From assembly GCF_028368935.1 (NCBI RefSeq), contig NZ_JAQNDK010000002.1, forward strand, positions 2,232,001 to 2,296,000: a DNA stretch of 64,000 bases, read 5' to 3'. A program made the translations under genes and the position numbers. This document shows positions 1 to 64,000 of the stretch, piece by piece. How positions within the stretch are numbered: the stretch's first letter is position 1; each line of letters opens with the position of its first letter. Source of the DNA: Sorangium aterium. Its GTDB lineage: Bacteria > Myxococcota_A > Polyangia > Polyangiales > Polyangiaceae. The notes beneath the pieces were generated by a model that was not told the DNA's origin, searched no databases, and saw only the letters and a list, made by a program, of their open reading frames with translations.

Positions 1-1
1 C

Positions 2-598
2 GCGGAGCACGCGCCGCCGCCCTCCTCCGGCCTCCAGCGCCCGCCTGTGTCGGCGCGCGCTTCCGGCGTCGCCTCGGTGCGGGCGCCGGTCGTGACGTTC
101 GCGCACGCGAGCGCGGCGGCCCCTCGCGCTGCCGCGCGGCTGGAGGCCGGCTCCGAGCCGCCGACCGCGAGCCGTACGACGCCGCCGGACACCCTGCTCG
201 CCGCCGAGAGCGCCGGCGTCCTGCGCGGGCTCGCGTCGCCCGCGCGCCTCGGCTGGCTCCTCCCCGCCGGCCTCGTTGCGCTGATGGGCGTCGCGACGCT
301 CGTGACGCTCACGCGGCCCGAGCGCCCGCGGCCTGCGATGGCCGCGACCGGCGCCAGGGCGGCCGTGCTCTCGGCGGTCCTCGCTGCCGGCAAGGCCCAG
401 GCGGCGCGCGCCGCCGCGCTCGAGGCGGCCGCCTCGCCGCCGGCTCGGCCGTCGCCTCCCGAGCCTCCTCAGCGCGGCGCACGCGCTGCCGCGGCCGCGC
501 CCCAGGCCGCCGCTTCGTCGCGCCTCGCGCGGCCGGGCACCGCCACGGGGGCGACCGCCTCGGGCGGTCGCGCCCGCCAGAGCCTGGCGCACGACTGA
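2..598 (+). CDS. C-terminal part of a single-pass membrane protein (5' end outside window)
   Basis: The frame is open to the left edge with no stop, so the visible 198 codons are the tail of a longer gene. Codon third positions are strongly G/C, as expected for a real gene here. One hydrophobic segment (LGWLLPAGLVALMG and following, encoded near 249-309) looks like a membrane helix. It is followed by an Ala/Pro/Arg-rich, low-complexity tail. This layout (Pro/Ala linker, one helix, disordered tail) is typical of the C-terminal half of myxobacterial Ser/Thr kinases, but no catalytic motif is inside the window, so the function is not established. It converges on the TrpE-like gene on the other strand, with only about 10 bp between them. 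Confidence 0.55.
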   Translation, partial: AEHAPPPSSGLQRPPVSARASGVASVRAPVVTFAHASAAAPRAAARLEAGSEPPTASRTTPPDTLLAAESAGVLRGLASPARLGWLLPAGLVALMGVATLVTLTRPERPRPAMAATGARAAVLSAVLAAGKAQAARAAALEAAASPPARPSPPEPPQRGARAAAAAPQAAASSRLARPGTATGATASGGRARQSLAHD

Positions 599-608
599 GC
601 GCGGCGCG

Positions 609-1841
609 CTACGCGCTCCGGACCGCGTCGTCGTCGGCAGCCTTCTCGGCGGCGGCTCTCTTCTCCGCGGCCGCGTCGCTCGCCTTGCGCGCCTCCTGTG
701 CCGCGCGGATCGCCGACAGCGCCGCGCGCGCGTCGCCGCGCGTCCGTTCCGACGCCGCGCGCGGGTCGCTCCCGTCCCCGATGCGCGCGCCGGTCATCGT
801 CTCGAAGTACCCCGACTCGACCCAGACGGCGCCGAGCGAGTGCGCCATCTCCGCGCCCTCCGGCCCGAAGTACCCGACCGAGCCGCCGTAGATCCGGCGC
901 GAGCCCGCCTCGAGGCGACGGCTGACGCCGCTCGCGCGCGGCGCCGGCGCGCCGACGGCGCTGCCGCGCGCGAAGGCGGCGCGCAGCGCCTCGACGGGCG
1001 ACGCGTCGCCTGCGCTCGCCCCCGCCGATGGATCGCGCTCGAGGCGGACGAGCGTCTCGCCCGACGCGCCCGCCACGGTGAGGCCCGGCGCGAACGGCGA
1101 CTCCGCGAAGTCGAGGAAGTAGAGGTGGGTCGACGGCGCGAGCACCCGCAGCGCCCGGTACACGTCGAACGGATCCGCGCCGCGCAGCGGGGCCCGGAAC
1201 CTGCGGGCGAGCACGACCTCCTTCGCTTCGCCGGCCGCGACGCGCTCGTGCGCGGCGGCCACCTTCGCGGCGAAGTCCTCGTCGGCCACCGGCGTCTCGA
1301 CGTGCTCTGGCAGGGCCTGTGGATCGAGCGCGGGGAGGCTCATCTGCTCTGGCCCATGCGACAGCTCCCAGGCGCATCGGCTCACGGCGCCTTGCGACTG
1401 GCCGGCGATGGTCATGGTCTGCGCCACGCTGTCGAACACGACGACGGTCGCGTCCTTCATCACCCGTCCGAGGTAGGCCTCGTCGGGCCACGGCTCGACG
1501 CCCAGGAGCAGGTGCACCGCATCGTAGGCGAGGAAACCGACCCAGGCCTGACAGACGCGGGCCGCCAGGTCGCGCGCCGTGTCCTGTGCGTCCGGCGTGT
1601 CTTGTACCGCGGCTTGCGCGAGCCCGTCCTCGAGCGTGGCGAACGGGTCGAACCCGCTCGGGAGGAGGGTCTCGGCGCGCGCCCTGTAGCCGAGGATCGC
1701 GTAGCGGCCCCAGCGCTCGCCGGGCAGGGCGGACTCGAGCATGAACGACGACCGGCCTGGCGACTGGGCGCGGAGCGCTGCGTAGGCGCGGACCGGCGTG
1801 ACGTGATCGGCCGGCAGGGTACGGGTCACGACGGAGCTCAT
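609..1841 (-). CDS. TrpE-like chorismate-binding protein with the catalytic core deleted
   Basis: The 410-residue product matches anthranilate synthase component I at both ends. The N-terminal half has a GERWGRYAILG-like segment. The middle has VVLARRFRAPLRGADPFDVY, then GASGETLVRLE. The C-terminal part has ALRAAFARGSAVGAP and YGGSVGYFGPEG. About 70 residues that normally lie between the VRLE and ALRA-F segments are absent: the GTRPRG motif, the LVDLGRNDLGR motif and the SHVMH segment. Other core residues have also changed: PAGTVSGAPK has become ARGSAVGAPA, and DTAIAIRT has become EMAHSLGA. TrpE proteins are usually about 490-520 residues. It is therefore probably not an active synthase. No TrpG or other trp gene is adjacent. 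The reading frame is intact with a normal ATG start, so it may be retained for another role. Confidence 0.75.
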   Translation of the reverse strand: MSSVVTRTLPADHVTPVRAYAALRAQSPGRSSFMLESALPGERWGRYAILGYRARAETLLPSGFDPFATLEDGLAQAAVQDTPDAQDTARDLAARVCQAWVGFLAYDAVHLLLGVEPWPDEAYLGRVMKDATVVVFDSVAQTMTIAGQSQGAVSRCAWELSHGPEQMSLPALDPQALPEHVETPVADEDFAAKVAAAHERVAAGEAKEVVLARRFRAPLRGADPFDVYRALRVLAPSTHLYFLDFAESPFAPGLTVAGASGETLVRLERDPSAGASAGDASPVEALRAAFARGSAVGAPAPRASGVSRRLEAGSRRIYGGSVGYFGPEGAEMAHSLGAVWVESGYFETMTGARIGDGSDPRAASERTRGDARAALSAIRAAQEARKASDAAAEKRAAAEKAADDDAVRSA

Positions 1842-1906
1842 CGCGGCGCAGCCTACACGACGTTGCGCCGCGCGGCGAAGGCGGGCAAGGTACCTCGAAG
1901 GACGCG

Positions 1907-2623
1907 GTGCGAAGCGCGAACGCCCTCTCCTCGGCCCTTCGTCTGGCTGCCTGCGGCGGCTGGCTGGTTGCCTTCGTCGGCTGGCTGGTTGCCTGCGGCG
2001 GCGCGCAGCCCGTCCCGGAGGGCGCGCGCACCACGGTCGTCTCGCTGCGAAAGATCGACTGCGAGGCGTGCGGCGCCGAGCTCATCGCGGATCTCCGCGA
2101 GCGCCCGGGCGTCTATTCGGCCGCCTTCGACAGGCGGCGCGCCGAGATCTCCGTCACCGCGTCGCGGTCGTTCGACGTCGCGGGGACCGTGAAGCGGCTC
2201 GCCGCGGACGAGGGGTTCGAGGCGGTGCTCGGCGCCGGCCAGGGGCAGTACGTCGGCTGGGCGACCTTTCCCGAGGGCGCGGACGCCCGGACGATCGAGG
2301 AGGGCGGCGCGGACATCCCCGACCTCGGCGCGCAGATCGTCCCGGGCAAGGTCACGGTCATCGACTTCGTGGCGGCCTGGTGCCTGCCCTGCCGCAAGCT
2401 GGACGCGCACATGGTCAAGGTGCTCGAGGCCCGCAAGGACGTCGCGTACCGCAAGCTCGACATCGTCGACTGGGACAGCCCGCTCGCCCGGCGGTACCTG
2501 AAGCAGATCTCGAAGCTGCCGTACGTGATCGTCTTCGACAGAGCGGGCGCGCGGGTGGAGGCGATCGCCGGCCTCGCGCCCGACGAGCTCGACGCGGCGA
2601 TCGAGCGCGGCGCGCGGCGCTGA
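1907..2623 (+). CDS. Lipoprotein with heavy-metal-associated and thioredoxin domains
   Basis: 238 residues. The start is a GTG preceded by AAGGA at 5 bp. The N-terminus is hydrophobic and ends in a lipobox-like LVAC (about residues 27-30), so export and lipidation are likely. A ferredoxin-like HMA domain follows (about 42-105) with the metal or redox pair in IDCEACGAEL. A thioredoxin fold (about 130-235) carries the active-site motif WCLPC. The combination suggests a periplasmic or outer-membrane thiol-redox protein acting on metal-binding partners, for example in copper or mercury handling or cytochrome assembly; the substrate is unknown. The signal region contains a near-perfect direct repeat of GGCTGGCTGGTTGCCT, so the hydrophobic core is duplicated. 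It is divergent from the TrpE-like gene with a 65-bp shared intergenic region. Confidence 0.85.
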   Translation: MRSANALSSALRLAACGGWLVAFVGWLVACGGAQPVPEGARTTVVSLRKIDCEACGAELIADLRERPGVYSAAFDRRRAEISVTASRSFDVAGTVKRLAADEGFEAVLGAGQGQYVGWATFPEGADARTIEEGGADIPDLGAQIVPGKVTVIDFVAAWCLPCRKLDAHMVKVLEARKDVAYRKLDIVDWDSPLARRYLKQISKLPYVIVFDRAGARVEAIAGLAPDELDAAIERGARR

Positions 2624-2703
2624 GCCGGCGCTGGCCCGGACGCGCGCGTCCACGCACGCGCGCGTCCACGCACGCGCCCGGGCGTCGCCGCTCGGCGAGC
2701 GGA

Positions 2704-3312
2704 TCAGTAGTGGCCGAAGAGGTCCTGGATGCGCGACTCGAGCGCGACCGCGATCTTGTAGAGCGACGAGATCGACGCCGACGACTCCGCGCGCTCGATC
2801 TGCGACAGCAGCGACACGCTGAGCCCCGTGCGGCGCGCCATCTGCTTCAGCGTGAGGTCCTTGTCCTTGCGGAGGTTCCTGATCGTGTCGCCGATGACGC
2901 GGTGGAGCTGCTCCTCGGGCGTGCGCGCGAGGCCCTTCTTGCGCATGACGCGGGCGAGCACCTCGCGGAACTCGTCCACGTTGAACGGCTTCTTGATGTA
3001 GTCGACCGCGTCGAGCTTCATAGACGCGACGGCGCTCTCGAGGTTGGGGAAGCCGGTGAAGATGACGACGGCGATGTCGTTGTCGACCTTGCGGATCCGC
3101 TTGAGCACCTCGATGCCGTCGAGCTTCGGCATCATCAGGTCGAGGATGATGAGGTGGTAGCCGCCGGTGCGCACCTCTTCCTCCACGGTCGTGGGGTCGC
3201 CCAGCGTCTTGACCTGGTACCCGTCGCGCTCGAGCAGCGTCTGCATGTAGTCACAGATCGCGCGGTCGTCGTCGACGATCAGAATGCGTACAGCGGGAAG
3301 CTCAATTGCCAC
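2704..3312 (-). CDS. Response regulator: receiver domain fused to XRE-type helix-turn-helix
   Basis: 202 residues. Residues 8-125 form a receiver: acidic pair in VDDD (13-16), phosphoacceptor D58 in ILDLMMPK, T86 in FTG, and the conserved lysine in YIKKPF (about 107). Residues 136-195 form a lambda-repressor/XRE helix-turn-helix (LTLKQMARRTGLSVSLLSQIE), with a C-terminal stretch resembling the dimer region of cupin-less XRE regulators. A receiver joined to XRE is less common than OmpR or NarL outputs. No kinase is adjacent in an operon; the nearest is the orphan hybrid kinase at 4237-6993, so pairing is only possible. The gene lies alone, with a 457-bp leader region to its right. Confidence 0.9.
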   Translation of the reverse strand: MAIELPAVRILIVDDDRAICDYMQTLLERDGYQVKTLGDPTTVEEEVRTGGYHLIILDLMMPKLDGIEVLKRIRKVDNDIAVVIFTGFPNLESAVASMKLDAVDYIKKPFNVDEFREVLARVMRKKGLARTPEEQLHRVIGDTIRNLRKDKDLTLKQMARRTGLSVSLLSQIERAESSASISSLYKIAVALESRIQDLFGHY

Positions 3313-3769
3313 CTGTTCCTCCTCTCACGTCACGACCGCCGGAGCCGGCCGGTCGCCCTGGTCCGTCCTGGAAGGGGCCGCCCGTGCGGTCCCCTGCTCG
3401 AGTTGCGCGAGCAGGTGGCGAGGCCCTCACCGGCGCACCAGACGCCTCGCTCTCTGCTTCCTTTCGGCAACATCGGGATTCCAGTGACACTTTAACACGG
3501 CCTGAGCAAGTTAGGACGGGACTTTTTTCTTGCGCTCCCACGATTCTTGGCTTCGTGAAACGTCCGGGGCGCCGGGCGCGCTCCGAAGTGAGCGAATTCC
3601 TGCCGCTTTCTGTCATCTGGCTGCCATGCGGTGCGCGGGTGCTTCCGGGGATGGGGCGCGGGCCAGCGGTGGAGCGGTGGACCCCTGGTCATTTCATCTT
3701 GACAAGCGGCTCACTCTTGGCGATGTTGCGCGCCCGCTGTTCAGCGGGCGTTGCTCTTGGGGCAGCGAA
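3313..3769. other. Intergenic region between response regulator and tRNA-Pro
   Basis: No convincing coding frame. It should contain the leftward promoter of the response regulator and the rightward promoter of the tRNA. A T-rich patch (about 3520-3535) and a perfect 9-bp inverted repeat with a 2-nt loop (3731-3750, CGCCCGCTG/CAGCGGGCG) just upstream of the tRNA are visible. The hairpin sits between the candidate tRNA promoter and the tRNA 5' end, so it would be in the tRNA leader. Confidence 0.6.
3699..3727 (+). promoter_or_regulatory. Candidate sigma-70 promoter of the tRNA-Pro gene
   Basis: A perfect TTGACA hexamer (3699-3704) is followed after 17 bp by GATGTT (3722-3727), about 43 bp before the tRNA. 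The -10 match is weak; the call rests mostly on the -35 match and the position. Confidence 0.4.
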
Positions 3770-3843
3770 CGGGGCGTAGCGCAGCCTGGTAGCGCACTCG
3801 GTTCGGGACCGAGGAGTCGGAGGTTCAAATCCTCTCGCCCCGA
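3770..3843 (+). tRNA. tRNA-Pro (anticodon CGG)
   Basis: A 74-nt cloverleaf can be drawn by hand. Acceptor stem CGGGGCG (3770-3776) pairs with CGCCCCG (3836-3842). The D-arm is GCGC..GCGC. The anticodon stem CTCGG/CCGAG encloses loop TTCGGGA (anticodon CGG). The T-arm GGAGG/CCTCT encloses TTCAAAT. The discriminator base is A; CCA is not encoded. It reads CCG proline codons, which are very frequent in this GC-rich genome. Confidence 0.97.
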
Positions 3844-3863
3844 CTCAGTTCATCTGGGATTCC

Positions 3864-3898
3864 ACGAAGGGCGGCTTGATAGCCGCCCTTCGTCGTTT
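3864..3898 (+). terminator. Intrinsic terminator after tRNA-Pro
   Basis: A perfect 13-bp stem (3864-3876 with 3881-3893, arm ACGAAGGGCGGCT), a TGAT loop and a short T-containing tail (CGTTT) lie 20 bp after the tRNA. Confidence 0.85.
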
Positions 3899-3947
3899 GG
3901 GCGCTCCCTCCGTAGCCCCACCTGCTCCCTCTTCCCCCCGCGGTTCA

Positions 3948-4222
<275 letters not shown>

Positions 4223-4236
4223 GGTCGGCTGCGGTG

Positions 4237-6993
4237 TTACCCCGTGCGTCCCGCCAGGTTGGCGATCACGGCCGCGAGCTCGGACGCCTCGATCGGCTTG
4301 GGCACATGCGACTGGAACCCCGCCAGCAGCGCGCGGGTCCGGTCCTGGGCGCTCGCGTACGCGGTCAGCGCCGCCGCGGGGATGCGCCCTCCCTGCTCTG
4401 GGCTCTGCGCGCGCAGGCGCCGGATCAGGCTGTAGCCGTCCTCCCCGGGCATCCCGAGATCGCTCAGGATCACGTCGGGCTTCTCTCGCTGGATCGCGGA
4501 CAGCGCCTCGTCGACCGTCGCGACCGCCGTGATGCTCGCCCCCTTGCGCTCCAGCACCGTCGTCACGAGCTCCCGCGCGTCCGGCTCGTCGTCGACCATC
4601 AGCACCCGGACGCCCTGGAGCGTCGGCTCCGGCTCGTTGGACAGGGGGAGCAGCCCTTCGGCCCTCTGGAGCGCCGCGATGGCGCCCCGGGGCGCGAGCG
4701 GGATGTCCACCGTGAACGTCGCGCCCTTGCCGTCCCCGGCGCTCTCCGCCTTCACGGTGCCGCCGTGGAGCTCGACGAGGTGGCGGGCGATCGCCAGGCC
4801 GAGCCCGAGCCCGCTGTGCGGCCGCGTGCTCGTGCTGTCGGCCTGGCGGAAGCGATCGAACACGTACGGCAGGAACTCCGGCACGATGCCCTGGCCGGTG
4901 TCGCTCACCTGGATGCGCGCCAGGCCTTCGGCCCTGCCGAGCTGGATCGAGACCTTGCCGCCGCGCGGGGTGAACTTGATCGCGTTCGACAGGAGGTTCC
5001 ACACCACCTGCTGCAGCCGCGTCTGGTCGCCCGAGATCGGCCCCGCGTTCGGGTCGAGCTGCACGAGTAGCTCGATCCCCTTCGCGTCCGCGCCGTGGCG
5101 GACCGCGTCGATGGCGGCGTTGATGATCGGCGGCAGGTCGACGAGCATCACGTCGAGCCGCAGCTTGCCGGTGATGATGCGGGAGGCGTCGAGGAGGTCC
5201 TCGACGAGCTGCGCCTGGAGCGTGCCGTTGCGCTCGATCGCCTCCAGCGCGCGGACGTGCGTATCCGGCTTCAGCGAGCCCTGCCGCAGCATGCGCGCCC
5301 AGCCGAGGATCGCGGTGAGCGGGGTCCTGAGCTCGTGCGAGAGTGTCGCCAGGAACTCGTCCTTGGCGCGGTTGACCTGCTGCGACTCGCGGTAGAGCTG
5401 GGCGTTGTCGAGCGCGAGCGCGGCGAAGTTGCAGAGCTCCTCGGCGAGCGCGAGATCCTCGACGGTGTAGCGCCGGCTCGACTCGGTCGAGAGCAGCGTG
5501 ATCGCCCCGCGCGTCCGGTCCCGGGCGCGCAGCGGCACGATCATCGCCGAGCGGACGCCGAGCTCCCGGAGCAGCGCGAGGTACGCCGGGTCGTGCGCGC
5601 CGGACCAGCACTCGTTGCCGGGCTTCAGCGACGCGGCGCGCTGCCACGCCATGCCCTCGACCTCGGGGAGCAGGAGCGACTCGCCGCACCGGAGCACGGC
5701 CTGCACCGCGCGCGGCACGTCGGGATCCTTCGGGTAGCGGGCCGGGAGATCCCGCCCCAGCGCTTTCTTCGTGTCGCTCGCGTGCACGGCCGCGAGCCGG
5801 CTCAGCGCGCCGTCCGGCTCGACGATGTCCACCACCGTGGCGTCGGCGATGTGCGGCACCGCGAGGCGGGCGATGTTGGCCAGCGTGGTCTCGTAGTCGA
5901 GGCCCGACAGCGCGAGCTGCCGGCTCGCCTCGCCGATGAAGTAGCGCCGCTTGTCGGCGAGCCGCTTCTCGGTCACGTCGCGGAAGACCAGCACGAGCCC
6001 GACGAGCTCGCCCTCCTCGCTCCGGATCGGCGCGCCGTTCGAGTCGATCGCGAGCTCCGAGCCGTCCTTGCGCAGGAGCAGCGTGGTGTCGTCGAGCCCG
6101 ATGATGCCGCCGTGGCGCAGCACCTCGGTGACGGGGTTGTCGAGGTCGTCGCGCGTCTGCTCGGAGATGACCCGGAAGACATCGGACAGGCGGCGGTCCT
6201 TCGCCTCGTCGAGCGTCCAGCCGGTCAGCGTCTCGGCCACGGCGTTCATGAAGTCGATGCGCCCGGAGCCGTCGGTCGAGATGACCGCGTCGCCGATGCT
6301 CTTCAGCGTCGTCGAGAACTTGGTCTTGCTGACCCGGAGGTCCGCCTCGAGCTGCTTGAACTGGGTGATGTCGGCGAAGATGGACACAGCGCCGAGCATC
6401 TCGCCTTCAGGCGAGAAGAGCGGCGCGCAGCTGCCGAGCAGCATCCCGTGGGTGCCGTCGAAGCGCTGGAAGTGGATCTCCTCCGCGGGGACGGTCTCCT
6501 TGCGCGACAGGCACCGCGCCATCGACCAGTCGCCGCCGTCGAACGGCCGCCCGTCGGGGTGGAACGCGCGGTAGCGCCCCCAGCCCTCGACGTTCTCGGC
6601 GGTGGAGCTGCCGGCCCAGATCCGCTCGGAGGCGCGGTTCTGGAGGATCAGCTTGCCCTGGCTGTCGGAGACGATGATGCCGTGCGGGCTCTCGCTGAGG
6701 AGCGCGTCGAGGAGCCCGCGCTCGTGCTGCGTAATCACGCGCAGCCGCTCGACCTCGCGGCGCAGCGCCTCGATCTCCGTGTCGACCGGCGGCACCGACG
6801 CCGCGAGCGGCGTGAGCTCGAACGAGGCGCTCGCGGTCGGGTCGAAGCTCACGATCGCGCGGTCGATCTCCATGACCGTGGGGCCGATGAGCCGCCGCTG
6901 CTCGGTGGTCGTGGCCGCGTCGTACAGCAATGCCCGCGCCTGCGCGAGCGCCGCGACGATCGGCATGTCCGGGCGTTCGGGCATAGGGCTCAA
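4237..6993 (-). CDS. Hybrid sensor histidine kinase (PAS-PAS-GAF-HisKA-HATPase-receiver)
   Basis: 918 residues, no obvious membrane segment, so probably a cytoplasmic sensor. Domains in order: an N-terminal helical region; PAS (about 93-215); second PAS (about 217-345) ending in a PAC-like [11 protein letters not shown] (about 355-540); HisKA with the phosphoacceptor histidine in SHELRTPL (about 553); HATPase_c with N-box NLLSNAIKF (about 668) and G-boxes DTGQGI and GLGLGLAI; and a C-terminal receiver (about 795-915) with acceptor aspartate in LSDLGMPG (about 844). The attached receiver implies an internal phosphorelay; the output partner is not encoded nearby. The ATG at 6993 is used; another ATG follows three codons later. 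The gene is monocistronic, with a 295-bp repeat-rich gap upstream. Confidence 0.95.
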
Positions 6994-7176
6994 GGGATCC
7001 CACGGCCGCAGGACGCGAACAAGATGCTACGTGCGCGACCTGACACGGAAATCGCGTCGGTGAACGTGAACTTCTCGCTGGACGGACTCATCCGGTGAGC
7101 CGGAGCACGACCGCATCCCTGGAGGGCGGACGAGGTGCACCCCGGCGGGATCGGTCGTGCCGGTCGCTTCGTTCGC

Positions 7177-7282
7177 GCTGGCCGCGTCGGTCGCGGTGGC
7201 CGCGTCGGTCGCGGTGGCCGCGTCGGTCGCGTCGGTCGCGTCGGTCGCGTCCGTTGCGTTGGTTGCGTCCGTTGCGGTCGCG
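7177..7282. repeat. 9/18-bp tandem repeat downstream of etfA
   Basis: Three 18-bp units of GGCCGCGTCGGTCGCGGT type run into degenerate 9-bp units (GTCGGTCGC, then GTCCGTTGC, GTTGGTTGC). The repeat fills most of the 295-bp gap between the etfA stop and the histidine kinase start and abuts the etfA stop codon. No gene is seen in the rest of the gap (6994-7176). Confidence 0.75.
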
Positions 7283-7288
7283 CGAGGA

Positions 7289-8293
7289 TCAGCTGCGGGC
7301 CGCCTGGATCTGCTTCGCGAGCTCGGGCACGGTCGCGAAGAGATCGGCGACCAGGCCGTAGTCGGCGACCTGGAAGATGGGCGCGTCGGCGTCCTTGTTG
7401 ATGGCGACGATGACCTTCGAGCCCTTCATCCCTGCGAGGTGCTGGATGGCGCCCGAGATGCCGACGGCGATGTAGAGCGAGGGGGCGACGACCTTGCCCG
7501 TCTGGCCGACCTGGAGGTCGCTGGCGGCGTAGCCGGCGTCGCACGCGGCGCGGCTGGCGCCGACGGCGGCGCCGAGGACGTCGGCGAGCGGGTCGAGGAC
7601 CTCGTTGAAGCGCTCCTTCAGGGCGCGGCCGCCGGAGACGACGACCTTGGCCTCGGTGAGCTCGGGGCGCTCGCTCTTCACCTGGTCGAAGGAGACGAAC
7701 TCGACGCGCTCGGCCGCCGCGCTCGGCGGGACGACCGCGACCTGCTCGATCGGCGACGTCGACCCGGTGGGCTCGGCGGCGGCGAACGCGCTCTGGCGGA
7801 CGCTCACGACCTGGACGGGGGTCGAGACGGTGCAGACGCCGTACGCGTTGCCGGCGTACATGGGGCGCTTGTACTTGAGCTTGCCCCCCTCGGGGAGGAG
7901 CTCGGAGATGTCGCTCGCGAACCCTGCCGAGAGCCGCGCCGCGACGCGCGGGAGCAGGTCCTTGCCGTAGGCGCTCGCGGTGCCCACGACGACGGCGTAC
8001 GTCGCCGACGTGCGGGGATCCGCGTTCGCGGTCCCCTTGGCGGCCGCAGCGACGGTCGGCACGTAGCGCTCGGCGACGTAGTCCTTCAGCGAGCTCGCCT
8101 GGGCGACGAGCACCTTGGCCGCGCCGAGCGTCGCGGCCTCGGCGGCCGCGTCGCCGAGGGCGTCGCCGATCACGAGGATCGAGTACGTCCCGCCGAGCGC
8201 CGCCGCCGCCTGCCTCGCGAACGTGACAGCGGAGTGCGTCGTCTTCTTCAGCTTTCCATCGGCGGCCTCGGCCACCACGAGAACGTCAGCCAT
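7289..8293 (-). CDS. etfA: Electron transfer flavoprotein alpha subunit
   Basis: 334 residues, the usual length. The N-terminal adenine-nucleotide-like domain begins [15 protein letters not shown]. The C-terminal FAD-binding domain has the family pattern [10 protein letters not shown] (about 208-217), [20 protein letters not shown] and [14 protein letters not shown]. With EtfB it accepts electrons from acyl-CoA dehydrogenases in fatty-acid and amino-acid oxidation and passes them to ETF-quinone oxidoreductase. It lies downstream of etfB on the same strand, 105 bp apart, so the two are probably co-transcribed. Confidence 0.97.
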
Positions 8294-8306
8294 GATCCCT
8301 CCTGCA

Positions 8307-8326
8307 CGACCCGCCGCTGCGGGTCG
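8307..8326. other. Hairpin in the etfB-etfA spacer
   Basis: A perfect 8-bp inverted repeat (CGACCCGC/GCGGGTCG, loop CGCT) lies 14 bp upstream of the etfA start on the transcribed side. It could tune etfA translation or mRNA stability; there is no T-run, so a terminator is unlikely. Confidence 0.5.
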
Positions 8327-8398
8327 GGGTGCGCGTCGGCGGCACCCTCGATGTCTTCGGCCTCTTGTCGCGTCCCGTCCTGTCCCTGCTGCGTCCCG

Positions 8399-9226
8399 TC
8401 AGATGACCTTCGCCTCGTTCTTGAGGCGCGAGACGAGCTCGCTGACGTCCTTCACCTTGATGCCCGCCTTGCGCGCGGGGGGCGGCTGGAACGCTGTGTA
8501 CTGGACCTTGAGCGCCTGGTCCGCGGCGAGGTCGGCGAGCTTCACCTCGGTGAGGGGCTTCTTCTTGGCGGCCATGATCGCGGGGAGCGCCGCGAAGCGG
8601 ACGCCGTCGTTGTACTTGAACGCGGGCGCCGTCTTCTGGGAGTAGACGCTCGTCGGCGCGACGATGCGGAGGTCGACGGTGACGACGGCCGGCAGGCGCA
8701 CGCGGAGGGTGGAGACGCCGCCGTCGACCTCGCGGCCGACGAGGAGCGCGCCCTTCTCTTCCTTGATGGTCGCGGCGAACGTGGCGAGCGGCCAGTCGAG
8801 CAGCTCGGCGAGGATCTGGCCGACCTGGTTGGAGTCGCCGTCGACGGCCTGCTTGCCCATGACCACGACGTCGGGCTTCTCGCGCTCGACGAGCGTCTTG
8901 AGGGCGCGGGCCACGAGGTCGCCGTCGAGCTTGTCGTCGGTGGCGTCGACCCGGATGGCCTTGTCGGCGCCGGTGGCGAGCGCGGCGCGGAGGGTCGGCT
9001 CGGTCTCCTTCGGTCCGAAGGTGACGACGACGACCTCGCCCGCCCGCGTCTTCGGCGCCTTGCCGTCCTCGGTCAGGCGCAGCGCCGCTTCGAGCGCGTA
9101 CTCGTCGAACGGGTTGGGCTTCCACTCGAGCCCGGTCGTCTCGATTTTGTCCCCGGAAGCGGGGATCTTCACCTTGTTCGCGTTATCCGGATCGGCGACG
9201 CGCTTGAGCGGAACGAGGATCTTCAC
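8399..9226 (-). CDS. etfB: Electron transfer flavoprotein beta subunit
   Basis: 275 residues from a GTG at 9226, giving the canonical N-terminus (M)KILVPLKRVADPDN. AGGAG lies about 11 bp upstream. The open frame continues far upstream through hexamer repeats, but that part is a repeat translation and is rejected. Family features: NPFDEYALEAALRL (about 39-52), VVVVTFGPKE, and the signature stretch VVVMGKQAVDGDSNQVGQILAELL. It binds AMP structurally and forms the heterodimer with EtfA. It is first gene of the etfBA pair. Confidence 0.96.
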   Translation of the reverse strand: MKILVPLKRVADPDNANKVKIPASGDKIETTGLEWKPNPFDEYALEAALRLTEDGKAPKTRAGEVVVVTFGPKETEPTLRAALATGADKAIRVDATDDKLDGDLVARALKTLVEREKPDVVVMGKQAVDGDSNQVGQILAELLDWPLATFAATIKEEKGALLVGREVDGGVSTLRVRLPAVVTVDLRIVAPTSVYSQKTAPAFKYNDGVRFAALPAIMAAKKKPLTEVKLADLAADQALKVQYTAFQPPPARKAGIKVKDVSELVSRLKNEAKVI

Positions 9227-9540
9227 GGCTCGGTGGCTCCTGTTGCTGTGTGGTAACGCAGAGCGTAGTCCGCCTCGGCAAGGACGCGCCACGCTTGCGA
9301 CGGCCGGGCCGGCGGCCCCATGCGTGGACCCGGCGCGCGCGGCTGAAACAGCACGCCCGAGGCGGAGGGAGCCGGTCATGGCAGCGCCGACGTGGTGCGT
9401 CAAGCAGGCGCGACGGCCTATTCGAAGGGCGGAGCCATTGTGAGGGGCCTCGCGGGGCGGGAGAGGCGAGGTGATCCGTTGTGAGGGAGTGGCGGAAGGA
9501 GGGCGCAACGGAGGGGATCCATCGAGAGGGGCGGAGAGCG

Positions 9541-9815
<275 letters not shown>

Positions 9816-9854
9816 AACGTTGGTGACCAATGGTGAGGGAGGGGGCGTTTACGG

Positions 9855-10147
9855 ATGCGATCCGTTGAGAGGGGGCGGTGGAGGGGGGCGCAACGGCTCT
9901 GAGCCGTTGAGAGGGGGGGCGGAGGGGGCTCTTGACGGATGGAGTCCGTCAAGAAGGCCCGGCGGAGGGGGGTGGTTAACGGATCGAGTCTGCCAGGAAG
10001 GCGTGGCGGAGGGGGGTGGTTAACGGATCGAGTCTGCCAGGAGGCCCGGCGAAGGGGGTGGTTAACGGATCGAGTCTGCCAGCAGGGCCCGGTGGAGGGG
10101 GGTGGTTAACGGATCGAGTCTCCCATCAGAGCCCGGCGGAGGGGCGG
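9855..10147. repeat. Tandem 42-44-bp repeats preceded by small hairpins
   Basis: Four units start at GGTTAACGGATCGAGTCT (9974, 10018, 10060 and 10104) and each ends in a purine-rich GGCGGAGGGGGGT-like linker. Before them are three short palindromes separated by similar GAGGGGGCGG linkers: ACGGATGCGATCCGT (9851-9865), AACGGCTCTGAGCCGTT (9892-9908) and CTTGACGGATGGAGTCCGTC (9931-9950). The block lies at the 3' side of the gene at 10153-10968. No coding sequence is seen between 9227 and 10152. Confidence 0.75.
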
Positions 10148-10152
10148 CTCCG

Positions 10153-10968
10153 TCAATCCACGCCTGTCGCAGCGGCTCCCTCGTCGATCGCTGGCTCGCC
10201 GGCGTCCGGCGGCGCGCCGCCTTCCACGTCACTCTCCTCCTTGCCGCCCGAGCGCCGGCGCTCGGCCTTGGCCGCCTCCCGCTGGAGCGGCGCGAGCAGC
10301 CGGCGCGCCGTCTCCTCGTCGGCCCCCTCGAGCTCCAGCATCTGGAGGACGCTGCGCACCACCTTGATCCAGCGATTGCGCGCCCGGAGCTGCCCGCCGC
10401 GCGGGTCGGCCGCGCCCGGCCGGTCCTCCGCCGAAAGGTGGATCCGCTGCGCGTCGAGCTTGCCGAGCTCGTCGCCCGCGGCAAACCACGACTGCACCGC
10501 CTTGAGCAGGTTGCCCCCCGGCGTCGGCAGCGCCCGGAGCGCCGCCTTGGACTCCGGCGTCAGCCGGTCGCGCGCGAGCTTCACCTCGCCCGCCTCATCG
10601 CTGTAGCTCGCCCCGATGAACTTGAGCCCATCCGCGAAGAGCTGATCTCGAATCTCGAGACAGATCGCCGCGTCCTCGGGATCGTCGGCCAGATCGGCGA
10701 AGCCGGTGAGCACCGCGTGGGCGCCGCGCGCCTTGCGATCGTGGATCTGATCGACCACGACCTGCCTTTGCTGGATCGCGGAGAGCTCGTCGTTCGCCTT
10801 CTTCTGCCGCCGGTGCGACTTCAAGACGCCTTCGTGCGCCTCCTCGATATCGTCGATGAGCGGGGCGCACCGTTTCAGCGACACGAGGCGCGGCCTTTCG
10901 CGCTCCGGGTCGAGCCATGCGCCGGTGATCTGGACCATCTGACGAGGAGAGAGGTCTTTGAGGGCCAT
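10153..10968 (-). CDS. Uncharacterised helical cytoplasmic protein
   Basis: 271 residues from an ATG at 10968 preceded by a perfect AGGAGG at 6 bp. The frame extends 18 codons further upstream without a ribosome site, so the shorter start is used. The N-terminus begins MALKDLSPRQMVQITGAW. The first 200 residues are mostly charged and helical, with no signal peptide or membrane segment. The last 60 residues are acidic and disordered. I do not recognise a domain. It is separated from the sigma-factor gene by 266 bp and has its own strong ribosome site, so it is probably expressed independently. Confidence 0.75.
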   Translation of the reverse strand: MALKDLSPRQMVQITGAWLDPERERPRLVSLKRCAPLIDDIEEAHEGVLKSHRRQKKANDELSAIQQRQVVVDQIHDRKARGAHAVLTGFADLADDPEDAAICLEIRDQLFADGLKFIGASYSDEAGEVKLARDRLTPESKAALRALPTPGGNLLKAVQSWFAAGDELGKLDAQRIHLSAEDRPGAADPRGGQLRARNRWIKVVRSVLQMLELEGADEETARRLLAPLQREAAKAERRRSGGKEESDVEGGAPPDAGEPAIDEGAAATGVD

Positions 10969-11234
10969 GGTGCCTCCTTGGTTGTCCTCCGGCGACGCGC
11001 CGGGGAATGCACCATTCGTCAAGCTCTCAGTCCGGATGGGCAGTGTAAAGTCTCTTTTGCACGGCGCGAGATTTCGAGTCGGCCCGCGGCGCGTCCGGGA
11101 GGGGCGCCGCTGCTCGATTCCGGCTTGATTACCGCTCGATTACAGCCGATTCACGGCTCGAGAGGGACGCAGGGTGTTATCGCCTGTAATTGCCTTTTGC
11201 TCCGGAAGCTCGGGTGGTCCGGCGCGGAGGTCCT

Positions 11235-11924
11235 TCAGGTCCCCTCGCTCGGCGGCGGCTCCTCGACGTGGCTCGCCTGCAGATCACCCCGGAGCCGCCT
11301 GCGCAGGTGCTCGTCCATGCGCATCGCGTGCTTCTCGTGGACGCCGAGCTCGGCCGCGACCTTGGCCCAGGAGAGGTCTTGCCAGTACCGGAGCTCGATG
11401 AGGCGCGCCTCCCGCTCGTCGAGGCCGCGGAGCGCGATCCCGAGCGCCTCGAACGCGCGTGTGCGCGTGAGCGCGTCCTCGGGGCGCGCCTTGAGCCGCT
11501 CGCCGGTGTGCGCGACGAAGCGCGCGAAGACGAGCGCGCGGCACGGCTCCAGGAGCTGGCTCCGCGCGTCGGCGTCGTCGTCGCTGAACGGGTCGCTCGT
11601 GTCCCGCACCGACTCGGCCGCATCGAGGAAGGCGTCGAGCCCGGCGCGCTGGAACGATGCCTCGCGGGTGAGCAGCCGGAGGACGGCGCCGGCGACCCGC
11701 TTCCAGGCATAGACGCTGAACGGGACGCCGCGGGTCGGGTCGTATCCGGGGCTGGCCTCCAGCAGCGCCTGATAGGCCGCCTGCTCGCAGTCCTCGAGGC
11801 GCTGGGACGTCCGCACGCCATGGACCTGCGCTGTCGTGCGCGCGACGTGGCGGGCCATGGGCAGCGCCTCCAGCACGCGCTCCTGGTCAGGGAGAGGTGG
11901 AGACGGGCGCTCGCCGGGGGTCAC
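11235..11924 (-). CDS. Sigma-70-family RNA polymerase sigma factor
   Basis: 229 residues starting at a GTG that overlaps the stop of the upstream gene (GTGA). A region-2-like part lies at about 20-85 (LEDCEQAAYQALLEASPGYD, then FSVYAWKRVAGAVLRLL). A region-4-like helix-turn-helix lies at about 165-215 (LDEREARLIELRYWQDLSW, then VAAELGVHEKHAMRMDEHL). No region 1.1 or 3 is obvious, so it is a small alternative sigma factor of FliA/ECF size. The targets are unknown. The upstream partner is coupled to it and may regulate it. Confidence 0.85.
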   Translation of the reverse strand: MTPGERPSPPLPDQERVLEALPMARHVARTTAQVHGVRTSQRLEDCEQAAYQALLEASPGYDPTRGVPFSVYAWKRVAGAVLRLLTREASFQRAGLDAFLDAAESVRDTSDPFSDDDADARSQLLEPCRALVFARFVAHTGERLKARPEDALTRTRAFEALGIALRGLDEREARLIELRYWQDLSWAKVAAELGVHEKHAMRMDEHLRRRLRGDLQASHVEEPPPSEGT

Positions 11925-12247
11925 CGCCGCCCACCGAAGGTGCCGTCGCGGCGCGCCGCCGCCGCCTCGCCGGCCGCGGGCCCGCCGGCGCGCTGGGACG
12001 ACGCGTCGCGCGCGACCTCGCCGCTCTCGGAGGGGACCGGAGGCCTGGCCCGCAAGCGGTCGTAGAGCGGCGCGGCGGCGGGGTGCGTCTTGATGAAGAT
12101 CGTGAGGAGCCTGCGGTAGTCCTCGATCTCCTCGGGGGAGAGCGCGCCGAGGTACGGGCCGAGCGCGTCGGCGAGGCAGGCCTCCAGCAGGGGATCGGCG
12201 TTGCCGGGCGGCTCCAGGTCGTCGGGCTCGTCGGATGCGTCGTGCAT
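11921..12247 (-). CDS. Small acidic protein coupled to the sigma factor
   Basis: 108 residues, not recognised. GAGG precedes the ATG by 6 bp. The first 70 residues are acidic and leucine-rich (for example LLEACLADALGPYLGALSPE) and probably helical; the rest is Ala/Arg/Gly-rich and disordered. There is no membrane segment or zinc-binding HxxxCxxC motif, so it is not a classical ZAS anti-sigma factor. The 4-bp overlap with the sigma gene implies co-expression. A regulatory role toward the sigma factor is inferred from context only. Confidence 0.7.
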   Translation of the reverse strand: MHDASDEPDDLEPPGNADPLLEACLADALGPYLGALSPEEIEDYRRLLTIFIKTHPAAAPLYDRLRARPPVPSESGEVARDASSQRAGGPAAGEAAAARRDGTFGGRR

Positions 12248-12546
12248 GGTGACCTCGCGCAGGAAGGGGCCCGCGTGCGTGCGGCGCCCGTTCCTTCTCC
12301 TAAATCACTGCCGGGTGGTCCGTTCAGACAAGGAAAGCGACAGGCCGGGATCTTTTTGTCGCGTCCCGGAGGAGCGGCGTGGGCGGGGCGCTGGAGCGGG
12401 CGGCGGGCCTGGACCGTGGGCCGGGGCCCTGCTGGGCAGGTAACACGCCGAATCGACGCCGTTTTTCAGGAATCGACATCGCCCGTGCATTTTCTTTGTC
12501 TGAACCGGCCCCCTGCTCGTGATTTCCATCTCAGGAGACCTCGCCG
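12248..12546. promoter_or_regulatory. Divergent promoter region between the sigma operon and the kinase locus
   Basis: Two repeat pairs stand out. GTTCAGACAAGG (12322-12333) and its near-complement CTTTGTCTGAAC (12494-12505) face each other at the two ends, as expected for related sites serving divergent promoters. GAATCGAC occurs twice, exactly 20 bp (about two helical turns) apart, at 12450 and 12470. AGGAGA upstream of 12547 is the ribosome site of the first kinase. The regulator is unknown. Confidence 0.45.
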
Positions 12547-13768
12547 GTGGTGGCACGCCGCACGTCGGACAGATCAGGGCCCTCGGGCGCCGTGGGGGAT
12601 GCGCTGGAAGGGACCCCCTACCGGGCGGTCCGGGTGCTCGGGCGTGGGGGCATGGGGGAGGTCGTCGAGGCGGAGCACCGCGCGCTGCGGAAGCGGGTCG
12701 TCGTGAAGCTCGTCCGCCGCGCGCTGGCGCACGATCCGCGCTTCGCGGACCGGCTGCAGGTGGAGGCGCGGGCGCTGGCGGCGGTGTCGTCGCCGCACGT
12801 GGTGGCGGTGCTCGATCTGGGACAGACGCCGTCGGGGCGCCCGTACTTCGTGATGGAGCGGCTCCGAGGGACGACGCTCGGGGAGGAGCTCGAGCGGCGC
12901 GGTCCGCTGCCGGTGGCCGAGGCGATCGATCTGGTGCGGCAGGTGCTGGCGGGGCTCGCGGCGGCGCACCGGGTGGGGCTTGTCCACCGCGACGTGAAGC
13001 TCGACAACGTGTTCCTGTGCGCGCCGGGGGCGGCGCCGGGCGACGCCCGGGTCGCGAAGGTGCTCGACTTCGGCGTCGCAAAGGTGCTCGACGGCGCGGT
13101 CGCCGACACCGAGGCGGCGCCGGGGGCGGAGCCGTCGCCGTCCTTGCCCGCGCCGGCGTATCCGACCGAGGCCGGGCTGCTGGTCGGGACGCCGCGGACG
13201 GCCTCGCCGGAGCAGGCGCAGTGCCAGCCGGTGGACGCCCGGGCAGATGTGTATGCGGTCGGGCTGCTGATGTATACGCTGGTTGTGGGGCACGGTCCGT
13301 TCGCCCATGTCGAGGACGCGCTGGCGCTGCTGCGCGCGCACGTCGTGGAGCCGCCGGCGCCGCCGTCGCGGTACGCGGCGCAGCGGATCCCGGCGGCGCT
13401 GGACCGGGCGGTGCTGAAGGCGCTGGCGAAGCGGCCGGAGGAGCGGTTCGAGAGCGCCGAGGCGTTCGCGGCGGCGCTGGGGCGGATCGGGGCGGAGCTG
13501 GGGGTGGTGGGAGGGCCGGGCGCGGCCGGGGCGTGGGGAGGTGCGGTGCGGGGGCCGGAGGCGGAGGCAGGGTGGGGGCCGCAGAGCAGGGCGTGGTTCG
13601 AGGCGAGGCCGGAGGGGCGCAGCGGGGCGAGAGCCGGCGGGGGCGTGGCGGTGGAGGCGGGGGGTGGCGCCGGTGGACGCGCGGCTGTTCGCTGGGCTGA
13701 CGCTGGCGAGCACGGTGGTGTTCTCGGCGATCGCGGCGCTGGTGCTGCGCGGGATGGGGGTGTGGTGA
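12547..13768 (+). CDS. Ser/Thr protein kinase with C-terminal membrane helix, frameshifted near its end
   Basis: Start GTG with AGGAG 9 bp upstream. The catalytic domain (about 25-315) has P-loop GRGGMGEV, VVVKLV lysine, HRDVKLDN, LDFGVAK and SPEQ. After a Gly/Ala-rich linker, the frame with typical codon use shifts by +1 at a G6 run (13659-13664). From there the shifted frame encodes a convincing membrane helix (RLFAGLTLASTVVFSAIAAL) and stops with a TGA (13766-13768) that overlaps the next gene's ATG. Read literally, the unshifted frame instead runs on into the second kinase, giving a 1255-residue double kinase. A real +1 indel, a sequencing error in the G-run or slippage could explain it. 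Without the extra base it would be a tail-anchored kinase of about 406 residues. Confidence 0.8.
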
Positions 13769-16314
13769 TGGCGCGGGAGGCGCTGAAGGCCGGGGACGTG
13801 TTCCTGGACTACCGGATCACGGAGGTGATCGACGCGGGTGGGATGGGAGAGGTGTACCGGGCGGTGGAGGACTACTCGGAGGACGTCGTGGCGATCAAGT
13901 GCATGCTGCCCCGGCACCTGAAGAGAGAGGACTTCGCGAGGCGGTTCCGGCAGGAGTGCAAGTTCTATCCGAAGCTGAAGCACCCGAACATCGTGAGGAT
14001 GAGGAAGGCGGGTGTGTCGCCGGATCACGTGGCGTACATCGTGATGGATTACCTCGAGGGGAGGACGCTGAGGAAGCTGCTCAACAAGGCGTACCGGCTG
14101 GACTTCCTGAGCGCGATGCACGTGATGCTGCAGGTGGCGGACGCGATGACGTTCGTGCACTCGAAGGGGATATGGCACCGTGACCTGAAGCCCGAGAACA
14201 TCATGGTCGGGACGAAGGCGGACGCGAAAGGGCACGTGTGGCTCTTGGACTTCGGGATAGCGAAGTTCGCGGACGGCGGGATGAACACCGATGATCTGCC
14301 GGACGTGGGGACGGTGAGGTACATCTCGCCGGAGCAGGTGAAGATGCTTTACACGTCGTCGAGGAAGGCAGAGCGCGTGGAGCGTGCGAGGCCGGATGGG
14401 CGCACGGACATCTACGCGTTCGGTGCGATCTTCTACGAGGTGCTGACGGGGAAGCACCTGTTCCTGGACGACAGCGAGCCAGCGACGGCGGAGGAGACGC
14501 TGACGGGGCACCTGGTCGCGGCGCCGGAGCCGGTGCACGAGATCGTGCCGGATTGCCCCGAGTTCCTGTGGCCCGTGGTGGCGCGGTGCATCGCGATCGA
14601 CCGTGAGGAGCGGTATCCGAGGTTCGACGACGTGGCGCGGGACCTGCGGGGGCTCTTGCGGGACACGGTGCCGGCGGGCCACGTGCTGGCGCAGCGGCTG
14701 GCGCGGGAGCGGATGGAGGCGGAGCGGCAGGCGGCGTTCGCGGGGGTGGCGCTGGAGGACAGCACGCCGGTGGAGGACGAGACGAGCGCAGCGGGCCGGG
14801 CGGGCGAGGAGGAGACGGAGGAGGCGCGGCAGGAGGGTGAGATGGAGCGAGGGAGCGCGGAGGGCGAGAAGCGGGCGCGGCGGGTGGTGCACGGGGAGAC
14901 GGCGCCGCTGGAGCAGTTCGTGGCGCCAGCGAGCGCGCTGCCGTTCGCGCCGTCGTCGCGCGTGCCGCGGGGGCGGGGGGTGGGGCATACGGAGCCGCTG
15001 CCCGCGCTGAAGCCGCTGGAGTCGACCGCGAAGCTCGGCGGGACGTGGGCGGAGCGGATGGCGCAGCGAGCGGGGGCGGCGGCGATGCCGCAGGCGCTGG
15101 CGGAGGTGAGGGCGGGGAGTTGTGCGGGACCGCCGCCGATGCCGCAGTCGCACGGTGGGCCGGTGTCGATGCCGCAGGCGTATGGTGGGCCGGTACCGAT
15201 GCCGCAGTCGTACGGTGGGCCGGCGCCGATGCCGCAGGCGTATGCGGGACCGCCGCCGATGCCGCAGGCGTATGCGGGACCGCCGCCGATGCCGCAGGCG
15301 TATGCGGGACCGCCGCCGATGCCGCAGGCGTATGCGGGACCGCCGCCGATGCCGCAGGCGTATGCGGGACCGCCGCCGATGCCGCAGGCGTATGCGGGAC
15401 CTCCGCCGATGCCGCCGTCGTACGGCGGGCCGGCGTCGCACGCGGAGGCGCAGGGGTACGGTGGACCGCCGCCGTTGCCGGTGATGGAGACGCAGCACGC
15501 CGTGCCATTGAGGGAGGCACGACGAGCAGCAGCGCAGCCGCCGCAGGAGGTGGAGCTTCCGTACGTGACGCCGCAGCTCCTGACGACGGAGGCGTCGGGC
15601 CCGGGAACGGCGCCACCGATCGCGGGGCGGCCAGTGGCGCCGAGCTCGGTGACGGCACCGAGCGCGGGGCCGGCGGAGTCGTTGCGGAAAGAGACGCCGA
15701 TGACGCCGGTGGCGGCGCTGCTGACGCAGCCGCGGCGAGCGCCGAGGGCGTACGTGCTGGCGCCGGTGGTGGCGCTTGCGCTGACGCTGGGAGGCGTGGG
15801 GGCGGTGCTGGGGCTGCGCTCGGCGCGCGACACGGCGCCGGCTCCGGTGACAGGAGAGCCGGCGGCAACGGCGGCGTCGGCGGAGAGCGCGACGGCGGCA
15901 GCGGCAGCGGCGCCGGCCGAGAGCGTGGCGGCGGCAGCGCCACCGTCCGAGGCGAGCGCGACGGCGCCCGCGCCGGAGGCGAGCGCGGCGGCGGCGAGCA
16001 CGGCCGAGGCGGCGGTGAATGCCGGAGCAGCGGAGAAGATGGGGGCGGCAGCGGAGGCCAAGGCGCCTGCTCCCAAGGAGCAAGCGGCGGCAGCGAAGGA
16101 GCAAGCGGTGGCGGCGAAGGCAGAGCCGGCGAAGGCAGCGCCTGTGAAGGCGGCGGCGGGGACGGAGGACGACGAGGACTTCTACCCGATGCCGAAGCGT
16201 CAGAAACCGTCGTTTCTGCGGGTGATCGAGGAGCGGAAGAAGGCGGCGCCTGCGAAGCAACAGGGCGCGAAGCCGGCCGGGCCATGCGCCACGGCGGGGT
16301 GCAGGCCGTTCTAG
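13768..16314 (+). CDS. Membrane-anchored Ser/Thr kinase, copy A
   Basis: 848 residues from the ATG at 13768; copy B starts at the same residue. Catalytic domain (about 10-295): DAGGMGEV, AIKC lysine, HRDLKPEN, LLDFGIAK, SPEQ. A linker (about 300-655) is charged, then Pro-rich with a 10-residue repeat (AGPPPMPQAY). One membrane helix lies at about 658-686. The outside part is Ala/Glu-rich and ends with DDEDFYPMPKRQKPSFL and a CxxxGCRPF tail. The first 434 residues are identical to copy B (22376-25150). All catalytic motifs are present, so it should be active. Its substrates are unknown; the downstream membrane protein and TPR-PEGA protein are obvious candidates. Confidence 0.93.
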   Translation: MAREALKAGDVFLDYRITEVIDAGGMGEVYRAVEDYSEDVVAIKCMLPRHLKREDFARRFRQECKFYPKLKHPNIVRMRKAGVSPDHVAYIVMDYLEGRTLRKLLNKAYRLDFLSAMHVMLQVADAMTFVHSKGIWHRDLKPENIMVGTKADAKGHVWLLDFGIAKFADGGMNTDDLPDVGTVRYISPEQVKMLYTSSRKAERVERARPDGRTDIYAFGAIFYEVLTGKHLFLDDSEPATAEETLTGHLVAAPEPVHEIVPDCPEFLWPVVARCIAIDREERYPRFDDVARDLRGLLRDTVPAGHVLAQRLARERMEAERQAAFAGVALEDSTPVEDETSAAGRAGEEETEEARQEGEMERGSAEGEKRARRVVHGETAPLEQFVAPASALPFAPSSRVPRGRGVGHTEPLPALKPLESTAKLGGTWAERMAQRAGAAAMPQALAEVRAGSCAGPPPMPQSHGGPVSMPQAYGGPVPMPQSYGGPAPMPQAYAGPPPMPQAYAGPPPMPQAYAGPPPMPQAYAGPPPMPQAYAGPPPMPQAYAGPPPMPPSYGGPASHAEAQGYGGPPPLPVMETQHAVPLREARRAAAQPPQEVELPYVTPQLLTTEASGPGTAPPIAGRPVAPSSVTAPSAGPAESLRKETPMTPVAALLTQPRRAPRAYVLAPVVALALTLGGVGAVLGLRSARDTAPAPVTGEPAATAASAESATAAAAAAPAESVAAAAPPSEASATAPAPEASAAAASTAEAAVNAGAAEKMGAAAEAKAPAPKEQAAAAKEQAVAAKAEPAKAAPVKAAAGTEDDEDFYPMPKRQKPSFLRVIEERKKAAPAKQQGAKPAGPCATAGCRPF
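15181..15420 (+). repeat. 30-bp coding minisatellite in kinase A
   Basis: About eight units of a 30-bp repeat encode AGPPPMPQAY and variants (GGPVPMPQSY and similar) in the juxtamembrane linker. Copies in the middle are identical in DNA, indicating recent expansion. Kinase B has different repeats at the same place. Confidence 0.9.
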
Positions 16315-16343
16315 TGTGTGGTCGCTGAGGAGAGAGGTCTTCG

Positions 16344-17536
16344 ATGGGCAGCAACAAGGACAGCGACGACATCCGGCAGTACCTGCCGGACCTCGAGAGC
16401 ATCCGGCGCGAGGCGGATCCCGAGGTTGCGGAGCGGAAGCTGCAGCAGGCGCTGAACAACCCGGAGCTGGACCGGGCGCTGTCGGAGATGCAGCAGCAGA
16501 AGCCGACGGGGCAGCCGCTGTTCCAGTTCCCGGTGGTGCCTGCGCTGGCCAAGGAGCGAACGGGGCCTCCGCCGTATCCGGCGCAAGCGGCGCCGCCGCC
16601 GTATCCGGCACAAGCGACGCCGCCGCCGTATCCGGCACAAGCGACGCCGCCGCCGCTGCCGGCGCAAACGGGGCGGACTCCGCTGCCGGTGCACGCGGTA
16701 CCGCCGCCGTTTCCGGCGAAGGCGCCGCAGCAGGCAGCGCCGCACGGGGCGGTCGTGCAGCAACACGGGGCGGTCGCGCAGCAGCACGGGGCGGTCGTGC
16801 AGCAGCACGGGGCAGTCGCGCAGCAGCACGGGGCGGTCGCGCAGCAGCACGGGGCGGCGGCGCTGCCCGGAGCAGCGCCGCCGCATCAGGGCGCGATGGC
16901 AGCGCAGCGTGCGCCGGTGCAGCAGGTGACGCAGCGTGTGCCGTTATACGGGGGCGCGGCGGCTCCGCAGCACGCGCCGGTGCAGCAGGGCGCGCCGGTG
17001 CAGCCGGGAGCGATGGCGCAGAGCCAGTGGGCGGACCGGGCGCTGCCGCCGATCGACAAGGCGCTGCTGCCGTCGTCGTTGCTGCCGGTGACGCCGCCGC
17101 CGGTGGTGACGCCGAAGCCGCCGCCTGAAGCGCAGGCGGCGGGACGGCGCCGACCTGGATGCCGACGTGGCTCATGGTGGTGCTCGCCGTGCTCGCGGTG
17201 AGCATGCCGTTCGTGCTGGCGACGCTCCTGCGGCGAGAGACGCCGCCGAAAGAGCAGGAGCCGGCGCAGCTGCCGAGCGGGGCGCCAGCGCCGAGCACGC
17301 AGGCGCCGCCGGAGGCCTCGGAGCTGTTGCCGCCGGTGGCGCCGGCACCGCCGGAGGCGGTCGAGCCAAGCCTCGATGACACCGCGTCCGCGAGCCAACC
17401 GCCAGCGCCGCCACCGCCGCCAGGGCCAGTGTCGCCCGTGCCCGCGCGGCCGACGCATGCGGCGCCGCACGTTCCGCAGGCGCCCGTCGCGCCTGCGCCC
17501 ACGGAGCGGCCACAAGACGAAGGATGGATGGAGTGA
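16344..17536 (+). pseudogene. Pro/Gln-rich single-pass membrane protein, copy A (1-bp deletion)
   Basis: The frame starts MGSNKDSDDIRQYLPDLESI as in intact copy B (25175-26350). It runs through PPPYPAQAT repeats and a seven-residue AVAQQHG repeat. At 17154-17155 copy A has CC where copy B has CCC. The frame is lost and stops at 17201, just before the membrane helix. The remainder (17159-17536) is open in the other frame and encodes MPTWLMVVLAVLAVSMPFVL and the Pro-rich tail. As written, the product is soluble, or two pieces result. A sequencing error is the alternative. It lies 29 bp after kinase A, in the same order as in module B. Confidence 0.85.
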
Positions 17537-17553
17537 GACCGCGTGGAGCCATG

Positions 17554-18681
17554 ATGATGACCAGCCGATCGCTAGCTGTAGTGCTGACCGTTGCGACCTT
17601 GATCGCCGACCCCGACGTCGCTGCCGCACAGCCAGCCGCGCCGCCGGCCGCGCCAGGGACGGCGCCTGCCAGCGCCGCCGACGCGGCGAAGCGCGCCGAA
17701 GCGCTCGTCGACAAAGCGAAGTCCCTCTATTTGGAGGGCAAGTACCAAGAAGCCGAGGCCGCGCTGCTCGTGGCCTGGGAGCTGAACCCGACGTTCGACG
17801 TGGCGTACAACCTCGGGAACACGGAATACAAGCTGCAGAAGCACCGTGAAGCAGCGCAGTACCTTTCGTTCGCGCTGAGGAACTGGCCGCTGCTGAAGGC
17901 GGTGGCGAAGCTGAAGCCGAGAGCGGAGCAGTGGCTCGCGGAGTCGCGAGCGCAGGTGGGTGCGCTCAAGGTGTCGGTCACCGTAGCGGGAGCGGAAGTG
18001 CTGGTGGACGGCAAGAGCGTGGGCCGGGCGCCGCTGGAAGGGGAGGTGTTTGTCGACGCCGGCGAGCACCAGGTGGAAGCGAGGCATCTGGACTATGAGC
18101 CGGCGAGCCAGACGGTGGGTGTGGCGAAGGGAGGGACGGCGGAGGTGAAGCTGGCGATAACCCCGGTGAAGGCCGCACCGCAGGCGTTGGCGGGCGTGAA
18201 GACGGAGGGGGGCGCGAGCGCGGCGGGGGCGGGGGCCGGTGCGCCTGTGGCGCAGCAGCCACCCGGGGCGCCGATAGAGCCGCTACCGCCGCCGAAGAGG
18301 AACTGGGTGCCGGTGATCGCGCTGGGCGCGGCGAGCGCGGTGGGGCTCGGCGTGGGGATCGGGCTGACGGTGGCGTCCAGTAACGCGCGGAGCGACGCGG
18401 ATGCGCAGCGCGCTGCGATCCTGTCGCAGGGGCCTGGGTGCGTTCACGCGCCGAGCGATGTTGCGAGTGCGTGCAGCATGTTCGACGAGAGAGCGGGGCG
18501 AGCTGAAACGTTCGGTACCGGAGCCGTCGTGGCCTATGCGGCGTCCGGTGCGCTGGCCGCAGGTGCGTTGGTCTATGCGCTGTGGCCTCGCTCATCTGCA
18601 TCAAGCAACGCGGTGGGTGTGCTGCCGACAGCTTGGGTAGCGCAGGGAGAACGAGGCTTGGGAGTCGTTGGCGTGTGGTGA
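17554..18681 (+). CDS. TPR-PEGA membrane protein, copy A
   Basis: 375 residues. Three ATGs in a row occur at 17551-17559; GGAG is best spaced for the second or third. The signal sequence has a hydrophobic core SLAVVLTVATLIA and ends near AAAQP. Two TPR-like helical repeats follow (about 45-125, with LYLEGKYQEAEAALL and LNPTFDVAYNLGNTEY). A PEGA domain is at about 135-195 (VLVDGKSVGRAPLEGEV). A disordered Gly/Pro linker then leads to two membrane helices (about 252-272 and 325-348). PEGA domains bind surface components and TPRs bind proteins; here both would be outside the cytoplasmic membrane. This is the first of five tandem paralogues. Confidence 0.88.
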   Translation: MMTSRSLAVVLTVATLIADPDVAAAQPAAPPAAPGTAPASAADAAKRAEALVDKAKSLYLEGKYQEAEAALLVAWELNPTFDVAYNLGNTEYKLQKHREAAQYLSFALRNWPLLKAVAKLKPRAEQWLAESRAQVGALKVSVTVAGAEVLVDGKSVGRAPLEGEVFVDAGEHQVEARHLDYEPASQTVGVAKGGTAEVKLAITPVKAAPQALAGVKTEGGASAAGAGAGAPVAQQPPGAPIEPLPPPKRNWVPVIALGAASAVGLGVGIGLTVASSNARSDADAQRAAILSQGPGCVHAPSDVASACSMFDERAGRAETFGTGAVVAYAASGALAAGALVYALWPRSSASSNAVGVLPTAWVAQGERGLGVVGVW

Positions 18682-18709
18682 GCGGCGATGGGAAGGAAAG
18701 GATGCGAAC

Positions 18710-20311
18710 GTGAGAAGACTTAGTGGCATCACGGCTGGCACCCTCTGCGCGGTGCTTGCGGCCGTCGGGTGCGACGCACTGTCGATCGGCCTGACCAGCG
18801 ACCCTGACTACATGCTGAAGGGCCCGGAACACGACTGGCTCCAAGCAGCGGGCGGCGGACCGCCGAACCCCGGATGCGAGGCTGATCCGACGCAGAACGC
18901 GAGCACGGTGACGGATGAGTGCGCGGTGTTCGTGAGCGCGACGGCGGAAGCGGGGGGAGAGGGGACGAAGGCGAGGCCGTACGCGTCGCTCGTGGAGGCG
19001 GTGGCGAACGCGGGGAACAAGCGAGTGCTGGCGTGCACGAGCGGAGCGTTCGCGGAGAGCGTGACGATCGGGGCCAAGGTCGAGGTGATCGGCGGCTTCG
19101 ACTGCGAGGAGGAGTGGGTGTGGAGCGCTGAGGCCCGCAGCGCGATCGAGGGACCCGCGGGCGCGGTGGCGCTCACGATGACGGAAGGCGCAAGCGGGGC
19201 GAAGGTGAAAAGCTTCGCGGTTCGTGCGGCGAGCGCGACGGAGCCGGGCGGGTCGTCAATCGGCGTGGCGGTGGCGGACGTCGATGCGGAACTGGCGCAG
19301 GTGGACGTGACGGCGGGCGATGCGATGGACGGTGCAACCGGCGAGACATCGACGCAAGCGCCGCAGGCGGGAGCCAGCGCGCCGGACACGGAGGAGACGC
19401 GGCCGTCGAAGGCGTGCGATCTGCCGGCAGCCGTGCGAGGCGGCGACCCCGGCGTGACGACGTGCGAGGACGGCGAGACGCGCGGCGGAGCCGGTGGGCT
19501 CGGCGGGATTCCGGGCATGAGCGACGGCAACGGGCAGCCAGGTGAGGATGGTGTGCCGCTGCCGGACCCGAATCCAGAGGAGTACGGGATTGGAGGAGCC
19601 GGACAGACCGGTGGCAATTGCCGGCAGGGAGAGCCCGGCGCGCCTGGAGCTACTGGCGACCCCGGAACCCCCGGTAGCGAGACGACGCTGACACTGGCGG
19701 GCATCGCGGGTGGCGACGGCGGCAACGGCAGAACTGGGACGCGCGGTCAAGGGGGAGGCGCTGGCGGCGGAGCGAAGGCAGGGCTGTTCTGCAAGGCCGG
19801 CCCGAACACCATAGAGGGCCCCGGCGCGAGCGGCGGCGGGGGCGGAGCCGGCGGGTGCGGCGGTAAAGGCGGCGGAGGCGGGAAGGCGGGCGGTTCGAGC
19901 ATCGGGATCCTGAGCCTCGGGACGAAGCTGGTGCTGACCGATGTGACCGTCGCGTTGGGTAAGGCGGGCAAGGGGGGCAACGGAGCCGGCGGACTGAATG
20001 GGGCGAACGGCGGCGCTGGCGCTGCTGGTGGCTCAGCATCGGAGACCCCGCCCTCAATCCCCGGCTGCAAAGGCGGGGATGGCGGCCGAGGCGGAGCCGG
20101 TGGTCCCGGCGCCGGTGGTCGAGGGGGTCATGCCGTGGGCATCGCGTATGCGGTGGCGCCGAGCGCAGCGGTCGCACTGAAGAACTTCACGGAGGGGGTG
20201 GCCGGAGACGGAGGCAGCGCTGGTCCTGGAAGCGCGGAGCCGCACCCACCTGTCAACGGGGTGAGCGGAGCGTGCTGGAACTTTGGTGAAAACGAGGGCT
20301 GCGGGCAGTGA
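18710..20311 (+). CDS. Glycine-rich beta-helix-like lipoprotein, copy A
   Basis: 533 residues from a GTG at 18710, preceded by an AAGGAAAGG tract. The N-terminus RRLSGITAGTLCAVLAAVGC has a lipobox (AAVGC). After PNPGCEADPTQ, a head of about 170 residues has the pattern GTKARPYASLVEAVANA followed by VIGGFDC and turns typical of right-handed beta-helix (DUF1565-like) proteins. The second half is collagen-like, rich in GxGGxGG. The C-terminus ends CWNFGENEGCGQ with paired cysteines. It is probably displayed on the outer membrane. The ligand is unknown. It follows the TPR-PEGA gene by 28 bp, and this pairing is kept in all five copies. Confidence 0.88.
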   Translation: MRRLSGITAGTLCAVLAAVGCDALSIGLTSDPDYMLKGPEHDWLQAAGGGPPNPGCEADPTQNASTVTDECAVFVSATAEAGGEGTKARPYASLVEAVANAGNKRVLACTSGAFAESVTIGAKVEVIGGFDCEEEWVWSAEARSAIEGPAGAVALTMTEGASGAKVKSFAVRAASATEPGGSSIGVAVADVDAELAQVDVTAGDAMDGATGETSTQAPQAGASAPDTEETRPSKACDLPAAVRGGDPGVTTCEDGETRGGAGGLGGIPGMSDGNGQPGEDGVPLPDPNPEEYGIGGAGQTGGNCRQGEPGAPGATGDPGTPGSETTLTLAGIAGGDGGNGRTGTRGQGGGAGGGAKAGLFCKAGPNTIEGPGASGGGGGAGGCGGKGGGGGKAGGSSIGILSLGTKLVLTDVTVALGKAGKGGNGAGGLNGANGGAGAAGGSASETPPSIPGCKGGDGGRGGAGGPGAGGRGGHAVGIAYAVAPSAAVALKNFTEGVAGDGGSAGPGSAEPHPPVNGVSGACWNFGENEGCGQ

Positions 20312-20329
20312 GAAAAAGGTGTTGCTGCG

Positions 20330-20358
20330 TGGCAATTTCGTAGAGCTCAACGGAATTC
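20330..20358 (+). repeat. 29-bp element, copy 1
   Basis: Starts TGGCAATTTCG and contains GAGCTCAACGG. It lies 19 bp after the lipoprotein A stop. It is one of ten ungapped copies across 20.3-41.2 kb. Confidence 0.8.
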
Positions 20359-20440
20359 AATTCAAGGAGGAGGATGCCTCGATGGGCCGTCGTTCGCGAT
20401 CGCACATCGAGGCGAGGCGGTGAAGCAGGAAGGGCCGACG

Positions 20441-20545
20441 ATGCTGCAACCGGGCACGCCCGGCGCTGGGGGACCTGGCGGAAGCAACAACGTGGCGGAG
20501 AACGCGGGCGAGGAAGGCACGGCGGCGGAGCAGGAGTTTTCGTGA
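20441..20545 (+). pseudogene. Fragment of a glycine-rich lipoprotein
   Basis: A 34-codon frame containing GTPGAGGPGGSNNVAENAG resembles the collagen-like part of the lipoproteins but lacks the rest. Related decayed fragments lie at 35421-35530 and 39041-39151, each followed by the same spacer sequence. The 3' spacer (20546-20740) has no gene. It carries a hairpin (GATCGCG/CGCGATC, 20614-20632) that is conserved in the other two fragment regions. Confidence 0.6.
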
Positions 20546-20740
20546 GGTAGCGGGCGGCGTCGTCGATGGCGTCGCCCGCGCCGCCGCGAAGCGCGGTGGA
20601 AGGAGGTGCTGGCGATCGCGCGATGCGCGATCGAGGGGCGAGGCGCCTCCCGCAGGCGACATCTACGGCGGCGAGCAGCGCCCGCTGGACCGCTGCCACC
20701 GACAAGCGGCGGAGAAAGTGAGAACGACCGTACGATTTTG

Positions 20741-20769
20741 TGACAATCCCGCTTGGTTGAGCGTAACTG
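20741..20769 (+). repeat. 29-bp element, copy 2
   Basis: Starts TGACAATCCCG and includes TTGAGCGTAACTG. It lies about 95 bp upstream of the small CxHC protein gene, the same arrangement as copy 9 (39356) and copy 10 (41161). Confidence 0.7.
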
Positions 20770-20863
20770 GGCGAAACGGCATCGATTTCAGAAGAAAGCC
20801 CTTGGGGAGCGCTTCCGTTATCGGCAGAATGCACGACGCGCGATCCCGAGGAGCGTCCTGTCG

Positions 20864-21205
20864 ATGCGCCGGAAGTCCAGCGGAAACGATGTCCCTCCCT
20901 TGGGAAGACGCCCCAGCTTGAGCGCGAGGGTGGAGTGGGAGCGGATGTGGGTACGGCGGCTCGGTCTCGAGGGCGTCGAGTGGGATCCGGAGGAGTCCTG
21001 CGAGCACTGCATCGAGAAGAGAGCGGCTCGGGAAGCAGTGATGGCGGAGCTTGCATCACGGTCGGGGAACCGACCGAAGCGGCGGGTGAGCTATGGGACG
21101 ATCCCATCCAGGACGGGTGGGCGAATGAAGCGGAGCAGGCGCCATGGCAGACGGCTGCTGCTGAAGCTGGTGCGACTGGCGCGGATCGAGCGCGAGGACG
21201 TTTGA
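20864..21205 (+). CDS. Small basic CxHC protein, copy 1
   Basis: 113 residues. GAGGAG lies about 11 bp before the ATG. The three paralogues (this one, 39478-39825 and 41279-41626) share the core EWERMWVRRLGLE, then W-DPE, and C-x-HCI followed by RAAxE. This suggests a short helical or metal-binding module with only one Cys-x-His-Cys cluster. The rest is rich in Arg/Lys and differs between copies, which would suit nucleic-acid or acidic-protein binding. I know no family. In copies 1 and 2 it directly precedes the PP2C-like gene, so the two probably act together. Confidence 0.7.
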   Translation: MRRKSSGNDVPPLGRRPSLSARVEWERMWVRRLGLEGVEWDPEESCEHCIEKRAAREAVMAELASRSGNRPKRRVSYGTIPSRTGGRMKRSRRHGRRLLLKLVRLARIEREDV

Positions 21206-21388
21206 GCGCTTGATGGAGAGGCCCCGTCACGAGCTGCCGGTTCGAGCGAGCAACCGTTGACGGCCCAGGCGCGCTGAGGGCGCACGGCGGCGGCGCTGTG
21301 TGCTGGGCGACAGAGTAGAAACCGGCGCACCGCGGGTGTGGTGCGCCCTGAGTCGGCTCGTCCGTGCGACGAGCGTGCGAGGTGGACG

Positions 21389-22153
21389 ATGGTGTGTCCA
21401 ATGCTCGCCATCGAGGCGGGAGCGGATGCCCCCGTGTCGAGGCGTCGTGCGAGCAACGAGGAGCGCTCTGGTGAGCTGCCCTGTCTGGGGCTGTTCCTGG
21501 TTACGGGTGGCTGTGATGCAGACGCCGTGTCCCGCACGGCGATCGAGATGGTGCATGCCGTTGTCGAGGCAGACGGTGTGGACGACGATCGTGCTGGTGA
21601 GATGATCGCGGCGCGATGTCGGGACGAGGTGCGGCTCATGACGAGTCCGCGTCGATCGAGCGGCAATCGCTTCGAGAGCGATCGTCGGGAGCCGGGACCG
21701 AGCGGTGCGCAAGTGAACTTCGCGGGCGTGCTGCTCGCGCCGGGGGCCGCGTACATCGCCTACGCCGGCAATATGCGCATCTGCCTATTCCGTGAGGGAA
21801 AGCTGGAGGCGCGAACGCGTGACCTCGTGGGGGTCGAGGGCGACGTGTCGGAGGGCTCCGTCTCGCAGGATGTGCTGGCGACGCTAGTCCAACACGCGCA
21901 CGCGGCGACTCGCGCGCTCGGCTGCGAGGCGGCGATGGAGATGAAGATCCAGGTTGAATGCACCGAGCCAGGTGATGTCTTGCTCGTATGCTCTAAGGAT
22001 ATCTGGGGTGCCGTGCCGGAGCACCGCATCAGCGGCATCCTTGCGGTGCACGATGAGCTGCGCCTTGCGGCGAGCCTGCTGATGGACTGCGCTCATGAGA
22101 ACGGCGAGCCCCAGTACGTGACGTGCATCCTGGCGCGGGTTGCCGATATCTGA
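21389..22153 (+). CDS. PP2C-like protein lacking metal ligands (pseudophosphatase), copy 1
   Basis: 254 residues. The ATG at 21389 is preceded by GAGGTGG; an upstream in-frame start lacks a ribosome site. The PP2C order is recognisable: RRRASNEE (for RxxNED), LFLVTGG (for VADGMGG), AYIAYAGNMRICLF (for GDSRxYxx), PGDVLLVCSKDIWGAV (for CSDGL) and QYVTCILARV (for DNxTVVxxR). In each the metal-binding acid is replaced or shifted (NED to NEE, DG to GG, GDSR to GNMR, SDG to SKD, DN to QY). Catalysis by the two-metal PP2C mechanism is therefore unlikely. It may bind phosphoproteins made by the neighbouring kinases. A hairpin (21324-21347, arm GGCGCACC) lies upstream in the leader and is conserved in copy 2. 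Confidence 0.75.
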   Translation: MVCPMLAIEAGADAPVSRRRASNEERSGELPCLGLFLVTGGCDADAVSRTAIEMVHAVVEADGVDDDRAGEMIAARCRDEVRLMTSPRRSSGNRFESDRREPGPSGAQVNFAGVLLAPGAAYIAYAGNMRICLFREGKLEARTRDLVGVEGDVSEGSVSQDVLATLVQHAHAATRALGCEAAMEMKIQVECTEPGDVLLVCSKDIWGAVPEHRISGILAVHDELRLAASLLMDCAHENGEPQYVTCILARVADI

Positions 22154-22226
22154 TGGATCTGAGGGTTAGAACTCCTTAGGAGGAGCGGTGCATAAGTCCT
22201 GGAGGGCGGTGAGGCTATGGCGGGGC

Positions 22227-22315
22227 GACCCCTCCCGTCCCGCGCGGAGCGCGGGACTTGGGAGGGGCGGGCGGCGCGCAGGCGCGAAGCGCCGAGCACC
22301 GACCGGGGGAGGGCA
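22227..22315 (+). repeat. Palindromic element of about 90 bp, copy 1
   Basis: CCCCTCCC..CCCGCGC with GCGCGGG..GGGAGGGG forms a strong hairpin. It is followed by GGCGCGAAGCGCC and a G-rich end. It lies about 60 bp upstream of kinase B. Other copies: 29476, 32581, 36271, 40831. Confidence 0.85.
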
Positions 22316-22375
22316 TCAGCTCTCCCTTTTTCTTCGTGTTCTTCTCATTATCTCGCTCGTCCTGGGGGTCCTGTG

Positions 22376-25150
22376 ATGGCGCGGGAGGCGTTGAAGGCCG
22401 GGGACGTGTTCCTGGACTACCGGATCACGGAGGTGATCGACGCGGGTGGGATGGGAGAGGTGTACCGGGCGGTGGAGGACTACTCGGAGGACGTCGTGGC
22501 GATCAAGTGCATGCTGCCACGGCACCTGAAGAGAGAGGACTTCGCGAGGCGGTTCCGGCAGGAGTGCAAGTTCTATCCGAAGCTGAAGCACCCGAACATC
22601 GTGAGGATGAGGAAGGCGGGTGTGTCGCCGGATCACGTGGCGTACATCGTGATGGATTACCTCGAGGGGAGGACGCTGAGGAAGCTGCTCAACAAGGCGT
22701 ACCGGCTGGACTTCCTGAGCGCGATGCACGTGATGCTGCAGGTGGCGGACGCGATGACGTTCGTGCACTCGAAGGGGATATGGCACCGTGACCTGAAGCC
22801 CGAGAACATCATGGTGGGGACGAAGGCGGACGCGAAAGGGCACGTGTGGCTGCTCGACTTCGGGATAGCGAAGTTCGCGGACGGCGGGATGAACACCGAT
22901 GATCTGCCGGACGTGGGGACGGTGAGGTACATCTCGCCGGAGCAGGTGAAGATGCTTTACACGTCGTCGAGGAAGGCAGAGCGCGTGGAGCGTGCGAGGC
23001 CGGATGGGCGCACGGACATCTACGCGTTCGGTGCGATCTTCTACGAGGTGCTGACGGGGAAGCACCTGTTCCTGGACGACAGCGAGCCAGCGACGGCGGA
23101 GGAGACGCTGACGGGGCACCTGGTCGCGGCGCCGGAGCCGGTGCACGAGATCGTGCCGGATTGCCCCGAGTTCCTGTGGCCCGTGGTGGCGCGGTGCATC
23201 GCGATCGACCGCGAGGAGCGGTATCCGAGGTTCGACGACGTGGCGCGGGACCTGCGAGGGCTCTTGCGGGACACGGTGCCGGCGGGCCACGTGCTGGCGC
23301 AGCGGCTGGCGCGGGAGCGGATGGAGGCGGAGCGGCAGGCGGCGTTCGCGGGGGTGGCGCTGGAGGACAGCACACCGGTGGAGGACGAGACGAGCGCAGC
23401 GGGTCGGGCGGGCGAGGAGGAGACGGAGGAGGCGCGGCAGGAGGGCGAGATGGAGCGAGGGAGCGCGGAGGGCGAGAAGCGGGCGCGGCGGGTGGTGCAC
23501 GGGGAGACGGCGCCGCTGGAGCAGTTCGTGGCGCCGGCGAGCGCGCTGCCGTTCGCGCCGTCGTCGCGCGTGCCGCGGGGGCGGGGGGTAGGGCATACGG
23601 AGCCGCTGCCCGCGCTGAAGCCGCTGGAGTCGACCGCGAAGCTCGGCGGGACGTGGGCGGAGCGGATGGCGCAGCGGACGGGGCCGTCGGCGATGCCGCA
23701 GGCGGGGGCGCAGGGGGTTGGAGGGCCGTTGCCGCCGGCGGAGGTGAGGGCGCAGGCGTATGCGGGGCCGCCGCCGCTGCCGGCGGAGGTGAGGGCGCAG
23801 GCGTATGCGGGACCGCCGCCGTTGCCGGCGGAGGTGAGGGCGCAGGCGTATGCGGGACCGCCGCCGTTGCCGGCGGAGGTGAGGGCGCAGGCGTATGCGG
23901 GGCCGCCGCCGTTGCCGCACTCGTACGGAGGGTCGGCATCGCATGCAGGAGCGCAGGGGCATGGTGGGCCGCCGCCGCTGCAGCACTCGTACGTAGGGCC
24001 GGCATCGCTGCCGCAGTCGTACGGAGGGCCGGCATCGCATGCGGGGGCGCAGGGGCATGGTGGGCCGCTGCCGCTGCGGCAATCGTACGGAGGGCCGCTG
24101 CCGCAGTCGCACGGAGGGCCGCTGCCGCAGTCGCACGGAGGGCCGCTGCCGCAGTCGTATGGAGGGCCGCTGCCGCAGTCGTATGGAGGGCCGCTGCCGC
24201 AGTCGCACGGAGGGCCGGCGTCGCATGCGGGGGCGCAGGGGCATGGTGGGTCGGCGTCGTTGCCGACGATCGAGACGCAGCACGCCACGTCATGGCGAGA
24301 GGCGCAGCGAGCGGCACCGCAGCCGCCGCAGGAGGTGGAGCTGCCGTACGTGACTCCGCAGCTCTCGGCGATGGAGTCGCCGCGAGCGGGAGCGCCGCTG
24401 CCGGTCGTTGCGCGGCCAGTGGCGCCGAGCTCGGTGACGGCCCCGAGCGCCGTACCGGCGGAGTCGTTGCGGAAAGAGACGCCGATGACGGCGGCTCCGG
24501 CGGCGCTGCTCACCCAGCGGCGGCGCGCGCCGCGGGCCTACGTGCTGGCGCCGCTGGTGGCGCTGGGGCTCACGCTGGGAGGCGTGGGCGTGGTGCTGGC
24601 GCTCCGCTCCGCGCGCGGCACGGCGCCGGCTCCGGTGACAGGAGAGCCGGCGGCCTCGGCGGCGCCGGTCGAGAGCGCGACGGCGAGCGCAGCGACGGCA
24701 AGCGCAGCGACCGCAGCGGTCGCGCCAGCGCCGCCGCCCGAGGCGAGCCCCACGACGCCCGCGCCGGAGGCGACGCCGAGCGCGGCGGCGGCGACCACGG
24801 CCGAGGCGGCGGTGGAGGCCGGAGCAGCGGAGAAGGCAGGGGCGGCTGCGGCCTCCGAGGCGCCTGCTCCCAAGGAGCAGCCGGCGGCGGCGAAGGAGCA
24901 GGCGGCGGCGAAGGAGCAGGCGGCGGTGAAAGAGCAGGCGGCGGCGAAGGCAGCGCCTGTGAAGGCAGCGCCGGCCGCGACGGACGACGACGAGGACTTC
25001 TACCCGATGCCGAAGCGGCAGAAGCCGTCGTTTTTGCGGGTGATCGAGGAGCGGAAGAAGGCGGCGCCGGCCAAGGCGGCAGCGCCAGCGCAAGCAGGGG
25101 GCACGACGCCAGCCAAGCCGTGCCCTGCGGTGGGGTGCAGGCCGTTCTAG
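22376..25150 (+). CDS. Membrane-anchored Ser/Thr kinase, copy B
   Basis: 924 residues. The ATG corresponds to the start of kinase A; the upstream open frame crosses the palindromic element and is rejected. The first 434 residues equal kinase A, with about a dozen silent DNA differences seen by eye. The linker instead has a 14-residue repeat (PPLPAEVRAQAYAG) and a GPLPQSHG/GPLPQSYG repeat. A membrane helix lies at about 717-745. The external tail is Ala/Glu/Lys-rich with DDEDFYPMPKRQKPSFL and ends CPAVGCRPF. It starts module B: kinase, Pro/Gln-rich membrane protein (25 bp later), then the TPR-PEGA and lipoprotein array. Unlike module A, no extra kinase precedes it. Confidence 0.94.
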   Translation: MAREALKAGDVFLDYRITEVIDAGGMGEVYRAVEDYSEDVVAIKCMLPRHLKREDFARRFRQECKFYPKLKHPNIVRMRKAGVSPDHVAYIVMDYLEGRTLRKLLNKAYRLDFLSAMHVMLQVADAMTFVHSKGIWHRDLKPENIMVGTKADAKGHVWLLDFGIAKFADGGMNTDDLPDVGTVRYISPEQVKMLYTSSRKAERVERARPDGRTDIYAFGAIFYEVLTGKHLFLDDSEPATAEETLTGHLVAAPEPVHEIVPDCPEFLWPVVARCIAIDREERYPRFDDVARDLRGLLRDTVPAGHVLAQRLARERMEAERQAAFAGVALEDSTPVEDETSAAGRAGEEETEEARQEGEMERGSAEGEKRARRVVHGETAPLEQFVAPASALPFAPSSRVPRGRGVGHTEPLPALKPLESTAKLGGTWAERMAQRTGPSAMPQAGAQGVGGPLPPAEVRAQAYAGPPPLPAEVRAQAYAGPPPLPAEVRAQAYAGPPPLPAEVRAQAYAGPPPLPHSYGGSASHAGAQGHGGPPPLQHSYVGPASLPQSYGGPASHAGAQGHGGPLPLRQSYGGPLPQSHGGPLPQSHGGPLPQSYGGPLPQSYGGPLPQSHGGPASHAGAQGHGGSASLPTIETQHATSWREAQRAAPQPPQEVELPYVTPQLSAMESPRAGAPLPVVARPVAPSSVTAPSAVPAESLRKETPMTAAPAALLTQRRRAPRAYVLAPLVALGLTLGGVGVVLALRSARGTAPAPVTGEPAASAAPVESATASAATASAATAAVAPAPPPEASPTTPAPEATPSAAAATTAEAAVEAGAAEKAGAAAASEAPAPKEQPAAAKEQAAAKEQAAVKEQAAAKAAPVKAAPAATDDDEDFYPMPKRQKPSFLRVIEERKKAAPAKAAAPAQAGGTTPAKPCPAVGCRPF
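23738..24215 (+). repeat. Two coding minisatellites in kinase B
   Basis: A 42-bp unit encoding PPLPAEVRAQAYAG is repeated about four times (23738-23910). A 24-bp unit encoding GPLPQS(H/Y)G is repeated about six times (24080-24215). Near-identical units indicate recent slippage or conversion. Confidence 0.88.
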
Positions 25151-25174
25151 TCGCTGAGGAGAGAGGTCTTCGAG

Positions 25175-26350
25175 ATGGGCAGCAACAAGGACAGCGACGA
25201 CATCCGGCAGTACCTGCCGGATCTGGAGAGCATCCGGCGCGAGGCGGATCCTGAGGTGGCGGAGCGGAAGCTGCAGCAGGCGCTGAACAACCCGGAGCTG
25301 GACCGGGCGCTGTCGGAGATGCAGCAGCAGAAGCCGACGGGGCAGCCGCTGTTCCAGTTCCCGGTGGTGCCGGCGCTGCCCAAGGAGCGAACGGGACCTC
25401 CGCCGCTTCCGGTGCAAGCGGCGCCGCCGCCGTATCCGGCACAAGCGACGCCGCCACCGCTGCCGACGCAAGCGGGGCGGACTCCGCTGCCGGTGCACGC
25501 GGTACCACCGCCGTTTCCGGCGAAGGCGCCGCAGCAGGCAGCGCCGCACGGGGTGGTCGCGCAGCAGCACGGGGCAGTCGCGCAGCAACACGGGGCGGTC
25601 GCGCAGCAGCACGGGGCAGTCGCGCAGCAGCACGGGGCAGTCGCGCAGCAGCACGGGGCGGCGGCGCTGCCCGGAGCAGCGGTGCCGCATCAGGGCGCGA
25701 TGGCAGCGCAGCGTGCGCCGGTGCAGCAGGGGGCGCAGGTGACGCAGCGTGTGCCGTTATACGGGGGCGCGGCGGCTCCGCAGCACGCGCCGGTGCAGCA
25801 GGGCGCGCCGGTGCAGCCGGGAGCGATGGCGCAGAGCCAGTGGGCGGACCGGGCGCTGCCGCCGATCGACAAGGCGCTGCTGCCGTCGTCGTTGCTGCCG
25901 GTGACGCCGCCGCCGGTGGTGACGCCGAAGCCGCCGGCTGGAGCGCAGGCGGAGGGGCGGCGCCGACCCTGGATGCCGACGTGGCTCATGGTGGTGCTCG
26001 CCGTGCTCGCGGTGAGCATGCCGTTCGTGCTGGCGATGCTCCTGCGGCGAGAGACGCCGCCGAAAGAGCAGGATCCGGCGCTGCCGCCAAGCGGGGCGCC
26101 AGCGCAGAGCACGCAGGCGCCGCCGGAGGCCTCGGAGCTGTTGCCGCCGGTGGCGCCGGCACCGCCGGAGGCGGTCGAGCCAAGCCTCGATGACACCGCG
26201 TCCGCGAGCCAACCGCCAGCGCCGCCACCGCCACCAGGGCCGGTGTCGCCCGTGCCCGCGCGGCCGACGCGTGCGGCGCCGCACGTTCCGCAGACGCCCG
26301 TCGCGCCTGCGCCTACCGACAAGCCGCTCGCCGATGACGTGATGGAGTGA
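25175..26350 (+). CDS. Pro/Gln-rich single-pass membrane protein, copy B (intact)
   Basis: 391 residues. The N-terminal 65 residues (LPDLESIRREADPEVAERKL and on) are conserved and helical. They are followed by PPPYPAQAT-type and AVAQQHG repeats (about 65-165), a second Pro/Gln stretch, and one membrane helix (about 270-290, TWLMVVLAVLAVSMPFVL). A Pro-rich tail beyond the helix is expected outside. There is no enzyme motif. Its place directly after the kinase in both modules suggests a partner or substrate; the Ser/Thr content of the inner domain is low. I do not recognise a family. It shows the reading frame that copy A lost through a 1-bp deletion. Confidence 0.85.
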   Translation: MGSNKDSDDIRQYLPDLESIRREADPEVAERKLQQALNNPELDRALSEMQQQKPTGQPLFQFPVVPALPKERTGPPPLPVQAAPPPYPAQATPPPLPTQAGRTPLPVHAVPPPFPAKAPQQAAPHGVVAQQHGAVAQQHGAVAQQHGAVAQQHGAVAQQHGAAALPGAAVPHQGAMAAQRAPVQQGAQVTQRVPLYGGAAAPQHAPVQQGAPVQPGAMAQSQWADRALPPIDKALLPSSLLPVTPPPVVTPKPPAGAQAEGRRRPWMPTWLMVVLAVLAVSMPFVLAMLLRRETPPKEQDPALPPSGAPAQSTQAPPEASELLPPVAPAPPEAVEPSLDDTASASQPPAPPPPPGPVSPVPARPTRAAPHVPQTPVAPAPTDKPLADDVME

Positions 26351-26367
26351 ACCAGCGTGGAGCCATG

Positions 26368-27462
26368 ATGATGAACTGCCGATCCCTTGCTGTGTTGTTC
26401 AGTGCCGCGACGCTGATCGCCGTCCCTGAGATCGCTGCCGCGCAGACCGCCACGCCGCAGGCTGCGCCCGCCAACGCCGACGCGGTGACACGTGCCGATG
26501 AGTCCTACCGACGAGGGCTCCGTCTCTACTCGGACAAGAAGTACGTGGAGGCGGAGGCCGAGCTGCAGTCTGCGTGGGAGCTGAACCCGACGTTCGACGT
26601 GGCGTACAACCTCGGGAACACGAAGTACCAGCTGAAGAAGTACCGAGAAGCAGCGGAGCACCTGTCGTTCGCGCTGAGGAACTGGCCGCTGGTCAAGACA
26701 GTGGCGAAGCTGAAGCCGACGGCGGAGCAGCGATTCGCGGAGTCGCGAGCGCAGGTGGGGGCGCTGAGGGTGACGGTCAGCGTGGCGGGGGCGGAAGTGC
26801 TTGTGGACGGCAAGGCCGTGGGCCGAGCACCGCTGGAAGGCGAGGTGTTCGTCGAGCCAGGTGAGCACCGGGTAGAGGCGAGGCTGGAGGGGTATGCGCC
26901 GCTGAGCCAGACGGTGAAGAGCGCCAAGGGAGAGACGGCGGACGTGGGGATGGCGCTGGTGCCGGAGAAGAGCGAGGCGCAGGCGGCGGGCGCGAAGACG
27001 GAGGGCGGGATGGGCGCGGCGGGCGTGGGGGCCGGTGGGCCGGTGATGGGGCAGCCGCCGGCGGGGCCGGTGGAGCCGCCGCCGAAGAAGAACTGGGTGC
27101 CGGTGATCGCGCTGGGGGCGGCGAGCGCGGTGGGGCTCGGCGTGGGGATCGGGATGACGGTGGCGTCGAATAATGCGAGCGGGGATGCCCACACGCAGAG
27201 CACTGCGATCATTGAGGCCGGTGCGCAGTGCGTGAGGCCTGAAGCGTCGTGGGTCGGGCCATGCGAAAAGGTGCGGAGCGATGCATCGCGTGCCGACACA
27301 TTGGGGAACGTTGCACGGGTCGCATATATCGCTTCGGGCGTGCTCGCGATCGGCGCGGTGACTTATGCGCTTTGGCCGAAGTCGAAGCGCACGGAGCCGG
27401 TACTTGCTCTGCCCGTGGTGCACTCGAGTGGTGCGGGCCTGGCCGTGATGGGGGCTTGGTGA
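26368..27462 (+). CDS. TPR-PEGA membrane protein, copy B
   Basis: 364 residues, same plan as copy A: signal (SLAVLFSAATLIAVPEIAAA), TPR-like repeats (LYSDKKYVEAEAELQSAWEL), PEGA (VLVDGKAVGRAPLEGEVFVE), Gly/Pro linker, and two membrane helices (NWVPVIALGAASAVGLGVGI; VAYIASGVLAIGAVTYALWP). The second of three consecutive ATGs is chosen as in copy A. The stop TGA overlaps the ATG of the lipoprotein (TGATG), so the two are translationally coupled. The short loop between the two helices is the least conserved part between copies. Confidence 0.9.
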   Translation: MMNCRSLAVLFSAATLIAVPEIAAAQTATPQAAPANADAVTRADESYRRGLRLYSDKKYVEAEAELQSAWELNPTFDVAYNLGNTKYQLKKYREAAEHLSFALRNWPLVKTVAKLKPTAEQRFAESRAQVGALRVTVSVAGAEVLVDGKAVGRAPLEGEVFVEPGEHRVEARLEGYAPLSQTVKSAKGETADVGMALVPEKSEAQAAGAKTEGGMGAAGVGAGGPVMGQPPAGPVEPPPKKNWVPVIALGAASAVGLGVGIGMTVASNNASGDAHTQSTAIIEAGAQCVRPEASWVGPCEKVRSDASRADTLGNVARVAYIASGVLAIGAVTYALWPKSKRTEPVLALPVVHSSGAGLAVMGAW

Positions 27463-29063
27463 TGGATTTCCGAAAGGCAAAGCACGTGCGGAACATGCGC
27501 AAAGCGCTCGGCGGGTTGACGTTCGTCTTGGCGGCAGCGGGTTGCGATAGCTTCTGGAGCCACCTCGCGGACGACTGCGAACTCCTGGTCACGTGTGAGC
27601 ATTTCTATCCGTCAGGCACAGGCGGCAGTGTGCCGAACCCCGGATGCGAGGCTGATCCGACGCAGGACGCGAGCACGGTGACGGACGAGTGCGCGGTGTT
27701 CGCGAGCGCGACGGCAGAAGCCGGAGGAGATGGGACGAAGGCGAGGCCGTATGTGTCGCTCGGGGAGGCGGTGGCGAACGCGAAGGGCAAGCGGGTGCTG
27801 GCGTGCGCGAGCGGAACGTTCCCCGAGAGCGTGACGATCGAGGCTGGGGTCGAGGTGATCGGCGGCTTCGACTGCGGCGCGGGATGGGCGTGGAGCCAAG
27901 ATGCGCGGAGCACGATCGAGGGGCCAGCGGATGACGTAGCGCTGACACTGTCAGAAGCCGCGAGCGGTGTGAAGGTACGGAGCTTCGCGGTTCGGGTGGC
28001 AAGCGCGACGGTGGCCGGCGGGTCGTCGATCGGCGTGGCGGTGGCGGACATCGAAGCGGAACTGGCGCAGGTGGAGGTGACCGCGGGCGATGGGATGGAT
28101 GGGGAGGACGGCGCGACGCCGGCGGAGGCGCCGCAGGCGGGGGCGAGCGCACCGGAAATGACTGCTTCGAATGCATGCGACCTACCCGTTGGTGTTCAGG
28201 GTGGCAAGCCCGGCATTACGACGTGCGACGACGGCGAGACGCACGGTGGCGTCGGTGGGCTCGGTGGGATTACCGAGACCGAGGAGGGCAACGGGCAGAA
28301 GGGAACGGATGGCGCGCCGCTGCCGGAACCGAACCCGGACGAGTACGGGCTTGGTGGAGCAGGGCAGACCGTTGGCAATTGCCGACAGGGAGAGCCCGGT
28401 GCGCCTGGAACTACCGGCGACTCCGGTGTTGCCGGCAGCGGCACGACGCTGCTGACGCTGTCCGGTATCGCTGGAGGCGACGGAGCGAACGGTACAACGG
28501 GGAAGAAAGGTCAAGGGGGCGGTGGAGGCGGTGGAGCGAAAGCGGGGCTGTTCTGCAAGGTCGGCGCGGGCACCTTCGAGGGCCCCGGCGCGAGCGGAGG
28601 TGGAGGCGGCGCGGGTGGTTGCGGCGGGAAGGGGGGCGGAGGCGGCAAGGCTGGCGGGTCGAGCCTCGGGATCGTGAGCCTCGGGACGAAGCTTGCGCTG
28701 ACAGAGGTGAGCATCGCGGTGGGTAAGGCGGGCAAGGGGGGCAACGGAGCCGGGGGTCGAGGCGGAGCGCTCGGCGGCAGCGGCGCAACGGGCGGAACGC
28801 CATCGTCCCTCGGCGGCTCGGCCGGCTGCGATGGCGGTCGAGGCGGTCAAGGAGGGATGGGCGGCCCCGGAGCCGGCGGCCGAGGCGGCCACGCGGTGGG
28901 CATCGCCTACGCGGCGGCGCCGGGTGCTGCGGTAACGCTGGCGAACTTCATGGTGGGCACAGCGGGCGACGGCGGAGGCACGGCGCCGGGAGGAAACGCC
29001 GGCGAGGCAGGCGTGAGCGGAGAATGTTGGGACTTCACCGGCAATGTGAGCTGCGGCCAGTGA
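27462..29063 (+). CDS. Glycine-rich beta-helix-like lipoprotein, copy B
   Basis: 533 residues. The ATG overlaps the stop of the TPR-PEGA gene; a second ATG (MRKALGG) nine codons later would also serve. The signal ends in a lipobox (LAAAGC) followed by DSFWSHLADDCELLVTCEHF. A beta-helix-like head, a collagen-like Gly-rich body and the tail CWDFTGNVSCGQ follow. Compared with copy A, the stretch just after the lipid anchor and the Gly-rich loops vary most, while the head (KRVLACASGTFPESV, VIGGFDC) is well kept. Confidence 0.9.
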   Translation: MDFRKAKHVRNMRKALGGLTFVLAAAGCDSFWSHLADDCELLVTCEHFYPSGTGGSVPNPGCEADPTQDASTVTDECAVFASATAEAGGDGTKARPYVSLGEAVANAKGKRVLACASGTFPESVTIEAGVEVIGGFDCGAGWAWSQDARSTIEGPADDVALTLSEAASGVKVRSFAVRVASATVAGGSSIGVAVADIEAELAQVEVTAGDGMDGEDGATPAEAPQAGASAPEMTASNACDLPVGVQGGKPGITTCDDGETHGGVGGLGGITETEEGNGQKGTDGAPLPEPNPDEYGLGGAGQTVGNCRQGEPGAPGTTGDSGVAGSGTTLLTLSGIAGGDGANGTTGKKGQGGGGGGGAKAGLFCKVGAGTFEGPGASGGGGGAGGCGGKGGGGGKAGGSSLGIVSLGTKLALTEVSIAVGKAGKGGNGAGGRGGALGGSGATGGTPSSLGGSAGCDGGRGGQGGMGGPGAGGRGGHAVGIAYAAAPGAAVTLANFMVGTAGDGGGTAPGGNAGEAGVSGECWDFTGNVSCGQ

Positions 29064-29087
29064 CGTGAGCAGCGCGGTGAGGGTGAG

Positions 29088-29116
29088 TGAGAATTGTTGA
29101 TAGCTGAGCGCAATGC
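29088..29116 (+). repeat. 29-bp element, copy 3
   Basis: Starts TGAGAATTG and ends GAGCGCAATGC. It lies 24 bp after the lipoprotein B stop and about 60 bp before the next gene. Confidence 0.75.
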
Positions 29117-29176
29117 GGAGGAGCGACGGACGAGCGCGCTGCTCCGCGAGCAGCTGAGCTGAAGGGGAGACAAGAA

Positions 29177-30577
29177 ATGGTTCGACGCACCCCGCGCCGG
29201 GGTGATAGGGACTCTTTTGTCGCGGAGACGCGGCACGGTGGGCTTCCCGGCGCTGACAACTTCACCACCTCCGAGTGGACTGCTCAATGCGCGGGCGGAG
29301 GGACCGTTGATCTGCTGACTTCTTCTGCGTCGGGCCGCGAGAGCGGATGTTATCCGACGGTCGCTGAAGGGAGCCCGGCAGCAGATCGCTTTTGCGCGGT
29401 GGGAGAGCTTCGAGGCGCGACCGCCGGGGGATGGACGCGCCGCCTCGCTGAACCCCGAACCGCCGTTGCAGGCGAGACCCCTCCCGTCCCGCGCGCAGCG
29501 CGGGGCGTGGGAGGGGCGGACCGCGCGCAGGCCCGTAGGGCCGAGCACGGGCCGGGGGTGGGCAGCATCCTTGTGGCCGTCCTTCTTTGCTGCATGCCAG
29601 CGCGCACTGCATGGGGCGAGGAACGCGGCTCATCGACTGCGATGGCGTCGAGGAACTCCGCGGAGGCTGAGCTTGAGTCGGCGTGGGAGCTGAACCCGAC
29701 GTTCGATGTGGCGTACAACCTCGGGAACACGAAGTACCAGCTGAAGAAGTACCGAGAAGCAGCGGAGCATCTGTCGTTCGCGCTGAGGAACTGGCCGCTG
29801 GTCAAGACGGTGGCGAAGCTGAAGCCGACGGCGGAACAGCGGCTGGCGGAGTCGCGAGCGCAGGTGGGGGCGCTGAGGGTGACGGTCAGCGCGGCGGGTG
29901 CGGAAGTGCTTGTGGACGGCAAGGCCGTGGGCCGAGCGCCGCTGGACGGCGAGGTGTTCGTCGAGCCAGGTGAGCACCGGGTAGAGGCGAGGCTCGAGGG
30001 GTATGCGCCGCTGAGCCATACGGTGAAGAGCGCCAAGGGAGAGACGGCGGAAGTGGGGCTGGCGCTGGTGCCGGTGAAGAGCGAGGCGCGGGCGGCGGGC
30101 GTGAAGACGGAGGGCGGGATGGGCGCGGCGGGCGTGGGGGCCGGTGCGCCGGTGATGGGGCAGCCGCCGGCGGGGCCGGTGGAGCCGCCGCCGAAGAAGA
30201 ACTGGGTGCCGGTGATCGCGCTGGGCGCGGCGAGCGCGGTGGGGCTCGGCGTGGGGATCGGGATGACGGTGGCGAGGAACAGCGCGCACGATGACGCACG
30301 CTCCAAAGGCGAAGTGATTCTTCGAGCCGGCGGAGAATGCGCGACACCCTCGGCTACGTTCGTCAAGCCGTGCCAAGAGCTTCAGAGTATCGGCTCCCGA
30401 GGCGCGACGTTGGGCGACGCTGCGCGAGTGGCCTACATCGCATCGGGAGCGCTGGCGATCGCTGCGGTGACATATGTCCTATGGTCTCGACCGAAAGCGA
30501 CAACGACGGAGCGCGTTCGCGCATTGCCCCGGGTGCAGACGGGTAGTGTTGGAATCGACGTGTTGGGTGCGTGGTGA
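29177..30577 (+). CDS. TPR-PEGA membrane protein, copy C, with an added N-terminal block
   Basis: 466 residues from the ATG at 29177, preceded by a GGAG ribosome site. Residues 1-80 (RRGDRDSFVAETRHGG and on) form a block not present in copies A and B but shared with D, E and the remnant at 38694. A stretch encoded by the palindromic element follows (about 100-128), then a hydrophobic segment (SILVAVLLCCMPARTAWG), a single TPR-like unit, PEGA and two membrane helices. It is not certain that translation begins at 29177 rather than near the hydrophobic segment. The frame is open through the block and element in C, D and E, which argues for the long form. Confidence 0.75.
   Translation: MVRRTPRRGDRDSFVAETRHGGLPGADNFTTSEWTAQCAGGGTVDLLTSSASGRESGCYPTVAEGSPAADRFCAVGELRGATAGGWTRRLAEPRTAVAGETPPVPRAARGVGGADRAQARRAEHGPGVGSILVAVLLCCMPARTAWGEERGSSTAMASRNSAEAELESAWELNPTFDVAYNLGNTKYQLKKYREAAEHLSFALRNWPLVKTVAKLKPTAEQRLAESRAQVGALRVTVSAAGAEVLVDGKAVGRAPLDGEVFVEPGEHRVEARLEGYAPLSHTVKSAKGETAEVGLALVPVKSEARAAGVKTEGGMGAAGVGAGAPVMGQPPAGPVEPPPKKNWVPVIALGAASAVGLGVGIGMTVARNSAHDDARSKGEVILRAGGECATPSATFVKPCQELQSIGSRGATLGDAARVAYIASGALAIAAVTYVLWSRPKATTTERVRALPRVQTGSVGIDVLGAW
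29476..29565 (+). repeat. Palindromic element of about 90 bp, copy 2
   Basis: Same hairpin-forming CCCCTCCC..GGGAGGGG unit, inside the 5' part of the copy C frame, just before the hydrophobic segment. Confidence 0.85.
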
Positions 30578-30600
30578 GCTCGAGCGAAGGAACAACGACC

Positions 30601-32172
30601 ATGGGCCGAAGGTGTTGGATCGTAGCAGGCTTGGGACTCGCCACGGCAGTTTGCGGGTGCAGCGGGTTCTGGGACAATATGGATGAGGATTGCGAGCTGA
30701 TGCTGACGTGCGATCACTTCGCATCCGGAGGTACTGGCGGCAATCCGCCGAACCCCGCGTGTGAGGCGGATCCGACGCAGGACGCGAGCACGGTGACGGA
30801 CGAGTGCGCGGTGTTCGTGAGCGCGACGGCAAAAGCGGGGGGAGACGGGACAAAGGCGAAGCCATACGCGTCGCTCGGGGAAGCGGTCGCGAAGGCGGAC
30901 GGCAAGCGGGTACTCGCGTGCACGAGCGAGCCGTTCGCCGAGAGCGTGAAGATTGAGGCAGGGATCGAGGTGATCGGGGGATTCGACTGCGAGGCGGAGT
31001 GGACGTGGAGCGTTGAGGCGCGGAGCGCGATCGAGGCGCCTGCGAACCAGATCGCGCTCACAGTGTCGGAGGCCGCGAGCGGGGCGAAGGTGCGGAGCTT
31101 CGCGATCCGCGCTGCGAGCGCGACGGAGCTGGGCGGGTCGTCGATCGGCGTGGTGGTGGCGGATGTCGAGGCGGAACTGGCGCAGGTGGATGTGACCGCG
31201 GGCGACGGGATGGCCGGCGCAAACGGCGAGACGCCGACGGCGGCGTCGCAGGCGGGGGCGAGCGCGTCGGAGATGGTGTCGGATGCGTGCGAGGTCGTCT
31301 TCGGCGGCGAGCCCGGCGTGACGATGTGCCAGGACGGCGAGACGCGCGGCGGCGCCGGTGGACTCGGCGGGACCACGGGTACCGACGAGGGCAACGGGCA
31401 GAAGGGTGCCGATGGTGTGCCGCTGCCAGACCCGAACCCAGAGAAGTATGGTCTAGGCGGTCCCGGGCAGACCGACGTCGCGGGCAACTGCCGGCGCGGT
31501 GAAGATGGCATACCAGGAACTCTTGGCGGTTCCGGCGAGGCCGGCAGTGCGACGACGCTGACGCTGGCGGGCATCACGGGTGGCGACGGTGGCAACGGCA
31601 GAATTGGGACGCGAGGTCAAGGGGGAGGTGGCGGCGGAGGCGCGAAAGCAGGGCTGTTCTGCGGGCCCGTCGCGAACCCGCTGGATGGTCCCGGCGCCAG
31701 CGGAGGCGGAGGCGGAGCCGGCGGCTGCGGAGGCAACGGCGGCGGTGGTGGGAAGGCGGGAGGGTCAAGCATCGGGATCGTGAGCCTGGGCACGAAGCTG
31801 GTGCTGACGGAGGTGACGGTCGCGGTCGGCAAGGCGGGGAAGGGTGGACAGGGCGCCAGCGGAAGACGCGGCGCTGATGGAGGTATGGGTGCGACTGGAG
31901 GTACCGCCTCGGAGAACGTGGACTCCGTCCCCGGCTGCGATGGGGGCAAAGGCGGTCGAGGCGGTCCCGGCGGTCCCGGCGGAGGCGGTCGAGGCGGCCA
32001 TGCAGTCGGTATCGCGTATGCGGCGGCGCCGAGCAGTCCGGTGGAACTGAAGGACTTCACGGCGGGTACAGCGGGTGAGGGTGGCATCGGGGGCCCGGAT
32101 GGCAACGCCGGCAACCCGGGGACAACGGGGGCTTGCTGGGACTTCACGGGCAGTGCGAGCTGCGGGCAGTGA
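30601..32172 (+). CDS. Glycine-rich beta-helix-like lipoprotein, copy C
   Basis: 523 residues from an ATG with AAGGA upstream. The frame could also start at a GTG overlapping the TPR-PEGA stop. The signal GRRCWIVAGLGLATAVCGC is lipoprotein-like, though the lipobox is poor. The head, collagen-like body and tail CWDFTGSASCGQ are as in the other copies. It is probably anchored outside with its partner. The loop after DACEVVFGGEPG differs from all other copies, consistent with diversification of exposed parts. Confidence 0.88.
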   Translation: MGRRCWIVAGLGLATAVCGCSGFWDNMDEDCELMLTCDHFASGGTGGNPPNPACEADPTQDASTVTDECAVFVSATAKAGGDGTKAKPYASLGEAVAKADGKRVLACTSEPFAESVKIEAGIEVIGGFDCEAEWTWSVEARSAIEAPANQIALTVSEAASGAKVRSFAIRAASATELGGSSIGVVVADVEAELAQVDVTAGDGMAGANGETPTAASQAGASASEMVSDACEVVFGGEPGVTMCQDGETRGGAGGLGGTTGTDEGNGQKGADGVPLPDPNPEKYGLGGPGQTDVAGNCRRGEDGIPGTLGGSGEAGSATTLTLAGITGGDGGNGRIGTRGQGGGGGGGAKAGLFCGPVANPLDGPGASGGGGGAGGCGGNGGGGGKAGGSSIGIVSLGTKLVLTEVTVAVGKAGKGGQGASGRRGADGGMGATGGTASENVDSVPGCDGGKGGRGGPGGPGGGGRGGHAVGIAYAAAPSSPVELKDFTAGTAGEGGIGGPDGNAGNPGTTGACWDFTGSASCGQ

Positions 32173-32191
32173 AGTGAGCTGTGGCGTCGGA

Positions 32192-32220
32192 TGAGAATTT
32201 CGTTGAGCTGAACGTAATGC
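32192..32220 (+). repeat. 29-bp element, copy 4
   Basis: Starts TGAGAATTTCG and ends GAACGTAATGC. It lies 20 bp after the lipoprotein C stop. Confidence 0.8.
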
Positions 32221-32281
32221 GGATGAACGACTGACGAGCGCGTTGAACCGTGATCAGCTGAGCTGAAAGAGGAGACAGGAA

Positions 32282-33688
32282 ATGATTGGGCGCACCCCGC
32301 GCCGGGGTGATAGGGACTCTTTTGTCGCGGAAACGCGGCACGGTGGACTGCCCGGCGCTGACAACTTCACCACCCTGGGGTGGACTGCCGGAGGCGCGGG
32401 CGGAAGAACCGTAGATCTGCTGACTCCTTCTGCGTCGGGCCGCGAACCCGGATGTGATCCGACGGTCGCTGAAGGCAGCCCGGCGGCAGGTCGCTTTTGC
32501 GCGGCGGGAGAGCTGCACGGTGACGTGGCGGTGGGGAGGAGGCGTGGTCGCGCTGGCACTCGAATTACGGTAGCTGCCGAGACCCCTCCCGTCCCGCGCG
32601 CAGCGCGGGACATGGGAGGGGCGGACCGCGCGCAGGCCCGCAGGGCCGAGCACGGGCCGGGGGTGGGCAGCTATCTTCTTGCGGTAGTTCTGTGCTGCGC
32701 GCCAGCGCGTGTGGGGTGGTGCGAAGAGCGCGGCACGTCGACTGCGATGGCGTCGAGGAAGTACGTGGAGGCGGAGGCCGAGCTGCAGTCGGCGTGGGAG
32801 CTGAACCCGACGTTCGACGTGGCGTACAACCTCGGGAACACGAAGTACCAGCTGAAGAAGTACCGAGAAGCAGCGGAGCATCTATCGTTCGCGCTGAGGA
32901 ACTGGCCGCTGGTCAAGACGGTGGCGAAGCTGAAGCCGACGGCGGAGCAGCGGCTGGCGGAGTCGCGAGCGCAGGTGGGGGCGCTGAGGGTGACGGTCAG
33001 CGCGGCGGGGGCGGAAGTGCTCGTGGACGGCAAGGCCCTGGGGCGGGCGCCGCTGGAAGGGGAGGTGTTCGTCGAACCAGGTGAGCACCGGGTAGAGGCG
33101 AGGCTGGAGGGGTACGCGCCGGTGAGCCAGACGGTGAAGAGCGCCAAGGGAGAGACGGCGGACGTGGGGCTGGCGATGGTGGCGGAGAAGAGCGAGGCGC
33201 AGGCGGCGGGCGTGAAGACGGAGGGCGGGATGGGCGCGGCGGGCGTGGGGGTCGGTGCGCCGGTGATGGGGCAGCCGCCGGCGGGGCCGGTGGAGCCGCC
33301 GCCGAAGAAGAACTGGGTACCGGTGATCGCGCTTGGGGCGGCGAGCGCGGTGGGGCTCGGCGTGGGGATCGGGATGACGGTTGCAGGAAGCAATGTGCTC
33401 GATGACGTTCACGCGCAGAGGCAGTCGATCAGGAACGCCGGAGGGCAGTGCACGAAGCCGTCGGCGTCGTTCGTCGACGATTGCGCGGAGCTGAGCAGCG
33501 CCGGAGAGCGCGTGGACACGCTCGGGCATGTGGCAGGCGCGGCGTACGTTGCGTCGGGTGTACTGGCCGCCGCCGCGTTGACCTATGCGCTGTGGCCCCG
33601 TGGAGAGACGAGAACCGCGGGACAGCCGCGCGTGGTGGCTACAGCGCATCCGACGGGCGCTGGCGTTGTCGTGCTCGGTGCATGGTGA
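32282..33688 (+). CDS. TPR-PEGA membrane protein, copy D, with the N-terminal block
   Basis: 468 residues. An AGAGGAGA ribosome site lies just before the ATG. It has the N-terminal block (1-80), an element-derived stretch, a hydrophobic segment (YLLAVVLCCAPARVGWC), TPR-like units (KYVEAEAELQSAWEL), PEGA (VLVDGKALGRAPLEG) and two membrane helices. From the TPR onward it is nearly identical to copies B and C. The stop lies 20 bp before the chosen start of lipoprotein D. Confidence 0.78.
   Translation: MIGRTPRRGDRDSFVAETRHGGLPGADNFTTLGWTAGGAGGRTVDLLTPSASGREPGCDPTVAEGSPAAGRFCAAGELHGDVAVGRRRGRAGTRITVAAETPPVPRAARDMGGADRAQARRAEHGPGVGSYLLAVVLCCAPARVGWCEERGTSTAMASRKYVEAEAELQSAWELNPTFDVAYNLGNTKYQLKKYREAAEHLSFALRNWPLVKTVAKLKPTAEQRLAESRAQVGALRVTVSAAGAEVLVDGKALGRAPLEGEVFVEPGEHRVEARLEGYAPVSQTVKSAKGETADVGLAMVAEKSEAQAAGVKTEGGMGAAGVGVGAPVMGQPPAGPVEPPPKKNWVPVIALGAASAVGLGVGIGMTVAGSNVLDDVHAQRQSIRNAGGQCTKPSASFVDDCAELSSAGERVDTLGHVAGAAYVASGVLAAAALTYALWPRGETRTAGQPRVVATAHPTGAGVVVLGAW
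32581..32670 (+). repeat. Palindromic element of about 90 bp, copy 3
   Basis: Identical layout to copy 2, at the same place in the copy D frame. Confidence 0.85.
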
Positions 33689-33708
33689 AGGGCTCGGAAG
33701 AGGACGCG

Positions 33709-35292
33709 ATGAAAACGAAAGCAAGGCGCTGGGTTGCAGCGAATGTTGTGCTTGTCCTCGCTGCGAGCGGTTGTGACGTCGTGTGGAACGACGTGTCAGG
33801 GGATTGTGAGCTGATGCTCACCTGCGCGCACTTCCTGCCGACCGGCAGTGGCGGCGGACCGCCGAACCCCGGATGCGAGGCTGATCCGACGCAGGACGCG
33901 AGCACGGTGACGGACGAGTGCGCAGTGTTCGCGAGCGCGACGGCGGAGCCGGGGGGAGATGGGACGAAGGCGAGGCCGTACGTGTCTCTCGAGGAGGCAG
34001 TAGCGAAAGCGAACGGCAAGCGGGTGCTGGCGTGCGCGAGCGAGCCGTTCGCGGAGAGCGTGACGATCGAGGCTGGCGTCGAGGTGATCGGGGGCTTCGA
34101 CTGCGAGGCGGAGTGGACGTGGAGCAATGAGGCGCGGAGCGCAATCGAGGCGCCTGCGAACCGGATCGCGCTCACGGTGTCCGAGGCCGCGAGCGGGGCG
34201 AAGGTGCGGAGCTTCGCGATCCGCGCGGCGAGCGCGACGGAGCGGGGCGGATCGTCGATCGGCGTGGCAGTGGCGGACGTCGAGGCGGAGCTTGCGCAGG
34301 TGGACGTGACGGCCGGCGATGGGATGGCCGGCGCGAACGGCGAAACGCCGGAGGAGGCGCCGCAAGGGGGAGCCAGCGCGCCGGCGGACGTGTCCAATGC
34401 GTGCCCATTCGTCGTCTATGGTGGTGATCCCGGTGTGACGACGTGTGGCGACGGCGAGACGCGCGGTGGCGCTGGCGGACTCGGCGGGACTACGGGTACC
34501 GACGAGGGCAATGGGCAGAAGGGTGCGGACGGTGCGCCGTTGCCAGAGCCGAACCCGAGCAACAAAGGCATCGGAGGCACGGGGCAGAATGCAGCCGATG
34601 AATGCAATGCCGGTGCAAACGGTAAGAGCGGCGATCCCGGCAGATCCGGCGAAGTGGACGGCTCGACGCAGCTTACATTGGAGGGGATCGCAGGTGGCGA
34701 CGGCCGAAGCGGCATGACGGGGACGCGAGGTCAAGGGGGAGGAGGCGGCGGAGGCGCGAAAGCAGGGCGGTTCTGTGGACCCTCAGCGGACCCGATCAAC
34801 GGTCCAGGCGCGAGCGGCGGGGGTGGCGGAGCCGGTGGCTGTGGCGGGAAGGGGGGCAGCGGAGGAAAGGCCGGAGGATCGAGCATCGGGATCGTGAGCC
34901 TGGGGACGAAGCTGGTGCTGACGGACGTGACCGTTGCGGTGGGCGAGGCGGGCAAGGGGGGGAATGGCGCGGCAGGTCAACTCGGCGGGTCGGGTGGAAC
35001 TGGTGCTGCCGGCGGCACGGCGCCTGCGGCGCCTGCAATCCCCGGATGCAAAGGCGGGGATGGTGGCCGAGGCGGAGCTGGAGGTCCTGGCGCCGGCGGC
35101 CGAGGGGGCCACGCAGTGGGCATTGCCTACGCTGCAGCGGCGAGCGCCACGCTGGAGCTGAAGGAGTTCATGGCGGGCACGGCCGGAGATGGAGGCAGTG
35201 CTGGGCCTGGTGGATCGGAGCAGAGTACCGGTGCCCAGGGCGCGAGCGGTATTTGCTGGAACTTTGCGACGAACGAGAGCTGCGCGCAGTGA
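33709..35292 (+). CDS. Glycine-rich beta-helix-like lipoprotein, copy D
   Basis: 527 residues. The ATG at 33709 has AGAGGA at 6 bp and gives an ideal lipoprotein signal (MKTKARRWVAANVVLVLAAS then GC). An in-frame ATG at 33682 overlaps the TPR-PEGA gene and is the alternative. The beta-helix-like head is very close to copy C (for example the shared SEPFAESV). The Gly-rich body and the tail CWNFATNESCAQ follow. The 3' flank is a close copy of the flank of lipoprotein A, which helps order the duplications. Confidence 0.9.
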   Translation: MKTKARRWVAANVVLVLAASGCDVVWNDVSGDCELMLTCAHFLPTGSGGGPPNPGCEADPTQDASTVTDECAVFASATAEPGGDGTKARPYVSLEEAVAKANGKRVLACASEPFAESVTIEAGVEVIGGFDCEAEWTWSNEARSAIEAPANRIALTVSEAASGAKVRSFAIRAASATERGGSSIGVAVADVEAELAQVDVTAGDGMAGANGETPEEAPQGGASAPADVSNACPFVVYGGDPGVTTCGDGETRGGAGGLGGTTGTDEGNGQKGADGAPLPEPNPSNKGIGGTGQNAADECNAGANGKSGDPGRSGEVDGSTQLTLEGIAGGDGRSGMTGTRGQGGGGGGGAKAGRFCGPSADPINGPGASGGGGGAGGCGGKGGSGGKAGGSSIGIVSLGTKLVLTDVTVAVGEAGKGGNGAAGQLGGSGGTGAAGGTAPAAPAIPGCKGGDGGRGGAGGPGAGGRGGHAVGIAYAAAASATLELKEFMAGTAGDGGSAGPGGSEQSTGAQGASGICWNFATNESCAQ

Positions 35293-35308
35293 GAAAAAGG
35301 TGTTGCTG

Positions 35309-35337
35309 CGTGGCAATTTCGTAGAGCTCAACGGAAT
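35309..35337 (+). repeat. 29-bp element, copy 5
   Basis: Nearly identical to copy 1 (TGGCAATTTCG, ending AACGGAATGC), 17 bp after the lipoprotein D stop. Confidence 0.8.
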
Positions 35338-35420
35338 GCAATTGAAGGAGGAGGTGGCCTCGGTGGGCCATCGTCCGCAATCGCATACCAGGCCGAGGCG
35401 GAGAAGCGGGAAGGGTCGAC

Positions 35421-35530
35421 GACGCTATAGCCCGGCACGTCGGGCGCTGGGGAGAGCCGGTGGAAGCAACAACGTGTCGGAGAACGCGGGCGCGGAAGGC
35501 ACTGCGGCGACGGAGCAGACGTCTCCGTAA
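35421..35530 (+). pseudogene. Decayed fragment of a glycine-rich lipoprotein
   Basis: DNA related to 20441-20545, but with an in-frame TAG and a frame change. The gap from 35338 to 35808 otherwise holds only this fragment, the fragment at 35671 and the conserved hairpin region. Confidence 0.55.
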
Positions 35531-35670
35531 GCGACCGATGAGGTAGCGGGCGGCGTCGTCGACGGCGTCGCTCGCCGGCGCGAAGTGCGGCGAAGAAGGT
35601 GTTGGCGATCGCATGGAACGCGATCGACGGGGAGAGGTGTGTCCTGCGGGTGACCCGCGTGGCGGCAAGC

Positions 35671-35790
35671 GGATGCTCCGCCGGTGCTGCAGGCGACGGC
35701 GGCAACGCGACGCCGGGCGGGAACACCGGCGAACCGGGGACGAGCGGTGCGTGCTGGAACTTCGGTGGGCACGAGAGCTGTGGGCGGTGA
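35671..35790 (+). pseudogene. C-terminal end of a lost glycine-rich lipoprotein copy
   Basis: The frame encodes GDGGNATPGGNTGEPGTSGA then CWNFGGHESCGR and a stop, matching the tails of the five intact lipoproteins. The rest of the gene is missing, so a sixth copy once stood here or was lost by recombination. Confidence 0.75.
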
Positions 35791-35808
35791 GAGAAAAGTG
35801 GTTCTGCG

Positions 35809-35837
35809 TGACAATTCCGCAGTTCTCAAAGGAATGC
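35809..35837 (+). repeat. 29-bp element, copy 6
   Basis: Starts TGACAATTCCG and ends AAAGGAATGC. It follows the tail fragment at the usual distance. Confidence 0.75.
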
Positions 35838-35882
35838 ACTCGATCGTGAGCGCCGGGGCCCCGAGAATTACGTGCTTCCGAG

Positions 35883-35911
35883 TGACAATTGTCTAGGGCT
35901 CAAGGCAATGC
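35883..35911 (+). repeat. 29-bp element, copy 7
   Basis: Starts TGACAATTG and ends AAGGCAATGC. It lies 45 bp after copy 6 and about 60 bp before the next gene. Confidence 0.75.
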
Positions 35912-35971
35912 CATTGGTCGAAGATGAGGGCTACGGTCTGTGAGCAGCTGAGCTGAAGGAGAGAACAAGAA

Positions 35972-36973
35972 ATGATTGGACGCACCTCGCGCCGGGGTGA
36001 TAGGGACTCTTTTGTCGCGGAGACGCGGCACGGTGGGCTTCCCGGCGCTGACAACTTCACCACCCCCGAGTGGACTGCTCAAGGCGCGGGCGGAGGGACC
36101 GTTGATCTGCTGACTTCTTCTGCGTCGGGCCGCGAGAGCGGATGCGATCCGACGGTCGCTGAAGGGAGCCCGGCAGCAGATCGCTTTTGCGCGGCGGGAG
36201 AGCTTCGAGGCGTGCCCGTGAGGGGATGGACGCGCCGCTGCGCTGGACCCCGAACCGCCGTTGTAAACGAGACCACTCCCGTCCCGCGGGTAGCGCGGGA
36301 CATGGGAGGGGCGGGCGGCGCGCAGGCGCGAAGCGCCGAGCACCGACCGGGGGTGGGCATCCTCGTGCTCATTGCTGTCGTTGTCAGCACCCCCGCGCGA
36401 ACTGCGTGGTGCGAGCAGCGGGTGCGGGGGGCTATGGGAGAGACGGTCGACGCGGCGCTGGCGAAGAGCGAGGAGTCGACGGCGGCGGGAGCGACGACGG
36501 AGGGGGGTGGGAGCACGACGGGTGCGGGGGTCGTTGGGCTCGTGGCGGGGCCGCCGGCGGTGCCGATGGAACCGCGACCGCTGCCGGACAAGAGGAACTG
36601 GGTGCCGGTGATCACGCTGGGGGCCGCAAGCGCGGTGTGGCTCGGCGTGGGGATCGGGATGACGGTGGCGTCGAACAACGCGAGCGAGGATGGGCGCGCG
36701 CAAGCCAATGCAATCCTCAACGCCGGCGGTGGCTGCCCGGATGTGCCGCGCAGATACCAACAGGCGTGCTCTGAGCTTCGGACAACGGCCTTCCGCGTCG
36801 ACACATTCGGGCGTGCAGCGACCGTGGCGTATACAGCATCGGGCGTGCTGGCCATCGCAGCCGCGACCTATGCGCTGTGGCCGCGTTCGGGGACCAAGGC
36901 GTCAGGCAAGGTGCGTGCTCTACCCGAAGCGCGCATCGGTTACGGGGGGATTGCGGTGCAGTGCGTATGGTGA
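35972..36973 (+). CDS. Shortened paralogue E: N-terminal block and two membrane helices, TPR and PEGA deleted
   Basis: 333 residues. The N-terminal block (1-80), the element-derived stretch and a hydrophobic segment (ILVLIAVVVSTPARTAWC) match C and D. The sequence then jumps to the Gly/Pro linker (TTEGGGSTTGAG) and the two membrane helices (NWVPVITLGAASAVWLGVGI; VAYTASGVLAIAAATYALWP). About 130 residues holding TPR and PEGA are missing, with the frame kept. It may be a non-functional derivative or a membrane-only variant. It still precedes a full lipoprotein gene. Confidence 0.75.
   Translation: MIGRTSRRGDRDSFVAETRHGGLPGADNFTTPEWTAQGAGGGTVDLLTSSASGRESGCDPTVAEGSPAADRFCAAGELRGVPVRGWTRRCAGPRTAVVNETTPVPRVARDMGGAGGAQARSAEHRPGVGILVLIAVVVSTPARTAWCEQRVRGAMGETVDAALAKSEESTAAGATTEGGGSTTGAGVVGLVAGPPAVPMEPRPLPDKRNWVPVITLGAASAVWLGVGIGMTVASNNASEDGRAQANAILNAGGGCPDVPRRYQQACSELRTTAFRVDTFGRAATVAYTASGVLAIAAATYALWPRSGTKASGKVRALPEARIGYGGIAVQCVW
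36271..36359 (+). repeat. Palindromic element of about 90 bp, copy 4
   Basis: Slightly diverged (CCACTCCC at the start), with GGCGCGAAGCGCC as in copy 1. Confidence 0.8.
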
Positions 36974-36993
36974 AGAGCCGAAACGAGGTTGCA

Positions 36994-38583
36994 ATGAAGA
37001 GGAATCGAGTTCGCGGGCAGCTGTGTTCCTTGGGGCTGGTCGTTTGCACCGTCGGTTGCGATACGGTGTGGAGCAACGTCGCGGAGGATTGCGAGGTTAC
37101 CCTGTCGTGCGACCATCATCGCGGGCTGTGGGATGGCACAGGCGGCGGTGTGCCGAACCCCGAGTGTGAGGCCGATCCGACGAAGGACGCGAGCACGGTG
37201 ACGGACGAGTGCGCGGTGTTCGCGAGCGCAAACGCGGCACCTGGCGGGGACGGGACAAAGGAGAAGCCGTACGCTTCGCTCGCGGAGGCGATCGCGAACG
37301 CCCACGGCAAGCGGGTGCTGGCGTGCATGAGCGGAGCGTTCGCGGAGAGCGTGACGATCGAGGCGGGCGTGGAGGTGATCGGCGGCTTCGACTGTGACGC
37401 GGCGTGGATGTGGAGCGAAGCGGCGCGGAGCGCGATCGAGGGGCCGCCGGATCAGATCGCGCTCACGCTGGGGGAGGGAGCGAACGGGGCAAAGGTGCGG
37501 AGCTTCGCGGTGCGCGCCGCGAGCACGACGAAGGCAGGCGGGTCGTCGATCGGGGTGGCGGTCGCGGACATCGGGGCGGAACTGGCGCAGGTGGAGGTGA
37601 CCGCAAGCGACGGGATGGATGGCGCGGACGGCAAGATACCGATCGAACGGCCGTACACAGGGGCGAGCGGGTCGACGAATACGGCGTCGTTCGCGTGTAT
37701 TATGGATGTGTCTGTCTACGGCGGCGACCCCGGCGTCACCCTCTGCGAAGACGGCGAGACCCGCGGTGGCGAAGGCGGCCTCGGCGGCATCCCAGGCATG
37801 GGTGACGACAACGGCCGGCCCGGCCAGGCCGGAACCCCCCTGCCCGACCCAATCCTCCCCGACAGCCCGGGTCTCGGCGGCATGGGCCAAACGGAGACGA
37901 GCGAATGCGAACAGGGCCAACCCGGCCGCGATGGCGCCTCCGACGCCCACGGCCGCGCCGGTCGCGCCACCACCCTCGCCCTCACGGGCATCACCGGCGG
38001 CGACGGCGCCCCCGGCATCACCGGCAAGAAAGGTCAAGGAGGCGGTGGAGGCGGCGGCGCGAAGGCGGGGTATTATTGCGGAAACCCGAGGAGCCCCGTG
38101 GAGGCTTCTGGCGCCAGCGGCGGTGGCGGCGGAGCCGGCGGCTGCGGAGGCAAAGGAGGAGGCGGCGGCCAAGCCGGCGGATCGAGCATCGGCATCCTCA
38201 GTCTGGGAACGAAGCTCGAACTGACCGAGGTGACCGTCGCCGTGGGCAAGGCGGGCAACGGAGGAAAGGGCGGACTCGGACGACCTGGCGCCAGCGGGGG
38301 CAGTGGCGGGACCGCAGGTGACGCTGGCCCTCTTGGTGGCTCCGGATGTGATGGTGGTCGTGGCGGCACGGGCGGCCGCGGCGGTCTTGGCGGCGGCGGT
38401 CGAGGCGGCCATGCGGTGGGAATCGCCTACGCCGCTGCGCCGAGCGCGGCGGTGGAGCTGAAGGACTTCAAAAAGGGGGCGGCGGGCGACGGCGGGCAGC
38501 TCGGGTTCGGCGACAACGCCGGCATGCCCGGTGTGAGCGCCGCGTGCTGGAGCTTCGGTGGAAACGAGAGCTGCGGGCAGTGA
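36994..38583 (+). CDS. Glycine-rich beta-helix-like lipoprotein, copy E (mosaic)
   Basis: 529 residues. The ATG has GAGG 6 bp upstream and gives signal MKRNRVRGQLCSLGLVVCTV followed by GC. Head, Gly-rich body and tail CWSFGGNESCGQ are as in the others. From about 37725 to 38020 the codon choice changes abruptly to C-ending codons (GGC, CCC, CTC), unlike the G-ending style of the rest of the array. It returns afterwards. This suggests that a segment was replaced from another source. The protein plan is unaffected. Confidence 0.88.
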   Translation: MKRNRVRGQLCSLGLVVCTVGCDTVWSNVAEDCEVTLSCDHHRGLWDGTGGGVPNPECEADPTKDASTVTDECAVFASANAAPGGDGTKEKPYASLAEAIANAHGKRVLACMSGAFAESVTIEAGVEVIGGFDCDAAWMWSEAARSAIEGPPDQIALTLGEGANGAKVRSFAVRAASTTKAGGSSIGVAVADIGAELAQVEVTASDGMDGADGKIPIERPYTGASGSTNTASFACIMDVSVYGGDPGVTLCEDGETRGGEGGLGGIPGMGDDNGRPGQAGTPLPDPILPDSPGLGGMGQTETSECEQGQPGRDGASDAHGRAGRATTLALTGITGGDGAPGITGKKGQGGGGGGGAKAGYYCGNPRSPVEASGASGGGGGAGGCGGKGGGGGQAGGSSIGILSLGTKLELTEVTVAVGKAGNGGKGGLGRPGASGGSGGTAGDAGPLGGSGCDGGRGGTGGRGGLGGGGRGGHAVGIAYAAAPSAAVELKDFKKGAAGDGGQLGFGDNAGMPGVSAACWSFGGNESCGQ

Positions 38584-38602
38584 GAAAAAAAGTGCTGTTG
38601 CG

Positions 38603-38631
38603 TGATAATCCCGAGGGGCTCAACGTAATGC
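38603..38631 (+). repeat. 29-bp element, copy 8
   Basis: Starts TGATAATCCCG and ends CAACGTAATGC. It lies 20 bp after the lipoprotein E stop. Confidence 0.8.
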
Positions 38632-38693
38632 GACTGGTTGAATCACGAGCGCTGCGTCTTGTGAGCAGCTGAGCTGAAGGAGACACAAAGAAT

Positions 38694-38990
38694 ATGAGTG
38701 GACGTGCCCCGTGCTGCGGTGGTAGGGAGTGGTCCGTCGCGGAGACGCGACACGGTGGGCTGCCAGGCGCTTACAACCGCACCACCATCGCGTGGATTGC
38801 CCAGGGCGCGGGCGGAGGGACCGTTGATCTGCTGAAACCTTCTGCGTCGGGCCGCGAGCGTGGATGTTATCCAACGGTCGCTGAAGGCAGTCCGTCAGTA
38901 GATCACTTTCTTGCGGCGGGAGAGCTGCGATGTGTAGCGCCGGGGCAGAGGCGTGATGGCGCTGGGCTCCGAACCGCGATCGCCGTCGAG
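38694..38990 (+). pseudogene. Remnant of the N-terminal block (fourth copy)
   Basis: It has the same ribosome site and start region, and the frame reads SVAETRHGGLPGAYN, AGGGTVDLLKPSASG and CYPTVAEGSP as in C, D and E. After a partial palindromic element (38990 onward) the TPR-PEGA part is missing and a lipoprotein fragment follows. It looks like a unit collapsed by deletion. Confidence 0.65.
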
Positions 38991-39040
38991 ACCCCTCCCG
39001 TCCTCGCGTACGGGGCGACGCGGTGCGGCAGCAAGGGCAG

Positions 39041-39151
39041 ACCACGCTGCAATCCGGCACGCCGGGCGCCCGGGGCCCCGGCCGCAGCAACAACGTTGCC
39101 GACAACGCGGGCGCAGCAGGCACGGCGGCGGCGGAGCAGGAGTTTCCATAA
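39041..39151 (+). pseudogene. Fragment of a glycine-rich lipoprotein
   Basis: DNA related to 20441-20545 (RSNNVADNAGAAGTAAAEQE then FP and stop). It is fused behind the collapsed N-terminal block. The following 39152-39350 repeats the spacer of 20546-20740, including the GATCGCG/CGCGATC hairpin, and holds no gene. Confidence 0.6.
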
Positions 39152-39355
39152 GTGAGCGACGACGTGGCGGGCGGCCTCGTCGCTGGTGCCGCCTGCCGCC
39201 GTGAAGCGTGGCGGCAGGCGACCCCGACGATCGCGCGACGCGCGATCGAGCGTGCGAGGCGCCTCCCGCAGGCGACATGTACGGCGGCGAGCTGCGCCCG
39301 CCGGCTGCTGCCACCGGCGAGCGGTGGAGAAAGTGAGGACGACCGTACGATCTTG

Positions 39356-39384
39356 TGACGACCCGGCCTGGCTGCGCGTAAGTA
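39356..39384 (+). repeat. 29-bp element, copy 9 (most diverged)
   Basis: Starts TGACGACCCGG and contains GCGCGTAAG. It aligns without gaps to copy 2 and lies at the same distance from a CxHC protein gene. Confidence 0.6.
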
Positions 39385-39477
39385 GTCGAAAGATATCGAT
39401 TTCTGGACGAAAACGCTTGGCGAGCTCTTTCGTGGCCGGCAGTATGCGCGCCGCTCGATCCAAGGAGCGCCCTGCCG

Positions 39478-39825
39478 ATGCGCCGGAATTCCAGTGGAAA
39501 CTATGTCCCTCTCTCCGGAAGACGCCCCAGCCCGAGCGGGATGGGGGAGTGGGAGCGGATGTGGGTGCGCAGGCTGGGTCTCGAGGATGTGGAGTGGGAC
39601 CCGGAGCTGCACTGCGAGCACTGCATCGCGAAGCGAGCGGCCTGGGAAGCGGTGATGGAGGAACTTGCATCACGGTCGGGGAACCGACCGAAGCTGCGGC
39701 TGAGCCCTGGATGGGAGAAGATCCCGCCGAGGGCGGGCAGGCGAAGCAGGCGGAGCAAGGGCCGCTGCAGGCGGCTGCTGCTGAAGATGGTGCGACTGGC
39801 GCGTCTCGTGCGCGAGGATTTTTGA
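39478..39825 (+). CDS. Small basic CxHC protein, copy 2
   Basis: 115 residues; AAGGAG lies about 10 bp before the ATG. The core EWERMWVRRLGLEDVEWDPE and CEHCIAKRAA is as in copy 1, as is the Arg/Lys-rich tail (RRLLLKMVRLARLVREDF). It precedes the second PP2C-like gene by 184 bp, as in the first pair. No family is recognised. Confidence 0.72.
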   Translation: MRRNSSGNYVPLSGRRPSPSGMGEWERMWVRRLGLEDVEWDPELHCEHCIAKRAAWEAVMEELASRSGNRPKLRLSPGWEKIPPRAGRRSRRSKGRCRRLLLKMVRLARLVREDF

Positions 39826-40009
39826 GCGCTTGAGCGAAAGGTCCCGTCGCGAGCTCCCAGCTCGGGCGAGCAGCCGCTGACGGCGTGACCTCGCCGAGGG
39901 CGCACGGCGGCGGCGCGGCGCGCCGGGTGACAGAACAGGAGACCGGCGCACCGCGAGCGTGGTGCGCGCTGACTCGGCTCGTCCTTGCGGCGAGCGTGCG
40001 AGGTGGAGG

Positions 40010-40774
40010 ATGGTGCGTCCAACGCTCGCCATCGAGGCAGGGGCGGATGCCCTTGTGTCGAGGCGTCGTGCGAGCAACGAGGAGCGCTCTGGTGAGTTGC
40101 CTTGCCTGGGCCTCTTCCTGGTCACGGGCCGGCTTGGCGGAGAGATCGTCTCCCGCACGGCGATCGAGATGGTGCATCCCCCTGTCGAGGCAGGCAGCGT
40201 GGACGACCCTGGCGCTGGTGAGATGATCGCGCCGCAGTGTCGGGACGAAGTGCGGCTCACGATGAGCCCGCGTCGAACAGGCCGCGCCGAGGACGAGCGT
40301 CTGCAGCCGGGACCGAGCGGCGTGCAGGTGACCTTCGCCGGTGTACTGCTCGCACCAGGGGCGGCGTACATCGTCTACGCAGGCGATATGCACATCTACC
40401 GGTTCCGTGGGGGGAAGCTGGAGGCGCGACCGCGTGATGTTGCGGCGGTCGACGGCGGGGCGTTGGACGGATCCATCCCGCTGGACGCCCCAGCCATGCT
40501 GGTGCAACACGCCGGCGCGGCCGCACGCGCGCTCGGCTGCGACGCAGCGGTGGAGATGACGGCCCAGGTCGAGAACACGGCGCCGGGCGACATTTTCCTC
40601 GCGTGCTCGGGGGACCTCTGGGGCTCGGTGTCCGAGCAGCGCATCGCCGGCATCCTCGCAGCGCACCGCGAGCTGCGGCTGGCGGCGAGCCTGCTGATGG
40701 ACTGCGCTCATGAGAACGGCGAGGTCGAGCAGGCAATGTGCGTCCTGGCCCGTGTGGCAGGGTCTGTGGGTTGA
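40010..40774 (+). CDS. PP2C-like protein lacking metal ligands, copy 2
   Basis: 254 residues, same length and start context (GAGGTGGAGG before ATG) as copy 1. The PP2C-like segments are RRRASNEE, LFLVTGRLGG, AYIVYAGDMHIYRF, PGDIFLACSGDLWGSV and QAMCVLARV. One acid is nearer canonical here (AGDMH for GDSR), but the DG of the first motif and the final DN are still missing, so full activity remains unlikely. The leader hairpin of copy 1 is conserved (CGCACC/GGTGCG, 39947-39966). Confidence 0.75.
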   Translation: MVRPTLAIEAGADALVSRRRASNEERSGELPCLGLFLVTGRLGGEIVSRTAIEMVHPPVEAGSVDDPGAGEMIAPQCRDEVRLTMSPRRTGRAEDERLQPGPSGVQVTFAGVLLAPGAAYIVYAGDMHIYRFRGGKLEARPRDVAAVDGGALDGSIPLDAPAMLVQHAGAAARALGCDAAVEMTAQVENTAPGDIFLACSGDLWGSVSEQRIAGILAAHRELRLAASLLMDCAHENGEVEQAMCVLARVAGSVG

Positions 40775-40830
40775 CTTCGTAAGGAGGAGCGACGCAGACG
40801 CGCCGGAGCGCAGCGAGGCTGTGGCGAGGC

Positions 40831-40920
40831 GACCCCTCCCGTCCCGCGCGGAGCGCGGGACTTGGGAGGGGCGGACCGCGCGCAGGCCCGCAGGGCCGAG
40901 CACGGGCCGGGGGTGGGCAG
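40831..40920 (+). repeat. Palindromic element of about 90 bp, copy 5
   Basis: Close to copies 1 and 3. It is followed directly by a Gly-rich gene fragment rather than by a hydrophobic segment. Confidence 0.85.
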
Positions 40921-41134
40921 CATTCCTGGGGGCGAAGGTGGCGGCGCGATGGGCGGGGCGGCGATCTTCCCGGGAGCCATGCCGGGCGCCGGAGCGAGCG
41001 GAGGCAGCGGCGGACCCCGCGGCTGCGGCGGGCTGCCCGGGCAGGGCGGCGGAGCAGGCCTCTCCGTGAGCAAGCGATACGGCAGCGGCGGCGAGCAGAG
41101 CCCGCTGGACTGCTGGTGGCGGGGAGCGCTGTAG
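40921..41134 (+). pseudogene. Gly-rich lipoprotein fragment after the palindromic element
   Basis: The frame encodes GGEGGGAMGGAAIFPGAMPG, then GASGGSGGPRGCGGLPGQGG and a short tail with one cysteine. This resembles the collagen-like body of the lipoproteins without head or signal. It is probably a relic, although the frame is intact to its stop. Confidence 0.55.
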
Positions 41135-41160
41135 AAAAAATGAGATGTGGTATGATTTCG

Positions 41161-41189
41161 TGGCAATTTCGGAGAGCTGAACGTAACTC
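41161..41189 (+). repeat. 29-bp element, copy 10
   Basis: Starts TGGCAATTTCG and includes GAGCTGAACGTAACTC. It lies about 90 bp upstream of the third CxHC gene. Confidence 0.75.
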
Positions 41190-41278
41190 GGTAAAACGGT
41201 AACGATGATTCGAAGAAACCCCTTGGCGAGCTCATTCGTTGCCGGCAGAATGGGCACCGCCCGAATTCAAGGAGCCCC

Positions 41279-41626
41279 ATGCCGAAGCGCCGAAGGTCCC
41301 GCGGAGACGACCCCCCTCCCTCTGGTAAGCGCCCCAGCTTGAGCAAGATGGGGGAGTGGGAGCGGATGTGGGTACGGAGGCTGGGTCTCGAAGACATCGA
41401 CTGGGATCCCGAGAAGTATTGTATGCACTGCATCGCGGAGCGGGCGGCTCGCGAAGAGGCGGCGGCGGAGGAGCTCGCGCCGCCGTCAGGGCCCAGACTG
41501 CCCGCGTCGCAGAGCCTCTTGTGGGCCAAGAACCCACGCCCGGTAGGTGGTCCCAAAGAGCGCAGCAAGCGCCGCCCCAGACTGATGCTCGTGCCCTCGG
41601 TACACCGCAAAGGCGAGGATTCTTGA
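41279..41626 (+). CDS. Small basic CxHC protein, copy 3
   Basis: 115 residues with AAGGAG before the ATG. It shares EWERMWVRRLGLEDIDWDPE and CMHCIAERAAREE; the C-terminal half is unlike copies 1 and 2 (no LLKMVRLAR segment). The expected PP2C-like partner downstream is truncated (41697-41861), so this pair is broken. Confidence 0.68.
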   Translation: MPKRRRSRGDDPPPSGKRPSLSKMGEWERMWVRRLGLEDIDWDPEKYCMHCIAERAAREEAAAEELAPPSGPRLPASQSLLWAKNPRPVGGPKERSKRRPRLMLVPSVHRKGEDS

Positions 41627-41696
41627 GCGAGAGGCCCCTTCGCGAGGGGGCTGGATCGAGCGAGTCGACCAGAGGGTATGGGGGACGCTGGCTCTG

Positions 41697-41861
41697 ATGT
41701 GCTCTCCGGGAATCTGTCGTGTTGTGTCGGAACACCGCATCTCCGGCATCCTCGCTGCGCATCGCGAGTCGCTGCGCGCGGCGCGCCACCTGTGCTGCGC
41801 GCGGCGTGCCATGTGCGCGAGTCGCGCCTTCGGATGGATGGACTGCGCTCATGAGCTCACG
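41697..41861 (+). pseudogene. Truncated third PP2C-like copy
   Basis: The frame reads CSPGICRVVSEHRISGILAA then HRESLRAA and, after an Ala/Arg/Cys-rich interruption, WMDCAHE. These match CSGDLWGSVSEQRIAGILAA and LMDCAHEN of copy 2. The N-terminal two thirds and the C-terminus are missing. It marks the right edge of the duplicated locus. Confidence 0.75.
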
Positions 41862-42097
41862 CCGCGATCCCGAGCGCGCACCGCGCGCCCTGGCGCGCGG
41901 CGGCGACGGCCGAGGCGCTCCGCCATGAGCACGAGCGGCCCGAGCGTGCGCCCACGCCTCGCGCAGGCCCACGCCGGCGCGCCGCTCTCCCCGGCCCCGC
42001 TGGCCTCCCGCCCGAACGCCTGGCCGCAGCGCCGTCGCACGCAGGAAGCGCACCACGGCCTACCTCCGTGCGCCCCGCTCCTGCTACCCTCCGGGCC

Positions 42098-43774
42098 GTG
42101 GCGATAACGACCGATTTCCTCGTCATCGGCAGCGGTGTGGCTGGGCTGACCTTCGCGCTCGAGGCGGCCGAGCACGGCGAGGTGATCATCGTCACCAAGC
42201 GCGCGCGTGACGAATCCAACACGAAGTACGCTCAGGGCGGCATCGCCGCGGCCTTCGCCCCGGACGACTCCCCCGAGGCGCACATCGCCGACACGCTCGA
42301 GGCGGGGGCGGGGCTCTGTCACGAGGTGGTCGTCGAGATCTGCGCGCGGGAGGGGCCCGAGCGGGTGCGTGAGCTCATCGCGCGGGGCGCCCAGTTCGAC
42401 CACGAGAACGGCCAGGTGCGCCTCGGGCGCGAGGGAGGGCACTCCGCGCGGCGGATCGTGCACGCCGCCGACGCCACCGGCCTCGAGATCGAGCGCGCGC
42501 TCCTCGAGCAGGCCCGGCAGAACCCGAACATCCGCTTCGCCGAGCACCACACGGCGATCGACCTCATCCCGCTCTCCCGGTTCGGCGGGCCGGACATCTG
42601 CGCCGGCGCCTACGTGCTCGACGAGACCGACGCCGCGCTGAACGGGCCGCGGCCGCGCGACTCGGAGCGGCCGGCGCCCAGGCACCGGCCAGCCTCGAAG
42701 CCGCACGTCGTCGAGACGTACCTCGCGCGGGCGACCGTGCTCGCGACCGGCGGCGCAGGCAAGGTCTACCTCTACACGACGAACCCCGACGTCGCGACGG
42801 GCGACGGCGTCGCCATGGCCTACCGGGCAGGCGCCGAGATCGCGAACATGGAGTTCTACCAGTTCCACCCGACGTGCCTGTTCCACCCGGAGGCAAAGAG
42901 CTTCCTCGTCAGCGAGGCGCTGCGCGGCGAGGGCGCCATCCTCCGGCTGCCGGACGGGACGGCCTTCATGGCCAGCCACGATCCGCGCAAGGACCTCGCG
43001 CCGCGCGACATCGTGGCGCGGGCCATCGACTTCGAGATGAAGCGGACCGGCTCGGACTACGTGCTGCTCGACATCACCCACCGGCCGGCGAGCTTCGTCC
43101 GCGAGCACTTCCCGACCATCCACGCGCAGTGCCTCCGCTACGGCATCGACATCACCGTGCAGCCGATCCCCGTCGTGCCGGCCGCCCACTACATGTGCGG
43201 CGGGATCACCACCGACCTCTACGGCAGGACGACGATCCCCGGGCTGTGGGCGATCGGCGAGTGCACGTGCACGGGGCTGCACGGCGCGAACCGGCTCGCC
43301 TCGAACTCGCTGCTCGAGGGGCTCGTCTTCGGCCACCGCGCGGCCGCGCGCCTCGGCACCCAGATCGCCGAGCTCCGGCAGAGCGCGTTCCCCGATGTGC
43401 CCGAGTGGCAGGTCGGCAACGCGGTCGCCAGCGACGAGGAGGTCGTCGTCGCCCACAACTGGGACGAGCTGCGCCGCACCATGTGGAACTACGTCGGCAT
43501 CGTCCGGTCCGACGCCCGCCTCCGGCGCGCCGCCCGGCGGATCTCGCTGCTCCAGGAGGAGATCCGCGAGTACTACTGGAAGCACCTGGTCACCCGGGAT
43601 CTGCTCGAGCTGCGGAACATCGCCACCGTGGCCGAGCTCATCGTCGGCTGCGCCTCCGCCCGGCACGAGAGCCGGGGGCTGCACACGACGATCGACTACC
43701 CGGAGACGAACGATCGCCTCGGCACGGACACGGTCGTGAAGCGCGGCGTCCTGCCTTATCTGCGAGGTCGATGA
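42098..43774 (+). CDS. nadB: L-aspartate oxidase
   Basis: 558 residues from a GTG at 42098, giving VAITTDFLVIGSG. It oxidises L-aspartate to iminosuccinate with FAD, the first step of de novo NAD synthesis. FAD-binding IGSGVAGL lies at about 9-16; the substrate-domain motif QGGIAAAF at about 47-54; the HPTCLF and SEALRGEGAIL segments in the middle; and GLHGANRLASNSLLEGLVFG near residue 400. The C-terminal helical domain has RNIATVAELI-like sequence. A small insert of about 15 residues follows ETDAALNG. NadA and NadC are not adjacent. Its stop overlaps the start of the CPBP gene (ATGA). Confidence 0.96.
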   Translation: MAITTDFLVIGSGVAGLTFALEAAEHGEVIIVTKRARDESNTKYAQGGIAAAFAPDDSPEAHIADTLEAGAGLCHEVVVEICAREGPERVRELIARGAQFDHENGQVRLGREGGHSARRIVHAADATGLEIERALLEQARQNPNIRFAEHHTAIDLIPLSRFGGPDICAGAYVLDETDAALNGPRPRDSERPAPRHRPASKPHVVETYLARATVLATGGAGKVYLYTTNPDVATGDGVAMAYRAGAEIANMEFYQFHPTCLFHPEAKSFLVSEALRGEGAILRLPDGTAFMASHDPRKDLAPRDIVARAIDFEMKRTGSDYVLLDITHRPASFVREHFPTIHAQCLRYGIDITVQPIPVVPAAHYMCGGITTDLYGRTTIPGLWAIGECTCTGLHGANRLASNSLLEGLVFGHRAAARLGTQIAELRQSAFPDVPEWQVGNAVASDEEVVVAHNWDELRRTMWNYVGIVRSDARLRRAARRISLLQEEIREYYWKHLVTRDLLELRNIATVAELIVGCASARHESRGLHTTIDYPETNDRLGTDTVVKRGVLPYLRGR

Positions 43775-44718
43775 GCGATCTGCACGGCACCCCCGACCCT
43801 CCGCCGAGCGGCGGAGGGCCCGGTCCGCTCGTCCGGCGAGGCGGCGAGGAGCGACCGATGTCGATCCCCGGCGCCATCGGCTGGACCGTGGGCGTCACCG
43901 CGCTGTTCCTGTTCCTGCTCGGCCTGATCTCCTCCTTCCGGATGGAGCCGGCGCTCGACGGCGCGGGCTCGTTCCGGCCGGCGCCGAAGCTCGACGTCAT
44001 CGGCAGCTTCGCGTGCCAGGCCGCCGCGTACCTGTTCGGGCTCTTCGGCGTGCTCCAGGTGCACGCGCCCCGCGCGTCGATCCGGCAGTTCCTCGGCCTG
44101 CGCAGGACGCACGTGGCGTTCTACCCGCTCGCGATCGCGCTCGGCTTCGCGCTCGAGGGGCCCATCGCAGCGCTCTACACGGCGATCGAGGCGCGCTGGC
44201 CGTCGGGGATCGACGACGCCGAGCTCGTCCGGGTCTTCGTCGACGCGAGCGCGCCCGAGCGGGCCGCGCTCGGCCTCATCTTCATCGTGCTGGGCCCCGC
44301 GCTGGAGGAGATCTTCTTCCGGGGAGCGCTCGCCCGCCCGCTGCGCTGGACGCACCGCGCCCCGCTCGTCATCGCGATCACGGCCGCGCTCTTCGCGGCG
44401 GCCCACGTCGGGTGGCAGAAGTTCCTGCCGATCGGGATCTTCGGCGTGGCCCTCGGCGTCCTCCGCGTCGCGAGCGGCTCGCTCTTGCCGTCCATCCTCC
44501 TCCACGGCACCTACAACGCCATCCAGTGCTTCACGCTCCTCTCCGCGGCGCGCGCGGGGGCCGTCGACGACGCGTCCTCGGCTGCCGGCGCCGCGGCGAG
44601 CCCCGTGTGGCTCGTGGCGGTGAGCTCCGCCTCTGCGCTCTTGTTGACCGCGCTCGCCTTCGTCCTCGGCCATCGCGCCGAGGGGGCGGCCCGCGCGAGG
44701 GAAAAGGACCTCTCATGA
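43771..44718 (+). CDS. CPBP-family intramembrane metalloprotease
   Basis: 315 residues with a 30-residue Pro/Gly-rich cytoplasmic N-terminus and about seven hydrophobic segments. The CPBP/Abi (Rce1-like) motifs are present: EEIFFRG (EExxxR, about residue 174), FAAAH (FxxxH) and HGTYN (HxxxN). Family members cleave membrane proteins or prenylated CAAX proteins and may confer bacteriocin self-immunity; the substrate is unknown. The ATG overlaps the nadB stop and the TGA overlaps the next start, so the three genes form one operon. Confidence 0.9.
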   Translation: MSDLHGTPDPPPSGGGPGPLVRRGGEERPMSIPGAIGWTVGVTALFLFLLGLISSFRMEPALDGAGSFRPAPKLDVIGSFACQAAAYLFGLFGVLQVHAPRASIRQFLGLRRTHVAFYPLAIALGFALEGPIAALYTAIEARWPSGIDDAELVRVFVDASAPERAALGLIFIVLGPALEEIFFRGALARPLRWTHRAPLVIAITAALFAAAHVGWQKFLPIGIFGVALGVLRVASGSLLPSILLHGTYNAIQCFTLLSAARAGAVDDASSAAGAAASPVWLVAVSSASALLLTALAFVLGHRAEGAARAREKDLS

Positions 44719-45956
44719 TGCCGGCTTTCGGGAGCCAGGGCGGCGGCGAGAGCCGAGCCGCGCAGATCGCAGCGGGGGACGGCGAGGGCCGCGCCGCCGG
44801 GGCCGTGGACGCGAGCGGCGAGGGCCGCGCCGCCCCGCGCGCGGGGGCGAAGCGGGCGCGCGTCAGCCTCTGCCTGCCGGGGGGCGGCCTGACGGGCGCG
44901 CTCTACCAGATCGGCGCGCTCGCGGCGCTCGAGGACGGGGTCGAGGGGATCGACAACCAGAGCTTCTCGCTCTACCTCGGGCACGGCAGCGGCGCCGCGG
45001 TCGCCGCGGCCCTGGCGGGCGGCATCCCGATCGAGCGGCTCTACCGCGCCCTGCTCGATCCGGTCGACAACTTCTTCCCGCTGGAGCGCAGCCACCTCCT
45101 CCACATCGACGCCGGCGAGTGGCGGCGCGCGCTCAGCACCAGCCTGGTCGCGCTCCGCCACGCGATCGTCCGGCTCACGACCCGGGGCGACGCGACCCCG
45201 AACGCGCCGGCGCAGCAGTACCTGTTCGAGCAGCTCGATCGCTTCAACGACTCGCTCCCTGCGGGGCTCTTCCAGCTCGATCGGTACGAGCGGTTCCTCG
45301 CCGAGTTCTTCCTGAGGCGCGGCATCCCGAACTCGTTCCGCGCGATGCCGCGGACGCTGCGCATCCCGGCGCACGACCTCGACTCGGGCGAGCGCGTCAT
45401 CTTCGGCGCCGAGGGGTTCGACCATGTCCCCGTGTCGCTCGCATGCGCGGCGTCGCTCGCGCTCCCGCTGTTCTTCTCGCCGGTGCGCGTCGAGCACCGC
45501 CACTACCTCGACGGCGGGCTGGGCCACGTGGCGCACCTCGATCTCGCGCAGGCCGCCGGCGTCGAGCTCACGATCGTCGTGAGCCCGCTCGTGCCCGTCT
45601 CCACCGCGCACCGCCCCGTCCCGACAGGGCACGGCGTGCGCGAGAGCGTGCGCGACAAGGGCATGCTCTGGATCTTCAACCAGGCGATGCGGATCGGCGC
45701 GCACGCCCGGCTCCACCAGGCGGTGGGGCGCGCGCTCGCCGAGGGCAAGATGCAGGTCCTCGTGCTCGAGCCCGCGCGGAACGACGCGCTGCTGTTCCTC
45801 CACAACCCCGCCAACCTGCGCGCGCGGCGTGCCATCCTGGAGTACGCCTACCGGACGACGCGCGAGCGCATCGCGGTCTGGATGGAAAAGAACCGCGCGG
45901 TGGTCGAGGCGATGGGGTGGCACGAGGCCCGCGCCTCGGGCGGGTCGACGGGCTGA
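44715..45956 (+). CDS. Patatin-like phospholipase family protein with a displaced serine
   Basis: 413 residues; the start overlaps the CPBP stop (ATGATG). After a Gly/Ala-rich leader of about 45 residues, the patatin fold is visible: oxyanion loop PGGGLTGALYQIGAL, then SLYLGHGSGAAVAAALAGG where the nucleophile elbow should be, and the catalytic-Asp motif YLDGGLGH (DG-G/A). The usual elbow is GxSxG. Here it is G-H-G-S-G, so the serine sits one position late and the nucleophile position is Gly. Either the site is re-registered or the enzyme is inactive. The C-terminal third is helical. Its neighbours suggest a membrane-related role. Confidence 0.85.
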   Translation: MMPAFGSQGGGESRAAQIAAGDGEGRAAGAVDASGEGRAAPRAGAKRARVSLCLPGGGLTGALYQIGALAALEDGVEGIDNQSFSLYLGHGSGAAVAAALAGGIPIERLYRALLDPVDNFFPLERSHLLHIDAGEWRRALSTSLVALRHAIVRLTTRGDATPNAPAQQYLFEQLDRFNDSLPAGLFQLDRYERFLAEFFLRRGIPNSFRAMPRTLRIPAHDLDSGERVIFGAEGFDHVPVSLACAASLALPLFFSPVRVEHRHYLDGGLGHVAHLDLAQAAGVELTIVVSPLVPVSTAHRPVPTGHGVRESVRDKGMLWIFNQAMRIGAHARLHQAVGRALAEGKMQVLVLEPARNDALLFLHNPANLRARRAILEYAYRTTRERIAVWMEKNRAVVEAMGWHEARASGGSTG

Positions 45957-46034
45957 GGCGGATCGGCCGCGCGAGGGGCTGGTGAGCCGGCCGAGGGCGC
46001 ATCGGCGAGCCGAGGGCCCGCTCGGACGGCGAGA

Positions 46035-46535
46035 TCAGCTGGCGAGCGATGAGAACCGGGCGATCGTCAGCTCGTCGGGCGGGATGCTGATGCGGGCGCG
46101 CGGGATGGCGACGCCGTGGAGGTAGCGCCAGCCCTCGCCGTCGTGGAGGAAATCGGACAGCTCGACGAACGAGCGATCCACGCCGGCCTCGAAGATCTTG
46201 GCGAGGAACAGCACCGACGCCGAGTCGCCGCTCTGCAGGCTGTCGAGGATCTGGAGGCCCCGGTACCGGTGGTGGTGGATCGTCACCTTCAGCTCGCGGA
46301 GCACCTGGTCCCTGTCGCGCCCGCGGTCGATGTGGCCCATGTGCAGCGTCCGCCAGAGGTAGGCGGTGTCTCCGACCGCGAACGCGGCGTACCGCGAGCG
46401 CATCAGCGTCACGGCGTCGGGCGCCTCGCGATCGCCCAGATGGCAGGGGGCGCAACACTCGCGGTACGAGCGCCCCGAGCCGCACGGGCACGGGCGGGAG
46501 AGGGTCCCCGTACCAGGACGAACATCTCGGGTCAT
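46035..46535 (-). CDS. YchJ-like (UPF0225) protein with SEC-C zinc motif
   Basis: 166 residues. The N-terminal SEC-C motif CPCGSGRSYRECC (about 16-28) is a zinc-binding hook. It is followed by the YchJ core with LMRSRYAAFAVGD, YLWRTLH and the SVLFLAKI/FVELSDF strands of an NTF2-like fold. These proteins are widespread and of unknown function. It is convergent with the patatin-like gene, with a 78-bp gap. Confidence 0.88.
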   Translation of the reverse strand: MTRDVRPGTGTLSRPCPCGSGRSYRECCAPCHLGDREAPDAVTLMRSRYAAFAVGDTAYLWRTLHMGHIDRGRDRDQVLRELKVTIHHHRYRGLQILDSLQSGDSASVLFLAKIFEAGVDRSFVELSDFLHDGEGWRYLHGVAIPRARISIPPDELTIARFSSLAS

Positions 46536-46715
46536 GGGCGTTCTCTACACGGGTTCGTGCGCCGTTGCAGCGCCCTGGGCGCGTCGAGGTGGGCGCGGCG
46601 GGTGTGCGGCAGAACGGCGCGGCACGGCATGGCGCCGTCCACGGACGACCCGCGCGCGTCCCTGAGCGAAGCCTCTTGCGGGGCGCCGGCGAGGACGGTA
46701 AGGCGGGCGGGAAGT

Positions 46716-47183
46716 ATGCCCGCAGCGCGCGCTCACGCGGCGGCCCTCCTCCTGGCCCTCGCCCTGGTTCTGGGGGGCTGCAAGCGCCAATACGCCATCG
46801 GCGATCACGTCCTCGTGACGTGGGAAGGGAACGTCTACCCGGCCGAGGTCATCGAGGTCCTGGGTCCGACGAAGTTCAAGATCCACTACCAGGGCTACGA
46901 TGACATCTGGGATGAAGTTGTACCTCGCGAACGGATCCGCGGCCTCGTCGAGGGCAACGTCGTCAACCCGCCGCCGCCGCCGAAGGTCCGGAGCAAGGGG
47001 CTGCAGGCATCGCAGACGAACGTCTACAAGATCGGCGACAGGGTCCGCGTCGAGTGGCACGGGCAGATGTACCCGGCGGTCGTCACCGGCATCGTCGGTC
47101 AAGAGCGCTACCGCATCCACTACGACGGCTACGGATCGGAGTGGGACGAGACGGTCGGGCTTTCCAGGATTCAGGCCAAGTAG
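46716..47183 (+). CDS. Lipoprotein with two Tudor-knot-like domains
   Basis: 155 residues; a GGCGGGAAG ribosome site precedes the ATG. The signal AALLLALALVLGGC has a lipobox. The mature protein is two copies of one small beta-barrel joined by a Pro-rich linker. Copy 1 reads IGDHVLVTWEGNVYPAEVIE then KIHYQGYDDIWDEVV. Copy 2 reads IGDRVRVEWHGQMYPAVVTG then RIHYDGYGSEWDETV. This pattern (YxIHYxGYxxxWDE) is that of the RNA-binding Tudor-knot of chromo-barrel proteins such as MOF and MRG15. Finding it exported as a lipoprotein is unexpected, so it may bind peptidoglycan, protein or polysaccharide instead. Confidence 0.85.
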   Translation: MPAARAHAAALLLALALVLGGCKRQYAIGDHVLVTWEGNVYPAEVIEVLGPTKFKIHYQGYDDIWDEVVPRERIRGLVEGNVVNPPPPPKVRSKGLQASQTNVYKIGDRVRVEWHGQMYPAVVTGIVGQERYRIHYDGYGSEWDETVGLSRIQAK

Positions 47184-47359
47184 CGTGAAATGTTCATGCG
47201 CGGTCATTTTCCCCCTGGCGCTGGCCATGGGGCCGAATTAAGAGCCGCGCCGAATTTCTGACTGGGCGATCGCAAGAGTGCGCCGCCTGGCTGACGTTCG
47301 ATGCGTGCCGCACGCCCTCCACGGGCACGCCCTCACGGGTGCGCGGCGGGGAGCCTTCT

Positions 47360-49447
<2,088 letters not shown>

Positions 49448-49457
49448 GGGGGTCGGC

Positions 49458-50774
49458 ATGTACCGCAAAGAGGTAAACGAGCGGAGCCCCATGCGGGTCT
49501 TCGAGGGGTCGATGCACGGCGGGCTGGGTCGCGGCAACGTCGGCGTCATCGTCTCCCGGCCCGGCGTGGGCAAGACGGCGTTGCTCGTGCAGATCGCGCT
49601 CGACGATCTGCTCCGGGACCGCCGGGTGCTCCACATCTCGCACGAGAACGCGGTCGATCACGTCCGCGCGTACTACGACGAGATCTTCCACGATCTCGCG
49701 CAGTCGATGCGGCTCGAGGAGCCGGAGGCCGTCCGGCTCGAGGTCGAGCGGCACCGGCAGATCTACTCGCACCTCGGCCACGTGAAGGCGTCGGCCGACG
49801 CGCCCGAAGAAGCGGCGCGCCTGTGGGTCGAGAAGATGCTCGAGACGGTGGCGTTCGCGCGCGGCGTCGCCCACTTCGAGCCCGACGTGATCATCGTCGA
49901 CGGCTTCGACGTGGCGGTCGCGTCGGAGCAGGCGATGGAGGCGCTCGGGCGGCTCGCGAAGGAGCGCTCCGCCGAGGTCTGGGTCGCGGCCCAGGTCGAC
50001 GAGGCGGGCCCTCCGGGCAAGCTCCCGGCCGCGCTCCAGAGCGTCGAGCGCCACCTCAGCGTGGTCGTCTACCTGCAGCCGGAGCGCGACGTGGTCCGCC
50101 TGCGGCTGCTGAAGGACCACGGCAACAAGGACCTCGCCGATCTCCACCTGCGCCTCGACCCCCACTCGATGCGCGTCATCGACGAGGACGTGCGCCCCCC
50201 CTCGGAGCGGCCGAGGGACCCGCGGAGCTTCCGCCTGCACTCGGGCGGCGCCAAGGGGGCCGAGGCCGAGTTCGGCGCGTGTGCCGAGCGGTACGGGGTG
50301 CAGGAGCTGAACTACAGCTTCGAGGGCCACCGGCTCCTCGAGCGCCAGCGCGGCGTGGTCGTGCTGGGGGACGACGAGCTGCGCAAGGGCGACTTCAGCC
50401 TCGTCTACGTGTCGCGGCGCCTCGGCCGCGTGCTGAGCGAGATCCCGCTCGTGCGCAACATCCTCCAGACGATCTGGCACCAGATCAACGCGGCCAGCCA
50501 GGTCTTCGTCGTGGGGACGCTCCAGGAGGACGGCACCGTGCGCGGCGGCACCGGCTGGGGCGCGGAGCTCGCGCGCCTCTGGAAGAAGCAGCTGTTCGTC
50601 TACGATCAGGAGAAGCGCGGCTGGTTCCGCTGGAGCGGCTCGGCCTGGGAGATGGCGCGGCAGCCGTGCATCGCCAGCGAGAACTTCGCCGGCATCGGCA
50701 CGCAGGATCTCAACGACGCCGGCCGCGACGCGATCCGCGACCTCTTCGCGCGGAGCTTCGGCGAGCCTGGCTGA
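49458..50774 (+). CDS. RecA/DnaB-like P-loop ATPase fused to a SLOG-like domain
   Basis: 438 residues, 10 bp after fusA, with GAGGGGG before the ATG. The N-terminal half is a RecA-fold ATPase: Walker A SRPGVGKTALL (about 33-43), VLHISHEN, Walker B DVIIVDGFD (about 137-145) and a sensor-like WVAAQVDE. The C-terminal half (from about 270: CAERYGVQELNYSFEGHRLL, then QVFVVGTLQEDGTVRGGTGW, ELARLWKKQLFVYDQE) has the glycine-rich GGTGW loop and following strand of SLOG (LOG/DprA-like) Rossmann domains, which bind nucleotide-derived ligands. The likely design is a ligand-controlled ATPase. Its tight link to fusA suggests expression with translation genes; the function is unknown. Confidence 0.75.
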   Translation: MYRKEVNERSPMRVFEGSMHGGLGRGNVGVIVSRPGVGKTALLVQIALDDLLRDRRVLHISHENAVDHVRAYYDEIFHDLAQSMRLEEPEAVRLEVERHRQIYSHLGHVKASADAPEEAARLWVEKMLETVAFARGVAHFEPDVIIVDGFDVAVASEQAMEALGRLAKERSAEVWVAAQVDEAGPPGKLPAALQSVERHLSVVVYLQPERDVVRLRLLKDHGNKDLADLHLRLDPHSMRVIDEDVRPPSERPRDPRSFRLHSGGAKGAEAEFGACAERYGVQELNYSFEGHRLLERQRGVVVLGDDELRKGDFSLVYVSRRLGRVLSEIPLVRNILQTIWHQINAASQVFVVGTLQEDGTVRGGTGWGAELARLWKKQLFVYDQEKRGWFRWSGSAWEMARQPCIASENFAGIGTQDLNDAGRDAIRDLFARSFGEPG

Positions 50775-50834
50775 GCGCCGATCGCAGGGGCGCCCTCCGC
50801 CGCGAACGCGGCCGCGGGGGCGCCTCGCTGCGGC

Positions 50835-50869
50835 GCGCAGCAGGCCGGCGTGAAGCGGGCCTGCTGCGC
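50835..50869. terminator. Bidirectional terminator-like hairpin
   Basis: A perfect 12-bp inverted repeat (GCGCAGCAGGCC/GGCCTGCTGCGC) with an 11-nt loop lies between convergent genes. There is no T-run on either side. Confidence 0.6.
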
Positions 50870-50877
50870 CGAGCCGC

Positions 50878-51312
50878 TCAGGCCGTGTGCTTCTGGATCA
50901 GCTGGGCGAGGCGCGGGACCGCTTCCTCGACGTTCTTCTTCGCCGAGCCGCGCAGCTTCTCGTAGGTGCCGCGCACGACGCTGCTCGACGACGACTTCGC
51001 CTTCTCGTCGGTGATGCTGAGGAGCGCATCGGCGATCCGCGAGCGGTTCGACGTGAAGAAGGAGCTCGGGTTCCCGCCGCTCGAGGCCTCGGTCCAGATG
51101 GGATCGAGCTTCTTGGCGAACTCGGGCAGGAGCTTCTCGACCACCTGCTGGATGAAGCCGGGCTTGATGCCCTTCACGGCCGCGTAGCCGGCCTTGACCG
51201 CCAGGCCGGAGAGTCCGCTCTTCGAAGCCACCTCCTCGTCGACCAGCGTGCAACAGTCGGCGACGACCTTGGATTTCTTGTTCGCATCGAGCAGCGTTTC
51301 GCTGAGACCCAT
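50878..51312 (-). CDS. DUF6918-like small protein
   Basis: 144 residues from an ATG at 51312 with GGAGGAG 8 bp upstream; a longer upstream frame has no ribosome site. The sequence MGLSETLLDANKKSKVVADC, LVDEEVASKSGLSGLAVKAG and YAAVKGIKPG closely follows a conserved pattern I associate with the DUF6918 family of actinobacteria and myxobacteria (name from memory). It is helical and cytoplasmic, with no catalytic motif evident. It is convergent with the ATPase-SLOG gene. Confidence 0.75.
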   Translation of the reverse strand: MGLSETLLDANKKSKVVADCCTLVDEEVASKSGLSGLAVKAGYAAVKGIKPGFIQQVVEKLLPEFAKKLDPIWTEASSGGNPSSFFTSNRSRIADALLSITDEKAKSSSSSVVRGTYEKLRGSAKKNVEEAVPRLAQLIQKHTA

Positions 51313-51695
51313 TCTCGAACTCCTCCGGGCGCTTCGGAGACCGGTCGCGGCCCCCAGACCCATGTCAGCATGACCCCCGGCAGGGAGCCGCGACCCCGTC
51401 GAGCGGACAGGTGGTCCGCTCCCGACCACACCGAAGCGCGGCTCTTACCACAGCAGCCCGAAGGCCGGCATCGCAAGCGCCCACCCGGGAAACCGTCGGT
51501 CCAGGACGGCTCTCGTCCGACGTCGGCCGTCCTGGATGGCAATGCAACGCCGTCTCGCGCTCGATTCTCGGAAATGCCGCGCGGAGACCACATGCATGGC
51601 CGCCCCTCGCGCGCCATACTCAAGATGTAATTTGAATCACAGTTTGGCGTGGCGGGCGCTCGCCGCTGTCGTGTTGCGAGGCCTGCGGGGGGCTC

Positions 51696-52742
51696 ATGGA
51701 CGTTACCTGCGAAATCTGCGGAATCGTCACCACGGTGTCGAGCGACGCGCGCGGCGGGGCTGCGCTCGAGTGCAGCGTCTGCGGCGGTGCGATGCTCCGT
51801 GCGCACGGGAGGGGCGCGGCCTCGCCGCCGGCGGGAGGCGCCGGCCATCGATCGAGCCGGCCTCCTCCGCCGCTCCGGCGATCGAGCGCGCCCTCGGTGC
51901 CACGGAGCGACGATGACCCGACGATGATGGACCTCCGGTCGCTCGCGCTGAAGTCGTTCATCGCGACGCTTCCCGCCGCGACGACGACGTCGAGCGCGTC
52001 CACGGCGAGCTCGGTCGGGCCGGGCAGCGGCCCGGTCGCCCCGGCGGCGGTGGGCCTGACGACGCCGCAGGCGAGCCGGGGCGCGGAGTCGATCGCGTCG
52101 ATCGCGTCGACCGCGTTCGCGGGCACGCCGCCGGTCGGGGTCGATGCGCCGAGCGTGAGCGATGTGATGGGCGTCCACGACGCGCTCGTGCCTGTCGCGG
52201 TGCCCTTGCGGGCGCGATCACGAGCCCGCGTGCGCGTCCTCGCGGCGGCGACCGTGGTCGGCGCCCTGGTGATCGCCGTCGGGCTCACGCTGATCGTCGG
52301 CGGAATGTCGCGCGCGCCGGGGGATGACGTGCCGCCTGCAGCGCAGCGCGGCGTGTCCCGGGCCGGGGAGATCGCGCGGGAGGTGAGCGTGCCGGTCGCG
52401 GCGCCTGGCCCTCGGAGGAGGGCGCTGCGCGGGCCCGACGCGCGCGCGCCAGCGGCCGACGACGACGACGCCAGCGCCGCCGAGCCCGTCCCGGCGCCGC
52501 AGGCGCGCGCCGCACCGGAGACGGGCGCGCGCGAGGCCTCCGGGGCGGGGGTGCGCCCGCCCGCCGCGTCGGGGGCGCGCGCCCGGCCGGAGCGTCAGCC
52601 TTCACCTCCGCCCGCGTCCGAGGAGGTGTCGCGGCCCCAGCCGCCGGTGTCGCTCACCGACGCGATGGCCGCCGCTGTCGCCGACACGCCGGCTCCCGCC
52701 GCTGCGGAGACGCAGCCCCAGGCCGACACCGGCGAGGAATAA
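51696..52742 (+). CDS. Zinc-ribbon single-pass membrane protein
   Basis: 348 residues. The N-terminal zinc ribbon has two cysteine pairs (CEIC at about 5-8 and CSVC at about 26-29), as in MJ0042-type ribbons. A Ser/Ala/Pro-rich disordered region follows. One membrane helix lies at about 180-203 (VLAAATVVGALVIAVGLTLI). The external tail of about 145 residues is Pro/Ala/Glu-rich. Such proteins are common in myxobacteria next to kinases and are thought to be cytoplasmic sensors or scaffolds; no function can be assigned. It ends 33 bp before the convergent GH15-like gene. Confidence 0.8.
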   Translation: MDVTCEICGIVTTVSSDARGGAALECSVCGGAMLRAHGRGAASPPAGGAGHRSSRPPPPLRRSSAPSVPRSDDDPTMMDLRSLALKSFIATLPAATTTSSASTASSVGPGSGPVAPAAVGLTTPQASRGAESIASIASTAFAGTPPVGVDAPSVSDVMGVHDALVPVAVPLRARSRARVRVLAAATVVGALVIAVGLTLIVGGMSRAPGDDVPPAAQRGVSRAGEIAREVSVPVAAPGPRRRALRGPDARAPAADDDDASAAEPVPAPQARAAPETGAREASGAGVRPPAASGARARPERQPSPPPASEEVSRPQPPVSLTDAMAAAVADTPAPAAAETQPQADTGEE

Positions 52743-52774
52743 CCCGCGCCGAGGGCGCGCGCGCTCGGCGAGCG

Positions 52775-55480
52775 TCAGCGCTGCGCTCTGCGGCGCCGTC
52801 GCGTGCGGCCGGCCGCGGCCACGGCCGCCGCGAGCGCCGAGGGCGCGGCGTCACGGCCGCTGCTCGCGAGGCGGCAGCCGCATCCGGCGTCCTCCCGGAG
52901 ATCGCCGCTGCTGCCGCCGCCGCCGTTGCTGTCGTTGTCGCTACCGCCGGCGGCGTCCGCTCCGGCGGCGCCCGCTCCGGCGGCGCCCACGCCGCCGGCG
53001 CCCACGCCGCCGGCGCCGCTGCTCGAGGGGCCGCCGCCGCCGCTGCCGCTCGCGGCGCTCTCCTCGAAGTACGCGCCGCAGGCCGGGCCGACGACGAGCC
53101 CGTCGCGCGCCGCGAGCGCGAGCGCGTAGACGCCCGCGCCGAACCCCACCATGGGCGCGTTGAACTTGTAGGTGCCGCGGATCTCGTCGTAGGTCTCCGC
53201 GATCGCGAGGTAGTTCGCGGCCGACTGATCGAGCACCCACCGGAGCAGCCGGTCCGAGCGCGCGACGTCCCCCATGAGCCGCGCCGCGACAGCGCCGCGC
53301 AGGTCGGTCACGACCCACTCGGCGCTGTCGTACTCGCTGCCCCAGGGGCTCAGGTCGTCCGCGCCGGCGTGATCGGTGCGATCGTCGTTCCGGGACCACC
53401 CGGCGCCCGCGGGGACGCGCAGGTGCTCGTCGAGCCCGGCGAGCGTGGCGGCGGCGATGCGCCCCTGCGGATCGAACAGGCCCATCGCGATCCCCTCGAG
53501 CACCGCCGCGTCCCAGTAGCCCGAGCCCGACGTGAGCTCCTCCAGGTTCGCGGCGAGCGCGCCCGAGGCGTCCGTGAGCCGTGCGGCGATCGCGGCGCGC
53601 AGCCGCTCCGCTGCGCCGCGGTACCCCGCGGCCCGTTCCGCCTCGCCTCGCCGCTCCGCGATGGCCGCCGCGTCGCACAGGCCGCGCGCCGCGGTGATGC
53701 TCGTGTACGCGAAGGACCGCTCGCGCCCCTTCCAGTGGGTCTCCCAGATCGACGAGTCCTTCCGGACGAGCCCCGTGTCCGGATCGATGAGCGCGACGAG
53801 GGCGTCCGCGACCTTCGTCGACGCGGCGGCCCAGCGCTCGTCCACGAAGCCCGTATCCCCGGTGAGCTCCTCGTACTGGCGCAGCGCCCAGAGGAACAGG
53901 CCGAACCCGTCGAACTCCAGGTTCGGGCCGAAGTCGTTGAAGTCGGTCTCCTCGACCCCGAAGCCGTGGTAGCGCACCAGGCTGATCTGGTACGGCGGCA
54001 TGTCGTACGACGCGAGCTCGCTCCAGCCCTGGAAGCGCCCTGCCTCCGCGTCGAGGTAGAACCGCAGCGCGTCGCGCGCCTCCGCCTGCATGCCGAGGGC
54101 GGCCATCGCGACGGTCGCGTACGCGCCGTCGCGGATCCAGGCGACGGTCCACTCGCCCGGCGGGAGGCTCGCGAGGACGGCGCCGTGGCCGCGGTGGGCG
54201 ATGGTGGCCGGCAGCGTGGCCGGCGCGCCGCCGAGCGTCGTGCCGAAGCGCGTGGCGCGCGGCTCGGAGTCCCGCGTCAGGTGCTCGCGCAGGAAGGCGT
54301 GGCTCTCGCGGGACTGCGCCATCCGGAGCATGACGGCCGACTGCCGGAGCAAGGCCGTCTCCTCGGGCGACGCCGAGGCCGGCACCCGGATCGAGCCCTG
54401 GAACGCGCGGTACGCGGCGATCTCGTCCGCGACCACCTCCGCCGCGCGCTTCGCGCCGAGGTACGCGTCGAGGGCGCCCTGCACGAGCGGATCCGCCGCG
54501 CCCGAGGGGTCGCCGTGGTGCGCGAACGCCACGCCGACCCACCGCGCCTCGCCGGGGCCGATGCTGCCGGGGTCCCACTGGAACGCGCTCACGGAGCCGT
54601 CCGCGGTGGGCGCGGCCCCGTCGAGGTCCGGCAGATCGGCGCCGCCGTCGTCCGCGACGATCCGGTAGACGTCGAGGTCCGGCGGGCTGCCCGCCCTGGA
54701 GGCGCCGTGGCGCGCGGGGGGCTCGAGCGCGCGCGCGACCACCACGCCGGCGAAGGCGCGCTCGAGGAAGTCGCGCCGGCCCTGGCTCGCGTCGTAGGCG
54801 ACGGTCTCGCCCGACTCGCCGATGTCGGCCATCACGCCCGGGCGACCGAAGCCGAGGTGGAAATTGTGCAGCGAGAACGCCGACACGCCCTCCGCCGGCC
54901 CCTCGCCCCGGTTCTCGATCCGCATCGCCATCACGAACCCGGCCTGCGGGAGGCCCTGCGGCGCGAAGAAGAGCTGCGTGCACTCGAGGTTGCCGACCCG
55001 CTGCACCATCGTGACGACGCCCGTGCCGCCGCGCTGCCCGTCGGTCCAGCCGGCGTAGCCGCTCGCGTCGAGGTCGACGGGGACCTCGGTCAGCCACCGC
55101 TGGTGCCCGTCGGAGCGCAGCCCGAAGTACGCGTCGTAGAGCAGATCGCGCGTGCGTACGGCCTGCGGCTGGTCGCCGATCCAGACCTCCTCGCCGCGCT
55201 CGTCGAGGAGCGGCTCCTCGGTGGCGGGCAGGCGCTCGCGGAAGTGGGTGAGCCTCGCCGCGCCCAGATCGAGCAGCACCGCGCCGAACCCGTTCGACGA
55301 GGGCAGGCGAAAGAACGTGCGCTGCACCGGCGCCTCGGCCCGCGCCGCGTGAGGGGCGGCGAGCGCGACCGACGCCGCTGCGCCGAGCGAGAGGAGCGCG
55401 GAGCCGAGGGCCCGGGAGGCGCGAGGGGGACCAGAACGTTGGTGCCCCAAATATTCCCGCGCCTGGTTCGGGCGATGCAT
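52775..55480 (-). CDS. Secreted GH15-like (glucoamylase/trehalase-type) enzyme with MYXO-CTERM-like tail
   Basis: 901 residues. The signal peptide covers about residues 22-48 (ALLSLGAAASVALAAPHAAR). A beta-sandwich-like N-domain (about 50-340) is followed by an (alpha/alpha)6 barrel (about 350-800). The barrel has GEWTVAWIRDGAYATVAM (the W-x-RD signature), FNDFGPNLEFDGFGLFLWAL and SGSGYWDAAVLEGIAMGLFD, as in family 15 glucoamylases. A Gly/Ser/Ala-rich linker then leads to DAGCGCRLASSG, a weak hydrophobic stretch and an Arg cluster, i.e. a MYXO-CTERM-type sorting signal for processing and surface attachment. The substrate is probably an alpha-glucan or trehalose-like glucoside, not determined. 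Confidence 0.85.
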   Translation of the reverse strand: MHRPNQAREYLGHQRSGPPRASRALGSALLSLGAAASVALAAPHAARAEAPVQRTFFRLPSSNGFGAVLLDLGAARLTHFRERLPATEEPLLDERGEEVWIGDQPQAVRTRDLLYDAYFGLRSDGHQRWLTEVPVDLDASGYAGWTDGQRGGTGVVTMVQRVGNLECTQLFFAPQGLPQAGFVMAMRIENRGEGPAEGVSAFSLHNFHLGFGRPGVMADIGESGETVAYDASQGRRDFLERAFAGVVVARALEPPARHGASRAGSPPDLDVYRIVADDGGADLPDLDGAAPTADGSVSAFQWDPGSIGPGEARWVGVAFAHHGDPSGAADPLVQGALDAYLGAKRAAEVVADEIAAYRAFQGSIRVPASASPEETALLRQSAVMLRMAQSRESHAFLREHLTRDSEPRATRFGTTLGGAPATLPATIAHRGHGAVLASLPPGEWTVAWIRDGAYATVAMAALGMQAEARDALRFYLDAEAGRFQGWSELASYDMPPYQISLVRYHGFGVEETDFNDFGPNLEFDGFGLFLWALRQYEELTGDTGFVDERWAAASTKVADALVALIDPDTGLVRKDSSIWETHWKGRERSFAYTSITAARGLCDAAAIAERRGEAERAAGYRGAAERLRAAIAARLTDASGALAANLEELTSGSGYWDAAVLEGIAMGLFDPQGRIAAATLAGLDEHLRVPAGAGWSRNDDRTDHAGADDLSPWGSEYDSAEWVVTDLRGAVAARLMGDVARSDRLLRWVLDQSAANYLAIAETYDEIRGTYKFNAPMVGFGAGVYALALAARDGLVVGPACGAYFEESAASGSGGGGPSSSGAGGVGAGGVGAAGAGAAGADAAGGSDNDSNGGGGSSGDLREDAGCGCRLASSGRDAAPSALAAAVAAAGRTRRRRRAQR

Positions 55481-55574
55481 CGCGGCACTTTAACGGAATG
55501 GCTGTCATCCCGGCGCGCCGGCTCGCCGGCGGGCGCTCAAAATGCTGCAACGCGCCTCCCGGCGTGGTAACGGC

Positions 55575-56129
55575 ATGCCCATGACAAAACTGCCTGCGTT
55601 GATCCTCGTGGTCTCGGCGCCCCTCGCCGCCTTCGCGGCTGGCTGCGGCTCCGATCCGCAGCCGCCGGCGAATGTCGCCAGCGATGTCGCGCCCCCTCCG
55701 GTGGCGAAGACCGCCGCCCCCCCTGCCCCGAAGCAGGACACCGCGAAGCCGACGAGCGGATCGATCCGCATCGACGACAAGATCCTCAAGGCCTGCGGCG
55801 ATCTGCCGACCGCCCGCTTCGCGTTCGACTCGACGGCGATCGAGGGCGAGGCGGCTGGCACGCTCGACGCGCTCGCGCGCTGCTTCGTCTCGGGTCCGCT
55901 CAAGGGCAAGGGGATGAAGCTCATCGGCCACGCCGACCCCCGGGGGGAGACGGAGTACAACCTGGGCCTCGGCCAGAAGCGCGCCGGCAGCGTCGCCGAG
56001 TACCTCGGCAAGAAGGGCCTCGAGCAGGGCCGCATCGCGACCTCGTCGAAGGGCGAGTTCGAGGCGACCGGCACGGACGAAGAGGGCTGGGCACGCGACC
56101 GGAAGGTCGACATCCTGCTTGCGGACTGA
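55575..56129 (+). CDS. pal: Peptidoglycan-associated lipoprotein (OmpA family)
   Basis: 184 residues. Two in-frame ATGs (55575 and 55581) both lead into PALILVVSAPLAAFAAGC, a lipobox-ending signal. A Pro/Ala linker is followed by an OmpA-like domain (about 85-184): RFAFDSTAI, IGHADPRGETEYN, LGQKRAGSVAEYLGKKG and RDRKVDI, with the D and R residues that bind diaminopimelate. It anchors the outer membrane to peptidoglycan as part of Tol-Pal. Unusually it comes first, 150 bp upstream of tolQ. Confidence 0.9.
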   Translation: MPMTKLPALILVVSAPLAAFAAGCGSDPQPPANVASDVAPPPVAKTAAPPAPKQDTAKPTSGSIRIDDKILKACGDLPTARFAFDSTAIEGEAAGTLDALARCFVSGPLKGKGMKLIGHADPRGETEYNLGLGQKRAGSVAEYLGKKGLEQGRIATSSKGEFEATGTDEEGWARDRKVDILLAD

Positions 56130-56279
56130 GCGCCGCGCCGCGCGCGGCGCTGGGCGAACTTGAAGAGGGCCACGGCCGCGCTTCCAGGCGAGAGAGGGGG
56201 CCGTGGCCGCAAACTCCACTGAACTGGGCCGCGCGCGCGGAACCCTGACGAGCCGACTCCCTGACCCGAAGAGATCGAA

Positions 56280-57020
56280 ATGGCCTTCCTGCAAAGCGCC
56301 CCTGAGCCGGCGACGGCGGTCCCGATCAAGCTCGATCCCGTCTCCCTCGTCCTTCACGCCTCCGGTCCCGTCTTCCTCGTCGTCTGGCTGCTGATCTTCG
56401 CGGCGATCCTCGTCTGGGTGATCGCCGTCCTCAAGGTCCTCCAGCTCGCGCGGCTCGCCTCTCTGCAGGCGCGGTTCGAGCAGGAGTCGGCGCACGCCCA
56501 CTCGCCCGATCAGCTGTTCGCGCTCGCGCAGCGGCACGCGGACGCGCCCGGCGCCCGCGTCGTGATGGAGCTCAGCCGCCGCGTCGGGACGAGCCGGCTC
56601 CTCGACTCGATCGCGAAGCGGGCGATCGTGACCGAGACGCAGCGGGCGAGCGCGCTCATGCCGACGCTCTCGTCGATCGCGGCGGCGTCGCCGTTCATCG
56701 GCCTGTTCGGCACGGTCTACGGGATCATGGATGCGTTCCTCCGCATCGGTCAGCAGAAGAGCGCGTCGCTGCCCGTGGTCGCCCCCGCCATCGGCGAGGC
56801 GCTCATCGCGACCGCGATCGGGCTGTTCGCCGCGATCCCGGCGGTCATCGCGTACAACGGGATCAACAAGCGCGTCGACGACCTGCTCGCCGCGCTCGAG
56901 GCCGCGAGCGAGGGCTGGGTGGAGATCGCGTCGCTCTCCGCGCGGGGGATGCAGGAGTCCATCCCGCTGGCGCTCCAGCGGTCGAGCGACCGGCCCACGC
57001 CGGTGATGCCGAAGGGCTGA
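56280..57020 (+). CDS. tolQ: TolQ/ExbB-family proton-channel protein
   Basis: 246 residues with three membrane helices (about 30-55, 135-160, 175-197). The MotA/TolQ/ExbB signature is in [20 protein letters not shown] and [20 protein letters not shown]. With TolR it uses proton flow to power TolA during envelope constriction. It is 15 bp upstream of tolR. Confidence 0.94.
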
Positions 57021-57035
57021 GGGGCGGGGCCGGTC

Positions 57036-57536
57036 ATGGGCATGTCGGTCGGCGGAGGGCGCAGGCGGCGGGGCGGCGGCGGTTTCAGCGACATCAACGT
57101 CACGCCGCTCGTGGACGTGATGCTCGTGCTCCTCGTGGTGTTCATGGTCACGGCCCCGCTGCTCACGGCCGGGCTCCGGGTCGAGCTGCCCAACGTCTCC
57201 GCCGAGGAGGCGCCGACGAAGGACACGAAGCTCGTCGTGACCGTCACGAAGGAAGAGAAGATCCTCTTCGGCGAGGACGACGCGACCGCCGACATCGAGG
57301 GCGTGCTCGCCTCGAACGGGCGCGTGCAGAAGGAGAAGGAGCTCTACATCCGCGCCGACAAGGACGCCCGCTACGGGGCCGTGGCGCGGGTCGTGGCCGC
57401 GGCCCGGGCCGCCGGGGTCGAGGGGCTGAACCTCCTCGTCCAGCCGGAGATCGAGCCGGAGGGCGCGCCGCCGCCCGGGGGAACGGCGCCGCGGCCCGGC
57501 GGAGCCGCGCCTCGGCCAGGGGGATCGGCGCCGTGA
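57036..57536 (+). CDS. tolR: TolR/ExbD-family protein
   Basis: 166 residues. One membrane helix lies at about 23-45 (INVTPLVDVMLVLLVVFMVT), including the conserved aspartate that takes part in proton transfer. A periplasmic domain follows (LPNVSAEEAPTKDTKLVVTV, LYIRADKDARYGAVARVV). The last 25 residues are a Pro/Gly repeat (PRPGG) not usual for TolR. The stop overlaps the GTG of tolA. Confidence 0.93.
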   Translation: MGMSVGGGRRRRGGGGFSDINVTPLVDVMLVLLVVFMVTAPLLTAGLRVELPNVSAEEAPTKDTKLVVTVTKEEKILFGEDDATADIEGVLASNGRVQKEKELYIRADKDARYGAVARVVAAARAAGVEGLNLLVQPEIEPEGAPPPGGTAPRPGGAAPRPGGSAP

Positions 57537-58393
57537 GCACGGCTGCGGCGCGCGCGCCTGGACCGACGACGCCGCCTGGGCAGCGCCGGCCGGCGAGCGA
57601 CTTCCGCCCGCGGGACATCGCGCTCGCCGTCGCGGTGGCGGTGGCCGTGCAGGCGGGGGCCGCGGTCGCGGTCAGCCTGGCCGATCTCGCCGTGCCCGCG
57701 GCGGCGCCGGAGATCGAGAAGGGGCCGAGCGTCCCGGTGAAGGTCGTGCCCGTGCTCGACATGGACACGCCGCTGCTCAAGCTGGGCGGCAAGCGCGACA
57801 AGATGAAGCTGCCCGACCGGTGGGTGCGCCAGACGCCCAAGCCGCGCGTCGAGCAGAAGGCGTTCGTGTCGCCGAGCGCGGGCAAGACCGAGGCGGACAT
57901 CCCGCCCAAGGAGGTCAAGATCGCCGACGCGGGCACCGCGCCGCCGCCGCCCGACGCCGCGGTCGCGAAGCAGGTCGACACCGAGCTCGATCCGAAGGCC
58001 GACGCCGCCCCGGCCGCCAACGTCGACCAGGAGGGCCACGAGGACGGCGTGAAGGAGGGGACCGAGACCGATCCCCTCAAGGCGCGCGCGGTGGATCTGT
58101 ACCTGGCCCGCATCGCGGGCTGGTTCTCGAGCAGGTTCCGCGTGAACGGCTCGGGGCTCCCGCCGGAGGAGCTCACGAAGCACAAGCCGCGCGCGGTGAT
58201 CGTCCTGTCGGACGGGCAGATGGTGAGCTACACGCTGACGCCGAGCGGGAATCCCGCCTTCGACGCCGCCGCGCAGGCGACCCTCGAGGCGGCGAAGGGG
58301 CAGGCGCTGCCGCCGCCGCCCGAGAACTATCCCAACCTCGGGCAGAAGCAGGTCAGCGTCACGTTCGTCTGTAGAGAGACCACATGCGACTAG
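57533..58393 (+). CDS. tolA: TolA/TonB-like energy-transducing protein
   Basis: 286 residues starting at a GTG that overlaps tolR (GTGA). There is one N-terminal membrane helix (about 27-50), then a Pro/Lys/Asp-rich periplasmic stalk (shorter and less helical than in E. coli TolA) and a TonB_C-like domain (about 185-286: IVLSDGQMVSYTLTPSGNPA, FDAAAQATLEAA). It should link TolQR to TolB-Pal. The tolA name rests on cluster position; sequence alone would also allow tonB. Confidence 0.85.
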   Translation: MSTAAARAPGPTTPPGQRRPASDFRPRDIALAVAVAVAVQAGAAVAVSLADLAVPAAAPEIEKGPSVPVKVVPVLDMDTPLLKLGGKRDKMKLPDRWVRQTPKPRVEQKAFVSPSAGKTEADIPPKEVKIADAGTAPPPPDAAVAKQVDTELDPKADAAPAANVDQEGHEDGVKEGTETDPLKARAVDLYLARIAGWFSSRFRVNGSGLPPEELTKHKPRAVIVLSDGQMVSYTLTPSGNPAFDAAAQATLEAAKGQALPPPPENYPNLGQKQVSVTFVCRETTCD

Positions 58394-59718
58394 CTCGATA
58401 CGCCCTCGGCGCCCTGGCGCTCGCCGCCGCCGCGCTCGCCACTCCCCCTGCTCCTGCGCAGGCGCCGGCCTCCTCGGCGGCGCCGCCCAACCCGGACGAG
58501 CTGCTCGGCCACATCACGGTCGTGGCCGGCGCGACGCGCCCGCTCCCGAAGATCGGCGTCTTGCCGTCGCTCGTCTCCGACCCCGAGGACGTGACGATCC
58601 ACAGCGTGGTCCGGCGCGACCTCGACCTGTGCGGCGAGTTCGAGGTGCTGCCCGACAGCGCCGCGCCCGACGGCCTGTACCTCTCCGACAGCCCGGTGGA
58701 CGTGAAGGCGTGGTCCGCGAAGGGGGTCGAGGCGGTCGTGAGCGTGAGCGGCAAGAAGGTCGCCGCCGACAAGGTCGAGCTCGTCGGCCAGGCGTTCCTG
58801 GTGAACCGGGGGCAGGCCCCGGTGTTCGACAAGAAGTTCATCGTGCCCCTCCGCGACGTGCGCTTCGAGTCGCACCGGGTGGCCGATCAGCTGATCGGCG
58901 CCCTCACCGGCCAGAACGGCGGTTTCGCCAGCCACATGACGTTCGCCTCGGGCTCGGGCTCGCTGCGACGTGTCTTTACGATCGACGCCGACGGCCACGA
59001 CGCCAGGGCCGTCTCGCCGCCCGACCAGACCGCCATCGCCCCTGCGTTCGGGAAGCACGAGCAGCTCCACTACGCGGCGAGCGTGAAGGGCGACGAGTAC
59101 AAGGTCTTCACGCCCGCCGGCGGCCCGCTCCCGCTGCCCGTGAAGGGCTCGGTCTACGGGATCGCGTTCTCGAAGGATCGCGCCCAGGTCGCCCTCAGCA
59201 TCGGGGTGGGGTCGACGATCAAGCTGTTCTCCGGTCCCGATCTCCAGAGCATCAAGCCGGCGTCCGAGGTGGGGATGGCGCTGCACCCGGTGTTCACGCC
59301 GACCGGCAAGCTCGCCTTCTCCGGCGAGGGCAGGTACGGACAGCGCATCTACGTCGGCGACAAGGCGATCTCTCCGGACGGGCTCTTCGCCTCGGCGCCC
59401 ACGTTCTGCAACCACCCCGACGGTGTGAAGGCCGTCTATGCCGTCGGCGTGGGAAAGAACACCGATCTCGTCGCCTCGGGGGAGACGGGCGGCGGCCTCG
59501 TGCGGTTGACCCAGAATCAGGGCAGGAACGGGTACCCGGCCTGCAGCCCCGATGGGCGGCTCGTGGCGTTCTTCTCCACGCGCACCTCCGGCGAGGGGCC
59601 AGGGCTCTACGTCATGCGCGTCGACGGGCAGCGTCCGAAGCGCATCTCGAACCTCCTCGGGGACTCGCTGCGCTGGGATCCTCTTCCGCCCGGCAAGGCC
59701 GTCGAAGCGAAGAACTGA
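58384..59718 (+). CDS. tolB: Tol-Pal protein TolB
   Basis: 444 residues; the ATG overlaps the end of tolA by 10 bp. A signal peptide (about 1-27) is followed by an N-terminal alpha/beta domain (about 40-175, with SVVRRDLDLCGEFEVL) and a beta-propeller built of PD40/WD40-like units (for example YPACSPDGRLVAFFSTRTSG, then GLYVMRVDGQRPKRIS). It is periplasmic and binds Pal and TolA. It completes the cluster pal-tolQ-R-A-B. Confidence 0.93.
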   Translation: MRLARYALGALALAAAALATPPAPAQAPASSAAPPNPDELLGHITVVAGATRPLPKIGVLPSLVSDPEDVTIHSVVRRDLDLCGEFEVLPDSAAPDGLYLSDSPVDVKAWSAKGVEAVVSVSGKKVAADKVELVGQAFLVNRGQAPVFDKKFIVPLRDVRFESHRVADQLIGALTGQNGGFASHMTFASGSGSLRRVFTIDADGHDARAVSPPDQTAIAPAFGKHEQLHYAASVKGDEYKVFTPAGGPLPLPVKGSVYGIAFSKDRAQVALSIGVGSTIKLFSGPDLQSIKPASEVGMALHPVFTPTGKLAFSGEGRYGQRIYVGDKAISPDGLFASAPTFCNHPDGVKAVYAVGVGKNTDLVASGETGGGLVRLTQNQGRNGYPACSPDGRLVAFFSTRTSGEGPGLYVMRVDGQRPKRISNLLGDSLRWDPLPPGKAVEAKN

Positions 59719-60029
59719 CGCGGGCGAGCCGCGGGCACGGCCCGAACATCCGGCGAGTGTCCGCTCGAGGGCCGCCCGCATCGTGGCTGAGCCAGGTGTT
59801 CTCTCCCCGACAACTTTTTACGTCCAGGCACGTCTGACGTGGGTAGTTCCTGCGCGCCCTTCCGCGCCGCTGCTGCGAGCGGATGCGAAGGGAGTCCGCG
59901 CTCGCAGCCCCCGCTTCCTTGGCCCGCCGCGTCGGTCGCGGTTAGCCTCCGGACTGCTCAGGGAGAGAGTTGGCTGGAAAATTGCAACAAAATTGGGGCG
60001 AACCGCCCTGGCCAGCCAGCCGAGGGGAA
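59719..60029. other. Intergenic region after tolB
   Basis: No gene is seen. An A/T-richer patch (about 59965-60000, GGAAAATTGCAACAAAATTG) shortly before the next gene is a candidate promoter region. A short imperfect palindrome, ACGTCCAGGCACGTCTGACGT, lies at about 59820-59840. Confidence 0.5.
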
Positions 60030-60614
60030 ATGGAGAAGAGCATGGTGTCGAGCCGTATCTGGACCGCCATCGCGATCGTCTGGGCCTTCTGCGCCGGTGG
60101 CTGCAGCTCGGTGGCAGCGGTTCAGGAAGCGAGGATCAGCGAGCAGGGGGGGTTCAGGGACCCGGAGCACCGGCTCGCCGCGGCGGAGGACGGGGGTTAC
60201 TGCAGCGCCGAGGTGCTGCGCTGGCAGTACGATGAGCCGGCGGGGATGCTCCGCCTTGCCGATGCCCGTTTGATGCTCGACTGCTGCGGGAAGCGCGCGA
60301 TCCACGTCGAGAGGATCGACAATCTCTTCGAGGTCACCGAGCAAGACGCGCCGGACGGCGCGGGAGGTCGCTGCAGCGAGCAGTGCGCCTTCGATCTGTC
60401 GGTCGGCGTGCGCGACGTCCCGCGGGGCGAGATCTACGTGAAGTTGCTGCGCGATGTGGTCGATCAGCAGAGCGGCCCGGCCGTGATCTGGAGCGGCTCG
60501 GTCGATCTTGGCGTCTCCGGCGGCGCGGTCGTCCTCGACGAAACCCCCGCGGAAGCCGGCTGCCAGGCGAAGGGCCTCCCGCGCCAGCGCAGCAAGACGG
60601 TCGCTGCACGATGA
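60030..60614 (+). CDS. Cysteine-rich lipoprotein, paralogue 1
   Basis: 194 residues from the ATG at 60030; an in-frame ATG at 60042 with GGAG upstream is an alternative. The signal IWTAIAIVWAFCAGGC resembles a lipoprotein signal. The mature part has a conserved cysteine set (YCSAEVLRWQYD, DCCGKRAIHV, RCSEQCAFDL) shared with the gene at 61057-61638. The fold is unknown and there is no enzyme motif. The pair may have arisen by tandem duplication. Confidence 0.78.
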   Translation: MEKSMVSSRIWTAIAIVWAFCAGGCSSVAAVQEARISEQGGFRDPEHRLAAAEDGGYCSAEVLRWQYDEPAGMLRLADARLMLDCCGKRAIHVERIDNLFEVTEQDAPDGAGGRCSEQCAFDLSVGVRDVPRGEIYVKLLRDVVDQQSGPAVIWSGSVDLGVSGGAVVLDETPAEAGCQAKGLPRQRSKTVAAR

Positions 60615-61056
60615 GGCGCAGGCGCTGAGCACACGCCCCCTGAACGCGCCGCCGCACCTCGAGCCCGCGGTGCGGTCGGCAGGGGGAGGGGAGAGCTCGC
60701 GAATTGTCCCGCCGCGGATGTCGGCGCGCGGCGCGCGGCGTGTGGCGACGCGTGGCGGCGTGTGGCGATGGGTGGGATGGCGGAGCAGGTGAGCCGACCA
60801 TGACGTTCATGGTCAGAGAATCGGGCTAACTCTGCCACTTTCGCCTGGACAAGTATTCCAGAAACCCGTAGATCACACTCGAATGTGCGTGCAGCTGCTC
60901 CGGGGTGCGGCATGCGTTCGCACCTTACGTACGTCGGCTTGCAGCTGAATCCCTAGGCGCAGGTAGCGGACACGTGAAGCGCGTATCTAGAGGCCCTGGT
61001 TCTTTTTCTTTGGGCGTATTTTAACAGTGTCGCGGGACAGCCAAGGAAGTCGGGGC
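60615..61056. other. Intergenic region with lower GC between the two lipoprotein paralogues
   Basis: No gene is seen. From about 60790 to 61025 the GC content drops markedly compared with the surroundings. A perfect 8-bp inverted repeat GACCATGA/TCATGGTC (60796-60814) could be an operator. A T-rich run (about 61000-61024) precedes the gene. Confidence 0.5.
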
Positions 61057-61638
61057 ATGAAGTACCTGGGGGTCTGTGGAGCGCTTGCAACGGTGGGATC
61101 GATGCTCGCTCTGAGCGCGTGCCTCGAGGCGGAGCCCGCGCACGTGGGGCTCGTGAGCGAGGCCGGCGGGTTCGTGGAGCCGGAGCGGCGGCTCGCCTCC
61201 GAGGGGGAGGAGAGCTACTGCGGGGCCGAGGTCCTGCGCTGGCGCTACGACCGGGCGAGCGGGGCCCTGAAGATCGCGAACAGCCGGCTCCTGCTGAACT
61301 GTTGCGGGCAGCGCGCGATGCACGTCGACAGGATCGACAGCATCTACGAGATCACCGAGAGGGACGAGCCCGACGCGACGAATCCGAGGTGTGATTCGGT
61401 CTGCGCGTTCGACTTCGCGGTGGCGATTCCCGAGGTCGCCCCGCGCAAGGTCTACGTGCGGCTGCTGCGCGACGTCGTCGACGCTCAGGGCAGCGCAGAG
61501 CTCATCTGGCAGGGGGAGATCGACGTCCGGCAGTCGACCGGCGAGGTGGTGCTCGATGGCGTCGCCGCTCCGGGTGAGGCGTGCAGCGGGCCGTCCCAGC
61601 AGCCGCTCACAGCCCGGCAGCAGCTCGCCGCTCAGTAG
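61057..61638 (+). CDS. Cysteine-rich lipoprotein, paralogue 2
   Basis: 193 residues from the ATG at 61057 with AGGAAG upstream. The signal MKYLGVCGALATVGSMLALS then AC is a good lipobox. It shares with paralogue 1 the segments GGFxxPExRLA, YCGAEVLRWRYD, NCCGQRAMHVDRIDSIYEIT, CDSVCAFDFAV and VYVRLLRDVVD, at roughly half identity by eye. The six conserved cysteines suggest three disulphides. The function is unknown. Confidence 0.8.
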   Translation: MKYLGVCGALATVGSMLALSACLEAEPAHVGLVSEAGGFVEPERRLASEGEESYCGAEVLRWRYDRASGALKIANSRLLLNCCGQRAMHVDRIDSIYEITERDEPDATNPRCDSVCAFDFAVAIPEVAPRKVYVRLLRDVVDAQGSAELIWQGEIDVRQSTGEVVLDGVAAPGEACSGPSQQPLTARQQLAAQ

Positions 61639-61830
61639 CCGCTCGCTGCTCCGGCCTGGGAGCGGGCTCCCGTCGTGCAAGAGCGCTCGCAGGGGCAGGC
61701 GCTGCGCGGGCTGACACCGGCGCGGTGCGCTTGATGATGGGCTCCGCGTCTTCGTGACGGAGCGCGCGCTCGAGCCACGGCCCGGTCCCGGTGCTCGAGC
61801 GACGGTCGAGCAACGACCCGGCGGACTGCC

Positions 61831-63516
61831 TCAGTCGATCAGCGTGCGCGCGGGGCGGCCAGGCTCGCACTTCACGAGCGTGGCGGTCAGCTCGAGCGTC
61901 TCGGGGAGCGTGCCTTGCACCTGCGCGACGACCTGCTCGACCACGTGCTGGGCCTCGTCCAGGTTGGGACCCACGATGGAGACGACGAACGTGAGCGGGC
62001 CGGTGCGCCCGGCCGCGGCCGGCGTCAGGCTGAGCAGCAGCGTCTGGGTCAGATCGACGACCTGAAGCGCGGCCTTGCGGAGCGCGAGCATCTCGAGGAT
62101 CGTCGGTCGCAAGCTCACGAGGCCGTTCTGGCCGCGGAGCTCGAAGCGCGCGATCTGCATCGGCACCTCGGCCCACTCGGCGAAGAAGCCGTCCTCGTCG
62201 ATCGCCTTCATCAGGTGCTCGCGCACGAGCAGCCCCGTGAGGCCGTCGCGCCGGGCGAGGTAGCGCTTCGCCTTGTCGTGGTGCGGCGAGTCGGGCCCGA
62301 ACGTGACCACCATGAGGCGGCACTCGCCGAGCTGCACCTCGGCCCCGTGGAGCAGCGAGACCTGCGCTTTGCGCTCGAAGGGGAAGTCCGCGTACGTGCC
62401 GTTCGTGCTGTTCAGATCCTCGACCAGCCAGGAGCCCGTCTGCCAGCGGAGGAGCGCGTGTGAGCCGGAGACGGTCGCCTCGGCGAGGACGAGATCCTGA
62501 TCGCTGCGGCGGCCGATGGAGAGCACCGGCTTCTGCAGCGGGAACAGGGTGGCGACGCTGTCGGGCGCGTTCGTGGCGTACGTGATGAGCAGCGACTGCG
62601 CGCCGGGCGTGAACTGCGTCTTGATGGCGCGCCCAGGCGCCGGGCCTGGATCGATGCGCTCGCGCGGCAGCTGGATCGGCGCGGTCGCGGTCTGCGTCGG
62701 GTTGAAGAACCGCATGTGCCGCGCCTGCGGGCGCATCTGCGGATCCGGGTTCAGCGCGCGGAAGATCTGCCTGATCTCGTCGTTCGTCAGCGCAGCGGGC
62801 ACGTCGAACGTGATCTGCTGCTTCATCGTCTTGAGCCGCGGCTTGTAGCCGGGCTCGGGGACGCGGCAGGTCCACATCTCCCAGAGCGTCAGCGCCGCGG
62901 CGTAGACATCGTCCTCCGGGCTCGCGCCGCCGCTGCGCAGCCGCTCCGGCGACATGTAGTGAGGCGTGCCGCCGTCCGGAGGCGCCCCCGGCTTGCGCAC
63001 GGCGGCGCGGGCGCGCTCCTTCGCGAAGCCGAAGTCGAGGATGACCGCGCGATCGTCGGCGACCATCACGTTGCCGGGCTTCAGATCGCCGTGCACGAGC
63101 CCCTGCTGGTGGATCGCGGCGAGCCCCGCGCAGACGTCGGTCGAGATCTTGCGGAACTCGTCGGCGCTGAAGCCGCCCGACGTCTTGCGCTTGCGGATGT
63201 GGTTGTGGAGCGTCTGCCCGGGGATGTACTCCATCACGAGGATGGGCCCCCACGGGCTCGGGGCGAGGTCGTGCACGCGGCAGACGTTCGGGTGGCGGGC
63301 CTTCTGCGCGAGGATCACCTCCTGTCGCAGGGCCTCGTCGTCGCCGGGCATGGCGGAGGCCTCGGGCACCACCTTGAGCGCAACCTGCTGCTGGGTGAGG
63401 CGGTCGAAGGCCAAGAACACCTCGCCCATGCCGCCTTTGCCGATGCTCTTCAGGACCTCGTAGCGGTCGTTGATGACCGTTCCGACGTCGATGGGAGGGA
63501 GGGGATCTTTGGTCAC
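61831..63516 (-). CDS. Ser/Thr kinase with FHA domain and degenerate GGDEF-like domain
   Basis: About 561 residues if the GTG at 63516 is used; the open frame extends 88 codons further but is low-complexity and Arg-rich there, and no clear ribosome site decides the start. Kinase domain (about 20-290): GKGGMGEV, ALKVV lysine, VHGDLKPGN (HGD instead of HRD, i.e. a non-RD kinase), LDFGFAK and SPE. FHA domain (about 345-425): IGRRSDQDLVL, SGSHALLRW and DLNSTNGTY. C-terminal domain (about 435-560): starts RRDGLTGLLVREHL like a GGDEF domain, but the GGDEF active-site loop is absent. The FHA could bind phosphothreonine made by this kinase. Confidence 0.88.
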   Translation of the reverse strand: MTKDPLPPIDVGTVINDRYEVLKSIGKGGMGEVFLAFDRLTQQQVALKVVPEASAMPGDDEALRQEVILAQKARHPNVCRVHDLAPSPWGPILVMEYIPGQTLHNHIRKRKTSGGFSADEFRKISTDVCAGLAAIHQQGLVHGDLKPGNVMVADDRAVILDFGFAKERARAAVRKPGAPPDGGTPHYMSPERLRSGGASPEDDVYAAALTLWEMWTCRVPEPGYKPRLKTMKQQITFDVPAALTNDEIRQIFRALNPDPQMRPQARHMRFFNPTQTATAPIQLPRERIDPGPAPGRAIKTQFTPGAQSLLITYATNAPDSVATLFPLQKPVLSIGRRSDQDLVLAEATVSGSHALLRWQTGSWLVEDLNSTNGTYADFPFERKAQVSLLHGAEVQLGECRLMVVTFGPDSPHHDKAKRYLARRDGLTGLLVREHLMKAIDEDGFFAEWAEVPMQIARFELRGQNGLVSLRPTILEMLALRKAALQVVDLTQTLLLSLTPAAAGRTGPLTFVVSIVGPNLDEAQHVVEQVVAQVQGTLPETLELTATLVKCEPGRPARTLID

Positions 63517-63805
63517 GGCCACGGGCGCACGAAGGGTGAGGAAGAGCTCCGCGACGGCGCCGAAGGAGACGCGCCGGGACGCCGATACGGACTGCGCGCA
63601 GGGTCGTCCATTCGCGCTCCGGGCGCAACGAGTCGTTGCACAAGGGCTGCAGGCGGCCCGTTCGGCGCCGCACGGGGCCGCCCCGCCGCTCCTGCGCAGG
63701 GCCGCCTGGCCACCGTGCGGGGCCCGCGGGGCGCGGCCGCCGCGGTCGTCGCAGCCGCCGCGGTCGTCGCGGTCGTCCACAGACGCGCGCGGCGCGCGGC
63801 GCTGT

Positions 63806-64000
63806 TCAGGGGAACGGCCGCGCCGTGTGGGCGTGGTTCAGCGGACCATGGCCCTGGCCGAGCCCCGGCGCGGAGCGCATGGCCTCGCGGAGGTAGCGCC
63901 GCGCGCGCCCGATCGACGGGACGAGGGCGAGGCCCTGGGCGAGGCCAGCGGCGATGGCCGAGGCGAGCGTGCAGCCCGTGCCGTGCGTCGCGCGCGTCTC
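63806..64000 (-). CDS. thiD: Hydroxymethylpyrimidine/phosphomethylpyrimidine kinase, C-terminal end
   Basis: The last 64 codons are inside the window; the gene enters from the right edge. The visible part reads [19 protein letters not shown], then [20 protein letters not shown] and LNH. This is the ThiD C-terminus, with the GTGC anion-hole/catalytic-cysteine motif of ribokinase-like enzymes. It phosphorylates HMP and HMP-P in thiamine synthesis. A fusion with another Thi domain upstream cannot be excluded. Confidence 0.9.

What the first reader, a model, noticed from the sequence alone, without database searches (positions are those of the whole stretch)
12547..41861. A segmentally duplicated kinase / TPR-PEGA / glycine-rich lipoprotein / pseudophosphatase locus
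Seen: two kinase modules, five tandem pairs of TPR-PEGA protein and glycine-rich lipoprotein, three CxHC genes and three PP2C-like genes (one truncated), all on one strand over about 29 kb with repeated intergenic DNA and many relics. The gene order within units is kept while linkers and glycine-rich loops vary. Known: PEGA and TPR domains bind envelope components or proteins; bacterial Ser/Thr kinases often act on membrane partners. Inferred: a surface-display and signalling system that diversifies by tandem duplication and deletion. I know no described system with this composition.
Basis: partly seen in the sequence, partly recalled or inferred. Interest (0 to 1): 0.88.

Follow-up and report, generated by a model that had tools for sequence, protein, structure and literature searches.

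The report
Sorangium kinase–sigma–surface lipoprotein array
A soil bacterium of the genus Sorangium carries a genus-wide gene cluster in which membrane protein kinases, a phosphatase-like protein and a gene-switch (sigma) factor sit beside a copy-number-variable tandem row of envelope scaffold and glycine-rich lipoprotein genes, with a previously unclassified structured RNA between the repeats; it looks like a real but undescribed signalling and cell-surface system.

Summary
On one strand (12.5-41.8 kb) lie a single kinase A, two kinase B/membrane-protein modules, five TPR-PEGA/glycine-rich lipoprotein pairs (the fifth TPR-PEGA has lost its TPR and PEGA domains), three CxHC genes and three PP2C-like genes (one a fragment). 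The locus is no private relic heap. It sits between the same neighbours (etf genes and a sigma-factor operon; nadB) in four other Sorangium genomes, with 2-5 pairs. The same families recur together at six or more paralogous Sorangium loci. The PP2Cs keep all motifs at paralogous loci and lost the metal-binding residues only here. Between the pairs lies an unclassified 172-nt RNA-like element (8 helices, compensatory changes, strand bias). It occurs 20 times in six Sorangium genomes, every located copy beside these genes. An 89-nt hairpin repeat also lies there and is strand-neutral. Lipoprotein copies evolve under purifying selection, with no sign of diversifying selection. Best reading: a kinase/phosphatase-regulated alternative sigma system whose output is a birth-and-death array of envelope lipoproteins. 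Output, signal and sigma target are inferred.

The parts
11235..11924 (-). sigma70-family factor (SIG, 229 aa), divergent from KinA
   Evidence: Pfam Sigma70_r2 2e-7 and Sigma70_r4 1.1e-6; NCBIfam sigma70-ECF superfamily above cut-off, FliA/WhiG-like region 2; syntenic in G001, G003, G004
11921..12247 (-). UP108, 108-aa protein of unknown family whose end overlaps the sigma gene start
   Evidence: no Pfam or NCBIfam match; homologues next to the sigma gene at L040, L043, L054, L086, L128
12547..13770 (+). KinA, Ser/Thr kinase; C-terminal TM part is in another frame here, producing the 1255-aa fused ORF
   Evidence: Pfam Pkinase, two domains in the fused ORF; relatives' KinA ends ...LVLRGLGVW* overlapping the KinB start
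13768..16314 (+). KinB copy 1: Ser/Thr kinase, Pro/Gly-rich linker, TM, extracytoplasmic tail
16344..17533 (+). GSN copy 1, frameshifted membrane protein
   Evidence: 91.6% identical to copy 2 up to aa 241, then continued in another frame
17524..18681 (+). TPR-PEGA 1
   Evidence: PEGA 3.1e-8, TPR
18668..20311 (+). GLY 1, glycine-rich lipoprotein
20744..21205 (+). CxHC gene 1 (stop-to-stop frame; likely start near 20864)
   Evidence: 64% and 50% identical to copies 2 and 3
21338..22153 (+). PP2C-like 1, metal-binding motifs lost (pseudophosphatase)
   Evidence: NCBIfam Stp1 1.7e-13 but far below cut-off; alignment with active paralogues
22228..22316 (.). 89-nt double-hairpin element (hp)
22376..25150 (+). 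KinB copy 2
   Evidence: Pkinase 3.3e-42; one TM at aa 723-741
25175..26350 (+). GSN copy 2, single-pass membrane protein
   Evidence: no family match; TM at aa 271-289
26347..27462 (+). TPR-PEGA 2
   Evidence: PEGA 1.4e-11; AF2: TPR/PEGA part mostly pLDDT about 90, C-terminal half low
27462..29063 (+). GLY 2
   Evidence: AF2 model pLDDT 76, N-terminal beta-helix
29217..29388 (+). R1, 172-nt structured RNA-like element
29477..29565 (.). hp element; its 3' end contains the in-frame GTG of TPR-PEGA 3
29558..30577 (+). TPR-PEGA 3
   Evidence: 80% identical to TPR-PEGA 2
30571..32172 (+). GLY 3
32322..32493 (+). R1 element
32582..32670 (.). hp element
32663..33688 (+). TPR-PEGA 4
33709..35292 (+). 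GLY 4
36012..36183 (+). R1 element
36272..36360 (.). hp element
36353..36973 (+). TPR-PEGA 5, internally deleted (no TPR, no PEGA)
   Evidence: HMM positions 183-373 only; no Pfam match
36994..38583 (+). GLY 5
38734..38905 (+). R1 element, with a compensated hairpin pair (C-G to U-A)
39382..39825 (+). CxHC gene 2
39959..40774 (+). PP2C-like 2 (pseudophosphatase)
40832..40920 (.). hp element
41195..41626 (+). CxHC gene 3
41661..41786 (+). PP2C-like 3, fragment
   Evidence: HMM 204-245/267
42068..43774 (+). nadB-like gene (FAD-dependent oxidase by inspection), right border conserved in relatives
   Evidence: 91-96% identical in four other Sorangium genomes at the same place

Best explanation
This is the expanded nadB-linked copy of a multi-copy Sorangium signalling-plus-envelope system. 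Shown: transmembrane Ser/Thr kinases, a sigma70-family factor with a small co-encoded protein (UP108), PP2C-type proteins, CxHC proteins and TPR-PEGA/glycine-rich lipoprotein pairs are inherited together, at this conserved place and at paralogous loci. Inferred: an extracytoplasmic cue is read through the kinases' envelope-facing tails. Phosphorylation, opposed by PP2C at the paralogous loci, frees or activates the sigma factor, possibly through UP108. The sigma factor drives the TPR-PEGA/lipoprotein units. TPR-PEGA proteins act as membrane-anchored periplasmic scaffolds for the lipoproteins. Each lipoprotein is a right-handed beta-helix followed by a packed glycine-rich domain, suited to binding polysaccharide or other surface material. 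Tandem duplication and deletion of TPR-PEGA/lipoprotein units between repeated intergenic elements sets the number of variants. In this copy the PP2C has become a pseudophosphatase, so it would bind or tether phosphorylated partners rather than dephosphorylate them.
For: Conserved locus: same borders and gene order in G001, G003, G004 and (right half) G005. G004 is So0157-2 (14,782,125 bp, and the abstract of PMC3696898). Full or nearly full set at paralogous loci L037, L039/L040, L042, L043, L054, L086 and L128. Searches started from other members give the same linkage: the 14 top PP2C matches (at least 62% identity to the query) are all in loci that carry GLY or TPR-PEGA; all 12 CxHC matches lie in this locus, its orthologues, loci of the family, or one relic. 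Of 90 complete GLY genes outside the window, 52 have TPR-PEGA directly upstream and 19 another GLY. Constraint: GLY dN/dS 0.23-0.37, sigma 0.29-0.37, active PP2C 0.17-0.32, pseudo-PP2C 0.37-0.48. Fold: beta-helix neighbours are pectin methylesterases, lacto-N-biosidase and phage tailspikes.
Against: No expression, phosphorylation or localisation data. No promoter motif for the sigma factor was demonstrated. TPR-PEGA-GLY-GLY triplets without kinase or sigma exist at about a dozen loci of the same genome, so the lipoprotein pair can work without this signalling set. Several members here are damaged (KinA and GSN1 frameshifts, TPR 5, PP2C 3). CxHC genes show weak constraint (dN/dS 0.39-0.78). Asp at lipobox +2 in four of five copies may mean inner-membrane retention. 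No structure match reached E 0.001 in the PDB.
Confidence: 0.5

Rival explanations
1. The TPR-PEGA/GLY pair is an autonomous envelope lipoprotein unit (scaffold plus cargo) that has merely been recruited next to many different regulators. Kinases, sigma and PP2C here are neighbours regulating it only loosely, and the array is simply a copy-number expansion.
For: TPR-PEGA-GLY-GLY triplets without kinase or sigma at about a dozen loci in G000 and pairs in other genera; GLY family matched in 171 of 284 sampled Myxococcota genomes, a composition-prone model.
Against: At the GLY subfamily closest to this one, kinase, sigma, UP108, CxHC and PP2C recur together at six or more paralogous loci and at this locus in several genomes; operon-like overlaps (UP108/sigma, KinA/KinB).
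Confidence: 0.3
2. A decaying, selfish-like tandem array: recombination between repeats keeps making partial copies and most are non-functional relics.
For: KinA and GSN1 frameshifts, TPR 5 deletion, PP2C 3 fragment, lost PP2C motifs, G003 PP2C fragmented, G004 GLY frames broken.
Against: All five GLY frames are open and under purifying selection; sigma and KinB constrained; locus kept in all five Sorangium genomes where it could be examined; R1 elements keep compensatory pairing.
Confidence: 0.15
3. An antigenic-variation-like surface system in which silent copies recombine into an expressed one.
For: Tandem copies with conserved flanks and repeat elements; recent duplications in some strains (GLY G003_1/2, G003_7.2 a-d).
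Against: Each copy has its own complete gene and upstream region; no single expression site seen; no positive selection signal; several copies are old, e.g. TPR w4 groups with G003_2 rather than with its neighbours.
Confidence: 0.05

Closest known systems
ECF sigma factors activated by a co-encoded Ser/Thr kinase (ECF43: EcfP/PknT of Vibrio parahaemolyticus, EcfK/PknS of Xanthomonas citri; PMC8999054)
   Same: A kinase gene next to a two-domain sigma factor gene, no recognised anti-sigma gene.
   Different: Sigma region 2 here is FliA/SigB-like and the protein has a co-encoded UP108 and a PP2C; group membership was not assigned; output is a lipoprotein array.
Co-organised kinase and PP2C genes of Sorangium cellulosum (phosphatome study, PMC2887360)
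   Same: That study reports six co-organisations of kinase and PP2C genes in S. cellulosum and expansion of PP2C by duplication.
   Different: The passages read mention neither the TPR-PEGA/GLY/CxHC/sigma content nor the nadB-linked pseudophosphatase.
PE_PGRS proteins of Mycobacterium tuberculosis (PMC7550000)
   Same: Large multi-copy family of glycine-rich envelope proteins with GGX repeats proposed to form polyglycine II sandwiches.
   Different: No PE domain; here a lipobox and an N-terminal beta-helix; different phylum; no homology shown.
SigB/Rsb partner-switching modules (named in PMC2887360)
   Same: Serine/threonine phosphorylation opposed by a PP2C-superfamily phosphatase controls an alternative sigma factor.
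   Different: No anti-sigma kinase or STAS-domain protein found here; the kinase is a Hanks-type transmembrane kinase.

Membership tests
Hanks-type Ser/Thr kinase (Pfam PF00069) | Kinase domain above curated cut-off with HRD and DFG motifs | tested here: met
   258 bits over two domains, and 145 bits for KinB2 (cut-off 31.7); HRDVK/HRDLK and DFG present in the translations
PP2C phosphatase | Metal-coordinating Asp motifs (R..NED, VADG, GDSR, SDGL, GG.DN) | tested here: not met
   Window copies 1 and 2 and the G004 and G005 nadB-locus copies lack most of them; paralogues elsewhere keep all. No Pfam PP2C match in the window, PP2C_2 at 9.5e-15 and 6.7e-16 in paralogues
sigma70 family | Regions 2 and 4 above cut-off | tested here: met
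   Pfam 31.1/24 and 28.5/24.1 bits; TIGR02937 above cut-off
Kinase-activated ECF group (ECF43) | ECF43 profile and loss of the DAED motif in region 2.2 | not tested
   ECF group models not available; region 2 looks FliA-like
PEGA-domain protein | PEGA above cut-off | tested here: met
   44.5 and 33.8 bits versus 20.8 for TPR-PEGA 2 and 1; copy 5 fails
Described RNA family (Rfam 15) | Any family near its gathering score for R1 or hp | tested here: not met
   Only one chance match elsewhere in 32 kb at E up to 0.5; none relevant in L127
PE_PGRS | N-terminal PE domain | tested here: not met
   No Pfam match for GLY
Right-handed parallel beta-helix proteins | Beta-helix fold | tested here: inconclusive
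   AF2 residues 50-180 pLDDT about 90; Foldseek probability up to 1.00 to beta-helix enzymes, but no PDB E-value below 0.01
Integron attC or REP-type mobile hairpin (for hp) | Mobilising integrase or transposase, target-site evidence | not tested
   hp structure is strand-neutral; no mobilising enzyme was searched for

The most novel reading that the evidence does not exclude
Sorangium has an undescribed class of kinase/PP2C-governed alternative-sigma systems whose output units (TPR-PEGA plus beta-helix/polyglycine lipoprotein) carry a dedicated cis-acting structured RNA (R1) controlling each unit, and spread and turn over through a DNA-hairpin repeat (hp), giving a signal-controlled, modular surface-protein repertoire.
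Probability: 0.25. Interest if true: 0.8.

Novelty: new variant of a known kind. Interest (0 to 1): 0.62.

Why it matters
Sorangium genomes hold record numbers of kinases and PP2C phosphatases whose outputs are mostly unknown. This locus and its paralogues give one concrete, testable wiring: kinase and phosphatase to sigma factor to a defined set of envelope lipoproteins. They also offer a natural contrast between active PP2C paralogues and a pseudophosphatase in the nadB-linked copy. The R1 element is a candidate new RNA family tied to one gene system.

Tried and rejected
Diversifying selection on GLY loops: not seen. Leader as an N-terminal extension of TPR-PEGA: the frame is open in most copies but broken in a G004 and a G005 copy; conservation follows RNA pairing instead, so rejected. 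R1 or hp as known Rfam families: no match. R1 stability: folding energy of one copy is not better than shuffles (z +0.70); the case rests on covariation and G-U strand bias only. hp as an RNA: only 2 G-U cells among 930 and equal pairing on both strands, so a DNA-level hairpin is as likely. Defence system: kinase matches to PADLOC kinases are the generic domain; no other member matches. GLY tree: mostly unresolved and affected by long branches. TPR-PEGA AF2 model: only the TPR/PEGA part is confident.
Full report
WHERE IT IS. The window is contig 2 of a 13.47-Mb, 7-contig genome. The genus is Sorangium: G003, placed in the same genus, has a contig of exactly the length of S. cellulosum So ceGT47 NZ_CP012670.1. 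G004 is 14,782,125 bp, the published size of So0157-2 (PMC3696898 abstract).

WHAT IS THERE. Going right from 11.2 kb, a divergent pair comes first: a sigma70-family factor (Pfam regions 2 and 4; FliA-like region 2) and an overlapping 108-aa protein, UP108, without family. On the + strand follow KinA, KinB1, GSN1, TPR-PEGA 1, GLY 1, CxHC 1, PP2C 1, KinB2, GSN2, four more TPR-PEGA/GLY pairs, CxHC 2, PP2C 2, CxHC 3, a PP2C fragment, then the nadB-like gene. KinA and KinB1 read as one 1255-aa ORF only because of a frameshift near a G-run; relatives have two genes with overlapping stop and start. GSN1 is also frameshifted. These may be mutations or sequencing errors. KinB1 and KinB2 are almost identical (dS 0.04, dN 0.00), so that duplication, or a gene conversion, is recent.

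THE LOCUS IS CONSERVED. The same left flank (etf genes, sigma, UP108) and right flank (nadB-like, EF-G-like) bracket KinA-KinB-GSN-(TPR-PEGA-GLY)n-CxHC-PP2C in G003 (3 pairs), G004 (3 pairs plus fragments) and G001 (2 pairs and remnants, no PP2C). The G005 contig carries the right half with at least 2 pairs. Trees of GLY and TPR-PEGA are poorly resolved but show both old copies shared between strains (TPR w4 with G003_2, 100/100; GLY w2 with G005_1, 95/92) and recent within-strain duplications. Copy number therefore turns over.

THE SYSTEM RECURS. Profiles made from the window families were run over more than 60 fetched loci. The set kinase, UP108, sigma, TPR-PEGA, GLY, CxHC, PP2C appears whole or nearly whole at paralogous loci: L054 (So ceGT47, 5.4 Mb), L086 and L043 (G004), L039/L040, L042 and L128 (G003), and L037/L038 (the window's own genome, contig 5). 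The loci were chosen by GLY, so I tested linkage from other members. All 14 top PP2C matches with at least 62% identity to the L054 phosphatase fall in loci with GLY or TPR-PEGA. All CxHC matches fall in this locus, its orthologues, paralogous loci or one relic. Elsewhere in Sorangium and other Polyangiales genera the smaller unit TPR-PEGA-GLY or TPR-PEGA-GLY-GLY occurs without kinase. The GLY profile matches 171 of 284 sampled Myxococcota genomes, a figure to be read with care because the model is glycine-rich.

PSEUDOPHOSPHATASE. At paralogous loci the PP2C has every canonical motif. At the nadB locus of G000 (two copies), G004 and G005 the metal-binding residues are mostly replaced; G003 has a broken copy. 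The frame stays open with dN/dS 0.37-0.48, against 0.17-0.32 for the active clade: relaxed but not neutral. Loss of catalysis is inferred from sequence.

PROTEINS AND TOPOLOGY. KinB has one TM segment before a ~180-aa tail, GSN one TM, TPR-PEGA a signal peptide and two C-terminal TM segments by a simple hydropathy scan. GLY has a lipobox by inspection, then a predicted beta-helix (residues ~50-180, pLDDT ~90). A glycine-rich remainder of mixed confidence follows, with few assigned strands; that is compatible with, but no proof of, polyglycine II packing. Fold neighbours of the first part are beta-helix enzymes and tailspikes, no PDB match below E 0.01. Among the five copies no 30-codon window has pN/pS above 1.

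THE INTERGENIC ELEMENTS. Between GLY and the next gene lies a 172-nt element, R1, conserved 80-96% across most copies in strains and loci, in places better than the proteins beside it. An alignment of 16 copies, including two that are about 67% identical, gives an 8-helix model with 99.0% of cells paired and six pairs changed on both sides. No shuffle in 500 matched either value, and slid structures fail. The model was derived from the same alignment, which favours it somewhat. G-U pairs are frequent (80 cells), so the + strand pairs in 775 of 783 cells and the complementary strand in only 696. That supports an RNA read in the direction of the genes. Rfam has no match. A covariance model finds 20 copies in six Sorangium genomes and none in 115 other Polyangiales genomes with strict filters. 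Every copy that I located lies after a GLY gene or after a PP2C of this system. One copy's folding energy is unremarkable.

A second, 89-nt element (hp) is a double hairpin with 42 compensated cells. It is equally paired on both strands and also occurs at unrelated tandemly duplicated two-gene units (L119, L121-L123, L125). It looks like a dispersed DNA hairpin repeat that could seed recombination. In TPR-PEGA 3-5 its 3' end supplies an in-frame GTG (position by inspection).

HOW IT MOST LIKELY WORKS. Shown: linkage, conservation, copy-number change, constraint, loss of PP2C motifs here, and the two elements. Inferred: the kinases sense an envelope state, phosphorylation opposed by PP2C controls sigma (perhaps through UP108), sigma drives the array, TPR-PEGA anchors or presents GLY, and GLY contacts surface or prey polysaccharide. 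Kinase-activated sigma factors are known (PMC8999054), and kinase/PP2C co-organisation in S. cellulosum was noted before (PMC2887360). In the papers searched I found no description of this composition.

VERDICT. New variant of a known kind, interest 0.62.

Noticed in passing
window 29217-29388, 32322-32493, 36012-36183, 38734-38905; G000:C5:956217-956389: R1: 172-nt unclassified structured RNA-like element, Sorangium-only in the genomes searched, 20 copies in six genomes, beside this gene system.
   Followed up: yes
window 22228-22316, 29477-29565, 32582-32670, 36272-36360, 40832-40920; L119, L121-L123, L125: hp: 89-nt double-hairpin repeat, strand-neutral, also next to tandem duplicates of an unrelated two-gene unit (large ORF plus ~350-aa ORF ending GLMS); a possible recombination-seeding repeat.
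   Followed up: partly
G000, about a dozen loci (L058, L060-L062, L064-L070, L073, L074): TPR-PEGA-GLY-GLY triplets in many places of the same genome, mostly without kinase or sigma; GLY has 26-50 matches in each of the well-assembled Sorangium genomes.
   Followed up: partly
L075:9244-9945 (G000:C1 about 2.922 Mb): Relic of the system: CxHC frame with stops, PP2C C-terminal fragment and one hp copy.
   Followed up: partly
window 13650-13700 and 17084-17156: Frameshifts in KinA and GSN1; could be real or sequencing errors.
   Followed up: no
window 61831-63780 (-): Separate Ser/Thr kinase with an FHA domain, not part of this locus.
   Followed up: no
window 11235-11924 versus L037, L040, L043, L054, L086: Short sigma factors with FliA/SigB-like region 2 and a detectable region 4 but no region 3 match, with UP108 or a kinase nearby; may deserve their own group.
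   Followed up: partly
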